This document shows positions 1 through 64,000 of a stretch of DNA of 64,000 bases, in pieces. The DNA is from Pycnopodia helianthoides (lineage: Eukaryota; Echinodermata; Asteroidea; Forcipulatida; Asteriidae). The stretch is taken from the NCBI GenBank assembly GCA_032158295.1, contig CM063244.1, forward strand, positions 22,384,815 through 22,448,814. The letters run 5' to 3'. Every line of letters starts with the position of its first letter. Within the stretch, counting starts at the first letter, position 1. Below the pieces are notes generated by a model. It was given only the letters and a program-made list of their open reading frames with translations, was not told the origin of the DNA and searched no databases. The translations under genes were made by a program, and so were the position numbers.

Positions 1-157
1 TAAACATCTTATTTGATACATTATATACGAATAAAGAAATATGAGACAAAATGTTACTTAAGACAGGCGATGTGTTGTTTTGAATCGACAATCATTCAAG
101 GGCTGATAATTTTAATCTGATCTCGCATATAAACCCATAAAAACACATTTTTAGCGT

Positions 158-469
158 CCTGCCTTTTGGAACAAAGGAGGGGGCTGGCCTTTTTTTTTTT
201 TTTTTTTTTAAATGGCAGCCCGACACATTTTTCAAGACAAACAGACAGCCGGGATTTTTTTCAAGATGGTTGCCAGCTGTTTTCTGTGTGTTTTTCCGGT
301 GTGCTCAAGTACAAATGACGATGTTATGTATTTTAGAATGGATTTTTTTCGTCAAAAATTGTAAACATTGATCCTGAAAAAAAGAAGAAGAAAAACAAGG
401 AGGCGGCCTCTAAAAAAGGAAGCGGGCAGGGAAGCAAAACATGATTTTTTATTTATTTATTTGGCCTTA
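158..469 (+). repeat. Interspersed repeat, copy 1 (pair with 46559-46831)
   Basis: Starting at CCTTTTGGA and ending near TTATTTGGCCTTA, this ~310-bp stretch aligns by eye along most of its length with 46559-46831. Shared landmarks in order are CCCGACACATTTTT, CAAGATGGTTGCC, GATGTTATGT, a CGTCA after a T-run, GGCGGCCTCT/CCGGCCTCT and GGAAGCGG. T-runs and A-runs vary between copies. No coding capacity. The class is unknown. Confidence 0.7.
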
Positions 470-2350
470 TGTCGTGACGGCTTCCAAAGTCAAGCCATAC
501 TTTTTAGGAAGGTCTACCGTCGTTTCCTTGAGTGTACAACCCTCTATTAATTACTAATGTGTGTTGGGAATGGTTCGAGTTTCCACATGAGATACATTGC
601 CCCCAAACTATAAGCGATAGAATTTGACGAGTGTATAAGAATATAGTGGCCATTTTCGAAACCACGACTTGCGCTCCTGGCTCAGGCTTAGGCTCCGTAC
701 GCCTTTTTGAAGCCCCGTACCGAATTAGCACGTTGTCAAAAATAACTGACGGTGCCTAAGCCGTAGACGAAGCCGAAGCCGTAGTTTCGAAAAGGCCGGG
801 TCATATAGTTCGATTGATAGTGACATGCGGTAGCCATCTCCTGTTTAAACCAGATATGCTGGGTGGTGTACTGTATTGAAATGATGGAGAGCAAATTCGG
901 GTTTAGTTATTGTATCATCACCCAACCATGATAAGTTTGGGAGGCTAATCTTCCTTACTCGCAGCTGAGAAGCTGACTTACGAAGGACGCGGCTACCGTG
1001 GTCGAGCCGCAGCCGTGTGAAGGCATATTTGGTAGTCAGCCACATCGGCCGCACGGAGCGCAGGACAGCCAGAGATAGAAGGTGGTTGATTACTAGATTT
1101 TCATTAATATCTAGGACTTAAATTATGTACATGCAGTGACAAAGTACACAACGGCACCCATCCTCCAGATAAATAGGATGCTCGTCAGAAAACACCGTTG
1201 AATTACAAAGAGCACGAAAACCAAATGAAGACCAATGGCCATCGATTGCCGCCTTCCGTGTAATGAACGTGCAGACAATCCCCGACGAAACTAACACTAG
1301 ATAGCCATTGGTTTCACAAACTGGATCACAAGTTATTCGGTTAAATTTTCACAGGTTGGTTATAGATGGTGTGTTTATTGAAGTGATGGTGGAACTGAAT
1401 TCACTCAATACATTGAAATGATGCTATACCCTGTAAGTACAACTGACGGACTAACTGAATGTTGTCTTATAAGATGTTTGACCCTTCGAACTTAGGCACT
1501 GCACTTTAGTGCCAGCACACACAAACAACCCTAAACATTAAATAAGTATACACAATATCTTAAGCAAAAAGCGTGAGTGGTTGTCCTTGCACAGCTACAG
1601 AATTCATCAAGTTGCTTGTAATGAAAGGAGTGTTTTGATGAGGAGGGACGGATGAACACATGATGCTCAGACTGCACTGATGACGATGGACGACAGTCAC
1701 GATGTTGCTTTAATCAACACCGAGCAATATGACTTGTATTTCCGGCCGGCACTCAAGGACACGGAGAGAGAGAGAGGGAGAGACAGAGAGAGCGCACCTG
1801 CCACCAGGCCGTGAGCTGTCTCAATCACGGTAGATGAAGGCAACCCTAATTAGTACACACCTACAATGGAGACAACGGGAAGAGAAGTGTGGGAAGGTTC
1901 GTCCTGGATTGAAATTGATGTACTTTTCTTCTTCCTTTAAGAGGTAGAAAAACACATACATCATTTTTATTCTAATCCATGGACTTAAATAGAAAACTGA
2001 CAAGGGACGAGCCGAGCACGCTGAAATAGACCAAAACTGACGTCAGAGACCAGAATAGTTAGATTTCATACCGTAACGGCAAAACGACGGGCGGTCTTTC
2101 AAATTGTATTTTCACATTAACCTATTGGTTGGTGTAACGGTCAAGTTGCTATAATTATTGTATGTACGATAATTATTATGCGAGCACCAGTTAAATCAGT
2201 AGTAATAAACCTCATCACATAGTCTTACTATCCAACCGAAGTTCCATCCCTTCACTTTTCTTCAAACGCCATGACAAAATTTCTGACGGAAATGATTCTC
2301 TGGATAAATGTTACTTGTTATATAATGTGTAATCAGTGCGTTTTGAGGCC

Positions 2351-2752
2351 GAAACTAACCATGGAGGAAGGATTTTCCATGAACTAACCATTTCGCCCCA
2401 TGAACTAACCCCTTCGCCCCATGAACTAACCATTTTGCCCCATGAACTAACAATTTCGCCCGTGAACTAACCGTTTCGCCCCATGAACTAACAATTTCGC
2501 CCCGTGAACTAACCATTTCGCCCATAAACTAACCATTTCGCCCCATGAACTTACCCCTTCACCCATGAACTAACAATTTCGCCCCATTAACTAACCCCTT
2601 CGCCCCGTGAACTAACCATTTCGCCCCATTAACTAACCCTTCGCCCCATTAACTAACCATTTCGCCCATGAACTAACCATTTCGCCCCATGAACTAAACA
2701 TTTCGCCCATTAACTAACCCCTTCGCCCCACAAACTATAACCATTTCTCCCC
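2351..2752. repeat. Minisatellite, ~21-bp unit
   Basis: Roughly 18-19 tandem units with consensus ATGAACTAACCATTTCGCCCC. Units vary at two places: ATG/ATT/GTG at the start and CCATTT versus CCCCTT in the middle, and some units have lost one base. The variants alternate along the array, which suggests a higher-order unit. No gene overlaps it. Confidence 0.95.
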
Positions 2753-4101
2753 AGTCCACTGCCTTGTCTTTAAAGTGTGCCGCGAAGTAATTTGACGACC
2801 AAATTCAAGTTTCAGGTTTTCAGGTTCATTTAATCCACAGTGTTAAAACCAAAGAAAGTAAATCACAAAAGTTACATCTTGTAAATGAAATTATAGAGGT
2901 GGGAGTAAAGTGATACTGCGGAGGGATCCATTAAAGAAGCAGATCTTGTAGACAATGGTCCCTACAGCCCAAGTTGCCTATCGCACTTGGCAACGTTCAT
3001 TGTTTATCAACAAACACAGTAACCTGTAACGAGTAAACCGGTAGCCTAGTAATATTGCAGAACCTTGAGCTGTTGTAATTCGTTTACGATTGACGCAATG
3101 ACGTCACGAACTACCTCGTAACGCATCTGCGATTCCCGGATTTGGATGCACTGCGTTGTGGATGAGTCGTTGTAGATTGCTGTCGTGCGTAGCTAAGTTG
3201 TAACCAATGCACCTGCCGCCCTCGTATGTAGAAGGCGTTCTCGTAGTTCTAAAGGAGCACATTCCGCCATTTTGTAGAACCCAAGTTTTGACGTGTTAGT
3301 TCACGAAGTAAAAGGAAACCACACATTTGCGAGGGACATAATAATGTGTAAATTGTTCTACTTTTAAAACATCTTTCCAACCATGTTTAATTTCATAACA
3401 AACGCTTTTATAGCCCAAAGCGCCCAATCCGAAGGCAATGTATCCCCTTGAAAACGATACCACTAAATGTGTACACAAGCTTTGGTTCGGTTAAATTTAT
3501 TTCAAATTGGAAAAAAGGATGTAGGATCTCAACAAGAGTCAAAGAATGTTGAATTCTGCAAAACCAAACAGGTGACCACGCACGACCAAGTCGGAGATTA
3601 AGCGGCAACTGTAAGGTTGTGGCTTTATTCATTTTGAGCCGACAATGCCACAAAGGTCACAAAATGTGATGTGTGGAGTAGTTCGAATTGATGCGTGGTG
3701 GATATAAAAGAGCACCCAATGATATTAAATTTCGCAACTGTTGAAATTAAGTTGCAAATAGGCAAAATTCGCTTTTTTTTTGCCTTATTCAGTTGCACTG
3801 TATGATGATACTCGTTAAATTGGACTTTGAAATTAACGTAAATATATAAACGCGCGGTGTCCTAACGCCACACCAAGGATATCTCCGTGTTAACGCACAA
3901 CGACCAGCCAGAATGACCTTGCATACTGAGGAGTTTCGTTGAAATCCTTTAATTTGATTCAATTCAATTAAACTGCAGTGATCCTTAATTGCGGAACTGA
4001 ACAACAATATTAAGTTAGGCATTGTAAACATAACAAACTTGCTGCTGCACAGTACACAAGACTGTACGAAATGCGGATGGTTTTTAGAGCTATGGTAGTT
4101 T

Positions 4102-4495
4102 TTAAAGGAACATTACAGAATTAGTTTTTTTCTAACAAAACAGTTGATGGCAGTGTAAGCACTTTAAGTAATCCACCATAATACATAAACTGACAAACCT
4201 GTAGAAGTTTGAGATCGATCGGCCATCTGGGTCACGAGAAAATAGTGAAAAACCGATTACACATTTTGCATGAAATCATATAGATTCAACAAATGAATAA
4301 AACGCTCACTGAGCGATGAACTCCAATCGGAAAATTAGTTTATTCATTTCTCTTCAAATATGGCATTTCAGACAGAAATATTTCAAGAGATGTTTTCTAC
4401 TATCATCATCATTAGACCGTGTAAGTTTTATAAATCTGTGATCAAAAGTATATTTTACAAGTTTTTTTCTTACCAATTCTGTAATGTTCCTTTAA
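4102..4495 (+). mobile_element. TTAA-flanked MITE family X, copy 1
   Basis: A ~394-bp element beginning TTAAAGGAACATTACAGAAT and ending with the inverse, ATTCTGTAATGTTCCTTTAA. The inverted repeats start and end on TTAA, as for piggyBac-type TTAA target duplications (inference). The inside has no ORF. Conserved internal landmarks are GAGATCGATCGGCCATCTGG, GCTCACTGAGCG and TATGGCATTTCAGACAGAAA. Other copies lie at 26130, 32791, 48175 (inverted) and 50372. Confidence 0.85.
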
Positions 4496-7400
4496 AGATT
4501 TGTTTTCCTGTAAAAATTTAAAAAAAATAAAGTGTTGTTATATTAAGAAAGAAAAGCTGCCGTCCCATTGCATAACACTGTTTCCGGGTTATGGGGGCTG
4601 GACCATAGGATAAATCATTCCGATACCCATGGTGGTAACCTCCATGTACACACACATTGGTCACTAACAACAACCTTGCAAACCGGAACTGGGTTGGAGG
4701 TCATAGGAGGAGGGCGTTTCGATCCCATCCCGATGCATTGATCAGACTGCCTTCGCCTTGTGTACGCTCTCTGCTGACATTACATGCAGCGATAGTGTGG
4801 ACCGTTTTTCATTCAGACCTCACGGTTTAGTCACGATTATGAAAGGCATGGACGAAGGTGGCTGGTGCCCAATAAACTCAGAAACATTGTGATATTGCAA
4901 AGCTATAGACCATGCGAACGTTGTTTACAATAAGTGTGACCTTGTACATTCTTTGAGTATTCTGGCAGGCAAGATACTACACTGGTCCTATGGGAAAGTT
5001 GACATTTTGTGTCATAATTTCCACATAAAACCAAGAGTTATGAATATAAAAGCTGGACAAGTTTTTAGATGTGCCCCCTTTTATCATATCAAAAGTTGAT
5101 AAGAATTAGACAGTGCAATCTCCATAAATATAAGATTTTATGCTTTCTTCCATTGAGCTGTGTACAAATCATGCCTGCAGGATGTCCAGGCTCTGTGGCT
5201 CTTTTGTAAACATGTGATGTCACAGGTCACATCGTCTATTAGCAGCGCGGGAAATCTGTTCGTATATTTCTGGTTCATTATTCTTTATCACGCTGCCATC
5301 ATCGTATCCGTGTTCCCTGATTCCAATTGCCTTTAGAGAATACTTGTTCCCTAATTTCAAAACGGCACCAGACATTTTTCCCATCTAGCCTCGATTTGGG
5401 TTGTATTGACTCCCCGTGTTCCGTGCGTCCAATAGATCTTTGTTTTAGTTCGGCCATCTTATATCCAAAATAGTCAATCCATAAGCCTGGTCCCCCTGCA
5501 AAGGAAACGATAATGCGAATTATCAACGTTTCTATTATGTATACAGGGAATCTGATCCAAATTGTGACACTAGTGATAAAGCTCTGTAGAACCAATCACT
5601 TATTTTCCCTCTACTCCATCTGGTGTTGATAATTTGAACATGGTGACTGTGTGCAAGTCTTGCACGTTTCCGAACGTCGGTGGGGAGCAATAAAATAAGA
5701 TTTCCAAAGCTTTCCAAGGTTCGAATCTTGCATGGTATATTTACAGCAAAAAACGACGACACGGTTATAGCAAAGTCCAAATAGAGTGACTTCGGCTACT
5801 CCTATGGCTATTGGCTGCAACGACAGCCACTGCCGAAGCCGTTATTTCGGATTAGGCTTATGGTAGGATCGAGTAAGGTGCACGTGCCCCTCGAAGTGTT
5901 TTTTTGGTTTGGGGGGCGGTTTTAGGCAAAGTGTGTCAAACTGCACGTCGCTGCATATCGAGCACTATGAATCATTCAGTTCTACAACGAAATGTGGTAA
6001 AGTATCGGTCTGAGTCAGATCGACCAAAGGTTTCGTCCGTTTGTCATTAATAAGAAATATTTACCCCAGATATTTGCGGATAGATTCGGATAACTGTTAC
6101 GGCACATGCACTCGTGCCATCTGTGAGCGGTCGATACATCGTGGACATGAGCTGAATAAATGAATCGATATTCAGTCTTGTTATGTCATGTCAGATGTAG
6201 CCAAAGGTCGAGTTGACCCGGCCCTTGACCACTTAGCAGGAGAAATGTCAGTTGTTGGAGACTTTATTTGTTAGTTTCCCTTTGTAGTTTATTACTTGAG
6301 ACGTTATTTGTATTGACATCCACCGCCGGGAGGTAAATTGTCTTTCGAAAATAGTGTCACAGTTTCGAGAAAAGAACACAGTTATTGTTGGAATCCATTC
6401 GGATATTAATTTCCGGCCATCAGACATTTAAAATAAGCTACCTAATAATTCACAACAACAGCAACAAAAACAACAACTATTTAATTTTCGTGACGAAACT
6501 TTGGTTTCTTGAAAAACTTTGGAAATCACATTGCATTCCATTACAAATTCTGCGTTAGTAGTGTGCTTTCCTATCAGTTTAATCCTTGGATTCTCCTAAA
6601 AATCAAACAGATTTATTTTAGTTCTGTATTTTAAGAAGTTTAGGAATGTCCGTCTCGTAGTGACGTCAATGTTTGTAGTAAGTGACACGTAGTGACTCTC
6701 AGACGCGTTGTTTTGTGTCGTACTTGAAATCTAGACGTGTTAATGAGTGTTCTTAGCTGAAATCCTATCGTAGTTTAACATACCTTAGCTATGGACCAGC
6801 CTGCACCGTGCCACAATTATAGTTCATAAAGTGAACAATACATAAGAACCGTAGAGTTTGTGCTAGGACCATTTCACTTGGCCCTTGGGTTTTTCGGGAT
6901 GAAGTTTTGGTTTACATTTGAGGCAAGTTCCAGACGTGCGATCGTGACTTTCTACCAAGAAAGCTACATACAGGCGCAGTTGGACAAGCGGCAGTGTGGC
7001 ACGTTTTGAACGTAACGAGAAGCCTGGACGAAACCATGTGTCCGGGTGTCCCGGGTCCGCCTAGCTCCTCTTGGTCGGTGTGCCTTTGTTGCCACTTGAT
7101 TACAACAGGGTATTTCCTGGGATTAATGGTGTTTTGAATCGTTTGACGTGACCATTTATCTTCACCATGCAATGATACATTTTATTAGCTTTCTCTAAAC
7201 AGATTTTTAATTACTTAATGCCATCTTCAATGGTACACTCTCTGGAAACTGGAACATGCAGCAGGTCTGTATAGAATGACGCGTTTACGGTGCACTGTAT
7301 ACGGGCCTTAGCACAGAACTTCCTTCGAAATTGGGACCTGACTGTTTAGTCCTCTGAACCTTGGTTTGGTTTGGCTTCAAACTTGACGTTTCAAGTGTTT

Positions 7401-7511
7401 GGAACGAGTTTGTCAACAAGTGAACCATCACTCCACAGAGTGCATTTAAAGAAACACACGAAACCTTTGTCAAGTTATTGCTGTTATAAGACGTTATGCA
7501 CACTCATGTAT

Positions 7512-7640
7512 TGGTTGGCCTAGTGGTACCGGTATCTTGCCCAACCGCGGTTCATTTCACCTCTCTTGATCCAGGTTCGAATCCCTCCACGGACTGGAAC
7601 CGCACACCGCCCTGCCTACGAATCCTAGTCACTTTTGAGG
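7512..7640 (+). mobile_element. tRNA-derived SINE head
   Basis: An RNA polymerase III promoter pair is visible: A box TGGCCTAGTGG at 7516-7526 and B box GGTTCGAATCC at 7574-7584, 47 bases apart. The rest does not fold into a clean tRNA cloverleaf, and the sequence continues beyond the tRNA-like part without a CCA end, so a SINE head is more likely than a working tRNA gene. Confidence 0.6.
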
Positions 7641-9639
7641 ATCCCTAAATGATGTCACAACAGAACAATTACAAAAATAGTAAAGGCACATTTGCTGGTG
7701 TCCCTATTGAGAGCAAGATTATTGAAAAACACAGAAATATCACTTTATACAACATGTAGGCCTATTTGTAAATTATTTTGAAGCCGACACCAGCAGGTGC
7801 CTAAAGTACTTCAGTTTGTCGAAAACAAGGTATTGACCTACAGAGATTCTTTGTTTTCAAAGAAATATACGATTACCCCCAAAGTAAAGGCGCAACATTT
7901 TTCTTTCACAATAAATCTTGATATTCTTGCTTGTTGTTTGTCACTTCAAAGAACTCGTTACACACTTTCTGCTTTATGAACATCCGTCAACAATTACATC
8001 ACGCATCCGTTATCGTTAATCATGTCATGGTTTACTACGAATTACATTCAGCATGGAATTTCCTAATTACATTGTTAGTATTGTTTTCCTCCATATTGTT
8101 GTTTTAACGCTTTGTGTCTGATGAGCACAGTACCACTATAATAGCACCAACTGGTGCGGCACATTTCAGTAGCATTAGTCAGCCGTTCTAGAAGTTCAAA
8201 TTTCCGGGACCGTTCAACTGTTCACACAAAATGATTCCGGTGCTGTTTACTATACGGCACGTCATCTGTTTATCACAGAATGACAGATTAAAAGCAAAAG
8301 GTGAGCACGTTGACTGTAAAATGTACCCAATATCGTGAAAAGGAACCCAGCCTGCGTAGAGTATTTACGTAATCTCTTGTCCTCTGTCGCCCATGGTGAT
8401 GAAAGTCAACGAGTTCGTATATCGTCCTGGCGCCCGATTTTAAACAAACTTTCTATAATTCGGCAGACTTTGCGTTACATTTGTTCTTGTGTTTATCTGA
8501 GCAAGGGCAATAACCATTCAGTCGTTATGAGACAGAAGCAACAATCAACTCTTACAACATATTCTTAAATACTTTTGTTTTTTCATATGATATCAATAGA
8601 GTAGATGGAATAAGTTTAATGAAAAAGTTGCAGTTTGGTTTATAACGTTCTCTTCATGCGAATTTAGTTTTAACAATTGTATAAATATTCAAAATATGAG
8701 CAGAAAAACGGGGCGGTCTTATGGCCGAAACCAACATTAGAACATGAAAAAAAGTACAAAGGTTGGGAAAGACAAAATAGTTTGATTTTTTGTTACGGTT
8801 AAACTGGAATCAGTAAACATGATTTGGAAAAATGCAAGCTTCAAAGACCAGGTGTAAAAATGTGAATGGATGCAATTTCTCATCCATGGCCTGCTGAAAT
8901 AAGATCACGTTCCCCCACAGTTTTGTTTGAATTTAGTTATAAACCTCTCTGAGCCTTTATTTAAAATTAAACATTCTTCAGGTCTGAACCTCTTTTAGGA
9001 TTGAAGTGAAAGATGAAGGGTCGGCCTTGGCAAGCTGACAGAAGCGAAAACCTTTGATCCGCATAGAAGTACTTCGTGTATAAAACATAAATATAGAGTG
9101 TAGACATGTAAACAAATCATTAAAATTGAGTGATTATTTTGCTACAATTTTTTACATTTTTGTGTATATCCAATTGGTATTATCGTTGGGGAGGTCGCAT
9201 AGCTTGTTTTTTGTCTTCTTCATATTTTGAAAGCGTCTGATAACGAGTGTAAAACGGTGTACGGTAACACGCTTGGCTTATACCACATTCTGTTCTCATT
9301 GAACCAGCTTAATAACACTGTAACAGACATCACACGGAACAAGTCCCCTTGTTATTCACCTGAACGAAAATGTCGCCAATTGTGCGTTCCTCTTAGGTAA
9401 TCGTGAATTTTACTTATAATCGTGAAGTTTACTTGCCTGGGTATAATAATAGCAATAATTAATGTTAATCAAGAGTTTTTTTAACAATTTTTTATTGGCA
9501 CTTGTTGTACCCCAGCCCATGTTAATCTTATGCTTTTAGTGGCGTACTGAATCTAATAGCCCCCTCCCACCCCCACCCCCACCACCCAGTCGAGCTTTCT
9601 CAACGTTCCCCCTGCACTTTCAATAGTCCATTATTCTAA

Positions 9640-9790
9640 GTCCGGAATCTGAGTCAAAAATGACTCCGAAAAGGGCCAAACTGACGCAGACTCCAAGTCA
9701 AAATCACATTTTGTTTTAACCAGTTTGTGGGTCAGCCTACCCAGGAATGGGTTCACTGGGACCCGGATTCCGGGTCAGGTTTTTAGAGTG
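9640..9790. mobile_element. GGGTCA-rich short element (family V), partial copy
   Basis: A ~150-bp sequence dense in GGGTCAG/TGACTC motifs that ends in TTTTTAGAGTG. It matches the copies at 23441-23656, 27436-27620 and 41559-41766, which share the CACTC...GAGTG ends. No ORF. The 5' end is diverged or lost. Confidence 0.7.
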
Positions 9791-10535
9791 TATTTCGAGG
9801 ACCCACGTCATAAAATAGCTTTGCAAATATTTAGTCAATATGTTTTTTTCATTAAGACTACTTTACGCTTCCGTTGATATCTTACCTAATTGACAGCCGT
9901 CTTTGCTTTCAAAGGATCAGTTTAGCTGTGAATAAATTATCGCAGTCCCATACAACCAATACCTTCATGACAGACAAAAAACAAATTTGTATGGGATTGA
10001 TTTTCCATCAGTTAATTCTCACACGGCCTAGTTTCTTGTTCAGTTCAATCAACCTCGATCGGTCATACGAGTTCGATCAATAAGTCGCAAGAACGCAATG
10101 TTTCCGAGAAATAAGATTTACCCTAAAAAGGCATCTGACATCATTTTAATTTAACCGAAGTTAAACAAGAAGGATTGAGCAATCATCATTTCAGACATTA
10201 CGTGCAGTAAACACATTTTTGCAAACTTGCAAGAAATTGAAAGGAGGCCCATGTAGGGTCATGCAAATTTAGTAAACAATACACGTGTATTTGTATAAAG
10301 AAATCCAAATTGCAACATTTCGGCCCCTGCCAATATGCTTTAGTAAAACGTGCTGTTTAGTTTTCAAGTTAGACCTTGGAAGCAGGTAAGCAGTTACCAT
10401 CACGTGACTTGCCTCCCCCAGGAAGTGTCAGATAATGGTCACTACCTAATCAAGTCGATGACTTACGTCATAATACTCCACAATTTGCGGAAGTGTTGCT
10501 AGCAGTTGACCCTCTGTGCGTCTACGTGACAACAG

Positions 10536-10561
10536 CCAATGACAATAGTCTCATATAAAAG
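10536..10561 (+). promoter_or_regulatory. Core promoter of gene A
   Basis: CCAAT at 10536-10540 is followed by TATAAAA at 10554-10560, about 160 bases before the start codon, which predicts initiation near 10585. A CRE-like TTACGTCA lies upstream at 10463-10470. The motifs are seen directly; their use is inferred from position. Confidence 0.65.
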
Positions 10562-10719
10562 GCAGCGGTGCAGCACTAGCCGAGCAGAATCCACGATACT
10601 CGTCAAACACAGCGTTACAACTCGCCAAGGATTACTTTACACGCGAGACATCCTCAGAGTCAGAGCTAAGTTATTGTTATTGCCTCAGTAAGTTGCAGTT
10701 CGCCAGGAACTCCCCAAAG

Positions 10720-13700
10720 ATGACTTCAGTTTTAAGAGTGCTTTTTGTGGCCGGGTGTATGGTCCAGCTTCTGTTCGTGTCGACAGCGTTTGCGACGGCA
10801 GGTAAGCCGGGTATGTTATGTAGCCTCACCCTTACTTCTTGTTGTTGTTCTCACCTTTAAAAGTTCGGTTACTTGCACCATTGGTAACTTTACAATAGAA
10901 GTATTCCCAAAATGTTACTTGACAGCAGCAGAAAGTTTACGTTTTGTGAACATAAGTTTTAGAAACTGAAACTCTCTTAATATTTCTTCAACCACAATTA
11001 ATTTTTCAGTGGTTGTGATATAAATGTCTTCCGAGTTGTCTTTTCATTATTTGTAAGGGTGTAGAAATCGAAAAGACAATTATCGTGTTCTTTTGGGGAC
11101 GTACATGTGGAAGTGGATCGCTTAATCTACCACCGCTAGCACAACAACTGTGCTTTTAATTTATGCAGCTTCTATTTTTGCTTTGTGTTATAATTGTTAC
11201 TAACAAAAAACCCATTATCAAACGCCCAAATGGAGCTCTTGGCTTCTCTTTTTGTCGCTACTTGCACGGATCCGCCATGTGCGTGTAGAGCCTCGACTTC
11301 ATGATTTTATTTGTGTTGTATTTATGTATCTGTTTGGAGGAAAGTGTCATTACATTACAGTGACAACACAGAGTTATATAATGCTTCTATTCACTGCTGT
11401 CCCCAATTCGAGGCTCTACACGCAAATGGCTAACCGTGCAAAGGACGAATATCTCTTCCTTGTATATAACTTGTATGTTAGAAACTGTGCACCGTGGCCT
11501 TAACCGTTTCGGACGCGAAGCTGGTTGTTATTTAACAACTATTAAACTAGTCATTGAGGACGTAGAGTGTTTTCGAATCGATTCACTGTCTTTTCACATC
11601 TATGCAAATTTTAGGAGTTGGTAACGATTCTTGAAATCAGTCTACTGCGTGTGCAAGCACATAACTGATAGTTATACCATCGACGCTGTCAAAATTGAAA
11701 AGACTTTGCACTCTCGCTAGTTTTTTAACACATCGCTTAGATATTGTGATACACCCAACGTTTGTGGTTTAAGGCCGGACTCAAACGCCGGAGCGGAACA
11801 TAAATCCGGAACTGGTGCTGGAACCGACATGGACACCATGAGCAGCAATTTGTTGTTAAAATGAAAAAATAAACAAATCAAAAGTATAGATTCTTTTTTA
11901 TTAATGGATCGTCGTCCATCTATGCTTTCCCAAAAATAAATTCCCAAACAATCAAGCACAAGTGCTACTGTATGTTATATTGTTTTGTGGTAATAATTTC
12001 TGTGTGTATGATACTATTATGTGATTAAATTTGCGTGCCTATAATTCACTGAAAGAACACATCTTTAATTTGTTAAACATACAACGAATTTTTTCCCTAG
12101 GATGTAACAGTTAAAACTATTCTAATTGTCTAAATAAATGCTTGTATGAAAAAAGTACTTGGGAACTCAATATTGTCAATATCGATGCAACGTTAGTAGG
12201 TGTGGCTAATGCTTGTTCAAATTTCGACAAGAAACTTTTTAAATATAATTATTTTCTGGGGGAAAGTAACATCTAAAACACCAACTTGACCCAGAACCCA
12301 AACACTGTTTTTCAACACTCATATTGACATCAGCTGCTGGCCAATCTCGAAAACGCGATCTTCTTCTTTACCGTTTATACTTCCTGTTTACACGCATGGG
12401 ATGAGGGGGTTACAAAAGGGCGTGGCCAGCTTTCACTCGTTGACTGTGATTCGCTGCGTGGGACCCCTCCCGCTAACGTCCTTTTTCGAGGGCGTGTACA
12501 CTTAAACCACACCTTGGCATTGTTCCATAAAGGCCCACTTTGGGTGTGTGTAAGTGTGTTTGTGTCGAGAGAGGGAGTTGCCCATGTCCTGTCGTATCAC
12601 AACCACGCCCACCGATGACACTTTCAAGGAGATTGAAACTTTCACACACACACTGTTCGCATCATGTTCTTGGAAACAGTTTTAGAAAAGTATGAAATTC
12701 AACAAGTTCTAACCGGTTATACCTTGCTCTAAGCTGGTGTGACCTGACAATAATGGCCTTAGTATGTTCTTGTAATAATCAAGAACAACTGAAACAAGTT
12801 GTAAAACTCCACTCAAGTAATTGAACCTGTTGAGTAATAGAGCATGTATTTTTTTTCTTCTACACTACCCTCGGTTTCGTTTCTATTTTTAAGTGCTGTA
12901 ATCAGTTTGATCAAGATTCGATATCGTTCCTGAATTGCACTCGAAGGATTTCCGTGTTGTGTTCAACGCACGGCCTTGTGATCGGAAATTGAATTGATGT
13001 AAAGGAACTTTGAACACGGGGTCAAACGCATAAGAGTTGCGTATAAAAGTAATTGGTTAGAGCCGGCCTCGACTAGCTGTGGTAGGAATGAACAAACCAC
13101 ATAATCGGAAGAGGGGCTTCCTGCTCAAACTGTACTGCAGGTAAACTGTGGATGGAAATACCAGAAGATAGGCGCGTGGGGGCGGGGTAAAAAGACCTTG
13201 ACTTCACCCTTAAATTAGAAAAAAGGTAACCGTAATATAATCGTGATATACTTCGCTTACGACCACCGTTCGAAAAGGAAAATTAGAGTTCGCAATTTTC
13301 TATTCAGAAAGTTTTACAGTCAAAACTTGACATACAGTTTTGCAGTTTATCCGTAGTGTGAGCAAGGAAGGGTGTTCCTGTTTGAAGGCAACCGGGCTGG
13401 TCTGACCATCTCCGTACATCGAAGTTCAGGAAATGAACTTTAATCATCTAACTTGGCAAGATACAACAAACCCCTGGTCACTTTTTACACTAATTTAGAA
13501 CACCTATCGTGGAAGAGTACAAGTAACCCCGGCGTTTCTGGTTCACACAGCAAGCACCCTTGTTTTACAGGTTTCCTCAGGCTTACGACCTACAGTATTA
13601 AGTACACTTATAATATAAGATATATATATCATATTATGAGGCATCTTTGGTTTCATTACCAGAAATATGTAATAGTAATAATAACATTGCAACCGTGGAC

Positions 13701-16700
13701 GGCTTTGTCATTAAAGGTCAACTGCTTTCTTGTGAAGGTATCGACATGTCTTTTAGTGTTAAAACGCGGTCCACTATTATGCTAATTCTCGGTCTTTGCT
13801 GGCATCGCAGTTTCTGCTGTAATTTACGCTGTCAATGTTGTTATAAGTGTTTTTTTGTGGAGAGTTCTGTTTTGTTTCTGTTTAGTGGAGTGTCGTTGTG
13901 TGTGTTTTTTGTTTTGTTGTGGGGTACTCGGTGTGCGGTGTCCTTCAGCAGACATTGATTGGTCTAAACTCATCGTCAATACTGGTTCCATCATCAGATC
14001 GACAACCCAAAGCGGGAGTCACGGGCTACTGCTTTCGTCAGCGCACCCCAAAAGGGCAAAGAGGGCGTTGTACAGACGAATTACGTCCGTCCGTCCAAAC
14101 GACACTGTCTGGTGCGAAGGAGTGTTGCTTGCTTGGCGGTGTGGGCTGGACCACAAAAACCAACGGCAAGAGATGTGAAAATGCATGCGAGGGCGGCGAG
14201 CCCTACAACAAAGATGTCCAGTCCCTGATGGAAACTTCGGTTGCCCATAACGACAAGACGGATTTTCGGAATGGTACGCCCATGCTCTTGTGCAGATTTG
14301 CACTTAATAATCTCAAACACTCACACAAACACTAATGATTTCCCCCAAATGGGCATAATGTTGATGTTGTATGGGAATGAAGCATAGAGGGCGACAATCA
14401 GTTAACCTGGTTGAAATCACAGGGCGATATGGTCAGTAGAGGGCGCTCCCGATAATCAGAGAGGGTAATGTTTGAAGCCTCTTGCATGGCGTGTAAATCT
14501 CTTTTGGGTGGAGTCTTTGCTCGGTGGTCTCGACGTTTCGAACGATAAACGCCTCGCAAAAGAGATTTACATAATAGGTATGGTTGTATGGTGAGTCGCT
14601 TCCAATTCAAGAAGGGGAACAGTGCAGTTCGTTCGGTGACGTATGATACATGTCTGTTACAAAAATTTGATGGAAATCATTTATGTCTTCCCAACACCTG
14701 ACATGCCCCCCCCCCCAAAAAAAGGGGGTGACCCCACCCCACCCCCCCCCCCAAAAAAAAGAAGAAAAGAAATGGATGCCTTTTTGCTGGTTGTATGGGC
14801 TGGGGTTGGGGGATGTCCAGGATGGACGTGAGGGGTGATGAGGTCCGGATTGTGGATGAGCTACAATCATTATTTTATGTCTCATAGTTAGAATGATTGT
14901 GAATAATCGGATGTTATGACACTGTGACAGATTCTAACAATACTGCCAAGGTCTTATGGAGCAATTGGGCCGACTGGCAGAACTGCACGGCGTCATGCGG
15001 GGTTGGCAATATGACAAGATATCGGACCTGTAACAGCACAGAACATTGTAACGGCTCGAGTGAGGAGACTATCCCATGCAATAACACTATAAGCTGCCAA
15101 GGTATTAAAAAACTATTCGACTAAAATGGAAAAGTTACGCTCTATACATTATTTTATACATACTGTACATTTACCACCACTACCAACAGCACCCACAGAA
15201 AGAATAAACACTTTTGCATTCAAGATAATTTTTTTTAATTACTTGGCTCAACTTTAACCCCCACCATCCTTACGGTGTAACGTTACTGTTGTTCGCGTGA
15301 CAGATATTGGTAACGCTACTTGGAGTGTCTGGGCCGACTGGCAGAACTGCACGGCGTCATGCGGTGTTGGCAATATGACAAGATATCGGACCTGTAACAG
15401 CACAGAGCATTGTAACGGCTCGAGTGAGGAGACTATCCCATGCAATAACACTATAAGCTGCCAAGGTATTAAAAAAACTATTCGACTAAAATGGAAAAGT
15501 TACGCTCTATATATTGTTTTATACATACTGTACATTTACCACCACTACCAACAGCACTCGAAGAAAGAATAAACACTTTTGCATTCAAGATTATTTTTTT
15601 TAATTACTTGGCTCAACTTCAACCCCCACCAATCTCACGGTGTAACGTTACTGTTGTTCGCGTGACAGATATTGGTAACGCTACTTGGAGCGAATGGGCC
15701 GACTGGCAGAACTGCACGGCGTCATGCGGTGTTGGTAATATGACAAGATATCGGACTTGTAACGGAGGGGAGAATTGTAACGGCTCGAGTGAGGAGACTA
15801 TATCTTGTGATAGCAATGTAACATGCCAAGGTATTTAAATGAGCGGCTGTGGAAATTTGAATGAAATGCATAATTCATAAGCGCGATTCTCAATTTTTGC
15901 ATACCAAATCCTAGGTATCTTTCTTGTCTATCTATACAAACACGTTCTGTACGTGGCTTGCTTCCTCTTGGACCATGGTATTATTAAAAAGCATGGTTCA
16001 GCCATTTAACTTGGTGTGTTGAGGTTTATTATAGTTTAGGAATCTTGCGATACTTCTTCCATTCAAATAAATATAAGACCTTTAGTTGTACGAAATAACG
16101 GCTTTGACTGTGGCTATACCGGGTTGCTGAAAATCCCTAAAACAATACCGCTGCAGCCAACGACGAAAGCCACAGCCAATATCGCTTGATTTGGACACGG
16201 CCCATCTCTAACCGAGCGAAAAGTATAGTGGACACTCAAAATTCGTTATTGCTTCAGTTATTCGTTATTCGTTCAGGGAACACGACAAAAATGACGTACT
16301 TTTGATAAAAGGTCTATAGGTAAACATACGAGACAGCTTCCAGTAGGGCCACCGAGAACTCAGCTTAATGATCACTGCCTTTGGTTTCAGTACATCACTA
16401 TCAGCGAATAAGCGCTGATGGCGTTCTAAAACTTTATCACATTATCCTGGTTAACGCCCTTCAGGTGTACAATCCAGCTCGACTGCATAAACATGAGTTT
16501 GCTCGCAAAGAAGATGTGTTTCCCCTCGCAATCTTCACCAACAGAACGAAACCGAAAAAAACAAACACATATTTATTGTGTTTGACACTTTGTTTTTGTT
16601 ACCATTATAGTCCGCCTTACTCGGATAGTAGCATTATTGTATAGATGACTCAAGAATCTTGAACGGTGCACAGTTTACTAACCTAAAGGGGTTCCGTATT

Positions 16701-16756
16701 ATGTTATCCATGATGTGCCAAGATAACAGCAATGTCGACATCACCAGTTGATTGAT

Positions 16757-16796
<40 letters not shown>

Positions 16797-18282
16797 AGAA
16801 TGATTGACTGCTTGCTTGCTTGATTGATTAATTGATCAATTGGAGACAAATAACTTATGTTCCAATGGCCCTGATAAAAATAATTATAGCAAGTAAAATA
16901 AGGGTGGTATCTTGAAAAAATTATGATGTTGAACTTTCCAGACTTCAAAAAAATAAAATGTGTATTTGGAAATAGACAATAAATGATTTACTCTGCTAGA
17001 ACCAAAAGTTCACGAGACATGTTCACATTATACCAATCAATTGTTTTGTTCTTATGTATTTTCTGTGTTTTCCTTGAGAAAGGGAGAGAGAAACAAAAGG
17101 TATAATATTAATAATAAATTTATAATTATAATTAATAGTAAAACTTATAAACGGCAATTGATATTAATAAACATGTATCTATTTATTCAATTTAACTAAA
17201 TAATTTATTATATTTATTTGTTGCAGTCAATGGAGGATGGACTATCTGGAGCGAATGGTCAGACTGCAACCCCTGTGACAGCAATGCACAGACAACACGT
17301 TCCCGGAGCTGCACCAACCCTCCACCGTCTGGTGGTGGAAGCAGCTGCGCTGGCCTTCAGTCAATGACCCGTAACTGTCCAGGGAATTGTGCAAGTATGT
17401 CTACATTTGAGCTGCATTATTTCCTTTAACATTATATACTATTATTCCATTATTATTCTATTAAGGCTCTGCTGCAATCGTTCCTCAGTCTTCACATTGT
17501 TTGTGCCTTATTGATGAACACCCTAGAAGGTTTTTTCAGAATTATGTGTCTATTTTTATAATTGAAGCAATATGTGTACAACATCAGGTATTGCGCAATT
17601 ATTAGTATTACCAATATCGCCAAAAGAAGCTTATTTCCGAAAGAACAAATAAAGTTCTTCAAAATGTGTGACCGGTCATGATCGGAAAGCAAAGGGGCAA
17701 GCGAGTCACACTGGCGTTTGATTTACGTACGATGTTTGAGTGGAAGATTTGCTGTAATAATTGGGACTATAGTCACTAGTGAATAGTGTAGGATCTGAGA
17801 GGCAGGTGTATAATATAGTTCCAACTGTTCCTCAACAGTTCAAACAGTGGGCAGATGATTAGAGTATACTACTGATCGTAACGTCAAGAGAAGATCCAAA
17901 TTGGCTCTTCTCAGAGCCTACAACTACACCCTATCCACATCAACACGCACGAATAATACATATTAGTATTACATGGCCCAAACATTGCACTGTTAATCTG
18001 TAATGCCCCAGGAGGGCAGTGTGTAACCGGTACCTATCAAATCATCACCAACTTACACTTAAAATGCCAATTCTAATTATGATGTTCGCTGTTTTACTCT
18101 TTTCCTGTCCAGACCCGAGCAATGGTTGGAGTGCATGGTCGGATTGGACGCCGTGCTCCGCCCAGTGTGGCGAACAGGGCTTCTCTCTCCGCAGCAGAAC
18201 GTGTAACAGAACACCCCCAACCTGCTCCGGTAAATTTCTTGACTACAAAACGTGTACCACGCACTGCGCAGCTTCAAGATAA
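10720..18282 (+). CDS. Gene A: secreted properdin-like protein (TB-like module + 5 TSP1 repeats), 396 aa
   Basis: Seven coding exons: 10720-10801, 13998-14273, 14931-15101, 15304-15465, 15669-15830, 17227-17394, 18113-18282. All introns are GT-AG and phase 1. Residues 1-26 form a signal peptide (hydrophobic LFVAGCMVQLLFVSTAFA). Residues 28-91 carry six cysteines (39, 52, 70, 71, 87, 91) spaced C..C..CC..C..C, beginning YCFRQ and containing GAKECC and GVGW, like the N-terminal TB domain of vertebrate properdin. Five TSP1 repeats follow (about 120-176, 177-230, 231-284, 285-340, 341-396), with WSxWADW and CTASCG motifs in the first three. TSRs 1-3 are nearly identical and packed with N-glycosylation sequons. 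The protein is probably extracellular; a complement-like role is inferred. Other TSP1 proteins have similar repeats, but TB plus TSRs and nothing else fits properdin best. The start is the first Met giving a signal peptide. Confidence 0.84.
10802..13997. other. Intron 1 of gene A
   Basis: 3.2 kb between the signal-peptide exon and the TB-like exon. I found no further exon and no recognised repeat. The acceptor was placed at ATCATCAG|ATCGAC because only this site restores phase 1 with the donor GCAG|GTAAGC; the stronger-looking CCTTCAG at 13948 would break the frame. Confidence 0.6.
14705..14773. repeat. Homopolymer-rich C/A/G tract in gene A intron 2
   Basis: Runs of C, A and G, each about 7-12 bases, followed by a GAA-rich patch. 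The runs can pair with each other (C-run against G-run). The tract lies between the TB-like exon and the first TSR exon. It produces spurious open frames on both strands. Confidence 0.8.
14931..15830 (+). repeat. Tandem exon-plus-intron duplication (TSRs 1-3 of gene A)
   Basis: Three copies of a ~365-bp unit: TSR exon plus the ~202-bp intron that follows. Introns 15102-15303 and 15466-15668 align almost base for base (shared ACTATTCGACTAAAATGG, TTACCACCACTACCAACAGC and GTTGTTCGCGTGACAG), differing at only a handful of sites. The third unit keeps the exon but is followed by unrelated intron sequence. Confidence 0.95.
15831..17226. other. Intron 5 of gene A
   Basis: 1.4 kb between TSR3 and TSR4. 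It contains a patch of the dispersed GGCTTTGACTGTGGC / GAAAGCCACAGCC type sequence (about 16095-16185) and the ATTG microsatellite at 16748-16795. Nothing else was recognised. The final intron of this gene, 17395-18112, also holds nothing I could name. Confidence 0.55.
16748..16795. repeat. (ATTG)n microsatellite
   Basis: About eleven copies of a GATT/ATTG tetranucleotide with one early substitution (ATCG), followed by a degenerate GCTTGCTT tail. It lies inside intron 5 of gene A. Confidence 0.95.
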
Positions 18283-18633
18283 CCCTTCAGACGAACAGCC
18301 TGGATGGTGTACGTCCGATTCACCCATGAACCCCCCTTCAGTGGAATCAACACTCTCCATGGAGTCATTTATTATACACCTGCCTGTATAGCGAGGAAGG
18401 ACAGATTGACCAACCTACAGCAGTGACGTATCTATTGATCATTGTGCAGAGCCTACCTTCAGACTCGATGCAAAATATAATCACCAACTCCTCAATCTTT
18501 GATACACTTTAAAACAGTTCACCAATGATTATTATCATATCTTGGTCGAATTTAATACAACACGTGTCAGATCTGTCACTTGATCTGGTTCCGTACAAAA
18601 GGGTCAGTCTGACTCGCTTGTGGAGTGAGTAGT

Positions 18634-18639
18634 AATAAA
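18634..18639 (+). terminator. Possible polyadenylation signal of gene A
   Basis: First AATAAA found after the gene A stop codon, about 350 bases downstream. The cleavage site was not determined. Confidence 0.45.
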
Positions 18640-21600
18640 CCTAACACTCCATCTGTGACAGAATCCTGACCCAGAGCTTAGGAGTATTTTTTGTTACCCG
18701 GTATCGGATCCTCGCTCCCCGCTCCCACGTGGCCTATACTCATCACCAAAACATCAAGATGAGGTTGATCTGGTACTTTCTTGCCTATACTTTCTCCATA
18801 GTCGATTTTGAGCAACAGTTGTTTGAGTAGAAAGCCGATTCCACTTTGTTGGTTTACAGTTCTAAGAATTGTTCACATTTCTAAGACCAACATCACCCCC
18901 TGCCCAGCAGCCCACAACCAATGTGTTTCGTTGGATCCGGCACCTGGCCAATTCTGACCCGGAAGGTTTGACGTCATCAAACATATTAAAACAGAAAGCA
19001 CAAGTTGTAACTTTTTAGAGTAAGGTTTCTGATGGATCAACCCTGTCCTTTGGCTTCTCGATGATCGATGGTGACGCGTTTGCTTCAACGATCGATATTT
19101 ATGCTTCAACATTCGATGTTCCAAATATATTTTGTTCCCTTTTTAATTGTTGTTTGTTAACTGTTTAACCATAATGTTTCGAGAGAGTATAGTTTTACCT
19201 TGTAAAGATTAATTAACGTTTTCATTATTTAATTTCGTAACTGTGCACATTGTTGTACTTAAATATTTAACTGCCATTGTATTTATATAGGTAAATATGA
19301 ATCAAGATTAAACAAAACGTCAGTTGTTTTCCCTGTAAAGTCATTCAATTTCAAACCAAAGAAAAGAGAATAAGTTGTTTAGTGCGAATTGTTTTTATTT
19401 TTTTGCTTAATATTTAAATTGTTACAAAAATACAAATGTGGTCAAGGTTTAAGCGTTGTGTCCTTTGAAGATTGAATCTTTCTACAATATTTATGACAAG
19501 TACCGATCGTTTTAGATCGCAAAAGCAACTGTTCGAAGTAAAATTGGTTCGGAGGGGGGAGAACACATTCCGTTTTAGGCTTACATGATTTTTACTGGTG
19601 TCGACGTCTCGACGTGGGTTTTATGAATTATGTTATTAATTTTAAAAGGTTTCCGGGGCAACCTCTTGGTGGCGCCCCTTTTTTTTGGTCGTGGATGATC
19701 CTTACAGAATTGTTTTATACAATATACACTCGTTATGAAAACAATGCCATGCAGCTGCACTGCTTCCCTAATACATACCTGTACATGTACATCGGTTTGC
19801 AATGGTCTTATTTATATTATATAAGGAGTCCTAAATAATGCACATAGATACATTGTTGTGCAAAAAGTATAATGTTTGTTCAAAAATTGTATTTTGGGGT
19901 GGTTGAATATTGTATTCCGCTTGCATTCTGTCCTTATTTTAAACAAGTGTGTTGATATCAATTTGTAGAATAACGTGTATATTTTCCATGAGAATGAAAA
20001 GTTTAAGTAATTGAAGTATTGTTTCTTGCTCAGTCTAGGTAAATCAAAGTCAATTTGTTGTATTAAAGCACCTCTGTAAGCTTATTGAAAGTACTCATCG
20101 ATTATTAAAGCTACGGAAAGTCGTTTATAAAAATAATTGAGTGATTTCACGTGTCATTTTTACAGACTTTTTGTTCATAGAGCATCGATGATGACTTAAC
20201 ACGATACTTTTAACAATAAGTTGAGCTTGTGGCGTTTTGAAAAGCACTCAAAAATTGACTGTGCAAGTCTGGTCTTAACCGTACTGGGTTTCACGTGTGC
20301 GCATATCAGTTTCGTTAAATAGTTTAGTTTAACGGAATTTATGGCAACACAAATGATATCCTATTGTTGAGAATGTAAAATTAAGTCATAAAATATATAT
20401 AAAAACAAGAAAAACAAACTTAACTTATCAACACAGAAAACCCGAGAACAAGACCTTGGCCCCAATTTCAGGTTGCTTGTAAACAATTAGGAATTGTGCC
20501 CAACTGACGTTCGTGCTGTCATTATAACTGTGTAATGGTCGCACAAATTCGGGCGTGATTGGCAAATTGGGTATCTAAAAATAAGCAACTTGCGCCAAGT
20601 TTTAATTTTTGTTTAGTGTCACTTTTAACAAATTATTTGTATCAAACAAAAATTTAAATTGAATTGATAAAAATTGCTTTTGGTATTTTTGTTTTCAGGA
20701 ACTTTCCCATTTTCGATTCGCGCGAGACTTGGCCAGTCTATTTCCATATTCATGATGTAATGAATTTTTACCGCGGCAATTTTTCTTTGAGGATACGTTT
20801 TAACCCATAACGTTAGTGGAGCCGTTACGCATTTAACCCATTCCAGGTACGCTCGGTGTTCCATAAAGGCATTGAGCTCCGGAATGGCGATGGTTTGAAT
20901 CCCACCCGAGTAGTATGTCTCACTTGGTGTATCCCAACATATGCATAAAATAACAAACCTGTGAAAATTTGGGCTCAATTGGTCTTCGAATTTGCAAGAC
21001 AATAATGAAAGAAAAAACACCCTTGTTGCATTACTTTGTGTGCTTTCAGCAGATGCATAATAAAAGGCTTCAGCTAGAAGTCTTTTATTATTTGAGTGAG
21101 AAATTACCTCTTTCTCAAAAACTACGTTACTTCAGAGGGAGCCGTTACTCACAATGTTTTATACTATCAACAGCTCTCCATTTCTCGTTACCAAGTAAGT
21201 TTTTTTGCAAACAATTATTTTGAGTAATTACCAAAAGTGTCCAGTGCCTTTAACACATGACATTTCTCGGTGGTGAATGCCCTTCTTAGAGTAATCAGAA
21301 GGAGGCAAGTCATATGGCATATGAAAGCTAATGCCCTGACTAATTTTTTAGATGTAAATAAATTACGATGCTTATTTAAATAATTGTGTGACGGTCATTT
21401 GAATATTTATTTTGTCAATCTTATGACAACCGTTTCTCAAGAAGTATATACGTCCGATCCTCAAACTTGTTTCGGTTATAGATTTAATTGTATATTGTAA
21501 ACACGAATTGTGGCATATTGGTGTCTGTCACGTCATCATGACGTCATTTATTGCTCGTTTCATATATGTGTAGACAAGACATGGCTCAAAAAGTGAAACA

Positions 21601-23227
21601 TCATGTCGAAAACACAATTTTGATCATAAATAATACCATTTTGGATTCCTATATATTACATAAATCATTTTGAAAACAAAATGCTTTTAAGCAGAGTTAT
21701 TCCAGGCCATAAAACTAATCAAAGTACTAATCAAATAAGTAACAAAGTTCAATTCACAAAATTGCTAAAACCCAGTGCTATCATAGAAATGATCTAGTCA
21801 TGTTCATGTTGGTGACAGATGCTCCGTATGGTTTATGCACCACGGCGTAGACTCATTCTATACGAGATTTCGACTCTAGCAAGTTACCTACCATGAAATT
21901 TGTACTTTGAAATGGGATTCCCAAAGCGGTTGCGGACCAATTTTATTTAGGTGTCGTGCAACCCATCGTATTTGTGCACGACCAATTGTTTAGGATTTTC
22001 GCTCGAAGGCATGGGGAAAAAGTTGCATACTGTCTTATACTATATACAAAGTATTAGTATCAAAAACAACCGTTTTCCTTGTGACATCATCAGGTGTCAA
22101 ATCACGGTTATTCAAAGCTTATTACTGAAAAAACCTAACCCTATCTCCTGAGCCACATATCATCAAGTCATAATCTTTTTGCCGTCTTGTAGCTTATGAC
22201 AGATTACATTTTGTTCAAAAACATGGCACCACTTTGACCGTTCCTTCCGGTCCAAACAGGGACTTCGAATTAATCATATTTGTATACCAAGGGTCTGTAG
22301 CGAATATAAGAAACATTGATTTTGGTTTGTGTATGAATCATCAGTGACACGTAAGATAAAACAAATTTTTATCTAAGACGTCATCACTAGTTACAGCACC
22401 ATATATCGATCAAAATGTTAATAATCCACTTTAAAAGTAATATCTACTGAATCACGTGATATAAAATCCTAACTTGTTGTGGTTTCTTCTTGACCTTGAC
22501 CTCTCCTTCCGGTCTACACAGGAAGTTCCAATAAAAACTATTTGTACATAGTTTTAATGTTTTGCAACAAAATGTAAAATACATCGTTTTATTGTGCCTT
22601 TGTATGAAATAATCAGTGCAATCCAAGCTTATACAAACAGTGAGTTTGTTGGTGTCATCATCTATCGAAGCGTCCTCTAGTGACAAGGTTGAAATATTTG
22701 AATCCAAACTTGTACTTGTTTTTGATACCGTGTCGTGTGTACCGCAATGTCGAAGATTACCAATTCACGTCAGAGAAGCAAAATATGGGCATCATTCGTA
22801 ACCAGGTATTAACACAAACGGAACAGCTTTCATCCATAGGAAAAATACATAAACAATCACTTTACAATCCTTAACTTATATTATAATCACAGATTAAGTT
22901 TACTTCAAACATCATACAATAATTAATTTATGGTTATAGCAAGATCTGCCAGGAGTGACATGTCAACTTAACATTAAAACACATTGATCCCCAAAACCAC
23001 AAGCAAAGTAAATGTCCCAACATCAAGTAACATTGCTTTAATAATTAGTTTATACAAAAGTCGGAACTTTTCTCAAAAGATGTATGTTAAAAAAGGATAT
23101 ACTTCCATTTGTGTTTTCGTGCTCAGCTTACATACATTATCTCGTGGACAAAAAAAAACAAGAAAATCCTGCCTAACTGATCAAAATGACGGAACTAGGG
23201 TTGCCGGGTGGTTACGCTGTGATTGCA
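18640..23227. other. Intergenic region between convergent genes A and D
   Basis: No exon supported. It contains one inverted, end-truncated copy of TTAA family Y (20918-21254). The 3' untranslated part of gene D should lie just below 23228; no perfect AATAAA was found close to its stop, only an ATTAAA-type variant near 23036. The rest is AT-rich sequence without recognisable content. Confidence 0.5.
20918..21254 (-). mobile_element. TTAA-type MITE family Y, truncated copy
   Basis: Inverted copy beginning at CTCACTTGGTGTATCCCAAC and ending GTGTCCAGTGCCTTTAA. It contains the family hairpin CTTCAGCTAGAAGTC and the block TCAGAGGGAGCCGTT. One inverted terminus (TTAAAGGCACTGGACACG) is missing. Other copies: 27750, 40646 and 48799. 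Confidence 0.85.
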
Positions 23228-26200
23228 CTATCTAGTACCCGTACATCCGGCTATACATAACTCACTCTCAACGAAGTTTCCTGTTAGGGACGAGCATTGG
23301 TCTTGATCCCCGACTCTGTCTCTGGACCGCAATCGAAATCCTCCTGAGCACGGTGATGCAAAACAAGTGCCCCAGGTTTCCCACGCTGTCCAGGTGCAAC
23401 CTGTGTAAATCAAGAATCAGTAAAAATGCAATTAGTCAGATTTAACCTGGATTCCAGGTCCCAGTGGGGCTGACTCATTTCTGGGTCAGGCTGACTTGGT
23501 ATTTGGTCAAAGACTCTAGAACTAGGGCTCTGCATCAGTTTGACCAATTTATGGGTAATTTTGACACAGATTCCGGGTCATACGACCCTTAATTGGTTCA
23601 GGCCCCACGGGACCCGCATCCGGGTCAATTCTGACATGAGAGTTTTGAGAGAGTGGTGGCTTTTCCCAGCAGGCTTGTATAGTGACTAACTCAACGATGG
23701 TACAATCACATCCCAGCAACCGCAGTTCCGTTTTTTTTTTTGTTTTTTTTTTACCATCAAGGCTGTTTTTTGTAATGTGGCAATGTATATAAGCTGAGTA
23801 TGAGCGAAACAAATGAAAGTATATAAATCATGTTCTTCCTTGATGGATGACCCGAAGTGTTTTGATTGTACAGATTACCTACGGTAAAATACCATGAAGG
23901 TAATTGCCTTTGTAGGCCTCGTAACGTCTTTGTGCTTCTTTTAAAGATATAGGCCCTACTTTCAAATAACTCAAGCATAAACTTCTCTGCTTACTCACCA
24001 CTATTAATATGGGAGCAAAGGCTTCCTGTCATGTACTCAATACTCCATCAATTTGATGTTGTTTTTTCCGAGGACACTCATTTTTGACCGGCCACAAATG
24101 GATTTGTACCCAGGCCTATAGCATGTAAACAATTATGCATACAAAGATAGACTCACAAGTTGGCTGCGTTGCCGGGTCACAATCACTTGTGTCACTCGAA
24201 TCGCCCTCACAGGCTTGACCGCCATTACTTGGCGGGGGATTGTCACAAGAACGGCTTCGCATTCGTTCGCCTCCTGTGCCACATGACACCGTACACGGGC
24301 TCCAGTTGCCCCAGTCGGTCCATCCACCATGTACTAAAGAAAACAACATGAAATAAAAGACTCTCATTAATTATTAGAGTGGTTGTTAATGAAACCAGAA
24401 CAAAGCAAAACTTGACTTAAGTCATGATGGGCACACGTTGACCACGGCCAGTTTCCCCTAACACCAAAGGAACGGCCGAGGCGCGGGTATACCGTACACG
24501 ATGTTCTTGTGGTCGCTAATTATTACAGTCTTTGGCCCTTTTTGAATTCACGGCTTGAGCTTAGACATGGTGGGTTGGTTTTGGTCTTGGTCTTGGGCTT
24601 GGGCTCGGGCTCGGGTTCGGGCTTGGGCTTGATCTTGGGCTTGAGCTTGGGCTTGGGCTCGGGCTCGGGTTCGGTCTTGATCTTGGGCTTGGGCTCGGGC
24701 TCGGGTTCGGGCTTGGCCTTGATCTTGGGCTGGAGCTTGGGCTTGAGCTTGGGCTTGGGCTCGGGCTTGGTCTTGGTCTTGATCTTGGGCTTGAGCTTGG
24801 GCTTGGCCTTGATCTTGGGCTGGAGCTTGGGCTTGAGCTTGGGCTCGGGCTCGGGCTTGGTCTTGGTCTTGATCTTGGGCTTGAGCTTGGGCTCGGGCTT
24901 GGGCTTTGTCAAGGGCCCGATACTACAATTTAAACTCTTATCTGTATAGCTGTAGCTTGAAAAAACCAACTTAAAATACAGCAATGCGAGGTTAGTTTGG
25001 AATCAAAATGGTGCCGCGAAGTGCTAAAGGGCAATATTCTAACCGCTAGAGGGCCGGTATTTACCCATACCTGGACATGTGACGTTGGTGTCGCAAATTT
25101 TTGAGTCTTGGGTTGTTCCATTACATTGGGCTCCTCCATTCTCCGGGGAGGGGTTTGTACAAGTCCGATTTCGCGTTATATATCCAGTACCACATGACGC
25201 TGAGCAGTCGTGCCACGCCCCCCATTCACTCCAGTTACCATTCACCACTAGTCAGGGTCAGACAGAAAGGGTATCAGTGCACTTAAAACTCTGGGTAGGG
25301 TGATTTTTTGTTTCGCTCTCTGTCTTTCCTCTCTCCCTCTCGCTCATTCCAACTCAATATGGGAACAACATGTGTTATAATCAAGTAATAGGTTTGCTTT
25401 GCGTCCTTCTTCATTTAGGCGTATGCGTATGCATTATCAGTGTAGTGCTCTTTCTTCTTGTAAATAACTTGTAATTGTTTTCGAGCTTGTGTAAATAAAT
25501 GACCATGAACATGCATGATTAAAGTATATTTTCAAAGTTTTAGTTATTTTATTTTCTGCGGTTCTTTTTAAACGGTGCTTCTTTACAAAAAATTCCTCAA
25601 AAGAAAGGATATAATCAAACAAGCAAATAAACATAATTAAACATTACTCATAATAAACACAAGTTCTCAAACGCAACACCCTTTTTAATAATAATAGTGA
25701 GCGAAGATTCAGTAGTAATTTTTATTACTTAAGTACAACCTTGTAAAAACCTTATACATTCGCGTACCTGGACACGTGACGTTGTCACATAAGTTTGTCT
25801 CTTGGGCTGTTCCATTACATTGGGATCCTCCATTCTCAGGGGAGGGGCTTGTACAGGTCCGATAGCGTGTAATATTTCCAGTTCCACATGACGCTGAGCA
25901 GTTGAGCCACGCCCCCCATTCACTCCAGTTCCCATTTACCGCTAGTCGGGACCAAAATTAATCACATGGTCTTTGCAATGAGAATGTTTTAATTGGTTAA
26001 TGGTCGCTAAGTTCCTCCCACGGAGAGCTTTGTTTCATGTATAATAAAGTAAGCGTGTAAAGATTAAAGTAATCGAAATTCATTTAACGGCTATTTAACG
26101 TGTTCGTTTAGTCATTGCAGTGTCCAGAATTTAGAGGAACATTACAGAATTAGTTTTTGCTAACAAAATAGTTGCTGGCAGTGTAAGCACTTTATGTAAT

Positions 26201-29200
26201 CCACCATTATACTTTATGTATATCCACCATCAAACCTGTAGAAGTTTGAGATCGATCAGCCATCTGGATCACGAGAAAATAGTGAAAAACCGATTACACA
26301 TTTGCACGGAAATCATATAGGTTCAACAACTGAATAAAACGCTCACTGAGCGATAAACTCCAATCGGAAAATTAGTTTATTCATTTCTCATCAAATATGG
26401 CATTTCAAACAGAAATATTTCAAGGGATGTTTTCTACTATCATCATCGTTAGACTGTGTTAGTTTTATGTTATTCTGTGATCAAAAAGTATATTTTACAA
26501 GTTTTTTTCTTACCAATTCTGTAATGTTCTTTTAAGTAAGCGTGTAAAGATTAAAGTAATCGAAGTTCATTTAACGGCTATTTAATTAACGTGTTCGTTT
26601 AGTCATGGCAGTGTCCAAAATTTAACATCGGTGTTGAATGCAGTTTTGTTCTCACTCATTTTTGCAAAGGCAACATTCTAAATAAAATTCCTTGTGCCTT
26701 TTATTGATAAAAAACAACAATGTTTCCCCTATTTATATTGATAATATAAAAAGAGATAAATGACGGGGGTAACCCAATAAAACAGAACGCGTACCTGATG
26801 GACAAGTGACGTTCGTATCGCATAGATTTGATTCTTGGGCTGTTCCATGACAGTGGGCTCCTCCAATCTCCGGGGAGGGGTTTGTACAATTCCGATATCG
26901 CCTAATATATCCAGTACCACATGACGCTGAGCAGTCGTGCCACGCCCCCCATTCACTCCAGTTACCATTCACCACTAGTCAGGGTCAGACAGAAAGGGAA
27001 TAGAATGGAACCTTTGGGACTACAACAATACACAAACTATCATTCAAAATAATTATATGATACTTTTTTTGAGGCCATATAAAGTGTTGTCGGGTTATGT
27101 GGAGGTAAAATAAAGGACAACGTTGTGTTGCCTAATATCTTTAAAAGAAGCAACTTTGATCAGAGGAAAAGGACTACCCGTACTTTTTTTCTAAACGAAA
27201 TAGGGTATCCTGGTGTTTTGGAAAACAGTGTTTTCGAAACAAATGATCGTTCCAGGATATGTGACGTCAAATGGCGTTTGCAAAACCACGGGTTCTTCCC
27301 GAGTACTTGACAGCAACTGGTGGTTTTAACCAAGTTTCCAAGTATAGTATTTATAAATCACGGAGGCAACAAAGAAACTAATACCTCACACGAATTTCAA
27401 TTAAAACAGGTTTTAATTTGTATCGTGTTAGTCTGCACTCTGAAATCTCCTGGGTCAGAATTGACCTGGAATCCGTGTCAAAATGACCCAGGAATGAGTC
27501 AAACTGACGTAGAATCAGAAATTAATTCTGATTTTTTTCCCCCACCAGTTTCCGTGACAGCCTGACTCTACAATGGGTCAGGTCCTCAGATCAATTTTGA
27601 CCCGGGAATTTTAAAGAGTGACTGGGCGTCGCGACGCCTCCATACAACGCAAGCGGTGTTTGGCCTACAGCCTGAAACACTCTTGTGACTAATTGGCTGG
27701 CAGTCGGCATAAGAAGCAAACTCTACACTCACAGACTCTAGTGGTCTGCTTAAAGGCACTTGACACGTTTGGTAATTACTCAAAACAAATGTTAGCTTGA
27801 AAAGTTACTTGGTAACGAGCAACGGAGAGCTGTTGATAGTATAAAACATTGTGGGGAAACGACTCCCTCTGAAGTAACGTAGTTTTTGAGAAAGAGGTAA
27901 TTTCTCACTGAAATTATTAAAAGACTTCTGGCCAGAAGTATTTTATTATGCATCTGAAAGCACACAAATTTGTGTAACAAGGGTGTTTTTTCCTTCATTA
28001 TTTTCTTGCAACTGCGATGACCAATTGAGTCCAAATTTTAACAGATTTGTTATTTTATGCATATGATGGGATACACCTAGACTTGGTTCCAAGTCTGCGA
28101 TCGTGACTTTTTAGTCTACCCGATAGCCAATACATTATTGCCTGAAATAGCGCCCTCTTGTGAAATAACCTCCGTCATTAGCGTACGATCACAGACTTAG
28201 GAAGCTTGTTCATCGGTTTGTACACACCCTATGGCGAATTAGTCCAAAAGTGGACGGAACACTCTGATTGGTCAGAATCGAGGAAGCCTTCAACAACATA
28301 CATATTCAAATTCAACCGTTTATACCACAGGATATAGAACAGAAATACAACATTGATGCACACTGTGACTAATCTGCCTCTGCTAAGAATTCAAATTGAG
28401 TTTAGAATAAAAAACACATAATTCGATTCTAATTTTTAAATTCAAAATAAAAAAGACGTTGGAGAAAAATCACTCGACGATTCCATTCAAACCATAGGTT
28501 AACAGTTTTTAGTCTAGTAAGAATCAGGAATTATATTATATTTATTTTTCAACAGTTTAAGATTTTATACTATTTTAGCTTAATATATAAATAACATACG
28601 TACCAAGCACTACAAAATTAAAACCAAGTTGAGACCAATGAGCTTTTACAGAAAATGCTGGTGTGATTGTAACCTACTTGTAATAGACGCGGCCAGCATG
28701 GGTTTTGTGGCCTCCTAATTGGTCATCTCTCTGGCATCAGTGTTATTGTGTAAACTTCAGTTATGAATAAATGAATACCCCGTACACACAAGAGGGTCAA
28801 GTCTGAGATTGCGAGTTAGGGCGTTTGATAGCTAATCTGTGGGGGCGTTTTGCGTGGCTGATTCAGGGAAATAACCGTGATCTCAGACTTGAAATCAAGT
28901 CTAGGATACACCAAGTGAGAATACTGGTTTTTTTACAATTACCAAATGTGTCCAGTGCCTTTAAATCATATATTGATAATAGTTATGAACGCCTACTGTG
29001 ATGGCCTTTATACAGGAAAGTGAGGCCGGAAAAAGGATGAAGTGCCGGGCATTTTCTTTCAATCCTCTGTGACTCTATGAAAGCACTACTCCCATCAAAA
29101 CAAACATCCTAATGGCCGAATACACTTGAGCTGGTACATCCTTATCCCTTGTGGTATTGATGCAAGTTCGAGGTTACACGGAGGTCAATGCAATGATATG

Positions 29201-30164
29201 TATCGTGTAAGTAAACACACACGCAAAGCCACATGGCACACTTAAAAGCAGAGCACTGACACCAAGAGCCCGTTCAATCCACCAGACAGTAGTACATCCT
29301 ACACGGGTAGAATGTGAAATTTCACCGCGGGGGGGGGGGGGCTCATTATTTACTGGGTTCATACAATTTCAAAATGTCCACAATCACCGCTGCTTTTTTA
29401 GGTTGCAGCAATCAACACGGGTACTTTTTATTCATGGGCTGAAAACATACACTAAGGTACGTGTAAACACGAGTAACCCCAAAATTCATTCAGCTGGAAG
29501 GTAGAACAAATTTAAGTATAGGTCATCTCTAGCCCTGCTACCATTTGTATCACTTCACGATGAAGTTACTCATCAGGACCAAAGCAGTTTAACAAAACGG
29601 GTTACATTGAAGACGCAGCTAACTATTACAACCCTAAAATACAGTTCCAGCTAGGAAGGAACAATTTTGAATACTCACAGTTTAACACAGGAGGTGGTTG
29701 TTCAAAATACCCCCAGGTGTTAGCAAAGTGTATTTGCAGGGGGACACACGGTTTTTGTTATTAAGAAACATCATAATCGAGAAAATCGACTATCCAGTAT
29801 TTACGTTACACGTGCAAAGTTGTCAACATCTTAACGGTCGCACAGAGAGTACTTATGCTCTGAGAGGCTGTTTGGCACATTATAGTAACATGATGCCCAA
29901 AATAACCCCTCCGTTCCAACAGCATATCAACCTGAATGGCGGCCAGTGCTATGAGTTCTTTTCCCATTGTGTTCCTGTGTTGACTTAGCTGTTGTAAAAC
30001 ATCTTCTAAAGTACCCATTATTCCCACGTTATGTAGTCTCTGTCTGACCTTGGACATGTTGACTACTTTGAATGGCTCTCTAACTCACCTGCAGGGTCGC
30101 AATCACACGTTGAAGCAAGGAGGAGTACAAGTCCAACAAAAGTGCCAGGAACTCTGGAAGTCAT
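23228..30164 (-). CDS. Gene D: secreted protein with five TSP1 repeats, 318 aa
   Basis: Six coding exons on the minus strand: 30164-30089, 26974-26795, 25941-25768, 25247-25071, 24333-24157, 23400-23228. All introns are GT-AG, phase 1. Residues 1-23 are a signal peptide ([16 protein letters not shown]). TSRs occupy about 26-85, 86-143, 144-202, 203-261 and 262-318. The first three share [10 protein letters not shown] and CSASCGTG and are close copies. The fourth ([15 protein letters not shown]) has a classic CSVTCG-like core. The last ([19 protein letters not shown]) resembles the last TSR of gene A. I found no TB-like exon in the 3.1-kb first intron, so the protein seems to be TSRs only. Sequons (NWS, NCS, NIT, NRT, NGT, NVT) recur. 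The donor of exon 5 was set at ACTT|GTGAGT because it alone restores the frame. Probably extracellular; related to A and B, role unknown. Confidence 0.82.
23441..23656. mobile_element. GGGTCA-rich short element (family V)
   Basis: About 215 bp with repeated GGGTCAGG/CTGACTC/TTCCGGGTCA words, ending TTTTGAGAGAGTG. It lies in the last intron of gene D. It shares the CCACGGGACCCG core with 41559-41766. Confidence 0.8.
24572..24910. repeat. Hexanucleotide-type satellite (GGGCTC/GGGCTT/GGTCTT) in gene D intron
   Basis: About 340 bp built of 6-bp words GGGCTT, GGGCTC, GGGTTC, GGTCTT, GATCTT and GAGCTT, arranged in longer blocks of 90-100 bp that themselves repeat. Because the unit is 6 bp, both strands stay open: plus reads as Leu/Gly/Ser and minus as Lys-Pro-Glu-Pro. 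No splice sites place it in gene D, so it is treated as intronic. Confidence 0.9.
26130..26535 (+). mobile_element. TTAA-flanked MITE family X, copy 2
   Basis: About 400 bp matching the family; the left end reads TTAGAGGAAC (one base off TTAA) and the right end GTTCTTTTAA. It sits in the gene D intron between TSR1 and TSR2, and is flanked on both sides by copies of an ~86-bp host sequence (26048-26133 and 26534-26626). Confidence 0.9.
27436..27620. mobile_element. GGGTCA-rich short element (family V)
   Basis: A 185-bp element beginning CACTCTGAAATCTCCTGGGT and ending TTTTAAAGAGTG, so CACTC/GAGTG form short inverted ends. It contains alternating GACCTGG, TGACCCAGG and GGGTCAGG words. It lies in gene D intron 1. 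Confidence 0.8.
27750..28964 (+). mobile_element. TTAA-type MITE family Y, split by a nested element
   Basis: The left part (27750-28077) begins TTAAAGGCACTTGACACG. The right part resumes at about 28898 with GGATACACCAAGTGAG and ends GTCCAGTGCCTTTAA. The family order is continuous once the nested element is removed. It lies in gene D intron 1. Confidence 0.85.
28078..28897. mobile_element. Nested DNA transposon remnant with 9-bp target duplication
   Basis: About 820 bp starting TAGACTTGGTTCCAAGTCTG and ending CAGACTTGAAATCAAGTCTA, so the ends are inverted repeats and each is itself a small palindrome. Both flanks read GGATACACC, a 9-bp direct repeat of the host MITE. No transposase frame remains. 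A 9-bp duplication suggests the Mutator-like class, although an 8-bp hAT reading is possible if the boundary is shifted by one base. Confidence 0.75.
28965..30088. other. Upstream part of gene D intron 1
   Basis: No exon found on the minus strand; in particular no ECC-containing TB-like exon. It contains a 13-base G-run (about 29329-29341). Nothing else was recognised. Confidence 0.5.
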
Positions 30165-30330
30165 GATCGTTCAGCAGTCACTGAAGACGCAGACAGACGT
30201 ACAGTTCACGGTGTGCCTCTCCTCAAATTGAACGTGTAGAACGTGGGGTCGGCACATACGCTGCGGTAAAGTTGAACCGGACTCTGCCTTAAACCACAAG
30301 TGAATTGGATCCAGAGAATAAGACTCGTTG

Positions 30331-30340
30331 GTTTTATATA
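30331..30340 (-). promoter_or_regulatory. TATA box of gene D
   Basis: On the minus strand the sequence reads TATATAAAAC, about 170 bases before the gene D start codon, which predicts initiation near 30305. Confidence 0.6.
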
Positions 30341-31734
30341 ATATGATTTCCCGGTTTGTTTTAGTTCGACACAAAATCCTGACGTTTATACAGTTCCGTT
30401 TTTTAAAGACCAGACATGAGATAACTTGAGCTCAATGTGACACGCAGTCCGTTCTAATCGCGGGGACCTTTGCCAAGTAATGCAAAAAAACAAAAACAAA
30501 AACAAAACACACACAAAACACAGCAGCCCGTCATATCAAAACTAAAGTTCGTCGTCATCAGGTTGTGGGTTTGAAGTACTCGTGACAACGGTTAGTGTAT
30601 GGTCCATTTCCTTCGCTTCCTTTACGTAGAAAGGAAGGACCATGAACTTGACGATATTTGTTAACATGCGCATATTGTTTTTAGGGTTAAAGAGCAAAGA
30701 GAGTCAACTTGATCAGCCGTACCGACGATTCATCCTTTAACATTTTTTTTTTGTACAGAGTTAGGCGCTGCTGGGTGTCCACCTCATTCGCAGATTTGTT
30801 AGCTCCTTTGCCTGATTGTTTGAAAACATGGCGGCATTCCAAGAAACATTAGTGGCCATCATGCTGGTTACAATGCAACTTTTTTAGTTTCGCCAAACAA
30901 CGTACGAACCAGCGTATAGTGCTAGAACTGTTTGTCATTTTGTACCAAGTTCTAACAAACCACGCCCTGCAAATTTCTTGATTGTGCGACACGGGCCACC
31001 ACTCTTCACCTATAACTATCTCAAAGACAAATGTTTGAGCTTGTGAAGTCTTTTTGAAAAATATCTGGTACAGGCGTGAATTGAGACTTCTTTGAATCCT
31101 GCGTAGGCCTATGCACTATATTATAGTGTGTTTCCCGATAATCAATTAAAACCTCGCAAACAATAACAATATGGCACTCTGATGACGTCACGGTCTTTTA
31201 AACCGTTCAAGTCTACAAATTCGAAAACACTGCGTAGGTGAAAACTGACAGACAATAATATAGTGTCACGTCCGGAGAGGGTAGGTAGGCGTTACTTCTC
31301 GTTGGAGTAGAAGGGGGTGCTTCTTCTCGTGTTTTGTTACTTTTCAAGTTGTGTTAATGAGAGTTGGCCCCTCTTCAAAGTGAGAATCTTAGTGGCTTGA
31401 CAAAGTGGGTACGTTCTCCTTTTTGATTTTGCTTATACACAACCAATGGGGACGCAGTTTCCCATGGAAAACAAATTTTGGTTGATAAACGTCAAGAGTG
31501 GATGGGCATGGAGGTGGTAAAACAACGTAGACCCCCTGCAGAATGCGGCAATGAGTATTAGTGTACGTTATGTACGCATTATAGCATGCGTCCCATGAAT
31601 GAATCAAATATCACCAACAACTTATTCAAATCCTGAAACAATAACGAAAGTGCCCACAGCTCATCGCTCGGGCCTCACCGGATCGTCTGTTACGTGGCAC
31701 AGGATTTCCTGCTGCACTTTTTGTAGCCGTTGGA

Positions 31735-31768
<34 letters not shown>

Positions 31769-31831
31769 GCACTTTCACTTATGAAGTTCGAGTAGCGGGA
31801 ACTGTGATCATTTTGGAGCTATCCGGTGAAG
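30341..31831. other. Shared upstream region of divergent genes D and B
   Basis: The start codons of D and B are 1.67 kb apart, head to head. An A-rich (CAAAAA)n patch lies near 30483-30520. I found no TATA box suited to gene B. The retroposed poly(A) insertion at 31721-31765 is the only mobile sequence seen. Confidence 0.5.
31711..31775 (+). mobile_element. Minimal retroposed poly(A) insertion with target duplication
   Basis: GCTGCACTTT at 31711-31720 is repeated exactly at 31766-31775. Between them are 15 bases (TTGTAGCCGTTGGAC) and 30 A residues. This is the structure of a LINE-machinery insertion cut down to almost nothing but the tail. It lies 57 bases before the gene B start codon. Confidence 0.85.
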
Positions 31832-34800
31832 ATGATGAGAGCTACTCGAGAGATGGTGTCCTTTAGAGCACACCTTGCTGTCCATTTAGCGGTGGCATGC
31901 TTTGTCATCTGCAGTAACATTGCAACGGCCGGTAAGCTGTAATTATTATCAGGTTATGAATGTTTTAATTAATGGTATCATGGCCTCCGTGAATGCCCCA
32001 CCGAGCCAATACAAATCATGTAAGGCCATCCGTGGTTTTCTTTCAGAGTAAAAATCAGCGACGCAATCAGTGTTTGCGTATAATTCAAATGACTGCTTGT
32101 GTACGCATGTTTCAAATAAGTGGATTGTGTTGCCATTGACACGATTGACAAAATTCATTGTCATTGCTTGTTGGTTACTAAACCTTTTAGATATTTATGC
32201 CAGTATTTGTTTAACTTTATAATACTGTTTTAACCAGAGAAGTAAATTTGGCTTTTCGGGTTTAGTTCATCTAGTTTGTATTTTTACTTGTCAATCAACA
32301 TTTTTTACGAAGAAGAAGAAGAAAAAAAGGAACTAAGTACATTTTATTTATTTTTCCTTGGGGGGGTAGCTGTTTGATGTAGACAAAATAACCCCAGATT
32401 ACCCTACTTGTTAATCAACTTAAATACAGAGGCAGGGTTTGGTAAAGTATGACCTAGGGAAAATCCGTTCTGTAGTTCAAAACCTAATAAATGGAACCCG
32501 TTGCAAAAACAACAGGCCACATTTAATGTTAAGTAAGTTTTGGTCGCTCACTTATTTATTTTAACCGTGGCTAGCAGTGACTTCCCTGTACCATGCAAAC
32601 AATGGTACTTCAGATGACAAACCATTCGGAAACAAAGTTCCGTATAAACCGGATTTATTCACACTGTACCCACATTAGCTTCCTTACTGAGAAACAACAA
32701 TCCCCTTTAGGGAGGTCATGTTTTCATTCAGACTCAAACGAGATCATTCGAAATAATATCATATCATTTATTATATAAAGTATACGGCATTTAAAGGAAC
32801 ATTACAGAATTGGTTATTGCTAACAAAACAGTTGCTGCAGTGTAAGCACTTTATGTAATCCACCATATACATAAACTGACAAACCTGTAGAAGTTTGAGA
32901 TCGATCGGCCATCTGGTCACGGAAAATAGTGAAAAACCGATTACACATTTGCATGAAATCATATAGATTCAACAATGAATAAAACGTCCACTGAGCGATA
33001 AGCTCCAATCAGAAAGTTAGTTTATTCATTTCTCATCAAATATGGCATTTCAGACATAAATATTTCAAGGGATGTTTTCTACTATCACCATCATTAGACC
33101 GTGTAAGTTTTATGTAAATCCGTGATCAAAAAGTATATCTTACAAGTTTTTTTTTACCAATTCTGTAATGTTCCTTTAAGTAGAGATTATAAAAGCTGGC
33201 CATAAAAAAAATGACGCTGTCTTCAATGAATTTGTTGTTGTCCTCTTCTTAGATAATCTCGGTAAAGGTTTTTGTTTTCGTCAGCGAAGGAACGGGAAAT
33301 GCAATGGGTTAATGGAGACATTTCCAGGATCTGCTGCCAAGATCAGCACGGCCGATGAGTGTTGCTCCCAGGGTGGAGCCGGGTGGGCAGAGAGAAATAA
33401 TGGCAGGAGGTGCTTAGATTCCTGCAATGAGAAAATTGATCTTGAGCAGCTGTCGCCAGAGGAGGGTGTAACCCGAGGTACAGATTACTTTGAAAGGATT
33501 TTTCTGTGAACGAGTTGCTTCTGAATAAATTGTAATAATAACAATATCAACCTGAAGTTCATCAACGAAAAAAAGGTGACGCTTTCGATAGTTTTGATGA
33601 AAGCATCAATTGGCATTAACTCTTGAAAACAGTGCATTGAATATAAATATTTGAAGAAAAAAAAATCAAAAAAAGGACATGTCTATTATTATCGTTATTC
33701 TCTGTTTGCCGGCAACTTGTTGAAGTTTCTTGTGCAGTATACTGAGTTTGATTTATTTATCTTTTATTAGTATGTAATTTATTTAATTTAATCGAATATT
33801 TTGTTGTTGTTTTATTATTTAAATATATGTTTTACATCTACGTTTTCTCGATAAAGAATGGTATTCAAACTCATTTTAAATCCATAGTTGAAGGAGTTTT
33901 GGGTGAGTGGGGGGAGTGGATGCCGTGCTCCGTCTCTTGTGGGGAGGGCATCGTGCAGAGACAGCGGCAGTGTATCTGCGAGTCTCCTGATGACACCATG
34001 TGTTGCGATGATCAAGTTGTTGAACAGGAGCCCTGCAACACTAATGTTTTATGTCCAGGTAAATATATAAGCTCACGATGCGCGCTCAAGAGTTTTATTG
34101 ACGTCATAGCCTCGTGAGTAGACTTGTTCCTAGCCCGAACATCTGACGTCACACTTCGAGGCTCGTGTTTTACGCCAGAGACCGGCTTCGAGCGTTTGGA
34201 GGAATCCTGACAAACGCACCTTTGGCCTCCCATCCCATTGCGGTCTTGCGGATAGGGGAAAAGTCGGACATGGGACCAGTCTAGCAGTGACCATCATTTT
34301 GATTAATAGACCGGTGCCTGTCCCTATCCTTGCGGATAAGGACAGCGGACCAGTCTAACTTGTCCCCTGTCTTTATCCGCAAGGATAAAGACAGGTACTG
34401 GTCTACAGGCCTAATGATTTCGTTGGATTTAATAATTTCATTGGAGACAATTATTTCATTGGATACAATTATTTCATTGGATACAATATTTCATTGGATA
34501 AAATATTTTATTGGATAAAATATTTTATTGGATACAATTATTTCATTGGATACACGTGCGTTGACGTAGGCTTTCCATGTCTGTATTATGATTGGTCCTA
34601 TAGGTGATGTAATTGGTCAGCTTGCACTTTCGATCGTCTGCATGCAGCGTGTGCATAATCATTGTTTGTACATCATGTAATGTTATTTTATTCACTATGT
34701 AATATGTGTACATGTACCTGTGAAGGGACTTCGAGTCTCCGCATGAAATGAATGCAAGGTCAAAGGTACATCTGACAACATCCGGTCAAGCCGGTATCTG

Positions 34801-37800
34801 GCGTTATTCACGAGCCTCGAAGTGTGACGTCAGATGGTCAGGCTACCTCGTGAGTAGCCCGAAACATCATGTTTGCATACATCGCCTATGAATATAAAAA
34901 CCATGATGCATATTAAACTGATAGAGTAAACAAAAGTATTTGAACTTGAAATGCCTAGTTTGTGATGATAGCAAATAACCAAAAACCACATAACAAAAGT
35001 AATGTTGGACAGGCTATCACATTGAAATAAGCCTACATTACATTGAAAACATTGCTGTTTACATATTTTACGTACGAGGATTTATTTCATTTGTGCAGTA
35101 GACAGACAATGGGTCCATTTTGTGCTTGCGACCTGCCATGATGGTTACTATAATGGACCAATCATCACAGAGTTAAACGCTTTAGGATAGTGCATGACCA
35201 TCTGATGAAATGATTGGGTTTCTAAAAAGACAAGAGTCGGGGTTTGAGTCAGGGGACCTTTCTACTGTTCTACTGGTAAATCGTTGCAAGCATTGAACTG
35301 ACACGCGAGGGCGGGCGTTGTAAGAACACATGTGTATTACGGACCAATCACGGTTACCCAAGAGCAATTAGTATACGGAGTTCTTGGCACTTTGCTGGTA
35401 CACAAGAGCGTACAATAACAACACGCTTATATTCTTCCAAAGTTGCATACATTGTATTAACGTATCACTAATTTAGACTACGGAGGAAAGTCTGACGTCA
35501 TGGCAGTGGCCACGGATTTGGCTGTTGCTACGGCTTCGGCTGTTGCTCAGGGTATTGCTGCGAGCATCCTATGCTCTATGATTGTTAATGTCAATTGAAA
35601 GCAGCAGCCTCTAATTTAGACACGGAAGTTCCCGCGACCGTGTCCGATTTGTGGCTAATAATAAAAAATATTAAATTGCCGGGTTTCATGAGACCAGAGT
35701 CCGGGACTGAGTCATGGGACCAGTCTCCTGACAACTTCGTTATTAGCATTGAACTGTCACGCGAGGGCGCACGTTTGGGCCTCCTTAGCGTGTTATCCTA
35801 GCGATCGAAACGTATCCTCAGCCGCTAATTCGAAAACGGCCTACTGTTTATGACAGGACAGCACGTGGTCAGTTTTCAAGATGGAGTCCAATTATGAAAT
35901 TTTAAGCCTTTTTACTTATTAAAAGCTTTCTTCTTTGACGTGTGGGTTATAATTTTATACACGATGTACTTTTCCGAACGCAAAGCATTGTGTACTGTCT
36001 TCACTGAAACCGAACCCTCCATGAAAAAACTCTTGGTGGCGCACTATTTTGTGAACCCCACATTGGATTGATTTCTATTTTTGTCATTGCTTATTTTCTT
36101 ATAGTTTTGAAATTAAAAACATAAATCTTGAAATTTTTCCTTTATTACGAATCTGAAAGTGTGCAAATATTCGAGAAAACTGGCTTTCTTAAATACTTAC
36201 ATCCTCCTGGAATCTTCGTCAGATATCTGTTTAAAGGTTTAGATCAGTCAGTGTGTTTTATAATAAACGTTTTATCTTGCAGAAAAGCATCTTTTTTAAT
36301 CGTGTAAGTGGTACCTCACTTATACAAAAAAAAGATATTGCTCTAAAAACATTGACTCTTGGATTTATTCTCCAGTAAACTTACAAACATGTCAAATACT
36401 TTACACCGGACGTTCATTAAAAACAAATGTATTTTTTTAGTGCATGGACAATGGGGCGATTGGAGCAATTGGGGTGAATGTAGTGCTACCTGTGGGGAAA
36501 CAATGACCCGCAAACGGGAATGCGATTCTCCACGATCGGAGCACGGTGGGGATGACTGCATGGGGGACCACAGGGAAGTCGCCTGGTGCAACAATCGAAG
36601 ACACTGCCCGGGTAAGCTGGACTCAATTACCTTTTCATCTTTTATAATTTTTGTTTTATTATAGAAAATGGAGTAGTTTCTTATGAGAATGGAGACTTTG
36701 GACAACGTCATAGGTTACCGTTAGCAATGCCTTCTCGATTACGGTTGTTACTTCCATGTCAACACACGAAACGTGACCGGCAAACATGATCACGACTCTC
36801 AGTTAAAAGTAGGCCACAGTTAAAAATGAAAACCTCTCCTCGATGTTGTTATTAATTTGTCCCTTTTTAAAAAGTCGATGGCAGATGGCGAGCTTGGAGT
36901 TCCTGGTCATTGTGCTCAGCCACATGCGGACGTCGGGGTACTCAAAACCGTTACCGGAGTTGCACAGCACCGAAACCTGGGTACGGTGGGCTGGATTGCG
37001 AGGGGGACGTGAACGTCCAACGTCCATGCAGTGCGCCCGCAAATTGCCCAAGTGAGTTCAGTTCAAGGTCATCTCGAGGCACTTCTCTTAATGTTTGTAA
37101 ACAAAAACATGACTGAAAACTTACAATGTTAAATTCATTAGCATGGTAAAAAGCTACAGCTTAAATCATTGTGTTTTTTGTGAACAAATTGTACTTGCTT
37201 GAGAAGGGAAAATATGTGATAACTTTTGATTTTTGTTTTCTTTTACACATATTAGTGCTTAAAAGCTTTGTTCCAAATGAATTATTTGAATAGATTTGAG
37301 GTAATAAAACTTATGTCAACAGTTGTATTTGGCTAAACATATCGAAAGAAACATATTTTTGGACAATATTTTTGCGAAGCAGAGCTCCAAATAAGAAGAC
37401 AAACAGAATATATTAAAGTAAAATTTAAGCATTCTCATGCATGTGTCCTGTTGTAGTTGATGGCGAATGGAGTGAGTGGAAGAATTGGCACTGCCCAGAA
37501 GGATGTGTACAAGGCGGAGAAGGACATGCCTGGCGATTACGTTATTGTTCCAACCCGTTCCCCAAAAATGGAGGGAAACAGTGCGAGGGCGAAAAGTACC
37601 AGAGTGCCCCGTGTTCAAACTCCATATGCGCAGGTAATATCAAATACAAAGTACAGGGTTGTTACCAGCTACATAGAGGTCATAGCATTCGAATACCACA
37701 ACATCACCATGCTTGTTTTGATAGCCGAAATGGAATAAGTACGTACTTCAAAGAAAAGAAAACCTACGTCGCCTATTTCTTAATCAGGATGACCTTATGT

Positions 37801-40578
37801 AATTCACAGATTGGTTGTTTGGGGGTGTTCACTGAAAACTAAAAGATGAAATTGAACTTATTTAACATACCCTTAATGTATAGATGGGGTACATTCCCAT
37901 GGCTGATTCTCATTGAAAAAGTATACATTAAATGAACCCGATAAGTTTTATTGACCACAGGTATACAAAGGCAGTGTTTTCTAAATTGATTGTTTGAATT
38001 GTGTTACAATAATGTCTGATTCGTGTAACAGTTGAGTACCAATAAACCCATCCAAACGAATACATGTTATTGATTTTTTTTTAGTATGAGCTTTGAGTCT
38101 CACTGAGGTTTTCGTTTTCCCCAATGTGTGATTGAAACAGTGGACGGAGCTTGGGGTGAGTGGTCAAGCTGGTCAGAATGCTCATCGTCTTGCGGCACTA
38201 ATCGCTTCAGAAGCAGAAAGAGACAGTGTGACAACCAACGACCTCACCTCGGTGGATATCCGTGCCATGGCTCCAAGACTGAACAACAATCATGTAACGA
38301 TGTCCTATGCGAATATAAACCAGGTCTGAAACAACTTGCAAATGAAGTGTAACAAGAATAAAATAAAAAAACACCAACGTGTATTACCTATTGCATTATT
38401 CGCAACAAGCAATCTTTAAAAACAGTGACGAGTGATGGAGAACATGTTCATCGTTTGCACTTTTTAGGAAGTATCTCATGAAGCCTTATTATGTTCTCTC
38501 TCTCAATAAGATTACTTATATATAAATAGATAGATAGATAGATAGATAGATAGCATTTATTGTCCACTCAAAAATTATAGAAATTCGATCTCCACTGGAA
38601 AATAGGTGAAAACTAAACATTAAATGTTAGGAGTCAAACTTTTGACTCCACAAAATGGCCGACCGTGTTAGTTCGCAAAGTTCAAGGAAAACCACGCAAT
38701 TTCGAGGCATACTTGTGTGGATCATTGTATTTTACTTTTAAAACATCTTTATAATCAAATGCATGTTATAACAAACGGTTACAAACGCTTTTTGTAGACC
38801 AACTCGACCGATCCAAGGCAACGTGCACCTTTAAAAAGATTATTGTTGTTGAATGCGAAGTGACTGAAAATAGTTAAACAAATGACTGTGCTTTATTTCA
38901 GAGGATTACGACAACAGTCAATGGCCCGGGAGTGATATGGTAGGGCTATGTTATTCTTATTTTTGGTTTAAAGTATCAAAATAATAATGAACCAATTTTT
39001 ATAGTTTGTATTCAATACACCGTGTAAGTCTCTGCGACGATGAGGTCACCATTGAGCTTCCGGGCACCGCTCAGCCGTCAGCTATGGGAGATTAACGTGG
39101 GTGCAATTTTGTGTGATTTTTTTTACTTCTTTCACATTACATTTTCCACCCCCCCCCCCCAAAAAAAAATAAATAATAAAAAAATAAAATATTGGTGGAA
39201 TGATTACATTTAAAAATAGCAATGTTTAATACAAATTAGATAAAATCTGGAAACTTAAAGGCACAGTACACGTTTGGTTATTGGAGCATACTGATTGTGT
39301 TAATCGTATATAAATGAAGGTACATACAGTAAAAAATAACCTGTGAAAATTTCACTTCAAAAGGTGGTCGCGTTTTTGAGATATTACCGAAAAACCGGAG
39401 CAAATATTTCCACGCAGGAAGAATATTCCCCATAGGAATACACAGTCTGAGAAGCGTTTCTGTTCCAAATTTGGGGAAAGTGATGTATTTTCCATAACCG
39501 TAGTACTTCGAAGTTAAAAGTTCCTCAAATTCATTATATTACCCAACGCTGCTGTACTTCTTACCAAGTAAGTTTTTATTGCCATTAATTTTCAGAGTCA
39601 TTACCAAACGTGTACTGTGCCTTTAAGAGAACATGAAGAAATAGTACTCGACCTCCAACATACGGCTCGAAGTGTCAAAAAGCGAATTTACGCAGACTGT
39701 GTTGCGCAAACCGTGTCGACTGCACTAACTATCCGAAGTTAGGTTGTATTTTAAATCGGAATATAAGTGCTTCGTTACTCAGCACAAAAACAGATCTTAC
39801 GTCGCATGGATTTTACGTGGTGTTGCATGGCGTCGCCGGGACAACGACGTCCTAGTTTCACGCGGTTTGGGTACCGTACTTCTACTAAATGTAGCAGCTT
39901 GCTCGAGTTTGCATGCGCATACGTCAAGGTGTACGACGATTGCCCTTTTATTGCATCTTCTCTATGGTCAGACGTGAAGCGGAAGGTCAGCTTTAAAAAA
40001 AACAAGATATTTTTCCAAAGTTTGCGAAATTGTTTACAATTTACAATTTCTAAATTTAGTTTTTTTTTAACTATTCAAACCACATTCATTGGGTGAAATT
40101 TATAAAAACATCGCAATACAAGTTCTTTTCAAAAACAACTGCCACAACACACGCTGTAGCTGCTATTCAAGGTCCAGATTGAAAGTCGTACTTTCTCGAG
40201 GTCAACTTACACAGTCTATTATAATGGGAGACTTTTGGTGACACAAGGTGGCAATGTGCACATGCTCAGACCTACTTTTGCACACCCGCCCGAGTTAACT
40301 CACCTTAAATTATAATAACAGCAAATCTAAAAGAATACAACCAAAACTCGGCAACTGCATCACTAATTGACTCTCTTTTTTCTGCATTCCTTTAGGTATC
40401 AGATATTGGAGTACCCTGCGACGACGAAGATTTGGCCGAGGGAGGTAGTGGGTGTGGGACTGCAGCTGCTACTGGTAGCGGTGATGGAGGATTGAGTGAT
40501 TATGAGCAGCCGGAGTATGTTGATACAAGTGATGACACCGATGACACCAGTAGTAGTGATTTGGTGGTGCCGGAGTAA
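31832..40578 (+). CDS. Gene B: properdin-like protein (TB-like module, 5 TSP1 repeats, acidic tail), 474 aa
   Basis: Nine coding exons: 31832-31931, 33253-33477, 33888-34058, 36441-36611, 36875-37051, 37457-37633, 38141-38323, 38902-38939, 40396-40578. A signal peptide ends near residue 33. The TB-like module (about 34-91) has cysteines 41, 50, 70, 71, 87 and 91, with [14 protein letters not shown] and ADECC; human properdin starts with the same C..C..CC..C..C pattern. TSRs: about 109-165, 166-222, 223-281, 282-340 and 341-401, each with a Trp ladder ([63 protein letters not shown]). The C-terminus (about 402-474) is acidic and Ser/Thr-rich ([10 protein letters not shown]). Vertebrate properdin is of similar length (about 470 aa) with TB, six TSRs and an acidic end. 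The last two joins are the weak point: the donor after TSR5 is CAG|GTCTGA, and an unspliced form would stop at 38352. A binding role for opsonised surfaces is inference. Confidence 0.82.
31932..33252. other. Intron 1 of gene B
   Basis: 1.3 kb between signal-peptide and TB-like exons. It contains MITE X copy 3 (32791-33179) and a GAA-rich patch near 32310. No other feature was recognised. Confidence 0.55.
32791..33179 (+). mobile_element. TTAA-flanked MITE family X, copy 3
   Basis: 389 bp, TTAA at both ends, with the family ends AAGGAACATTACAGAATTGG and CCAATTCTGTAATGTTCCTT. It lies in gene B intron 1, ending about 75 bases before the TB-like exon. Confidence 0.9.
34122..34845. mobile_element. 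Composite element with long inverted ends, between direct repeats
   Basis: CCTCGTGAGTAG occurs at 34110-34121 and again at 34846-34857. Inside, the left arm (from 34131, ATCTGACGTCACACTTCGAG) is the inverse of the right arm (ending near 34845), over at least 28 bases. The interior holds a second hairpin around AGGATAAAGACAGG/CCTGTCCCTATCCT (about 34305-34405) and an 18-bp satellite. The left third is shared with 51199-51428. It lies in gene B intron 3. Confidence 0.75.
34414..34552. repeat. 18-bp minisatellite inside the composite element
   Basis: About eight units of ATTTCATTGGATACAATT with variants ATTTTATTGGATAAAAT. It lies inside the 34122-34845 element. Confidence 0.9.
34858..36440. other. 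Remainder of gene B intron 3
   Basis: No TSR exon found, although the 2.4-kb gap between TSR1 and TSR2 would be the natural place for a sixth repeat. There are two weakly similar patches, 35240-35330 and 35690-35790, sharing GCATTGAACTG(A/T)CACGCGAGG, and GGCTTCGGCTGTTGC-type sequence near 35510-35555. Confidence 0.5.
38324..38362 (+). terminator. Alternative short 3' end of gene B
   Basis: If the weak donor at 38324 is not used, the frame continues for nine codons to TAA at 38350-38352, followed at once by AATAAA (38357-38362) and a second overlapping signal. This would make a 410-residue form without the acidic tail. Confidence 0.5.
38526..38553. repeat. (ATAG)n microsatellite
   Basis: About seven tandem ATAG units within the gene B intron after the TSR5 exon. 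Confidence 0.95.
38636..38835. mobile_element. Short interspersed repeat (family W)
   Basis: About 200 bp. The blocks GACTCCACAAAA, CGACCGTGTTAGTTCGCAAAG, GAAAACCACGCAAT, ACTTTTAAAACATCTTT and a closing GTGCACCTTTAAAA recur at about 3293-3450 and 55588-55725 with CCGTGTTTGTTCACGAAGTA and GTGTCCCTTTAAA. Probably a MITE; its ends were not settled. Confidence 0.65.
39255..39626 (+). mobile_element. TTAA-type MITE family Z
   Basis: 372 bp beginning TTAAAGGCACAGTACACGTT and ending with its inverse, AACGTGTACTGTGCCTTTAA. The ends resemble family Y (TTAAAGGCACTGGACACGTT) but the interior is unrelated. It lies in the last intron of gene B. A fragment of the same end occurs at about 59192-59215. Confidence 0.85.
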
Positions 40579-40645
40579 ACCTAACTAGTGTATTAATCAG
40601 AATACATAGTAAAACCTAGTGCCACAATCATTTTACTGGTGGTAC

Positions 40646-41017
40646 TTAAAGGCACTGGACACGTTTGGTAGGTGTCAAAGACCAGTCTTCTCACTTGGTG
40701 TATCCCAACATATGCACAAAATTACAAACCTGTGAAAATTTGGGCTCAACTGGTCATCGAATTTGCAAGAGAACAATGAACGAAAAAGCACCCTTGTTGC
40801 ATTACTTTGTGTGCTTTCAGATGCATAATAAAAGGCTTCAGCTAGAAGTTTTTATTATTTGAGTGATAAATTACCTCTTTCTCAAAAACTCCGTTACTTC
40901 AGAGGGAGCCGTTTCTCACAACGTTTTATACAATCAACAGCTCTCCGTTGCTTGTTAAGTAATTGTGTATGCTAACAATTATTTTGAGTAATTACCAATA
41001 GTGTCCAGTGCCTTTCA
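40646..41017 (-). mobile_element. TTAA-type MITE family Y, copy 3
   Basis: Inverted copy starting TTAAAGGCACTGGACACGTT and ending AGTGTCCAGTGCCTTT, with the last TTAA degenerated to TTCAG. It lies about 70 bases after the gene B stop codon, so it may form part of the 3' untranslated region. Confidence 0.85.
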
Positions 41018-42646
41018 GCCCAACAGTTTTCTGTAAACAGAAATAATCTTCCATAACATAGGTTACACCGTTCAAAATGTGATGAAATAAGATTGTTGTG
41101 ACTGGTATCCAGCTGAGTATTATGGCTTTATAGACACCAGTCAAAACAACAACAACTATTCATAATACCTATACAATAACAGCTTTGTGAAATGGGCGCC
41201 ATTAGGTTGTTTTACAAGACAAAGGAGGGCTAAAGAGGCATTTTGTGAAATTTGATTCATCTCTCTTGCTTTACATCACCAAAATGTTATACTACACCTT
41301 GTTGTAGAATGAGTAATCCTTTATAAAATGAGTAATATCTTACATAACGAATAACCCACTGTCAGCATGTAGTCAGTATTTTTCTTGCATTTCTTGTAAA
41401 GCAACTGAACGAACAGCTGAGGAAAACTAAAATTTAAAAACAAGAAAATGAAAAACGAATAATTGTTCATAAAATGAGTAATACGTTATATAACAAGTAA
41501 CACACTGTCAGCAAATCGAATAATAATATAAGAATGTTTTGAGGAGTAAACTACTATACACTCGAAAAATTCCCGGATTAGAATTATCCTAGATTCTGGG
41601 TCATTTCTGGGTCAGGCTGACCCGGAAACTATTGTAAAGAAGGGATTTTGACCAGGGTTTGGGTCAGTACGACCCTTTTCTGGGTCATTTCACACTGACC
41701 CATAATTAGGTCAGGCTCCACGGGACCCGAATCCTGGTCAATTCTGACCAAGTAGTTTTTAGAATGTATCTTATACTGAACAAATTTCGTACGAAGGAAG
41801 AGCAACAATGTGCATCGCAGGGAGCGGGGAATGCCGGGAAGCTTTGAGAGAAACTCTTGGAAAAACGAAAGTACATTACAATATCCGTCGGTTCATAAGC
41901 AGCATTACAAGAATTTGAACGATTTGACGGTGAACAACTAAAAATGTCAGTTTGATTTTGACTTTGGTTTATATTATTTTTTCTTGTTTTAATATCGTTG
42001 TGGTGGGAATAGATACTACGTCTTATTTGTAATTGTTTCTTTGTGTCTTTTTTTTTATGTTCCTTCGTCAAATTTGAATCGTAAAGGGTGAGGGACAAGA
42101 TTCGTTTCGGAGGTACTTTTTACTGTCGATTGTAACTGACTGTAGACTCTCTGTCGAAGTTTCATACATCGATGTTCTCTTGTTGTTGTACATTGAGTGC
42201 CTTTTTTATCTGTGATAATAGTTATAAGTTTGCATTTCCTTATTTAAAGTTAGTTTGTATTAATATTTGTTGTTGTTCCTACTTAAACTTCAAATAATTA
42301 CATCGGAAGATAAATAAACCTCAACAATTAGACAATTTTAAATAAAGCAATTGATAAATTGTATCAACCTTAAATAAAGGTCTGCTAACTTCAACTGGTA
42401 TTTGTAAACTCATTTGCTTCCTGGTAACTCCAATTTAAAGTCAGATTACCTGCAGGCGAACTTGTAAATTAAACAAAGCTTGAAAGTTTTACTTGCCCAA
42501 ATAAATCATTTAAACTAGACTGAATTGCAGATGTAAACAACGACCCAAAACCGTCCCTGGTACAGCTATTCGGATAGTCTCGAAATTGTCAAGTCTGGAG
42601 TGATCACGTGACATGAATACGGTAGTTGCTTCCTGCAAACGAGTGC
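41018..42646. other. Intergenic region between genes B and C
   Basis: No exon supported. It contains the family V element (41559-41766) and several AATAAA motifs around 42305-42375 with no assigned gene. The upstream flank of gene C has TCACGTGACA near 42604, an E-box-like word. Confidence 0.5.
41559..41766. mobile_element. GGGTCA-rich short element (family V)
   Basis: About 208 bp beginning CACTCGAAAAATTCCCGG and ending TTTTTAGAATG. Full of GGGTCA/TGACCC words every 15-20 bases. This is the best-preserved of the four copies. Confidence 0.8.
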
Positions 42647-42654
42647 TATAAAAG
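42647..42654 (+). promoter_or_regulatory. TATA box of gene C
   Basis: TATAAAAG lies 68 bases before the gene C start codon, which predicts initiation near 42677 and a short 5' untranslated leader. Confidence 0.7.
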
Positions 42655-42714
42655 TTGGCCCGTGCTCGTAACGCGCCAAATTCTGTGCCATTTGTTCGAG
42701 TATCAAGAGTCACC

Positions 42715-43758
42715 ATGATGTCTTCGTTCCCTGTAGCTGGTTCAACACTGCTGTTATGTGCACTTCTGTTTGGTGAGATATACTATTGGTTTTTGATATG
42801 AATTGTTTATTTATTTTTTTACATTAAGCCAAACAATCATTCGCCCGCTCAATTATTCTTCGACTAGCTATAGTCAAAACACGCAGCGTTTGAGTGACAT
42901 CTACAGCGACTATGGTTAAAGGAACATTACAGAATTGTTGTAACAAATATATAATAACGGTGTTCTTATCTACAATTATCAAACAATAATGGTGCTGCAA
43001 AAGGCAACTTCAGTTTTAATCTGGTTCAGCGTCCAACCAAGAAGGCATTATTGTAATTTTTCATCGTTGGGGCGCACTTTCATCTTTTCTGTGAAGAAGT
43101 GTTGGCTGTTGACCATGTGTGGTACGTTTTTGGGTTGTTTTTTTTTGTTTTTTTTCTTTATTTATTTATTTATTTTTTATTTATTTATTTTTTTTTTTTT
43201 TTGGGGGGGTTCTTAGCACTGCTGCATACGCCACTGTCCCTAACACTCTACTCTACTGAAATGTTCACAGAGCTGGTAGTTTTGTTATCAACTTGTTTCG
43301 ACTATGTGATTGTAGCCATTATCAGGAGGCAATCTAAATACAGCCAGTGCACACATCTTTTAAAAAGTTGAAAACGAACCAAACGGCTCTTCTCATTTAA
43401 CCTTTCTTCCCAGGGTACATTTCAGAATAAATAGTCTGTCTATCTCCAGGATGGAAAGCTGCAAATTTTTTACCTCACCCGAGATTGTAAGACAATAGTT
43501 TGTTCTGAGATAAACATACAAATAACATTTGACTTGGTCTTCCACGTCGTCATTAACGAGGCCGTTACTTATAATTACTTTAAAACCTGTTTAGTATTAA
43601 GCGCAGTATTAAGAGCAAATGGCTGTAAAAAAAAAAAATCCGTCTAGTGGTCCGATCGAACAATGCTTCACTTCATACAAGGAATGCACCAAATCACGAG
43701 CTTCTCGTTAGTTCGCGGGAGACTTCACTAGCTCTTTGAAAAGACTCCGGCCATTTGC

Positions 43759-43808
<50 letters not shown>

Positions 43809-43855
43809 CTTCTTCTTCTTCTTCTTCTTCTTCTTCTTCTTCTTCTTCTTCTTGA

Positions 43856-43889
<34 letters not shown>

Positions 43890-46800
43890 ATTAATGATAA
43901 TTCAAACCAATTTGTCAGAATGAGCGAGACTCGTTAATGTCATTTTATTTCAAACCGGATTAATATTCCCCTCCCCCTATCATTTATACCTGTATCATGA
44001 CTGTATTATGAAGATTGTTTTCTTTTTCGAATGAGATATCACCTTACTCACAAGGACGGACGGCCACTTCAAGGTGAGGGCTACAACTTAACTGATTTGG
44101 GCTGTCGACCTAAGTCAACTGTCACCAGGGGCACGTTGCCACCTACTCCTGTGACTGAAAAAGGGTTACCCCCTTCACAGTCCGTAAGGATGTAGGCATG
44201 GGTATCATCCACTATTAGAGCCTGGCTGGTAGAGCAGAATGCACTACCTTCCCAACTTTTTACGAAGCAGTTATGGTTAAGTACCTTGCTCAAGGGCGCA
44301 AGTGTCACGACCGGGATTCGAACCCACACTCTGCTGGAGATAAAAACGCCAACCCGACCATTTGAACAAACATCCTAATAACATACATTACACAACAATG
44401 GTGCAACCGTTCTCGTCCACGACGTTCTTCATAAAACAGGTCTACTTGTAAACAATGGTATTTGAACGAAACAAGGCAAAGGAAAAAATAAATGCTGCAG
44501 GTTTCACTGCACTCGAAACATAACGAAGTTAAAGTAAACAAAACAGAAGGAGCGGTTTCACCCAAAGTAGACAAACTATTAACAGATGATACAAGTAATA
44601 AGAACTTCACCATGTTCATTTAGCTCAAAGCACCTGTTTAATTGAAAACAGACACAAAACAAACATGCAATAGTTCAAGTGCATGATGTAAGAGGGTGCC
44701 TACTCGTAGAATTAAAAAGAAAAAAGAAGAAAAAAAACATTGGGGGAAGGTAATGTGCCGACTTTCGGTTTCAGTGGATCATTTTTTCAAGTGTGAATTG
44801 AAACAGGTGCTGTCACTAATAACCCTCAGCATTGAACATTTACGGCAAAATATAGCGAACTTGTCAACATGAACATGTATATTGCTGGAACGAGACTCGA
44901 AACAAAGACACATTATCGGCGAGTCAATTTATTTGTAAGAAATATTTACACGGTCCCTCGTATGAACACGCCCAAGTTTCAATGAATAATTTGATATTGA
45001 TTCACCTTTCTTTACATGTTTAACTTCCCGTGTACTAGGATTGTGTCTGGCCAATCCAATCAGCGTGGATATCCAAGGGCCATATGTAGGTAGGTAATTA
45101 CCTTTACAGATTATACAAAGCACTTTTTAAAGTTTAAAAGCCCTCCCTCTTTATTTGCATTTTATAGGGTTATATTAATGAGACTATAGGGCCATGGAAC
45201 TTAAAGCTATTTACAAGCAATTCGTTTCTCACACTTCACTTAAAAAGTTTCTCAAATATTTCATTCTGGTTATTGAAGAACTATTACAGAATTATTTAAG
45301 AGTTTCTGTTTTGCTTGTTTGTTGTTGTTTTTTACCTCGAATATGCTTGAAAAAATGGAATTTATTTATGTGCTTGCCCTTCAGTCTTTTTATTATTCCT
45401 TTTGTTCTTCCTTTATTTTATAAAAACATCTTAGACCAGTGTTGCGTTGTGCTCAGTAACCTTTGACCTAGGCAACTAATTGCAAACACAATGTCTATTC
45501 ATAACAGGACAATAGTTGTCTTTTGTCTTAATATTTAAAAGACACATGATATAAATATCGCACTCACATTGAACCTTATGAGGGCGATATTTCTACCACG
45601 CCTGCTGTTTATTTGAGATTTTGTTGACCTTCCAGGACTTCCATGCACCAGTGAACCGCTTGGGATGGAAAGTGGAGCTATTCCTGATGATAAGATAACT
45701 GCATCATCATACTACAAGTCTTACCACCCAAGATATGCTCGACTTAATGGTAGTTAGTCATAAAACATCACTTTGGCTTCCAATGATTAAGTTCAAGACA
45801 AAGTAGATTGTAAAAAAAAGAGAGAAAAAAAGAGATGAACTCAATCAGTTTCATTATGAACAAAGCTCACTGATCATCATACCAGTGCCAACACGACAGG
45901 AAAAAGTGTTCGTATGTCATAGTCTGAGAAGCAATTTCGGGAGACAAAATATCTCTTTAGAATTTTTTCGATTGCCACTATCAAAATTTTAATACCACAC
46001 GGTAACACCAATTTGTTATTGTCAAATTTAAACGTTGTTTCACAACTTAGAAACTATAACTATCAGGTTTACAAACCTCTCTTTACACAGATGACAACAC
46101 GTGGTGGCGCCCCACAAAGATCGCGAACTCATGGATTCAAGTTGACTTGGGATTGCCAAGTCCAGCTGTTACAGGAGTAATTGTACAGGGACCCGCTGAA
46201 AATTACTTTGTTACAGCTTTCAGTGTGCAGTACAGCGATACTGGATCTTTTCAAAGCTGGAAGGATTTCGAAGATGAGGGCGGAAATATTATACGGGTGA
46301 GAGAGCCTAATGCGAAGCTCGATCAGAAAAAAAAGATACCCTAACTAAGAATAAAGATGTCATTCATAATTATTTGAATTAGCTTTCACAACATGACAAA
46401 ATGCGCCTATAGAAAGGATCCCCGTCTTTTAACATGAGATGGAAACAATCTAAGCTTTATTTTAAGTTTATAGGAAGCCAATTTGATAATGCTAAAGACT
46501 ATAGAATTCCAACGTCACCGACTTTGAGGCAAAAAAAAGAAAAGGAAACAGTCCCCCTGCCTTTTGGAAAAAAGGGAGGAGGCGGGCCCCCTTTTTTTTA
46601 TTGGCCGCCCGACACATTTTTTAAGACAACCGGCCGGGCTATTTTCAAGATGGTTGCCTGCTTTTTCTGTTTTTTTTTTTTTTGGTGTGCTTAAGTAAAA
46701 ATCGATGTTATGTGTTTTAGAATTGATTTTTTTTTCGTCAGAGATCATAAAAACAACAACAACAACGAAAAACCGGCCTCTGAAAAGGAAGCGGCCGGGG

Positions 46801-49800
46801 ACGCTAAACATGTTATTTTTTTATTTGGCTTAACTTTAGTGGAGTTCAACCCAGTTAGGCCTATGTTCAAAATTCCTTATTTTTGATTACCTTGTTGTTG
46901 TTGTTCAAGCTCAACGCTAGCCCTTATCACTGCATCCGTTCGTTTAACTATGTTAGTTTCTATCTTATTTTTATGATATGGCCTAGAGTCATGGAAAACG
47001 AGGTGTCCTTTTAAAATGCTTCTGTTAAACATTTCAGTTCAATGGGAGTGACAACTCGGGTCGACAAGTGACTGTTGACTTTCCCGTGACGCTGAGGACA
47101 CGATTTTTGCGACTATTGCCATTTGATTGGGTGGGTTCTTACGGTTATGCATATTTGGACTTCGAAGTGTTTGGGTGTCGAGGTAATGTAAAAAGAAAAT
47201 GAAATTAATTGTTAACAAGTAGCTTATCTGTTTCAACTAAACAGTTTGCATTGGATCTATTTAGTTTCTAAAATGCATTGTCTCTGCCTTCGATAAAAAG
47301 TTTTGTCGTCTTTCATTGTTTTTTTAAAGAGGGTATGTCCGATTAGCGGGAGGTGATGACGCACTACGAGGTCGAGTAGAGATTTTCCATAACGATGGTT
47401 GGGGCGCGGTTTGTGATACCAACTGGGACTTCAAGGATGCGACTACTGTATGCAGGCAGCTCGGTTATTTTGAAGCGAGCGAGGCAACGAACGGTTCGTT
47501 CTTTGGTGAGACACAACTTTCCACAGTGATGAACCGCGTTGCTTGCCAAGGGACAGAGTCTTACCTCTCCGAGTGTCCATTTGTATGTGACGGATTTCAG
47601 CCGTGTAACAGCACAGCAGGAGTAGTCTGTAAACCAAGTAAGGAATTTCCGTAACTTCCTCACTCTTTGCAATGTTTTATATCGAATAAGTATACGTGTT
47701 ACACGCCTGATCTCTTCAGACGATGTAAGAAATTCATCTTGACCCAATTTTGAGCTGCTGAAGCAGACAGGTTTTTTTCTGATAAAAAAAAAAATGAATA
47801 CATAAATAAGCTGGTGTGGCAGAACATTCTGTCCCCCAGAGATTCCTTCCCTCCATGAAGCGAATTGTGTAGAAATTCCGTCTAAATAGCGCCCTCTTTT
47901 GAATCAACTTCCTTCAGCACATGTATCCCCAATTACACCGGAAGCCAGTCACAGTCGGTATGTTTGATATGGTATTTTGGTTGCTGGTAAGCAAATGATT
48001 GTTTTTGTGTTGAGCTACTTTCTGTGTTTAAGCAGCTCTAAAGTTTGGTGCCAAGATGTAAGGCTATAAATTGAGGGTGTCATTCAAAGTATGTTCCGGC
48101 ACAAAGTGATTGAATATTGCAACTTTTCTTTACATTTCCTTTTTTTATATTTTCGTTTATGATCTGATTCATTGTTAAAGGAACATTACAGAATTGGTAA
48201 GAACAAAAATACTTTTTGATCATAGATTTACATAAAACTTACACAGTCTAATGATGATGATAGTAGAAAACATCCCTTGAAATATTTCTGTCTGAAATGC
48301 CATATTTGATGAGAAATGAATAAACTAATTTTCCGATCGGAGTTTATCGCTCAGTGAGCGTTTTATTCATTTGTTGAATCTATATGATTTCCGTGCAAAT
48401 GTGTAATCGGTTTTTCACTATTTTCTCGTGACCCAGATGGCCGATCGATCTCGAACTTCTACAGGTTTGTCAGTTTATGTATATGGTGGATTACATAAAG
48501 TGCTTACACTGCCAGCAACTTTTTTTTTTTTTAGCAAAAACCAATTCTGTAATGTTCCTTTAACAAAAACAGCAACATGCTTGTCCACCTTTGATTTCTA
48601 ATAAGTCCTGTGCTTGCTTGAAAGTTTGGTCCCTGACTGTAAGCAAATACAAATACATGAACCAAAGAATTCCAAATAATGTTCGTCGAATCATTTTATT
48701 TTCTACCTCAATGTCCTAATAACCATTCTTAAGTCTTTTCACCGTTTATCATCAAATGACTGTAAGTTTAGAATTAAAAACAATTACATTATCTCTTTTT
48801 AAGGCAGGGGATGCTTTTGTTAATTACTTAAGAAACACATTACCATAAAAACTTACCTGGTAAGGAGCACCTGAGAGCTGCTGATAGTATAAAACCTTGT
48901 GAGAAACGACTATCCTCTGAAGTATTGTAGTTTTTTTTAGAAAGAGGTAAATTCTTACTAAAATTATTTGAATCTGAGAAAGGCTTCAGGCATTAAGCCT
49001 TTCTCAGGCATTTGTAATAACACAATTCTATGCAACAATTGTTTTTTTCTGTCTTTCATTATTCTTTTGCAAACTTCGATGACCAATTGTGCAAACTTTT
49101 CACAGGGTTTTGCTTTTTCTACGCATGTTGGGATACACCAAGTGAGGATACTAGTCTTTGACAATTACCAAAAATATATCCTGCCTTTATAAGTTATCTA
49201 ACTTATATTTTGTTCTAAATTTAAAGATACCATTCGACTAATGGGGTCTAATGGTACCGCAAGTGGGCGTGTGGAGATTTACAAAGATGGTTTTTGGGGT
49301 AGCATCTGTGACAACGACTGGGACATCACTGATGCTGGGGTGGCCTGCAGGCAGCTGGGTTTTGCTGGGGCAGAGAATGCCACGTCTGGTGGTTATTTCA
49401 GTCAGGGGAGCGGTCCCACCAGATTACTGCATGGAGTAATGTGTGATGGCTCCGAGACCGAAATCACTGACTGTCCGTCGCATTGCTGGGATGAGCCGAA
49501 ATGTAACAGCACAGAGACTGCTGGAGTCTTCTGTTTTGAAGGTATGTTCAGCAGATAAAACATTGTGATTTTATTCCTCAACTTGCAACCATTATGGGAT
49601 TGTTATGACCCATGAACACATTTCCGGTGTATTTGATGAGCTTAATGAAGTGTTTTTGCTGGAGATTATGAACTATCAATTCATGAATCAATTCTACCCC
49701 ACTGAATAATTTTGTTCTGGTATTTTTGCTATTTTCTCAATATGCATCCAAAGTTCGTTTGAGTCAATTATTCGTTCTGCAAAGATCGGTAAACACATGT

Positions 49801-49968
49801 AATGTGGACAAGTATTATTATGTATGCTAAGTATTCTCCGTCGAGGCAAATCTGACAAACAGGCCAACGATTCAACTCAAATTAATACAATTTCCTTTCC
49901 CCCCCTTCTTTTCTTTTACAGAAACTGTCAAACTCCAGATTGGAGAGGATTTGTTCCCCCTGCAGTAA
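42715..49968 (+). CDS. Gene C: secreted F5/8 type C - SRCR - SRCR protein, 396 aa
   Basis: Seven coding exons: 42715-42772, 45636-45749, 46091-46296, 47038-47182, 47332-47637, 49227-49541, 49922-49968. Phases are 1,1,0,1,1,1 and close without a break. Residues 1-19 are a signal peptide (STLLLCALLFG). The F5/8C (discoidin) domain spans about 21-174 over three exons, opening LPCTSEPLGMESGAIPDDKI and closing LDFEVFGC, with SWIQVDLG in the middle. SRCR1 (about 175-277) and SRCR2 (about 278-382) each occupy one exon, with GRVEI, WGAVCDTNW or WGSICDNDW, and CRQLG. The tail is 14 residues. F5/8C domains bind glycans or phospholipids; SRCR domains often bind microbial or endogenous ligands. Both make a secreted recognition protein plausible, but this is inference. 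The first of two adjacent Mets was chosen as start; the second works equally. Confidence 0.88.
42916..42940 (+). mobile_element. Orphan terminus of MITE family X
   Basis: TTAAAGGAACATTACAGAAT followed by TG, after which family similarity stops. No right end was found nearby, so this is a decayed or deleted copy. Confidence 0.7.
43758..43889. repeat. Compound (TTG)n(TTC)n(TGC)n microsatellite
   Basis: About 17 TTG units, then about 15 TTC units, then TGC/TTG units. It lies in gene C intron 1. It generates the poly-Val/poly-Leu spurious frame. Confidence 0.97.
44095..44340 (-). mobile_element. tRNA-derived SINE, partial
   Basis: On the minus strand the B box GGTTCGAATCC (44324-44314) is followed by GTCGTGACACTTGCGCCCTT and a body shared with 55860-56083 and 52514-52645 (GGTTAAGTACCTTGCTCAAG on the plus strand). 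No clear A box remains. Confidence 0.65.
46559..46831 (+). repeat. Interspersed repeat, copy 2 (pair with 158-469)
   Basis: Second copy of the repeat described at 158, here in gene C intron 3, inside the F5/8C domain exon set. Landmarks CCCGACACATTTTTT, CAAGATGGTTGCC and CGATGTTATGTGTTTTAGAA. Confidence 0.7.
48175..48563 (-). mobile_element. TTAA-flanked MITE family X, copy 4 (inverted)
   Basis: 389 bp with TTAA at both ends. The interior reads in the opposite orientation to the other copies (CCAGATGGCCGATCGATCTC). It lies in the gene C intron between the two SRCR exons. Confidence 0.9.
48799..49189 (+). mobile_element. TTAA-type MITE family Y, copy 4 (diverged)
   Basis: It begins TTAAGGCAGGGGATG and ends ATATATCCTGCCTTTA. 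Inner blocks AGAGCTGCTGATAGTATAAA, GATGACCAATTG and TGTTGGGATACACCAAGTGA match the family. It ends 37 bases before the SRCR2 exon. Confidence 0.8.
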
Positions 49969-50048
49969 CTCGCCAGGAGTTCATAATCTTCTTGCGCATA
50001 TTATAGCCCGAACTTAGAATACGCTTTAATAACAAACATTTACTTGCA

Positions 50049-50054
50049 AATAAA
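50049..50054 (+). terminator. Polyadenylation signal of gene C
   Basis: AATAAA 80 bases after the gene C stop codon; the nearest canonical signal. Confidence 0.65.
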
Positions 50055-50371
50055 ATAATACTACACAGTGTCCTGATGGGTTCGGAGGGGTGCGGGTTTA
50101 TACTCAAATGTTCGCAGTTGATGTAGTTAATTAAAGCACAAAACACATTCTCCGTTGCTAAATGACCCAAAAAGTTGGAACAATTTTTTTGCAAAACTAT
50201 TTCCCGTGAAGTGTCATTTTTTGGATACTTGAAAATCCTTTCAAAATTAAAGTCACCAACAGAATCATTACCCAACTCGCGTGCACGAGATCTCACATCA
50301 AAGTTTGCCACTGTTCAGCCATTATACATGGTTGGGTTTTGTCATGGATCCTTGCAATTGTTTCACTATCT

Positions 50372-50763
50372 TTAAAGGAACATTACAGAATTGGTTTTTG
50401 CTAACAAAGCAGTTGCTGGGAGTGTAAGCACTTTATTTAACCCACCATAGACATAAACTGACAAACCTGTAGAAGTTTGAGATCGATCGGCCATCTGGGT
50501 CACGAGAAAATAGTGAAAAACCGATTACACATTTGCATGAAATCATAGATTCAACAAATGAATAAAACGCTCACTGAGCGATAAACTCCAATCGGAAAAT
50601 TAGTTTATTCATTTCTCATCAAATATGGCATTTCAGACAGAAATATTTCAAGGGATGTTTCCTACTATCATCATCATTAGACCATGTAAGTTTTATGTAA
50701 ATCTGTGATCAAAAAGTATAATTTACAAGTTTTTTTCTTACCAATTCTGTAATGTTCTTTTAA
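50372..50763 (+). mobile_element. TTAA-flanked MITE family X, copy 5
   Basis: 392 bp with TTAA at both ends and the internal block GAGATCGATCGGCCATCTGG. Located downstream of gene C. Confidence 0.9.
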
Positions 50764-51198
50764 CCTAAATATTCTCTCATTCGAACCATGCCTTTATTTC
50801 CTTTTTCTTATTCTGACTCATTATCATTTCCCTCCGTGTTGCTTCTAATAAAAAAATAATAAAAAACCTCAAAAATACGAGTGACTTGAGCATTGTCATA
50901 AGCCTTCCATGCTCCTAATTACAATGCGGCAGTCTATTGTTACACGAATTAACAGAGAAAAATGTAATCGGTAAAATATTGGATAGTTTTATGTTTACAT
51001 TATAAAAATTTGTATTAATTTACCGTATAGTGAAGGAAATTTGAATTAGCATCAGATGTTATTGCTGAAATGAGATTGAATTATAAACATTTCTTAAAAC
51101 CCTCAAACTTGTTACGTTGTCAACACATACTGACATTATTTTAATATGCTGTCCAGTGTCGTAACCACATAGCACACACTGGTCAGCTCGTAGATCCT

Positions 51199-51428
51199 TA
51201 GCCCGAACATCTGACGTCACACTTCGAGGCTCGTGTTTTACGCCAGAGACCGGCTTTGAGCGTTTGGAGGAATCCTGACAAACGCACCTTTGACCTCGCA
51301 TCCCATTGCGGTCTTGCAGATAGGGGGACCAGTCAGACAGGGGACCAGTAGCAGTGACCATCTCTTTTATTAATAGACCGGTGCCTGTCCTTATCCTTGC
51401 GGATAAGGACAGCGGACCAGTCTAATAC
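51199..51428. mobile_element. 230-bp hairpin-ended element with 8-bp target duplication
   Basis: Flanked on both sides by TAGATCCT (51191-51198 and 51429-51436). The sequence TAGCCCGAACATCTGACGTC through GACAGCGGACCAGTCTAA matches about 34131-34360. It contains the hairpin CTTATCCTTGCGGATAAG. No ORF. Confidence 0.75.
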
Positions 51429-52647
51429 TAGATCCTAAGCTGGTCCAGGACCATGCCGCACGTCCTAGAGGGGGCGGGTGTCAATCAACATGGGACAGTG
51501 ATTTGGTTAGAAAGGGCAGGACAAAATTCTGCCAGCATCTTAGTGTGTATAAAATTGGTCGGTCAATTTTCAATGGTAGATGAACCAAATTATATCAAAA
51601 AATAAAAATAAACATACAAATATCAAATAAACTTGAATTAACTCAGGCAATACCTGAACATGTGTACAACACACTTAGATAAAGAAATCTTTGGGGAAAA
51701 AACGAGAAAAAACATTTTAACCTACAGAAAAAAACGCTGACAACGTAACGCAGGTACGTTTGTACCAAACAGATGCCTCGGCGTTTGAGGGTATAGCGGC
51801 CGATACTGCTAAACAACATACCATAATTAAATAAATGAATGGTAGTCACGCTATTATACACCAGCAGATAATTATTTTATCAATAAATATGCTCTCAGAA
51901 GTAGCGTTGTTTTATGTACCACAAAACTTCAATGAAACTCCATTTTCAATAAGAATTGTAATTGTTGATTTTGTAATGTCACGACCCAGATGAATCAGAA
52001 CGATGCAGTTTATAGTTCACACGATGAGAGTAATGCAATAAAAAAAGACGGATAAACTTGTTGAGCACGTTAGGTCAAAACTGATGGTTATGTTTTTACA
52101 AGAGTTGTAAAATTTAACTGCAAACTGCACTGCTCTCTCCCCTCACCCGGTACAAACCCTAATCACAGGAACAAATAATTTTGAAAAGAAAAACAGTTAT
52201 TGTTCTACAATGCAACTCCCAGTTTGCCAAACGAATTATTGTAATACTAATTTTAAAAATCATATTGTGCGTTGTTTGGATAAATGCAGTATGCACTGAC
52301 ATTTTAGTATACTCTAGATTAAAAAATCATTGACAAAATAAAAACTGTTTTTGGATAAACTTGCAAACTAGTAAGCCCTTATCGTTTTGTCATAGTTTTC
52401 CCCGCGAGAGGGCGCTACCATCCACGAAACACACTCACAATCGTCGATGTCCAGTTACAGTTTTCTACACACAATTTTATAATGATAACAGGTACAATTT
52501 ATCATACTTTCTCAACTCCCCGTGGAGCATCTATGCTGCTTCAGCTGCTTCATTTCCCCAACAATATCGTCTCTGCTCTCACAGATTCCCATTTATACAC
52601 CTGGTTAAGAGAAGCAACTTATGGTTAAGTGTTTTGCTTTCGTGCGT

Positions 52648-52860
52648 GACAAGTCGTGAATATTGACGCAAAATTTTACGAATCGAGTGCACAAGTTGTG
52701 AATATTGACGCCAATATTTCTGGAAAAATTGATGACTTTGTGACACATGAAAGTCGTAAATACAGACGCAAACATTCAGTGGAAAATCTCACGACTTGTG
52801 CGCCAAGTTGTGAATATTGACGACAATCCTTGACATAATTCACGAAGTTCACGCAATGAT
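52648..52860. repeat. Diverged tandem repeat, ~50-60 bp unit
   Basis: Four units containing AAGTYGTGAATATTGACGNC, at about 52649, 52692, 52750 and 52804. The unit length drifts, and parts of the third unit (CACGACTTGTGCG) are inverted relative to the core. It lies about 550 bases before the ERC start. Confidence 0.7.
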
Positions 52861-53390
52861 TCTGTATTGGCAGGGGAGGGGGGGGGGGTCCCCAGCCCGC
52901 ACCATTCTCCTTGTCGCTTAGATACAATTCGTGTTCGACTGGCCACTAAACTTTTCAATTTTGTCATTTTTTCATCAGCTATTTCTGAACACCAAATTTA
53001 ATAATTTGTAATACTACTTTCTCGAAGTATTGTCTAACTAACGGCAGGTTGTGCGGAGCGGCAGCATTATGACGCCTCGCTCGGGAGAGTTGTCTTTTAT
53101 TATAATAATTTTTTGTTTTGCATTATCGATGAGGTCGCACCATCACATTAGTGGGGGAAAAAATTGAACGCACAACCCGGCCATATTGGATTAGAGAATG
53201 CAATTCATTCATTGCGCTTTGCTTGCTGCTGGTGCTATGTGTCATGCGTGTAGGCGGCCGGGGGGAGAGTTTTTGTGTGTGTTTTTCTCAGCAGCAGCAT
53301 GTCAACACCGCAACTAAGCCCAATTATGACCAGTCGACCGTGAAGTAGAAAACACCGACCCCCTTTGGTGTCAAGCACTGGCAATAAACA

Positions 53391-56300
53391 ATGTACAGCC
53401 CGCGACAATCACCACTACCGCACGATCACGGCAGTGGAGGAGCGGGAGACCGGGACGCCGGCAGTTCAAGCCGCAGTAGCTCGGCATCGGGATCGGCAAC
53501 ATCGGGGACCCGCTCGCCGTCACGTTCAGCTCGTATGCGTTCCTCTCGCCCGGACGTGAGCTCTTCCATGTCTTCACTACCAATGGAGACTGTCCAGTCG
53601 TTAAACGCTGCCTATAATGCCGGGCCCATGTACATTGGAGAGGGCATCGGTAGCCCGGTTCAGGGGAGATCGTCCCCGGTGTCGAGCGGGGCGAGTGGCA
53701 AATCCAACTCGCTGTCACCTCGGAATTCACCAACCCCAAGGTACAGTTGTGTTGAAGATACGACTCATCGTGTTGGCATGTCTGGTCATTTATATTCTAC
53801 CTCCATGGTCGGGCTTAGTCATGATGTGTGATACTACATGTAGTAATACATATAATTTTGGCCAAGCTTTAAAACTAAGGAAGGACAGTAAAACTAGTCG
53901 TTGTCTGTAGTGTAAGAACCGTCTGTAATCTGTGTACATTTTTAAAACTATACAAGATAGCTATTTGTACACATCACATACAGTACACAGTTACACTGAA
54001 TACAGACTCATTTAATCGTTAAGTTTTTAATGAAAAAACACTTACTACCACACTACTTGTAGTTGTACTTGTACTGTTGTAGTAAGTACGACGAACTATA
54101 GTACTACTAGTAGTCACTAGTCAGTGTAGACTAAAATACCATGATCATGTCAGTTGAAAATAGTGAGTAGTAACTAGTAGGCCTACTATAAAAGTGAGTA
54201 GTACACTGGCATGACTGGTCTATAGCCCAGGTTGGATCCGGACTCCTCTACCTCTGTAGTCTGTTGCATTGCAAATGAAGCATGACGGCGGGGAGTGCAA
54301 CCTACACTATAAACTATAGACTTTATGCACATGACATCAATTGAGTAGGGTGCCCTCGCCTAGAGGTCAAAAGGAAGATGTTCATTGGATTGGTCAATCC
54401 TGTGCGCAAATCTATGCGATTCCATTGTTTCGTCATCTGTTTACCTCTTAGTCTTACTAAGATGGCGGCTTGATGACGTCACTGCATAATGTTTATGGAG
54501 GGAGGTAGTCCTACAAACTAATGCTCATGTTGAACATACCCCAGTAGTCTAGTGCAGTACTTGCAGTAAAGCGGCCTTCTAATATTGGACTACTTCATGT
54601 GTCTGTGAAGCTTAGTGAGTTGTTTTCTTTCCTCCATGTTGAGTTTAATGCTAATTGAAGTGATAGTGATCATAACCTGTGCCATAGTTATGATCATATT
54701 ATGACAGTGAGTTAGCAATATGATTCAGGAATAGATGCAGAATCCGATGTTGCCCTTGGTCTTGGCCTTGGTGCCCCTTTAATAGTTTCCCGTAGACTTT
54801 AAGATTACCCAATGGAAGTGCCTTTTCGCAAAATGAAAATGGCCTTGCCCTCTCAAAGATGAAATTCCAGGCATGTGTTACCTTGAAAATAAATCTGGGT
54901 TAGTTATACTATTAATATAGACCCAGTTACTGGGGCACTGTACTCCTTTAAAAATAGATTTTGACAGACCACAGATGTCAAATTCTTTTTAAAAGGAGAA
55001 TAGCGCCCCGGTTTCTGGGTCTACTACTAGTAATGTGACGTGATGGGAGGGCCCAGGCTATCTATCCCACACCAGCTCAGGACTTGGTTGCTGCCCTCCA
55101 CTCTTCCTTATCTAGCAATAATTATATAATAATAATAATAATAATAATAGTGGCTTCTTATATAGCGCTCATATCTGTCACTCAGTGACACTCAAGGCGC
55201 TTCAACAGTCAGTATTTTCCTACAAGGTATATAACATGTGGAGCTACTTTTTAAAGTTTAAGACCTATTCCTTTACATAGCACAATGTAATGGTTTACAA
55301 GGTGCGGTGGCGCAACATGCTGCCAATCAAACCAGGAACACCGGGGCGAACCCCTTCTCTTTTCGATAAGTGCACTGGGTTCTTTTTACGTGCATTACAC
55401 AAAACACGGGACCAACGGCTTTACGTCCCATCCAAAGGACAGTAATAATGGTTAAGTGTCTTGCTTAAGGACACAAGTGTCACGACTGGGACTCGAACCC
55501 ACACTCTGCTGAACAGAAACACCAGAGTCCAGTGCTCTTATCCGTTCGGCCACACACGCCACATATATAACACATATATACAACATTTTTGACTCCACAA
55601 AACTACTGACCGTGTTTGTTCACGAAGTAAAAGAAAACCACACAATATTTGTTTGAATCATTATATTCTACTTTTAAGACATCACGTTCCATTAGCGCCC
55701 AATCCAAAGGCAAGGTGTCCCTTTAAATACTGATTTATTTAATAGAACTTCCAAATTAGATCATGGCACTTTACAACATTATTTATCCATGTTCATGAGG
55801 CATACTTAATGTAAAACAATTTCTCATTCCCTTACTCCCTGGGGAGCATATAGGGAGCATATAATATTATATGCTATGTGTACAACCTCAAGCTGCTTCA
55901 TTTTTCAACAACACCGTCTCTTAACTTGCAGGTTCTCATTGTTTTATAGACCTTGGTTTTTAGCAACTTTAAGTTAAGTGTCTTGCTTAAGTACACGAAT
56001 GTCATGACTGAGATTCGAACCCACACTCCAATGATTATGTCATCAGAACAGTCGATGTGCTGAACTGCTTGGCCACGCCACACAATAAAACAACATGAAT
56101 GAAGAAGTGGCAGATTACAATGTAAAGTTTTGATCGATGATTCTTTGGTCTTTATTTCATCAGCCGTTCCAGTAGTCTTGGATCGAGTCAGGGGTTTCAG
56201 GGCTCCCCACTCACCGGGTCAGACGGTGCTGAACCCCAGGGAGACCACCTCGCATCCAATAACTCCAACTCCACTCACCACCCGGAGGACATGCGCCCAC

Positions 56301-56532
56301 CCCGAGAGGCCATGCTCCTTGACGTGCACACCCAACTAAGAGAATACCAGCTTGAGAATGCCTCTCTCAAGCAAGAACTTGAGGCTAAGGAGACCAAATT
56401 AGCCTCCAGTATGAACAGTATTAAGACATTCTGGAGTCCGAATTAAAGAAGGAGAGAGCAGCTAGGAAAGAGGAAGCCACCAGGATGCAAGTAATAAAGG
56501 ATCAATTCCGAACAACCATGGAGGAAAACCAG
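53391..56532 (+). CDS. ERC: ELKS/ERC/CAST family presynaptic scaffold, N-terminal part (exons 1-2), gene continues past window
   Basis: Exon 1 is 53391-53740 and exon 2 is 56164-56532; the junction joins AG|C in phase 2. Residues 1-116 are Ser/Pro/Arg-rich with METVQSLNAAYNAGPMYIGE, matching the N-terminal MENIQSLNAAY..GPMY block of ERC proteins. Exon 2 carries the start of the coiled coil (AMLLDVHTQLREYQLENASL, KLASSMNSIKTFWSP), diagnostic for the family. ERC proteins organise the active zone by binding RIM, liprin-alpha and CAZ partners and also act at cortical exocytosis sites (family knowledge). Just after FWSP the frame breaks: as given, the sequence reads Asn-stop at 56441-56446, while one extra base would restore the ELKKER..KEEA coil to the exon end. 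Exon 1 is GC- and CpG-rich, unlike its surroundings. The remaining coiled coil lies beyond the window. Confidence 0.88.
54918..55023. mobile_element. 106-bp palindromic MITE
   Basis: The left arm TAGACCCAGTTACTGGGGCA pairs with the right arm CGCCCCGGTTTCTGGGTCTA, and further inward CTCCTTTAAAAA pairs with TTTTTAAAAGGAG, leaving a loop of about 25 bases. Confidence 0.8.
55130..55562 (-). mobile_element. tRNA-Leu/Ser-headed SINE, near full length
   Basis: The minus strand starts at 55562 with a tRNA-like head: A box TGGCCGAACGGATAAGAGC (55552-55534) and B box GGTTCGAGTCC (55499-55489), with a long variable-arm-like spacer as in Leu/Ser tRNAs. The body contains TAAGCAAGACACTTAACCA and the tail ends in a GCGCTATATAAGAAGCCACT block followed by a (TAT)n tract. 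Confidence 0.85.
55830..56083 (-). mobile_element. tRNA-headed SINE, second copy
   Basis: Minus strand: A box TGGCCAAGCAG near 56075, B box GGTTCGAATCT near 56010, then GTCATGACATTCGTGTACTT and a body related to 44095-44340. A different subfamily from 55130-55562, because the tail block is missing. Confidence 0.75.
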
Positions 56533-58003
56533 GTATATACTGTACATTGTCTTGTCTAGGCCTTGCTTTTCCGTCTTGTATTGGCATTCATGATAGCGTG
56601 CCAAATTTAGTGGGTTAAAAGGGGAACAAAATGGAATTTACCGTTGAAAGGTATAAGTTTGAAGTAAATGCTTCTCATATGTAAAGTGAAGGTGTGGAAC
56701 TATTTTTCACTGTTGCACATTTGTACATGCATGGAGCATGTATTACATTGAAAGGTAGGGTCATAGATTGTTTTTTTTGTCATAATGTTGATTTATAGGC
56801 CAAATTATCAAGAAAGATATTATAAAAGTCACCTGTGAAAGTTTCAGTTGAATAACAGTGTCTACTTGTTTAGAAAACGGGGAATTTTTTTAACTGTATT
56901 TCCATTAAGAACGTTGAATCCATCTGGTTTAGCAAGGTGACAGCGATCTGGTTAAGCAAGGTGACAGTGGGTACCAACCGCATCACTGGTTGCAACATTC
57001 AAGAATGGACACCAGGGAAATTTGAATGATCCCCTGAAGTTGCCTCAAGGCGATGTTTGGGGATTTTAAATTTTTTTACATACTTTTGTGGATTTCTAAT
57101 CAACAGGGGCACTTCAGACCAAATAACAGACCAAATAGCTGCGTAGGACGCTTATGTACAATGTACCACCGTTACCATCCATAATATAACAAGTCTAGGC
57201 TTTCGGATAAAAATTTAAAACATTTATTTTTAAGATCATAACCAAAGTATGACCCTACATTTGTGTACAGTGGGTTAGTTCTAAAATGGAAACTCGGATA
57301 CCATTTAAAGCACCATAAATTGTAAACAAGTGTTTGTATGGTTGCAAACAATGTAACTCTCTTAAATTAGTACACTAAAAAAACCAAAGCTTTTGCACAG
57401 AGCCTCTCTTGAGCGATTTAAACATTTTATGACAACTAGTATCAAGATGCAACATTTTTGCTCTTAAAAGTTAATTCAAATATTGAACACAGCTACACTA
57501 CACTTGTACATTGGTACAAGTTGTAATCTCGAGTACTTAAAGTGGTTGTATGTGAAATTAGTGTGTAGGGTGCAGAGTTTTGAGGGTAATAAATCATGTA
57601 CAATATCATAAGTAAGCTTTGCGGGGCCCCTGCTTGCATGCATTGTATTGCATTCTTTGTTTTTAGCCAGCGTTGTCCAAAGATGACGTGCTGTCAATTT
57701 GTAGAGTGGGCATTTGCCCTAAAACAGACAAGGCAAAAACAAGACAATGGAAGCACCAGAATCGGCTCATTTTACTGGTACCAAGCTATCAGTCTGATTT
57801 GTTATTCACAGCCGGAGATCAATATTGACGGTACATTGAAATCCAAGTCAAATAAAGACTCCACTTTGGTTGTTTGTGCACTAGCTACTTGGGGACCCCA
57901 TTAGTAACAATTAAGACCATTTATCATTGTGCAAATTTCCATCCTGTTTTATTTCATTTACACATCCAATGGACTGGTACAAGCACTATTAACAGGATGA
58001 ACT

Positions 58004-58198
58004 GGGCCCAATTTCATAGAGCTGCTTAAGCACAAAAACTAGCTAAGCACAACAAAATTATGCTTAGCAGAATAAGGTTACCAGCTAAACTACTATGTCA
58101 CATGTACAATTTGTGACTGGTATCCTGCTCATTTCTGCTTAGCAGACAATTGTTAAGCAATATTTTCTGCTTAAGCAGCTCTATGAAATTGGACCCTG
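58004..58198. mobile_element. GGGCCCAATTTCAT-ended MITE, subtype 1
   Basis: 195 bp. The left end CCCAATTTCATAGAGCTGCT and right end AGCAGCTCTATGAAATTGG are inverted. The interior is rich in TTAGCAG/CTGCTTAG. A half end recurs at about 59086-59112. Confidence 0.9.
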
Positions 58199-58310
58199 GA
58201 GATGTTGAAGAAATGTTCAGTTTGTAGATGTGGGAGGGAAACCTCCCCCCTAGAAAAAAATAAATAAAATTAAGAATAAAATAATAAATGGGAGTAAATT
58301 CATGCAATCA

Positions 58311-58561
58311 GGGCCCAATTTCATGGCTCTGCTTACCGCAGAATTCTGCGCTTGCGGTGACCATTCTCCACTTACTGTTCAAGCGCCGAATTTCTGCGCT
58401 AGCTGTGTAAGCGTAGAAAGCCTAGTAACGTGGAGGGCGCATGCGCACAAGCCGAAATTCCCCGCTAACCCGTGAAATACGCTTGACGTAAGCACGGAAT
58501 TCCCTGCTTCCGCAAGCACCGATTCTTTGCTTACGGTTAGCAGAGCCAAGAAATTGGGCCC
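58311..58561. mobile_element. GGGCCCAATTTCAT-ended MITE, subtype 2
   Basis: About 250 bp starting GGGCCCAATTTCATGGCTCT and ending AGCCAAGAAATTGGGCCC. It shares terminal motifs with the element at 58004 but has a different, CG-rich interior made of repeated GCTTACGGT/CGCAGAATTC words. Confidence 0.85.
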
Positions 58562-59931
58562 AGGTAGAACTGAAAACACCATCCACATGCATAGCTTCAG
58601 TCGAAAAAACCTTCCAACATCCAATATTAATTGAACAGTAATCCTGGCCGAAATGTTTGGGCCACCGAACAATAAACATACCCTCCCCTAGCCACCACTC
58701 CCCCCCGCTCAATGTCGTCATCATTTTAGATTTATTTGCTTAGGATTTGTTTCCCAGTTTAAGATTAGATTATGTAGGCTTTTGAGTCACAGTGGTTTGG
58801 TTCACTGTTATTAATCCTGGCCATTTGAGAATGAGTTTTGTCCAAGGCCGTCTGATTGAATACGCTGTTCTAGCCTTTCTGTTACTGTTCTATTACATGG
58901 TTTATAGTATTGGAACAGTAACAAATTTTACTTTTTTTTATTGCATGTTAGTTGAAATCTCGGCAGAATAATATTATATTAATGAGTTTAATAATAGTCA
59001 TAATAGTAACCACCCCAGCTGGAGTGCAGACTGCGCAACGAGAGCCAACATTGATTGGGGGGGGGGGGGCAACGAGTTATGACCAGGGCCAATTTCATAG
59101 AGCTGCTTAACAACAAATTTTCACAGGTTAGTTTTATTGTATGTACCTACATGTACATTTATATAGGATTAACACAATCAGAAGGCTCCAATTACCAAAC
59201 GAGTACTGTGCCTTCAAACAACATGAGTTTCAGAGCTTTCTTGAAAAGGTTGAATTCAATGTTAGTCTTAGGGACTGCTGTGCTGATAGCCTTGACAAGT
59301 AAGTTCAGGTTGCAGTATGTACGCGTCAGCCTCATGCCTTTAGTGCAATATCATGCCTTCAATGCAATATGAAATGGTAATGGTGGTCTATGGATGGGAA
59401 TATAACAATTCACTGCCGTTGACCAATCAGAAGTGAGGATTATAGTCTCACTGGAAGATGCATCCAATGTAATACATTTTCTTGTGGACATGTAAGCTTT
59501 CGCATTATTTGTTTATTATGACAGTTACTCTGACAACTGAGTTCTCAATTTGTCATTTGTATCGTTTTGAGATGTACACCTACTGTATTGTACAGTTACC
59601 ATTATCGAATTTAAGAAAAGGTGTTGACAATAGGAAGTAGACCTAGATGCTGTGTACACAATTTGATTTGAAGTACATGTACATGTAGGGGACAGATCAA
59701 TAGTCAGTGATAATTTGCACAGTACTCTGTAGTCGTGTCTCTGTGATACATACCTTGGAAGTGATAGTGTTGCCAAGGAAGAAGTCCTTAAAGTGGCAAA
59801 CTGTTGGAAAAATATCTGTTGAAGTAAAAGGTTTTGGATTATAACAACATTAATGATGTACGGTCTACAATGCATGTGAGTGACGAAAACGCATTACAGT
59901 AGTTGTCAAACGTTTTGTAATTTCAGAATTT

Positions 59932-60013
59932 GACCCAATTCACCTGATGTTATCAAAGTAATTTTTGTGGCACCATTTTGGGAGTCAATGTTCCTGTGTG
60001 TTATACAGTGTAG
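59932..60013 (+). repeat. Arm 1 of a 3.2-kb-spaced inverted repeat
   Basis: Begins GACCCAATTCACCTGA and contains CCATTTTGGGAGTCAATGT and GTGTGTTATA. It is the inverse of 63202-63284, with scattered mismatches and small indels. Confidence 0.75.
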
Positions 60014-60084
60014 TGCGCATTGAAGGTGACCTGGTATTTACATGCTTACCCGTAGAAAGTTTGCAAAATGGCGAGCATGGCAGA

Positions 60085-60478
60085 TGATAATAATAATAAT
60101 AGGTAGGCCTACATGGTATAGTTCTCAGATATAGCACTTTATCACATCCGATGGGCGTCTCAAAGCGCTCTGTATTTTTTTCCTGCAAGGTATCATGCAA
60201 AGCTACATGTACGTTTGAAGTATGAGACTTTTATAGCACAATGTAATGGTTTACAAGGTGCTGTGGTGCAATCTGCAGCCAATCAAACCAGAAACACCAG
60301 GGCAAACCCCTTCTCTCAATGATAAGTGCACTTGTTCTTTTATGTGCATTACACAACACACGGGACCTACGGCTTTAAGGACACAAGTGTCACAACCGGG
60401 ACTCGAACCCACACTCTGCTGATCAGAAACACCAGAGCTTGAGTCCGGTGTTCTTATCCGCTCGGCCACAATAGCCGC
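60085..60478 (-). mobile_element. tRNA-Leu/Ser-headed SINE, near full length
   Basis: Same subfamily as 55130-55562. Minus strand A box TGGCCGAGCGGATAAGA (from 60468), B box GGTTCGAGTCC (60409-60399), body CACCTTGTAAACCATTACAT, tail block near 60130-60180 and an ATT-rich end. An internal deletion of about 40 bases relative to the other copy removes GTCCCATCCAAAGG. Confidence 0.85.
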
Positions 60479-63201
60479 ATGTGACGTTGGTGCAAGTGAT
60501 CAACTGCATGTAATTTAAAACAATTTCTGCGTTACAGTGTACAACATGGTACAGTATTGCATTGAAGTTTTAATGTATATTTATGGCCTTTTTACACAAG
60601 GCTAATTTTTTCTGGAAACTTTTGAGGCAACCAATTCCACTGCATCCTAGAGAAACACTTGGGTAGTACAAATGAGCAAATTTTCTGACAGTCTGGGGAA
60701 TTCATGTGTCCCTGGAGAATGCCACATTAAGAACTGGTTACTTCTAAAAACTGCCTTACTGTATGATGAGCACCGACATGAACCACGAACCACATGTCCC
60801 ACGGTTACTAATTATACTAATTATACTAACTAGTATTAAAGGTGATTTAATCATTTTGTAAGACCTGTAATGAATGACCCTATCATCGTAAATCATTCCA
60901 GACCATGGCAGGATTGTGTCTTTAATATTACGCTGGCTCCATCATGCTTGGCATTGTGTTAAAAAGACCTGCCACTGGATGATGAGGTGATGTCCTCCAG
61001 CCGTGGTGTTAGGAGGTAGGTGGCTGCAGCTGGTATCATGGACCATGACCTCCAGTCCGAGGTCACATAACACTGGATGTAGTGTTTACTTAAAATGAAA
61101 TTTATTAGGGGTTATTGGGGTGGACAACTTTTTAACTGTAAATGACTGGCATGAGTGGATGGAACCAGTGGGAGACGGTGTACAGGAAGTCATTGTACCA
61201 CATTATGTTCCTAAATGTACAGTCCATTAAAAAAAAAATGAAACAATTTAAAGAGTTTTTCATTTATAAATAGCATGTGGTAATGATTCCAGGAGATCCA
61301 CAAGAGCTACTACTGTAGCACTGTAAAAGGATGATGAAGAAATGTTCAGTTTTTAATATGATGTGAGAGGGGAAAAAAAACAATTAGGGGAAAACCCACA
61401 TGTACAATGCACATAAATCAGGTAGGGAGTAGGGACTGAAAATGCAACCCACTTGCAAGGATTTGAACTGGGGTCGACAGAGATGGACGACATAGCTAAT
61501 CTGATTCCCTTGTTCATCTTGGTGCATAATGAATCAAGAAACAACCTACATGTACATGTACATGTACAGTGTACATTTGTACGATGCATGTAGGCTTAAC
61601 ACCCTTTTGAAACCACTTACCATCAGGGTTTTATAATTTGTTCTTTGTACAGGGACAGGGTTAATTTTTCGGAACCAGAAGAATCATTTGTTTGCGAGAA
61701 TATTATTGTCACAATGACACCCTGACGAAACAAGGGAAAGACAACAAAGGTTCTCTTTAAGAGGAAAATCACCATGAATCGCAAAACCTTGGCCGTATAA
61801 GGCACGCCCGATGCTTGGCCGTGGTATGCTGGAATCTTGGACTATACTCGTACTTTATGTACAGTTGTACAGTGTACATGTACCTCCCATTGAGCTGAAT
61901 ACAATGATTAAAAAATAGCCCAGTCTATGGATCTCTCATAAATGTAATCCTCGTTTTTACAACAAGAGGACGAAGGTCTGGAATAGGGGATTACACAATA
62001 ACTCCAGGATAAAGGGAGATATCGAGTATGAATTCCATTATCCTTTGTCCCTCTTTGTACGGGGGAAATGCAGCATTTCACGGTGATGGGGGAAGTGCAC
62101 TGTTGCACGGTGGGTGCGTGCACTGTGCACGCTACACAATAGAATGTCTGGGCGTGTATTTCTCCGGTAGTCTGAGTTTTACAAAAGCGTGTGTAGACGT
62201 CATCTGATTTCTAGCACAGTAAAATATTGGCGTGTATACAAGTCTACTGGCATTAACCAGGGCAGAGCAATTAATAATTGCTTAAGGACACCAATCATCA
62301 CAAAGGCCAGTCAAGGATTGGAACCGGAATCCTGCAAGTGAGAACTTAAATGCAATAAGAGCGCTAAAGTATAGACTTCTAACAAATTCACTGCTACACA
62401 TTTTAAACATAACAGGTCATGCATTAAGTGAATGCATAACTGCACGCTCTCTACACAGTATGTACGGTAGCATGATGTACTTACAAATGTAGTAGGGTTG
62501 CAAACTGTGCATTGGTCAGCACCGTACATTGTATACATGTATTGCACTTCTATTTAGGGTTGATTCGTGTGTGCAGTACATGTACATTGTACATTGTACT
62601 ATACAGTGTACACTGTAGTACTTCACATTTTGCACCTCAGTGAAGTCCTACTGCATACATTAAATAATCCCTGGTCCCATCTTTTTTTTCAGTCAAGGAG
62701 GAAGCAGTTTTTGGTCTAAAATGTACATCAGAGGATATAGTACATACATTTTGTAAATTGTGGTTTCATTGGGCAAATTGATGCTGTGTGTCAAATAATA
62801 AGAAATTGTGTCAGAGACAAAAAACATGCCTCTGGATTTCCCCAATGTACACATTGTAGAACTCAAATCAGTAGGTCTAAACCTTTCAGTGAGAATGCAG
62901 AGACATTGGGAAGTGACAGAGTTGCTATGGAAGACTACATCTTTTAATTAGGAATGTCATGTCTGAAGGACGTAGGACATACGTGTACTAACAACAGTAC
63001 ATGCACAATTTGCGCAAGTACAAAAACTATTATTTAATGGACACACACGTGTACTACTGCGTAGCTGGTGCACACGTTTATGTCACAGTTTTACATGATT
63101 GACCCCTTGCACTAATGTCACGAAGGCTATACTGTCTGCCATGCTCACCATCACCAATTGCTCTTAAAAATTACAGTAAGCGTGTAACAACGGTCGGTAA
63201 A

Positions 63202-63284
63202 CTGCACTGTACATATAACACACGGGACATTGACTCCCAAAATGGCGCAAACTATTTCAGTGATGACGTCAGGTGAATTGGGTC
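63202..63284 (-). repeat. Arm 2 of a 3.2-kb-spaced inverted repeat
   Basis: Plus strand contains TATAACACACGGGACATTGA and TCAGGTGAATTGGGTC, the inverse of 59932-60013. Most likely two copies of an interspersed repeat in opposite orientation. Confidence 0.75.
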
Positions 63285-64000
63285 AAGACACACTGTTCTG
63301 TACACTCATTCATTGTCATTGTAAACTCATTGTGCAATGGCAAGCATGGCAAGGGTCAAAAACCAGAAAACGTCACAGCCAGTATCTGATATTCACAAGT
63401 CTTGTGTGGTCAGACGTTTTGGCTTCTACCCCAGCGTACAGCCAGCAGTGTGAAGGATTGAACAAGAAGCTTTTTAGTGATAGTTTGATTATTTTACAAT
63501 GATTTGTTCGACACAATAAACCTCCCTTAAAAAAAAAAAAAATTGGCAGCCATAATTATGCTGTAATATTGATTAGCACCCCCACATAACTGACTATGTA
63601 CTTTGTGACATTGACAAGTGGCTGTTGTGTTCATCATGCCGGCATAATCACAATACACTGATGATGTAGAACCAATTATCTTTCATTTTGAGGCTGACAA
63701 AAATGTTCACAGACAGACCAGAGATATGGATAGTTTTATTTTGTATTAATTTTAATATTTACTTTTTGTTTCCCCTGCATTGCTCAACATTCTGCATCTA
63801 TATGTAGTACCCCTTTAATAAAGGACTGTCTGTATTTCAAAAAAGCATTTTATGCTATTTTTTGTATTTATTACAAATTTGTAGTGAATCAAAAACATAT
63901 TAACAGGCCCCGGAATGTAACGAAGGCCACTACGGTGGCCATGGCCTCCGTTGCCCTGATCTTGGGCCTTTGTGCCCCTTCAAAAGTTTCCCAGTGAATT

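Follow-up and report, generated by a model that had tools for sequence, protein, structure and literature searches.

Analysis of a 64,000-nucleotide stretch of DNA from the sea star Pycnopodia helianthoides (referred to below as the window) has established a cluster of three genes, A, B and D, that carry 15 exons for TSP1 repeats (TSRs), five in each gene, as located by a combination of six-frame scanning and exon modelling. Genes A and B both join a six-cysteine module to a pure string of TSRs, which is a properdin-like layout. The cluster and this layout had been claimed in the original prediction, and both are borne out by the exon models and by a six-cysteine pattern that occurs twice in the window. 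We lean towards the view that the cluster encodes a small family of secreted TSR-string proteins, with a six-cysteine short-TB-like module at the N terminus of A and B, that would be multivalent without possessing the vertebrate convertase grip. This short-TB/TSR secreted family, of pre-vertebrate or parallel origin, is the best-supported reading, and the TSR-string family itself is probably old. As judged from the comparisons described below, the properdin label is one of architectural resemblance, with orthology not established.

Organization of the gene cluster

Exon models were built by hand from the sequence alone, with GT-AG sites picked to hold phase 1. Sites compatible with phase 1 are present at every boundary of a TSR or six-cysteine module; since they were chosen by hand, the GT-AG borders and the uniform phase are partly by construction. 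The existence of suitable sites at each module boundary supports the exon models, and phase 1 at all of these boundaries would allow modules to be gained or lost without a break in frame.

Genes A and B are both ordered as signal peptide, six-cysteine module and five TSRs. Gene A occupies positions 10720-18282 of the plus strand. Its first exon (10720-10801) encodes a signal peptide, MTSVLRVLFVAGCMVQLLFVSTAFATA, and ends in a phase 1 donor, while its second (13998-14273; exon model and pattern scan) encodes the six-cysteine short-TB-like module (CFRQ..GRC..ECC..C..C). The following exons, found by six-frame scan and exon modelling, encode TSR1 (14931-15101), TSR2 (15304-15465) and TSR3 (15669-15830), which are tandem copies with a period of 365 bp, and then TSR4 (17227-17394) and TSR5 with the stop codon (18113-18282). 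Gene B, also on the plus strand, runs from 31853 to either 38352 or 40578. A signal peptide exon (31853-31931, with further in-frame ATGs at 31832 and 31835) is followed by the six-cysteine short-TB-like module (33253-33477; exon model and pattern scan), by TSR1 (33888-34058), modelled as an exon, by TSR2 (36441-36611), TSR3 (36875-37051) and TSR4 (37457-37633), found by both methods, and by TSR5 (38141-38323), again from the exon model. The 3' end of gene B is uncertain, as TSR5 may read through to a stop at 38352 or be spliced from a donor at 38323 to possible exons for an acidic C-terminal tail (38902-38939 and 40396-40578).

Gene D was originally described as lying between A and B with the same type of TSR exon. 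The TSR exons are indeed present, but gene D is encoded by the minus strand (30164-23228) and no six-cysteine exon was found in it by pattern scan. Its order is a signal peptide (30089-30164; hydropathy search and exon model) followed by five modelled TSRs: TSR1 (26795-26974), TSR2 (25768-25941), TSR3 (25071-25247), TSR4 (24157-24333) and a divergent TSR5 with the stop codon (23228-23400). A permissive tblastn search with both modules of the first intron of gene D gave nothing that stood out as a module remnant. Genes D and B are divergent, with starts approximately 1.7 kb apart. All three signal peptides are predicted as hydrophobic first exons; for B and D the prediction comes from a simple hydropathy search and for A from reading. 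By eye, TATA-like boxes lie approximately 165-175 bp 5' of the ATG of gene A (TATAAA near 10554) and of gene D (near 30340, minus strand), and none was seen at the matching place 5' of gene B.

The repeats and modules occur well above chance expectation. The six-cysteine pattern is found exactly twice in the window (14030-14188 and 33273-33425, both plus strand), whereas 40 order-1 Markov sequences of window length contain it 0.075 times on average, and a TSR-like motif is found 14 times against an average of 0.025. Additionally, the TSR model PF00090 (cut-off 21.6 bits) matched five stretches in each protein, with 126.7 bits for B, 117.9 for A and 167.6 for D. A regular-expression scan that extended 40 kb beyond the left edge of the window and 20 kb beyond its right edge gave no further convincing TSR; two pattern matches in the right flank (loci L023 and L024) were judged spurious by eye.

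The six-cysteine module of A and B

The modules of A and B are 42-46% identical (E values of approximately 2e-12 to 4e-12 in the window and 3e-7 genome-wide) and have CFRQR, GxC, ECC, GGxGW, NGxRC and a closing C-x3-C in common. On this evidence the two modules are homologous to each other. When the B module was used as a query against the surrounding assembly (479 Mb in 742 contigs), only B and A were recovered at E<=10. Frames with a TB pattern in 58 scanned loci (277 kb) were limited to A, B, a fibrillin-like locus (L003, L010 and L012) and one low-complexity stretch. CC-type modules in the fibrillin-like locus (L010:4761-4973 and L012:8256-8486; for example CFSQ..CC..GQGWG..C..C) have a signature like that of the A and B modules.

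The cysteine order in A and B, C..C..CC..C..C, is that of the N-terminal domain of properdin, which is described as a "short TB" held by three disulphides; its closest neighbours in structure are follistatin, FSTL3 and the hyb2 and TB4 domains of fibrillin-1 (PMC6736995). Cysteine spacings are 12-17-0-15-3 in A and 8-19-0-15-3 in B, as compared with 10-12-0-14-2 in human properdin, 9-12-0-31-2 in follistatin and 9-12-0-29-2 in FSTL3. Thus the distance from CC to the next cysteine (15 residues in A and B, 14 in properdin, 29-31 in the follistatins and 10 in the genome's own fibrillin-type hybrid modules) favours properdin, but the remaining spacings do not. In the short TB fold the cysteines are paired C1-C3, C2-C5 and C4-C6.

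The HMM check that had been proposed for the properdin TB domain did not bear out the prediction, as PF18487 gave no match to the A or B module at E<=10, and neither did any other Pfam model, a negative limited by HMMER filters that discard most matches above about E 0.1. As controls, PF18487 scored 86.5 bits on the human properdin domain and 23.8 bits, against a cut-off of 25, on L003, a TB of fibrillin type from the same genome, in a search that did not list A or B. Likewise, the follistatin model PF21333 recovered a follistatin-like exon of the same genome at 52.2 bits, with A and B not listed. Sequence searches of the PDB gave no match for the B module or for an A+B profile and one chance match for A, and AlphaFold models of the module had low mean pLDDT values (53.5 and 63.0) and no PDB fold match.

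Pairwise scores were compared with those of shuffled sequences in which the cysteines were held fixed; the resulting statistics are weak, above all for A, and many comparisons were made. For B the highest scores were obtained with follistatin (60, z 6.3), LTBP1 TB3 (54, z 5.5, in an alignment of 15 columns only) and the genome's own fibrillin-type hybrid (52, z 4.6), followed by properdin (51, z 4.4), the same genome's L012c (46, z 3.1), L012b (40, z 2.2) and L003 (40, z 1.8), FSTL3 (36, z 2.3) and L012a (32, z 1.1). Against human fibrillin-1, B scored 51 with TB6 (z 4.2), 38 with the hybrid (z 2.9) and 34 with TB4 (z 1.4). For A the order was LTBP1 TB3 (54, z 4.9), own hybrid (47, z 3.7), FSTL3 (45, z 3.5), L003 (41, z 1.8), L012b (37, z 1.4), follistatin (36, z 1.5), L012c (34, z 1.1), properdin (32, z 0.7) and L012a (30, z 0.9), with fibrillin-1 scores of 48 for TB4 (z 3.9), 44 for TB6 (z 3.2) and 29 for the hybrid (z 0.7). 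In terms of probability, B reached properdin TB at p 0.001-0.003 and A at p 0.19-0.24, A reached LTBP1 TB3 at p 0.0013, and the score of B against the N-terminal domain of follistatin was attained by 0 of 4000 shuffles. By these scores the B module is as near the follistatin N-terminal domain, LTBP1 and fibrillin TB6 as it is to human properdin, and for the A module the similarity to human properdin is not significant. The concern that another cysteine family might match better is therefore half justified: follistatin and LTBP1 TB3 score above properdin for B with fibrillin-1 TB6 level with it, and LTBP1 TB3, fibrillin-1 TB4 and FSTL3 score above it for A, while the spacing from CC to the next cysteine is nearest that of properdin.

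An A+B profile run with no filters gave 9.7 bits for both follistatin and LTBP1 TB3, 6.9 for properdin, 6.2 for fibrillin-1 TB4, 5.2 for fibrillin-1 TB6, 5.0 for FSTL3 and 4.7 for the fibrillin-1 hybrid. The fraction of 2000 cysteine-fixed shuffles that reached these scores was 0.0025 for follistatin, 0.0005 for LTBP1 TB3, 0.016 for properdin, 0.009 for TB4, 0.0165 for TB6, 0.0335 for FSTL3 and 0.0665 for the hybrid. Taken together, the pairwise and profile scores make it likely that the A and B module belongs to the TB superfamily, with no single subfamily favoured. A tree of 11 TB rows, which has very long branches and a midpoint root, groups A, B and CFP only weakly (68/87). Against the L003 TB, the human properdin TB reaches a score of 64, higher than its score against B.

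TSRs and the convertase-binding loops

The TSRs are well conserved in motif, with WxxW in all 15, WxxWxxW in 14 and CxxS/TCG in 11. They were compared domain by domain with the six TSRs of properdin (TSR6 in part only) and three of thrombospondin-1. Thrombospondin-1 scores above properdin for eight of the 15 (A1, A2, A4, B2-B5 and D2) and properdin above thrombospondin-1 for the other seven (A3, A5, B1, D1, D3, D4 and D5), so that by this measure the TSRs of the window show no greater resemblance to properdin than to thrombospondin-1. In PDB searches with A and B properdin ranks first by total score, though it also has the larger number of repeats. For gene B, the best stretch taken singly is 94.5 bits over 240 aa for properdin and 100.3 bits over 167 aa for thrombospondin-1.

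In properdin, a thumb in TSR5 and an index finger in TSR6 contact C3b and Bb, and an extra disulphide, Cys132-Cys170, links TSR1 and TSR2 (PMC10087229, PMC6713926, PMC6736995). The thumb, formed by residues 328-336, lies between the first and second motif cysteines (PMC6713926, PMC6736995). It is absent from all 15 TSRs of the window, which have 2-4 residues at this place. Likewise, the index finger, an insert of 31 residues that separates strands B and C, is found in none of the 15, as the gap between the third and fourth cysteines is at most 11 residues in 14 TSRs and the longest, in D TSR5, is 17. A sixth TSR is absent from A, B and D, and the additional disulphide has no counterpart in A TSR1, A TSR2 or B TSR2, which have six cysteines only. 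Vertebrate-type convertase binding by A, B or D is consequently unlikely on these sequence features.

Two TSRs depart from the common pattern. B TSR1 (33888-34058) has eight cysteines, including an extra pair, and the other 14 TSRs have six. D TSR5 (23228-23400, minus strand) lacks the cysteine after RSR and by reading has a rearranged disulphide layout; an extra cysteine, which precedes the motif pair by 10 residues with the tryptophans in between, was read as not forming a thumb.

Of 87 candidates scored in a genome search with PF22195, a model of the C-terminal TSR of properdin, five matched at E<=0.01. Two of these were B TSR5 (in second place) and B TSR3, and all five fall within positions 2-49 of the 90 in the model. 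The same model scored 66.6 bits for D, 65.5 for B and 44.9 for A, and also passed its cut-off on human thrombospondin-1 (39.2 bits). When D TSR2 was used as a genome query, 101 matches at E<=1e-4 were obtained, the window's own included (150 of 163 candidates scored). The matches outside the window lie in several clusters, which indicates that TSR strings are common in this genome.

Predicted N-glycosylation sequons number 19 in A (14931-18282), 13 in D (23228-26974) and none in B (33253-40578), a sharp contrast between neighbouring paralogues.

Duplication within and among the genes

The cluster had been described as actively duplicating in tandem. This is upheld at the level of exons, in TSR1-3 of both A and D, but a blastn self-comparison of the window revealed no gene-sized duplication. 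TSR1-3 of gene A were duplicated together with their introns; the two introns are identical at 192 of 202 aligned positions, and exons 2 and 3 at 141 of 162. The duplicated TSR1-3 exons of gene D are 83.7-92.1% identical in DNA. In all six within-gene pairs dN is below dS (0.05-0.15 versus 0.14-0.45), which is consistent with constraint on the encoded sequence, yet exon copies 2 and 3 of A differ more than the introns do.

Each of the five A TSRs has a D TSR as its best match in the window outside gene A: A TSR1-3 match best with D TSR2, and A TSR4 and TSR5 with D TSR4. This pattern suggests that A and D are sisters, distinguished by the six-cysteine exon. The relation is suggestive only, as four of the five B TSRs (B1, B3, B4 and B5) likewise find their best window match in D, at scores below those of A TSR1-3 with D.

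Neighbouring genes and repeats

SRCR-type exons are present on the plus strand downstream of gene B, at 47328-47654 (a PF00530 match) and at 49202-49558 (by eye only). A neighbouring coiled-coil gene, for whose first exon Pfam gave nothing, is presumably ERC. An interspersed repeat of approximately 400 bp occurs in five copies that are 88-94% identical (4101-4495, 26130-26535, 32789-33182, 48175-48566 and 50371-50763), one of which ends approximately 70 bp 5' of the six-cysteine exon of gene B. Another of approximately 330 bp occurs on both strands with 73-91% identity (20908-21253, 27748-28080, 40664-41019 and 48798-49172), and an interspersed repeat beginning aaaggcactggacac, for example at 40689-41015, may resemble those of sea star genomes. 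An array of 54 hexamers (24581-24906), open in several frames, lies in the gene D intron between TSR3 and TSR4, and a similar frame of GSGL type is present in the flank locus L020:1286-1840.

Discussion

Genes A and B resemble vertebrate properdin (CFP; a PF18487 short TB plus six TSRs) in being predicted secreted proteins with an N-terminal C..C..CC..C..C module, 14-15 residues from CC to the next cysteine, and then TSRs only. They differ in having five TSRs rather than six, in lacking the TSR5 thumb and the 31-residue TSR6 index finger, in the silence of PF18487, in closing with C-x3-C rather than C-x2-C, in a second loop of 17-19 rather than 12 residues, and in having a paralogue, D, without the module. 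Thus, of the predicted match to properdin, the layout is right for A and B, but properdin identity is not established. The six cysteines of the follistatin N-terminal domain (PF21333) are also similar, with CWLRQ..NGRC..EECC in follistatin resembling CFRQ..NGKC..DECC and giving B its best pairwise score, but follistatins have 31 residues (FSTL3 29) between CC and the next cysteine where A and B have 15, and PF21333 does not list A or B. The TB and hybrid domains of fibrillin and LTBP (PF00683) share CC or CCC and G-x-(G/A)-W, and LTBP1 TB3 is the best score of A; unlike the module, however, the TB has eight cysteines with CCC (PMC6736995) and sits among EGF modules. As strings of TSRs, the genes are similar to thrombospondin-1 and to cnidarian TSR-only "properdin-like" proteins, for which a six-cysteine module goes unmentioned in the available text (PMC5446238).

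Properdin was originally taken to be known mainly from vertebrates, a statement that needs a caveat. Sea star complement transcripts include one named by similarity as "Properdin (CFP; contig_312)" (PMC4503460), TSR-only properdin-like proteins are among the largest TSR groups in seven anthozoans (PMC5446238), and sea anemone properdin-likes are also mentioned (PMC12549020). Among the literature matches listed, with most subscription journals outside their scope, there is no invertebrate protein that combines the six-cysteine module with TSRs, and the available portions of PMC7663992, PMC9083331, PMC10381214, PMC5241319 and PMC8698432 contain none. What is new here is the six-cysteine-plus-TSR architecture, its absence from D, and the 19, 13 and 0 predicted N-glycan sites in A, D and B.

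Three other explanations have to be weighed, some of which may hold together, so that their odds need not sum to one. We regard it as rather unlikely that A and B are genuine orthologues of properdin and stabilise a convertase built from invertebrate C3 and factor B, with the thumb and index finger added later in vertebrates. Domain order and short-TB cysteine topology are the same as in properdin, the spacing from CC to the next cysteine is nearest to it, the B module resembles the human TB beyond nearly all cysteine-fixed shuffles, properdin is the top PDB match by total score, B TSR5 stands second among the PF22195 genome matches, the TB tree joins A, B and CFP (weakly), and neither genome searches nor scanned loci yielded a better TB-plus-TSR candidate. 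Additionally, a sea star CFP-like contig is raised in disease together with C3- and C2-like contigs (PMC4503460). Against this, PF18487 misses A and B yet comes close to its cut-off on a TB of fibrillin type from the same genome, thrombospondin-1 exceeds properdin both in the best single stretch of B and for eight of the 15 TSRs, PF22195 also passes on human thrombospondin-1 and on the module-less D with genome matches that cover little more than half of the model, and both loops are absent.

An unlikely but slightly better alternative is that these are TSR strings of the matrix or of adhesive secretions that acquired a fibrillin-type hybrid/TB exon by exon shuffling and have no immune role. 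It draws on the CC-type module with CFxQ and GxGW in the fibrillin-like locus of the same genome, against which B scores 52 and A 47, on the abundance of TSR matches in several clusters, and on the presence of TSR proteins in a cnidarian matrisome (PMC12549020). Against it, the distance from CC to the next cysteine is 15 residues as opposed to 10 in the genome's own hybrid modules. It is quite improbable that the module is an unrelated cysteine-rich fold that mimics TB spacing. The lack of an HMM or meaningful PDB match and of a confident model, together with the mere 4.7-9.7 bits that the unfiltered profile gives to seven TB-type references, would fit such a fold, but no cysteine-fixed shuffle attained the score of B with follistatin, and only 0.05% and 0.25% of shuffles reached the profile scores of LTBP1 TB3 and follistatin.

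Under the preferred explanation of a small secreted TSR-string family, the six-cysteine module would cap the N terminus and may serve in oligomer assembly by analogy with properdin, where the TB packs on TSR4 of a second chain. The TSR rod, with its motifs for C-mannosylation and in part for O-fucosylation, would make for a multivalent protein with an adhesive, opsonin-like or pattern-binding role in body fluid or matrix. Without the properdin grip loops, A, B and D appear to be distant relatives of properdin, not properdins in the strict sense, and A and B would have no vertebrate-style role in stabilising a C3 convertase. The six-cysteine exon may have been lost in D or gained in A, both of which are possible for a symmetrical phase 1-1 exon.

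A bolder proposal, which we hold to be doubtful though conceivable, is that the short-TB-plus-TSR architecture of properdin predates vertebrates, with A and B as its non-vertebrate counterparts, and that it began as a recognition or opsonin protein that only later became a convertase stabiliser. If this is true, then paralogue D would show that the module is dispensable. Moreover, A and B, which have the layout of properdin without its convertase-binding loops, would provide a concrete test of which came first, the scaffold or the convertase function.
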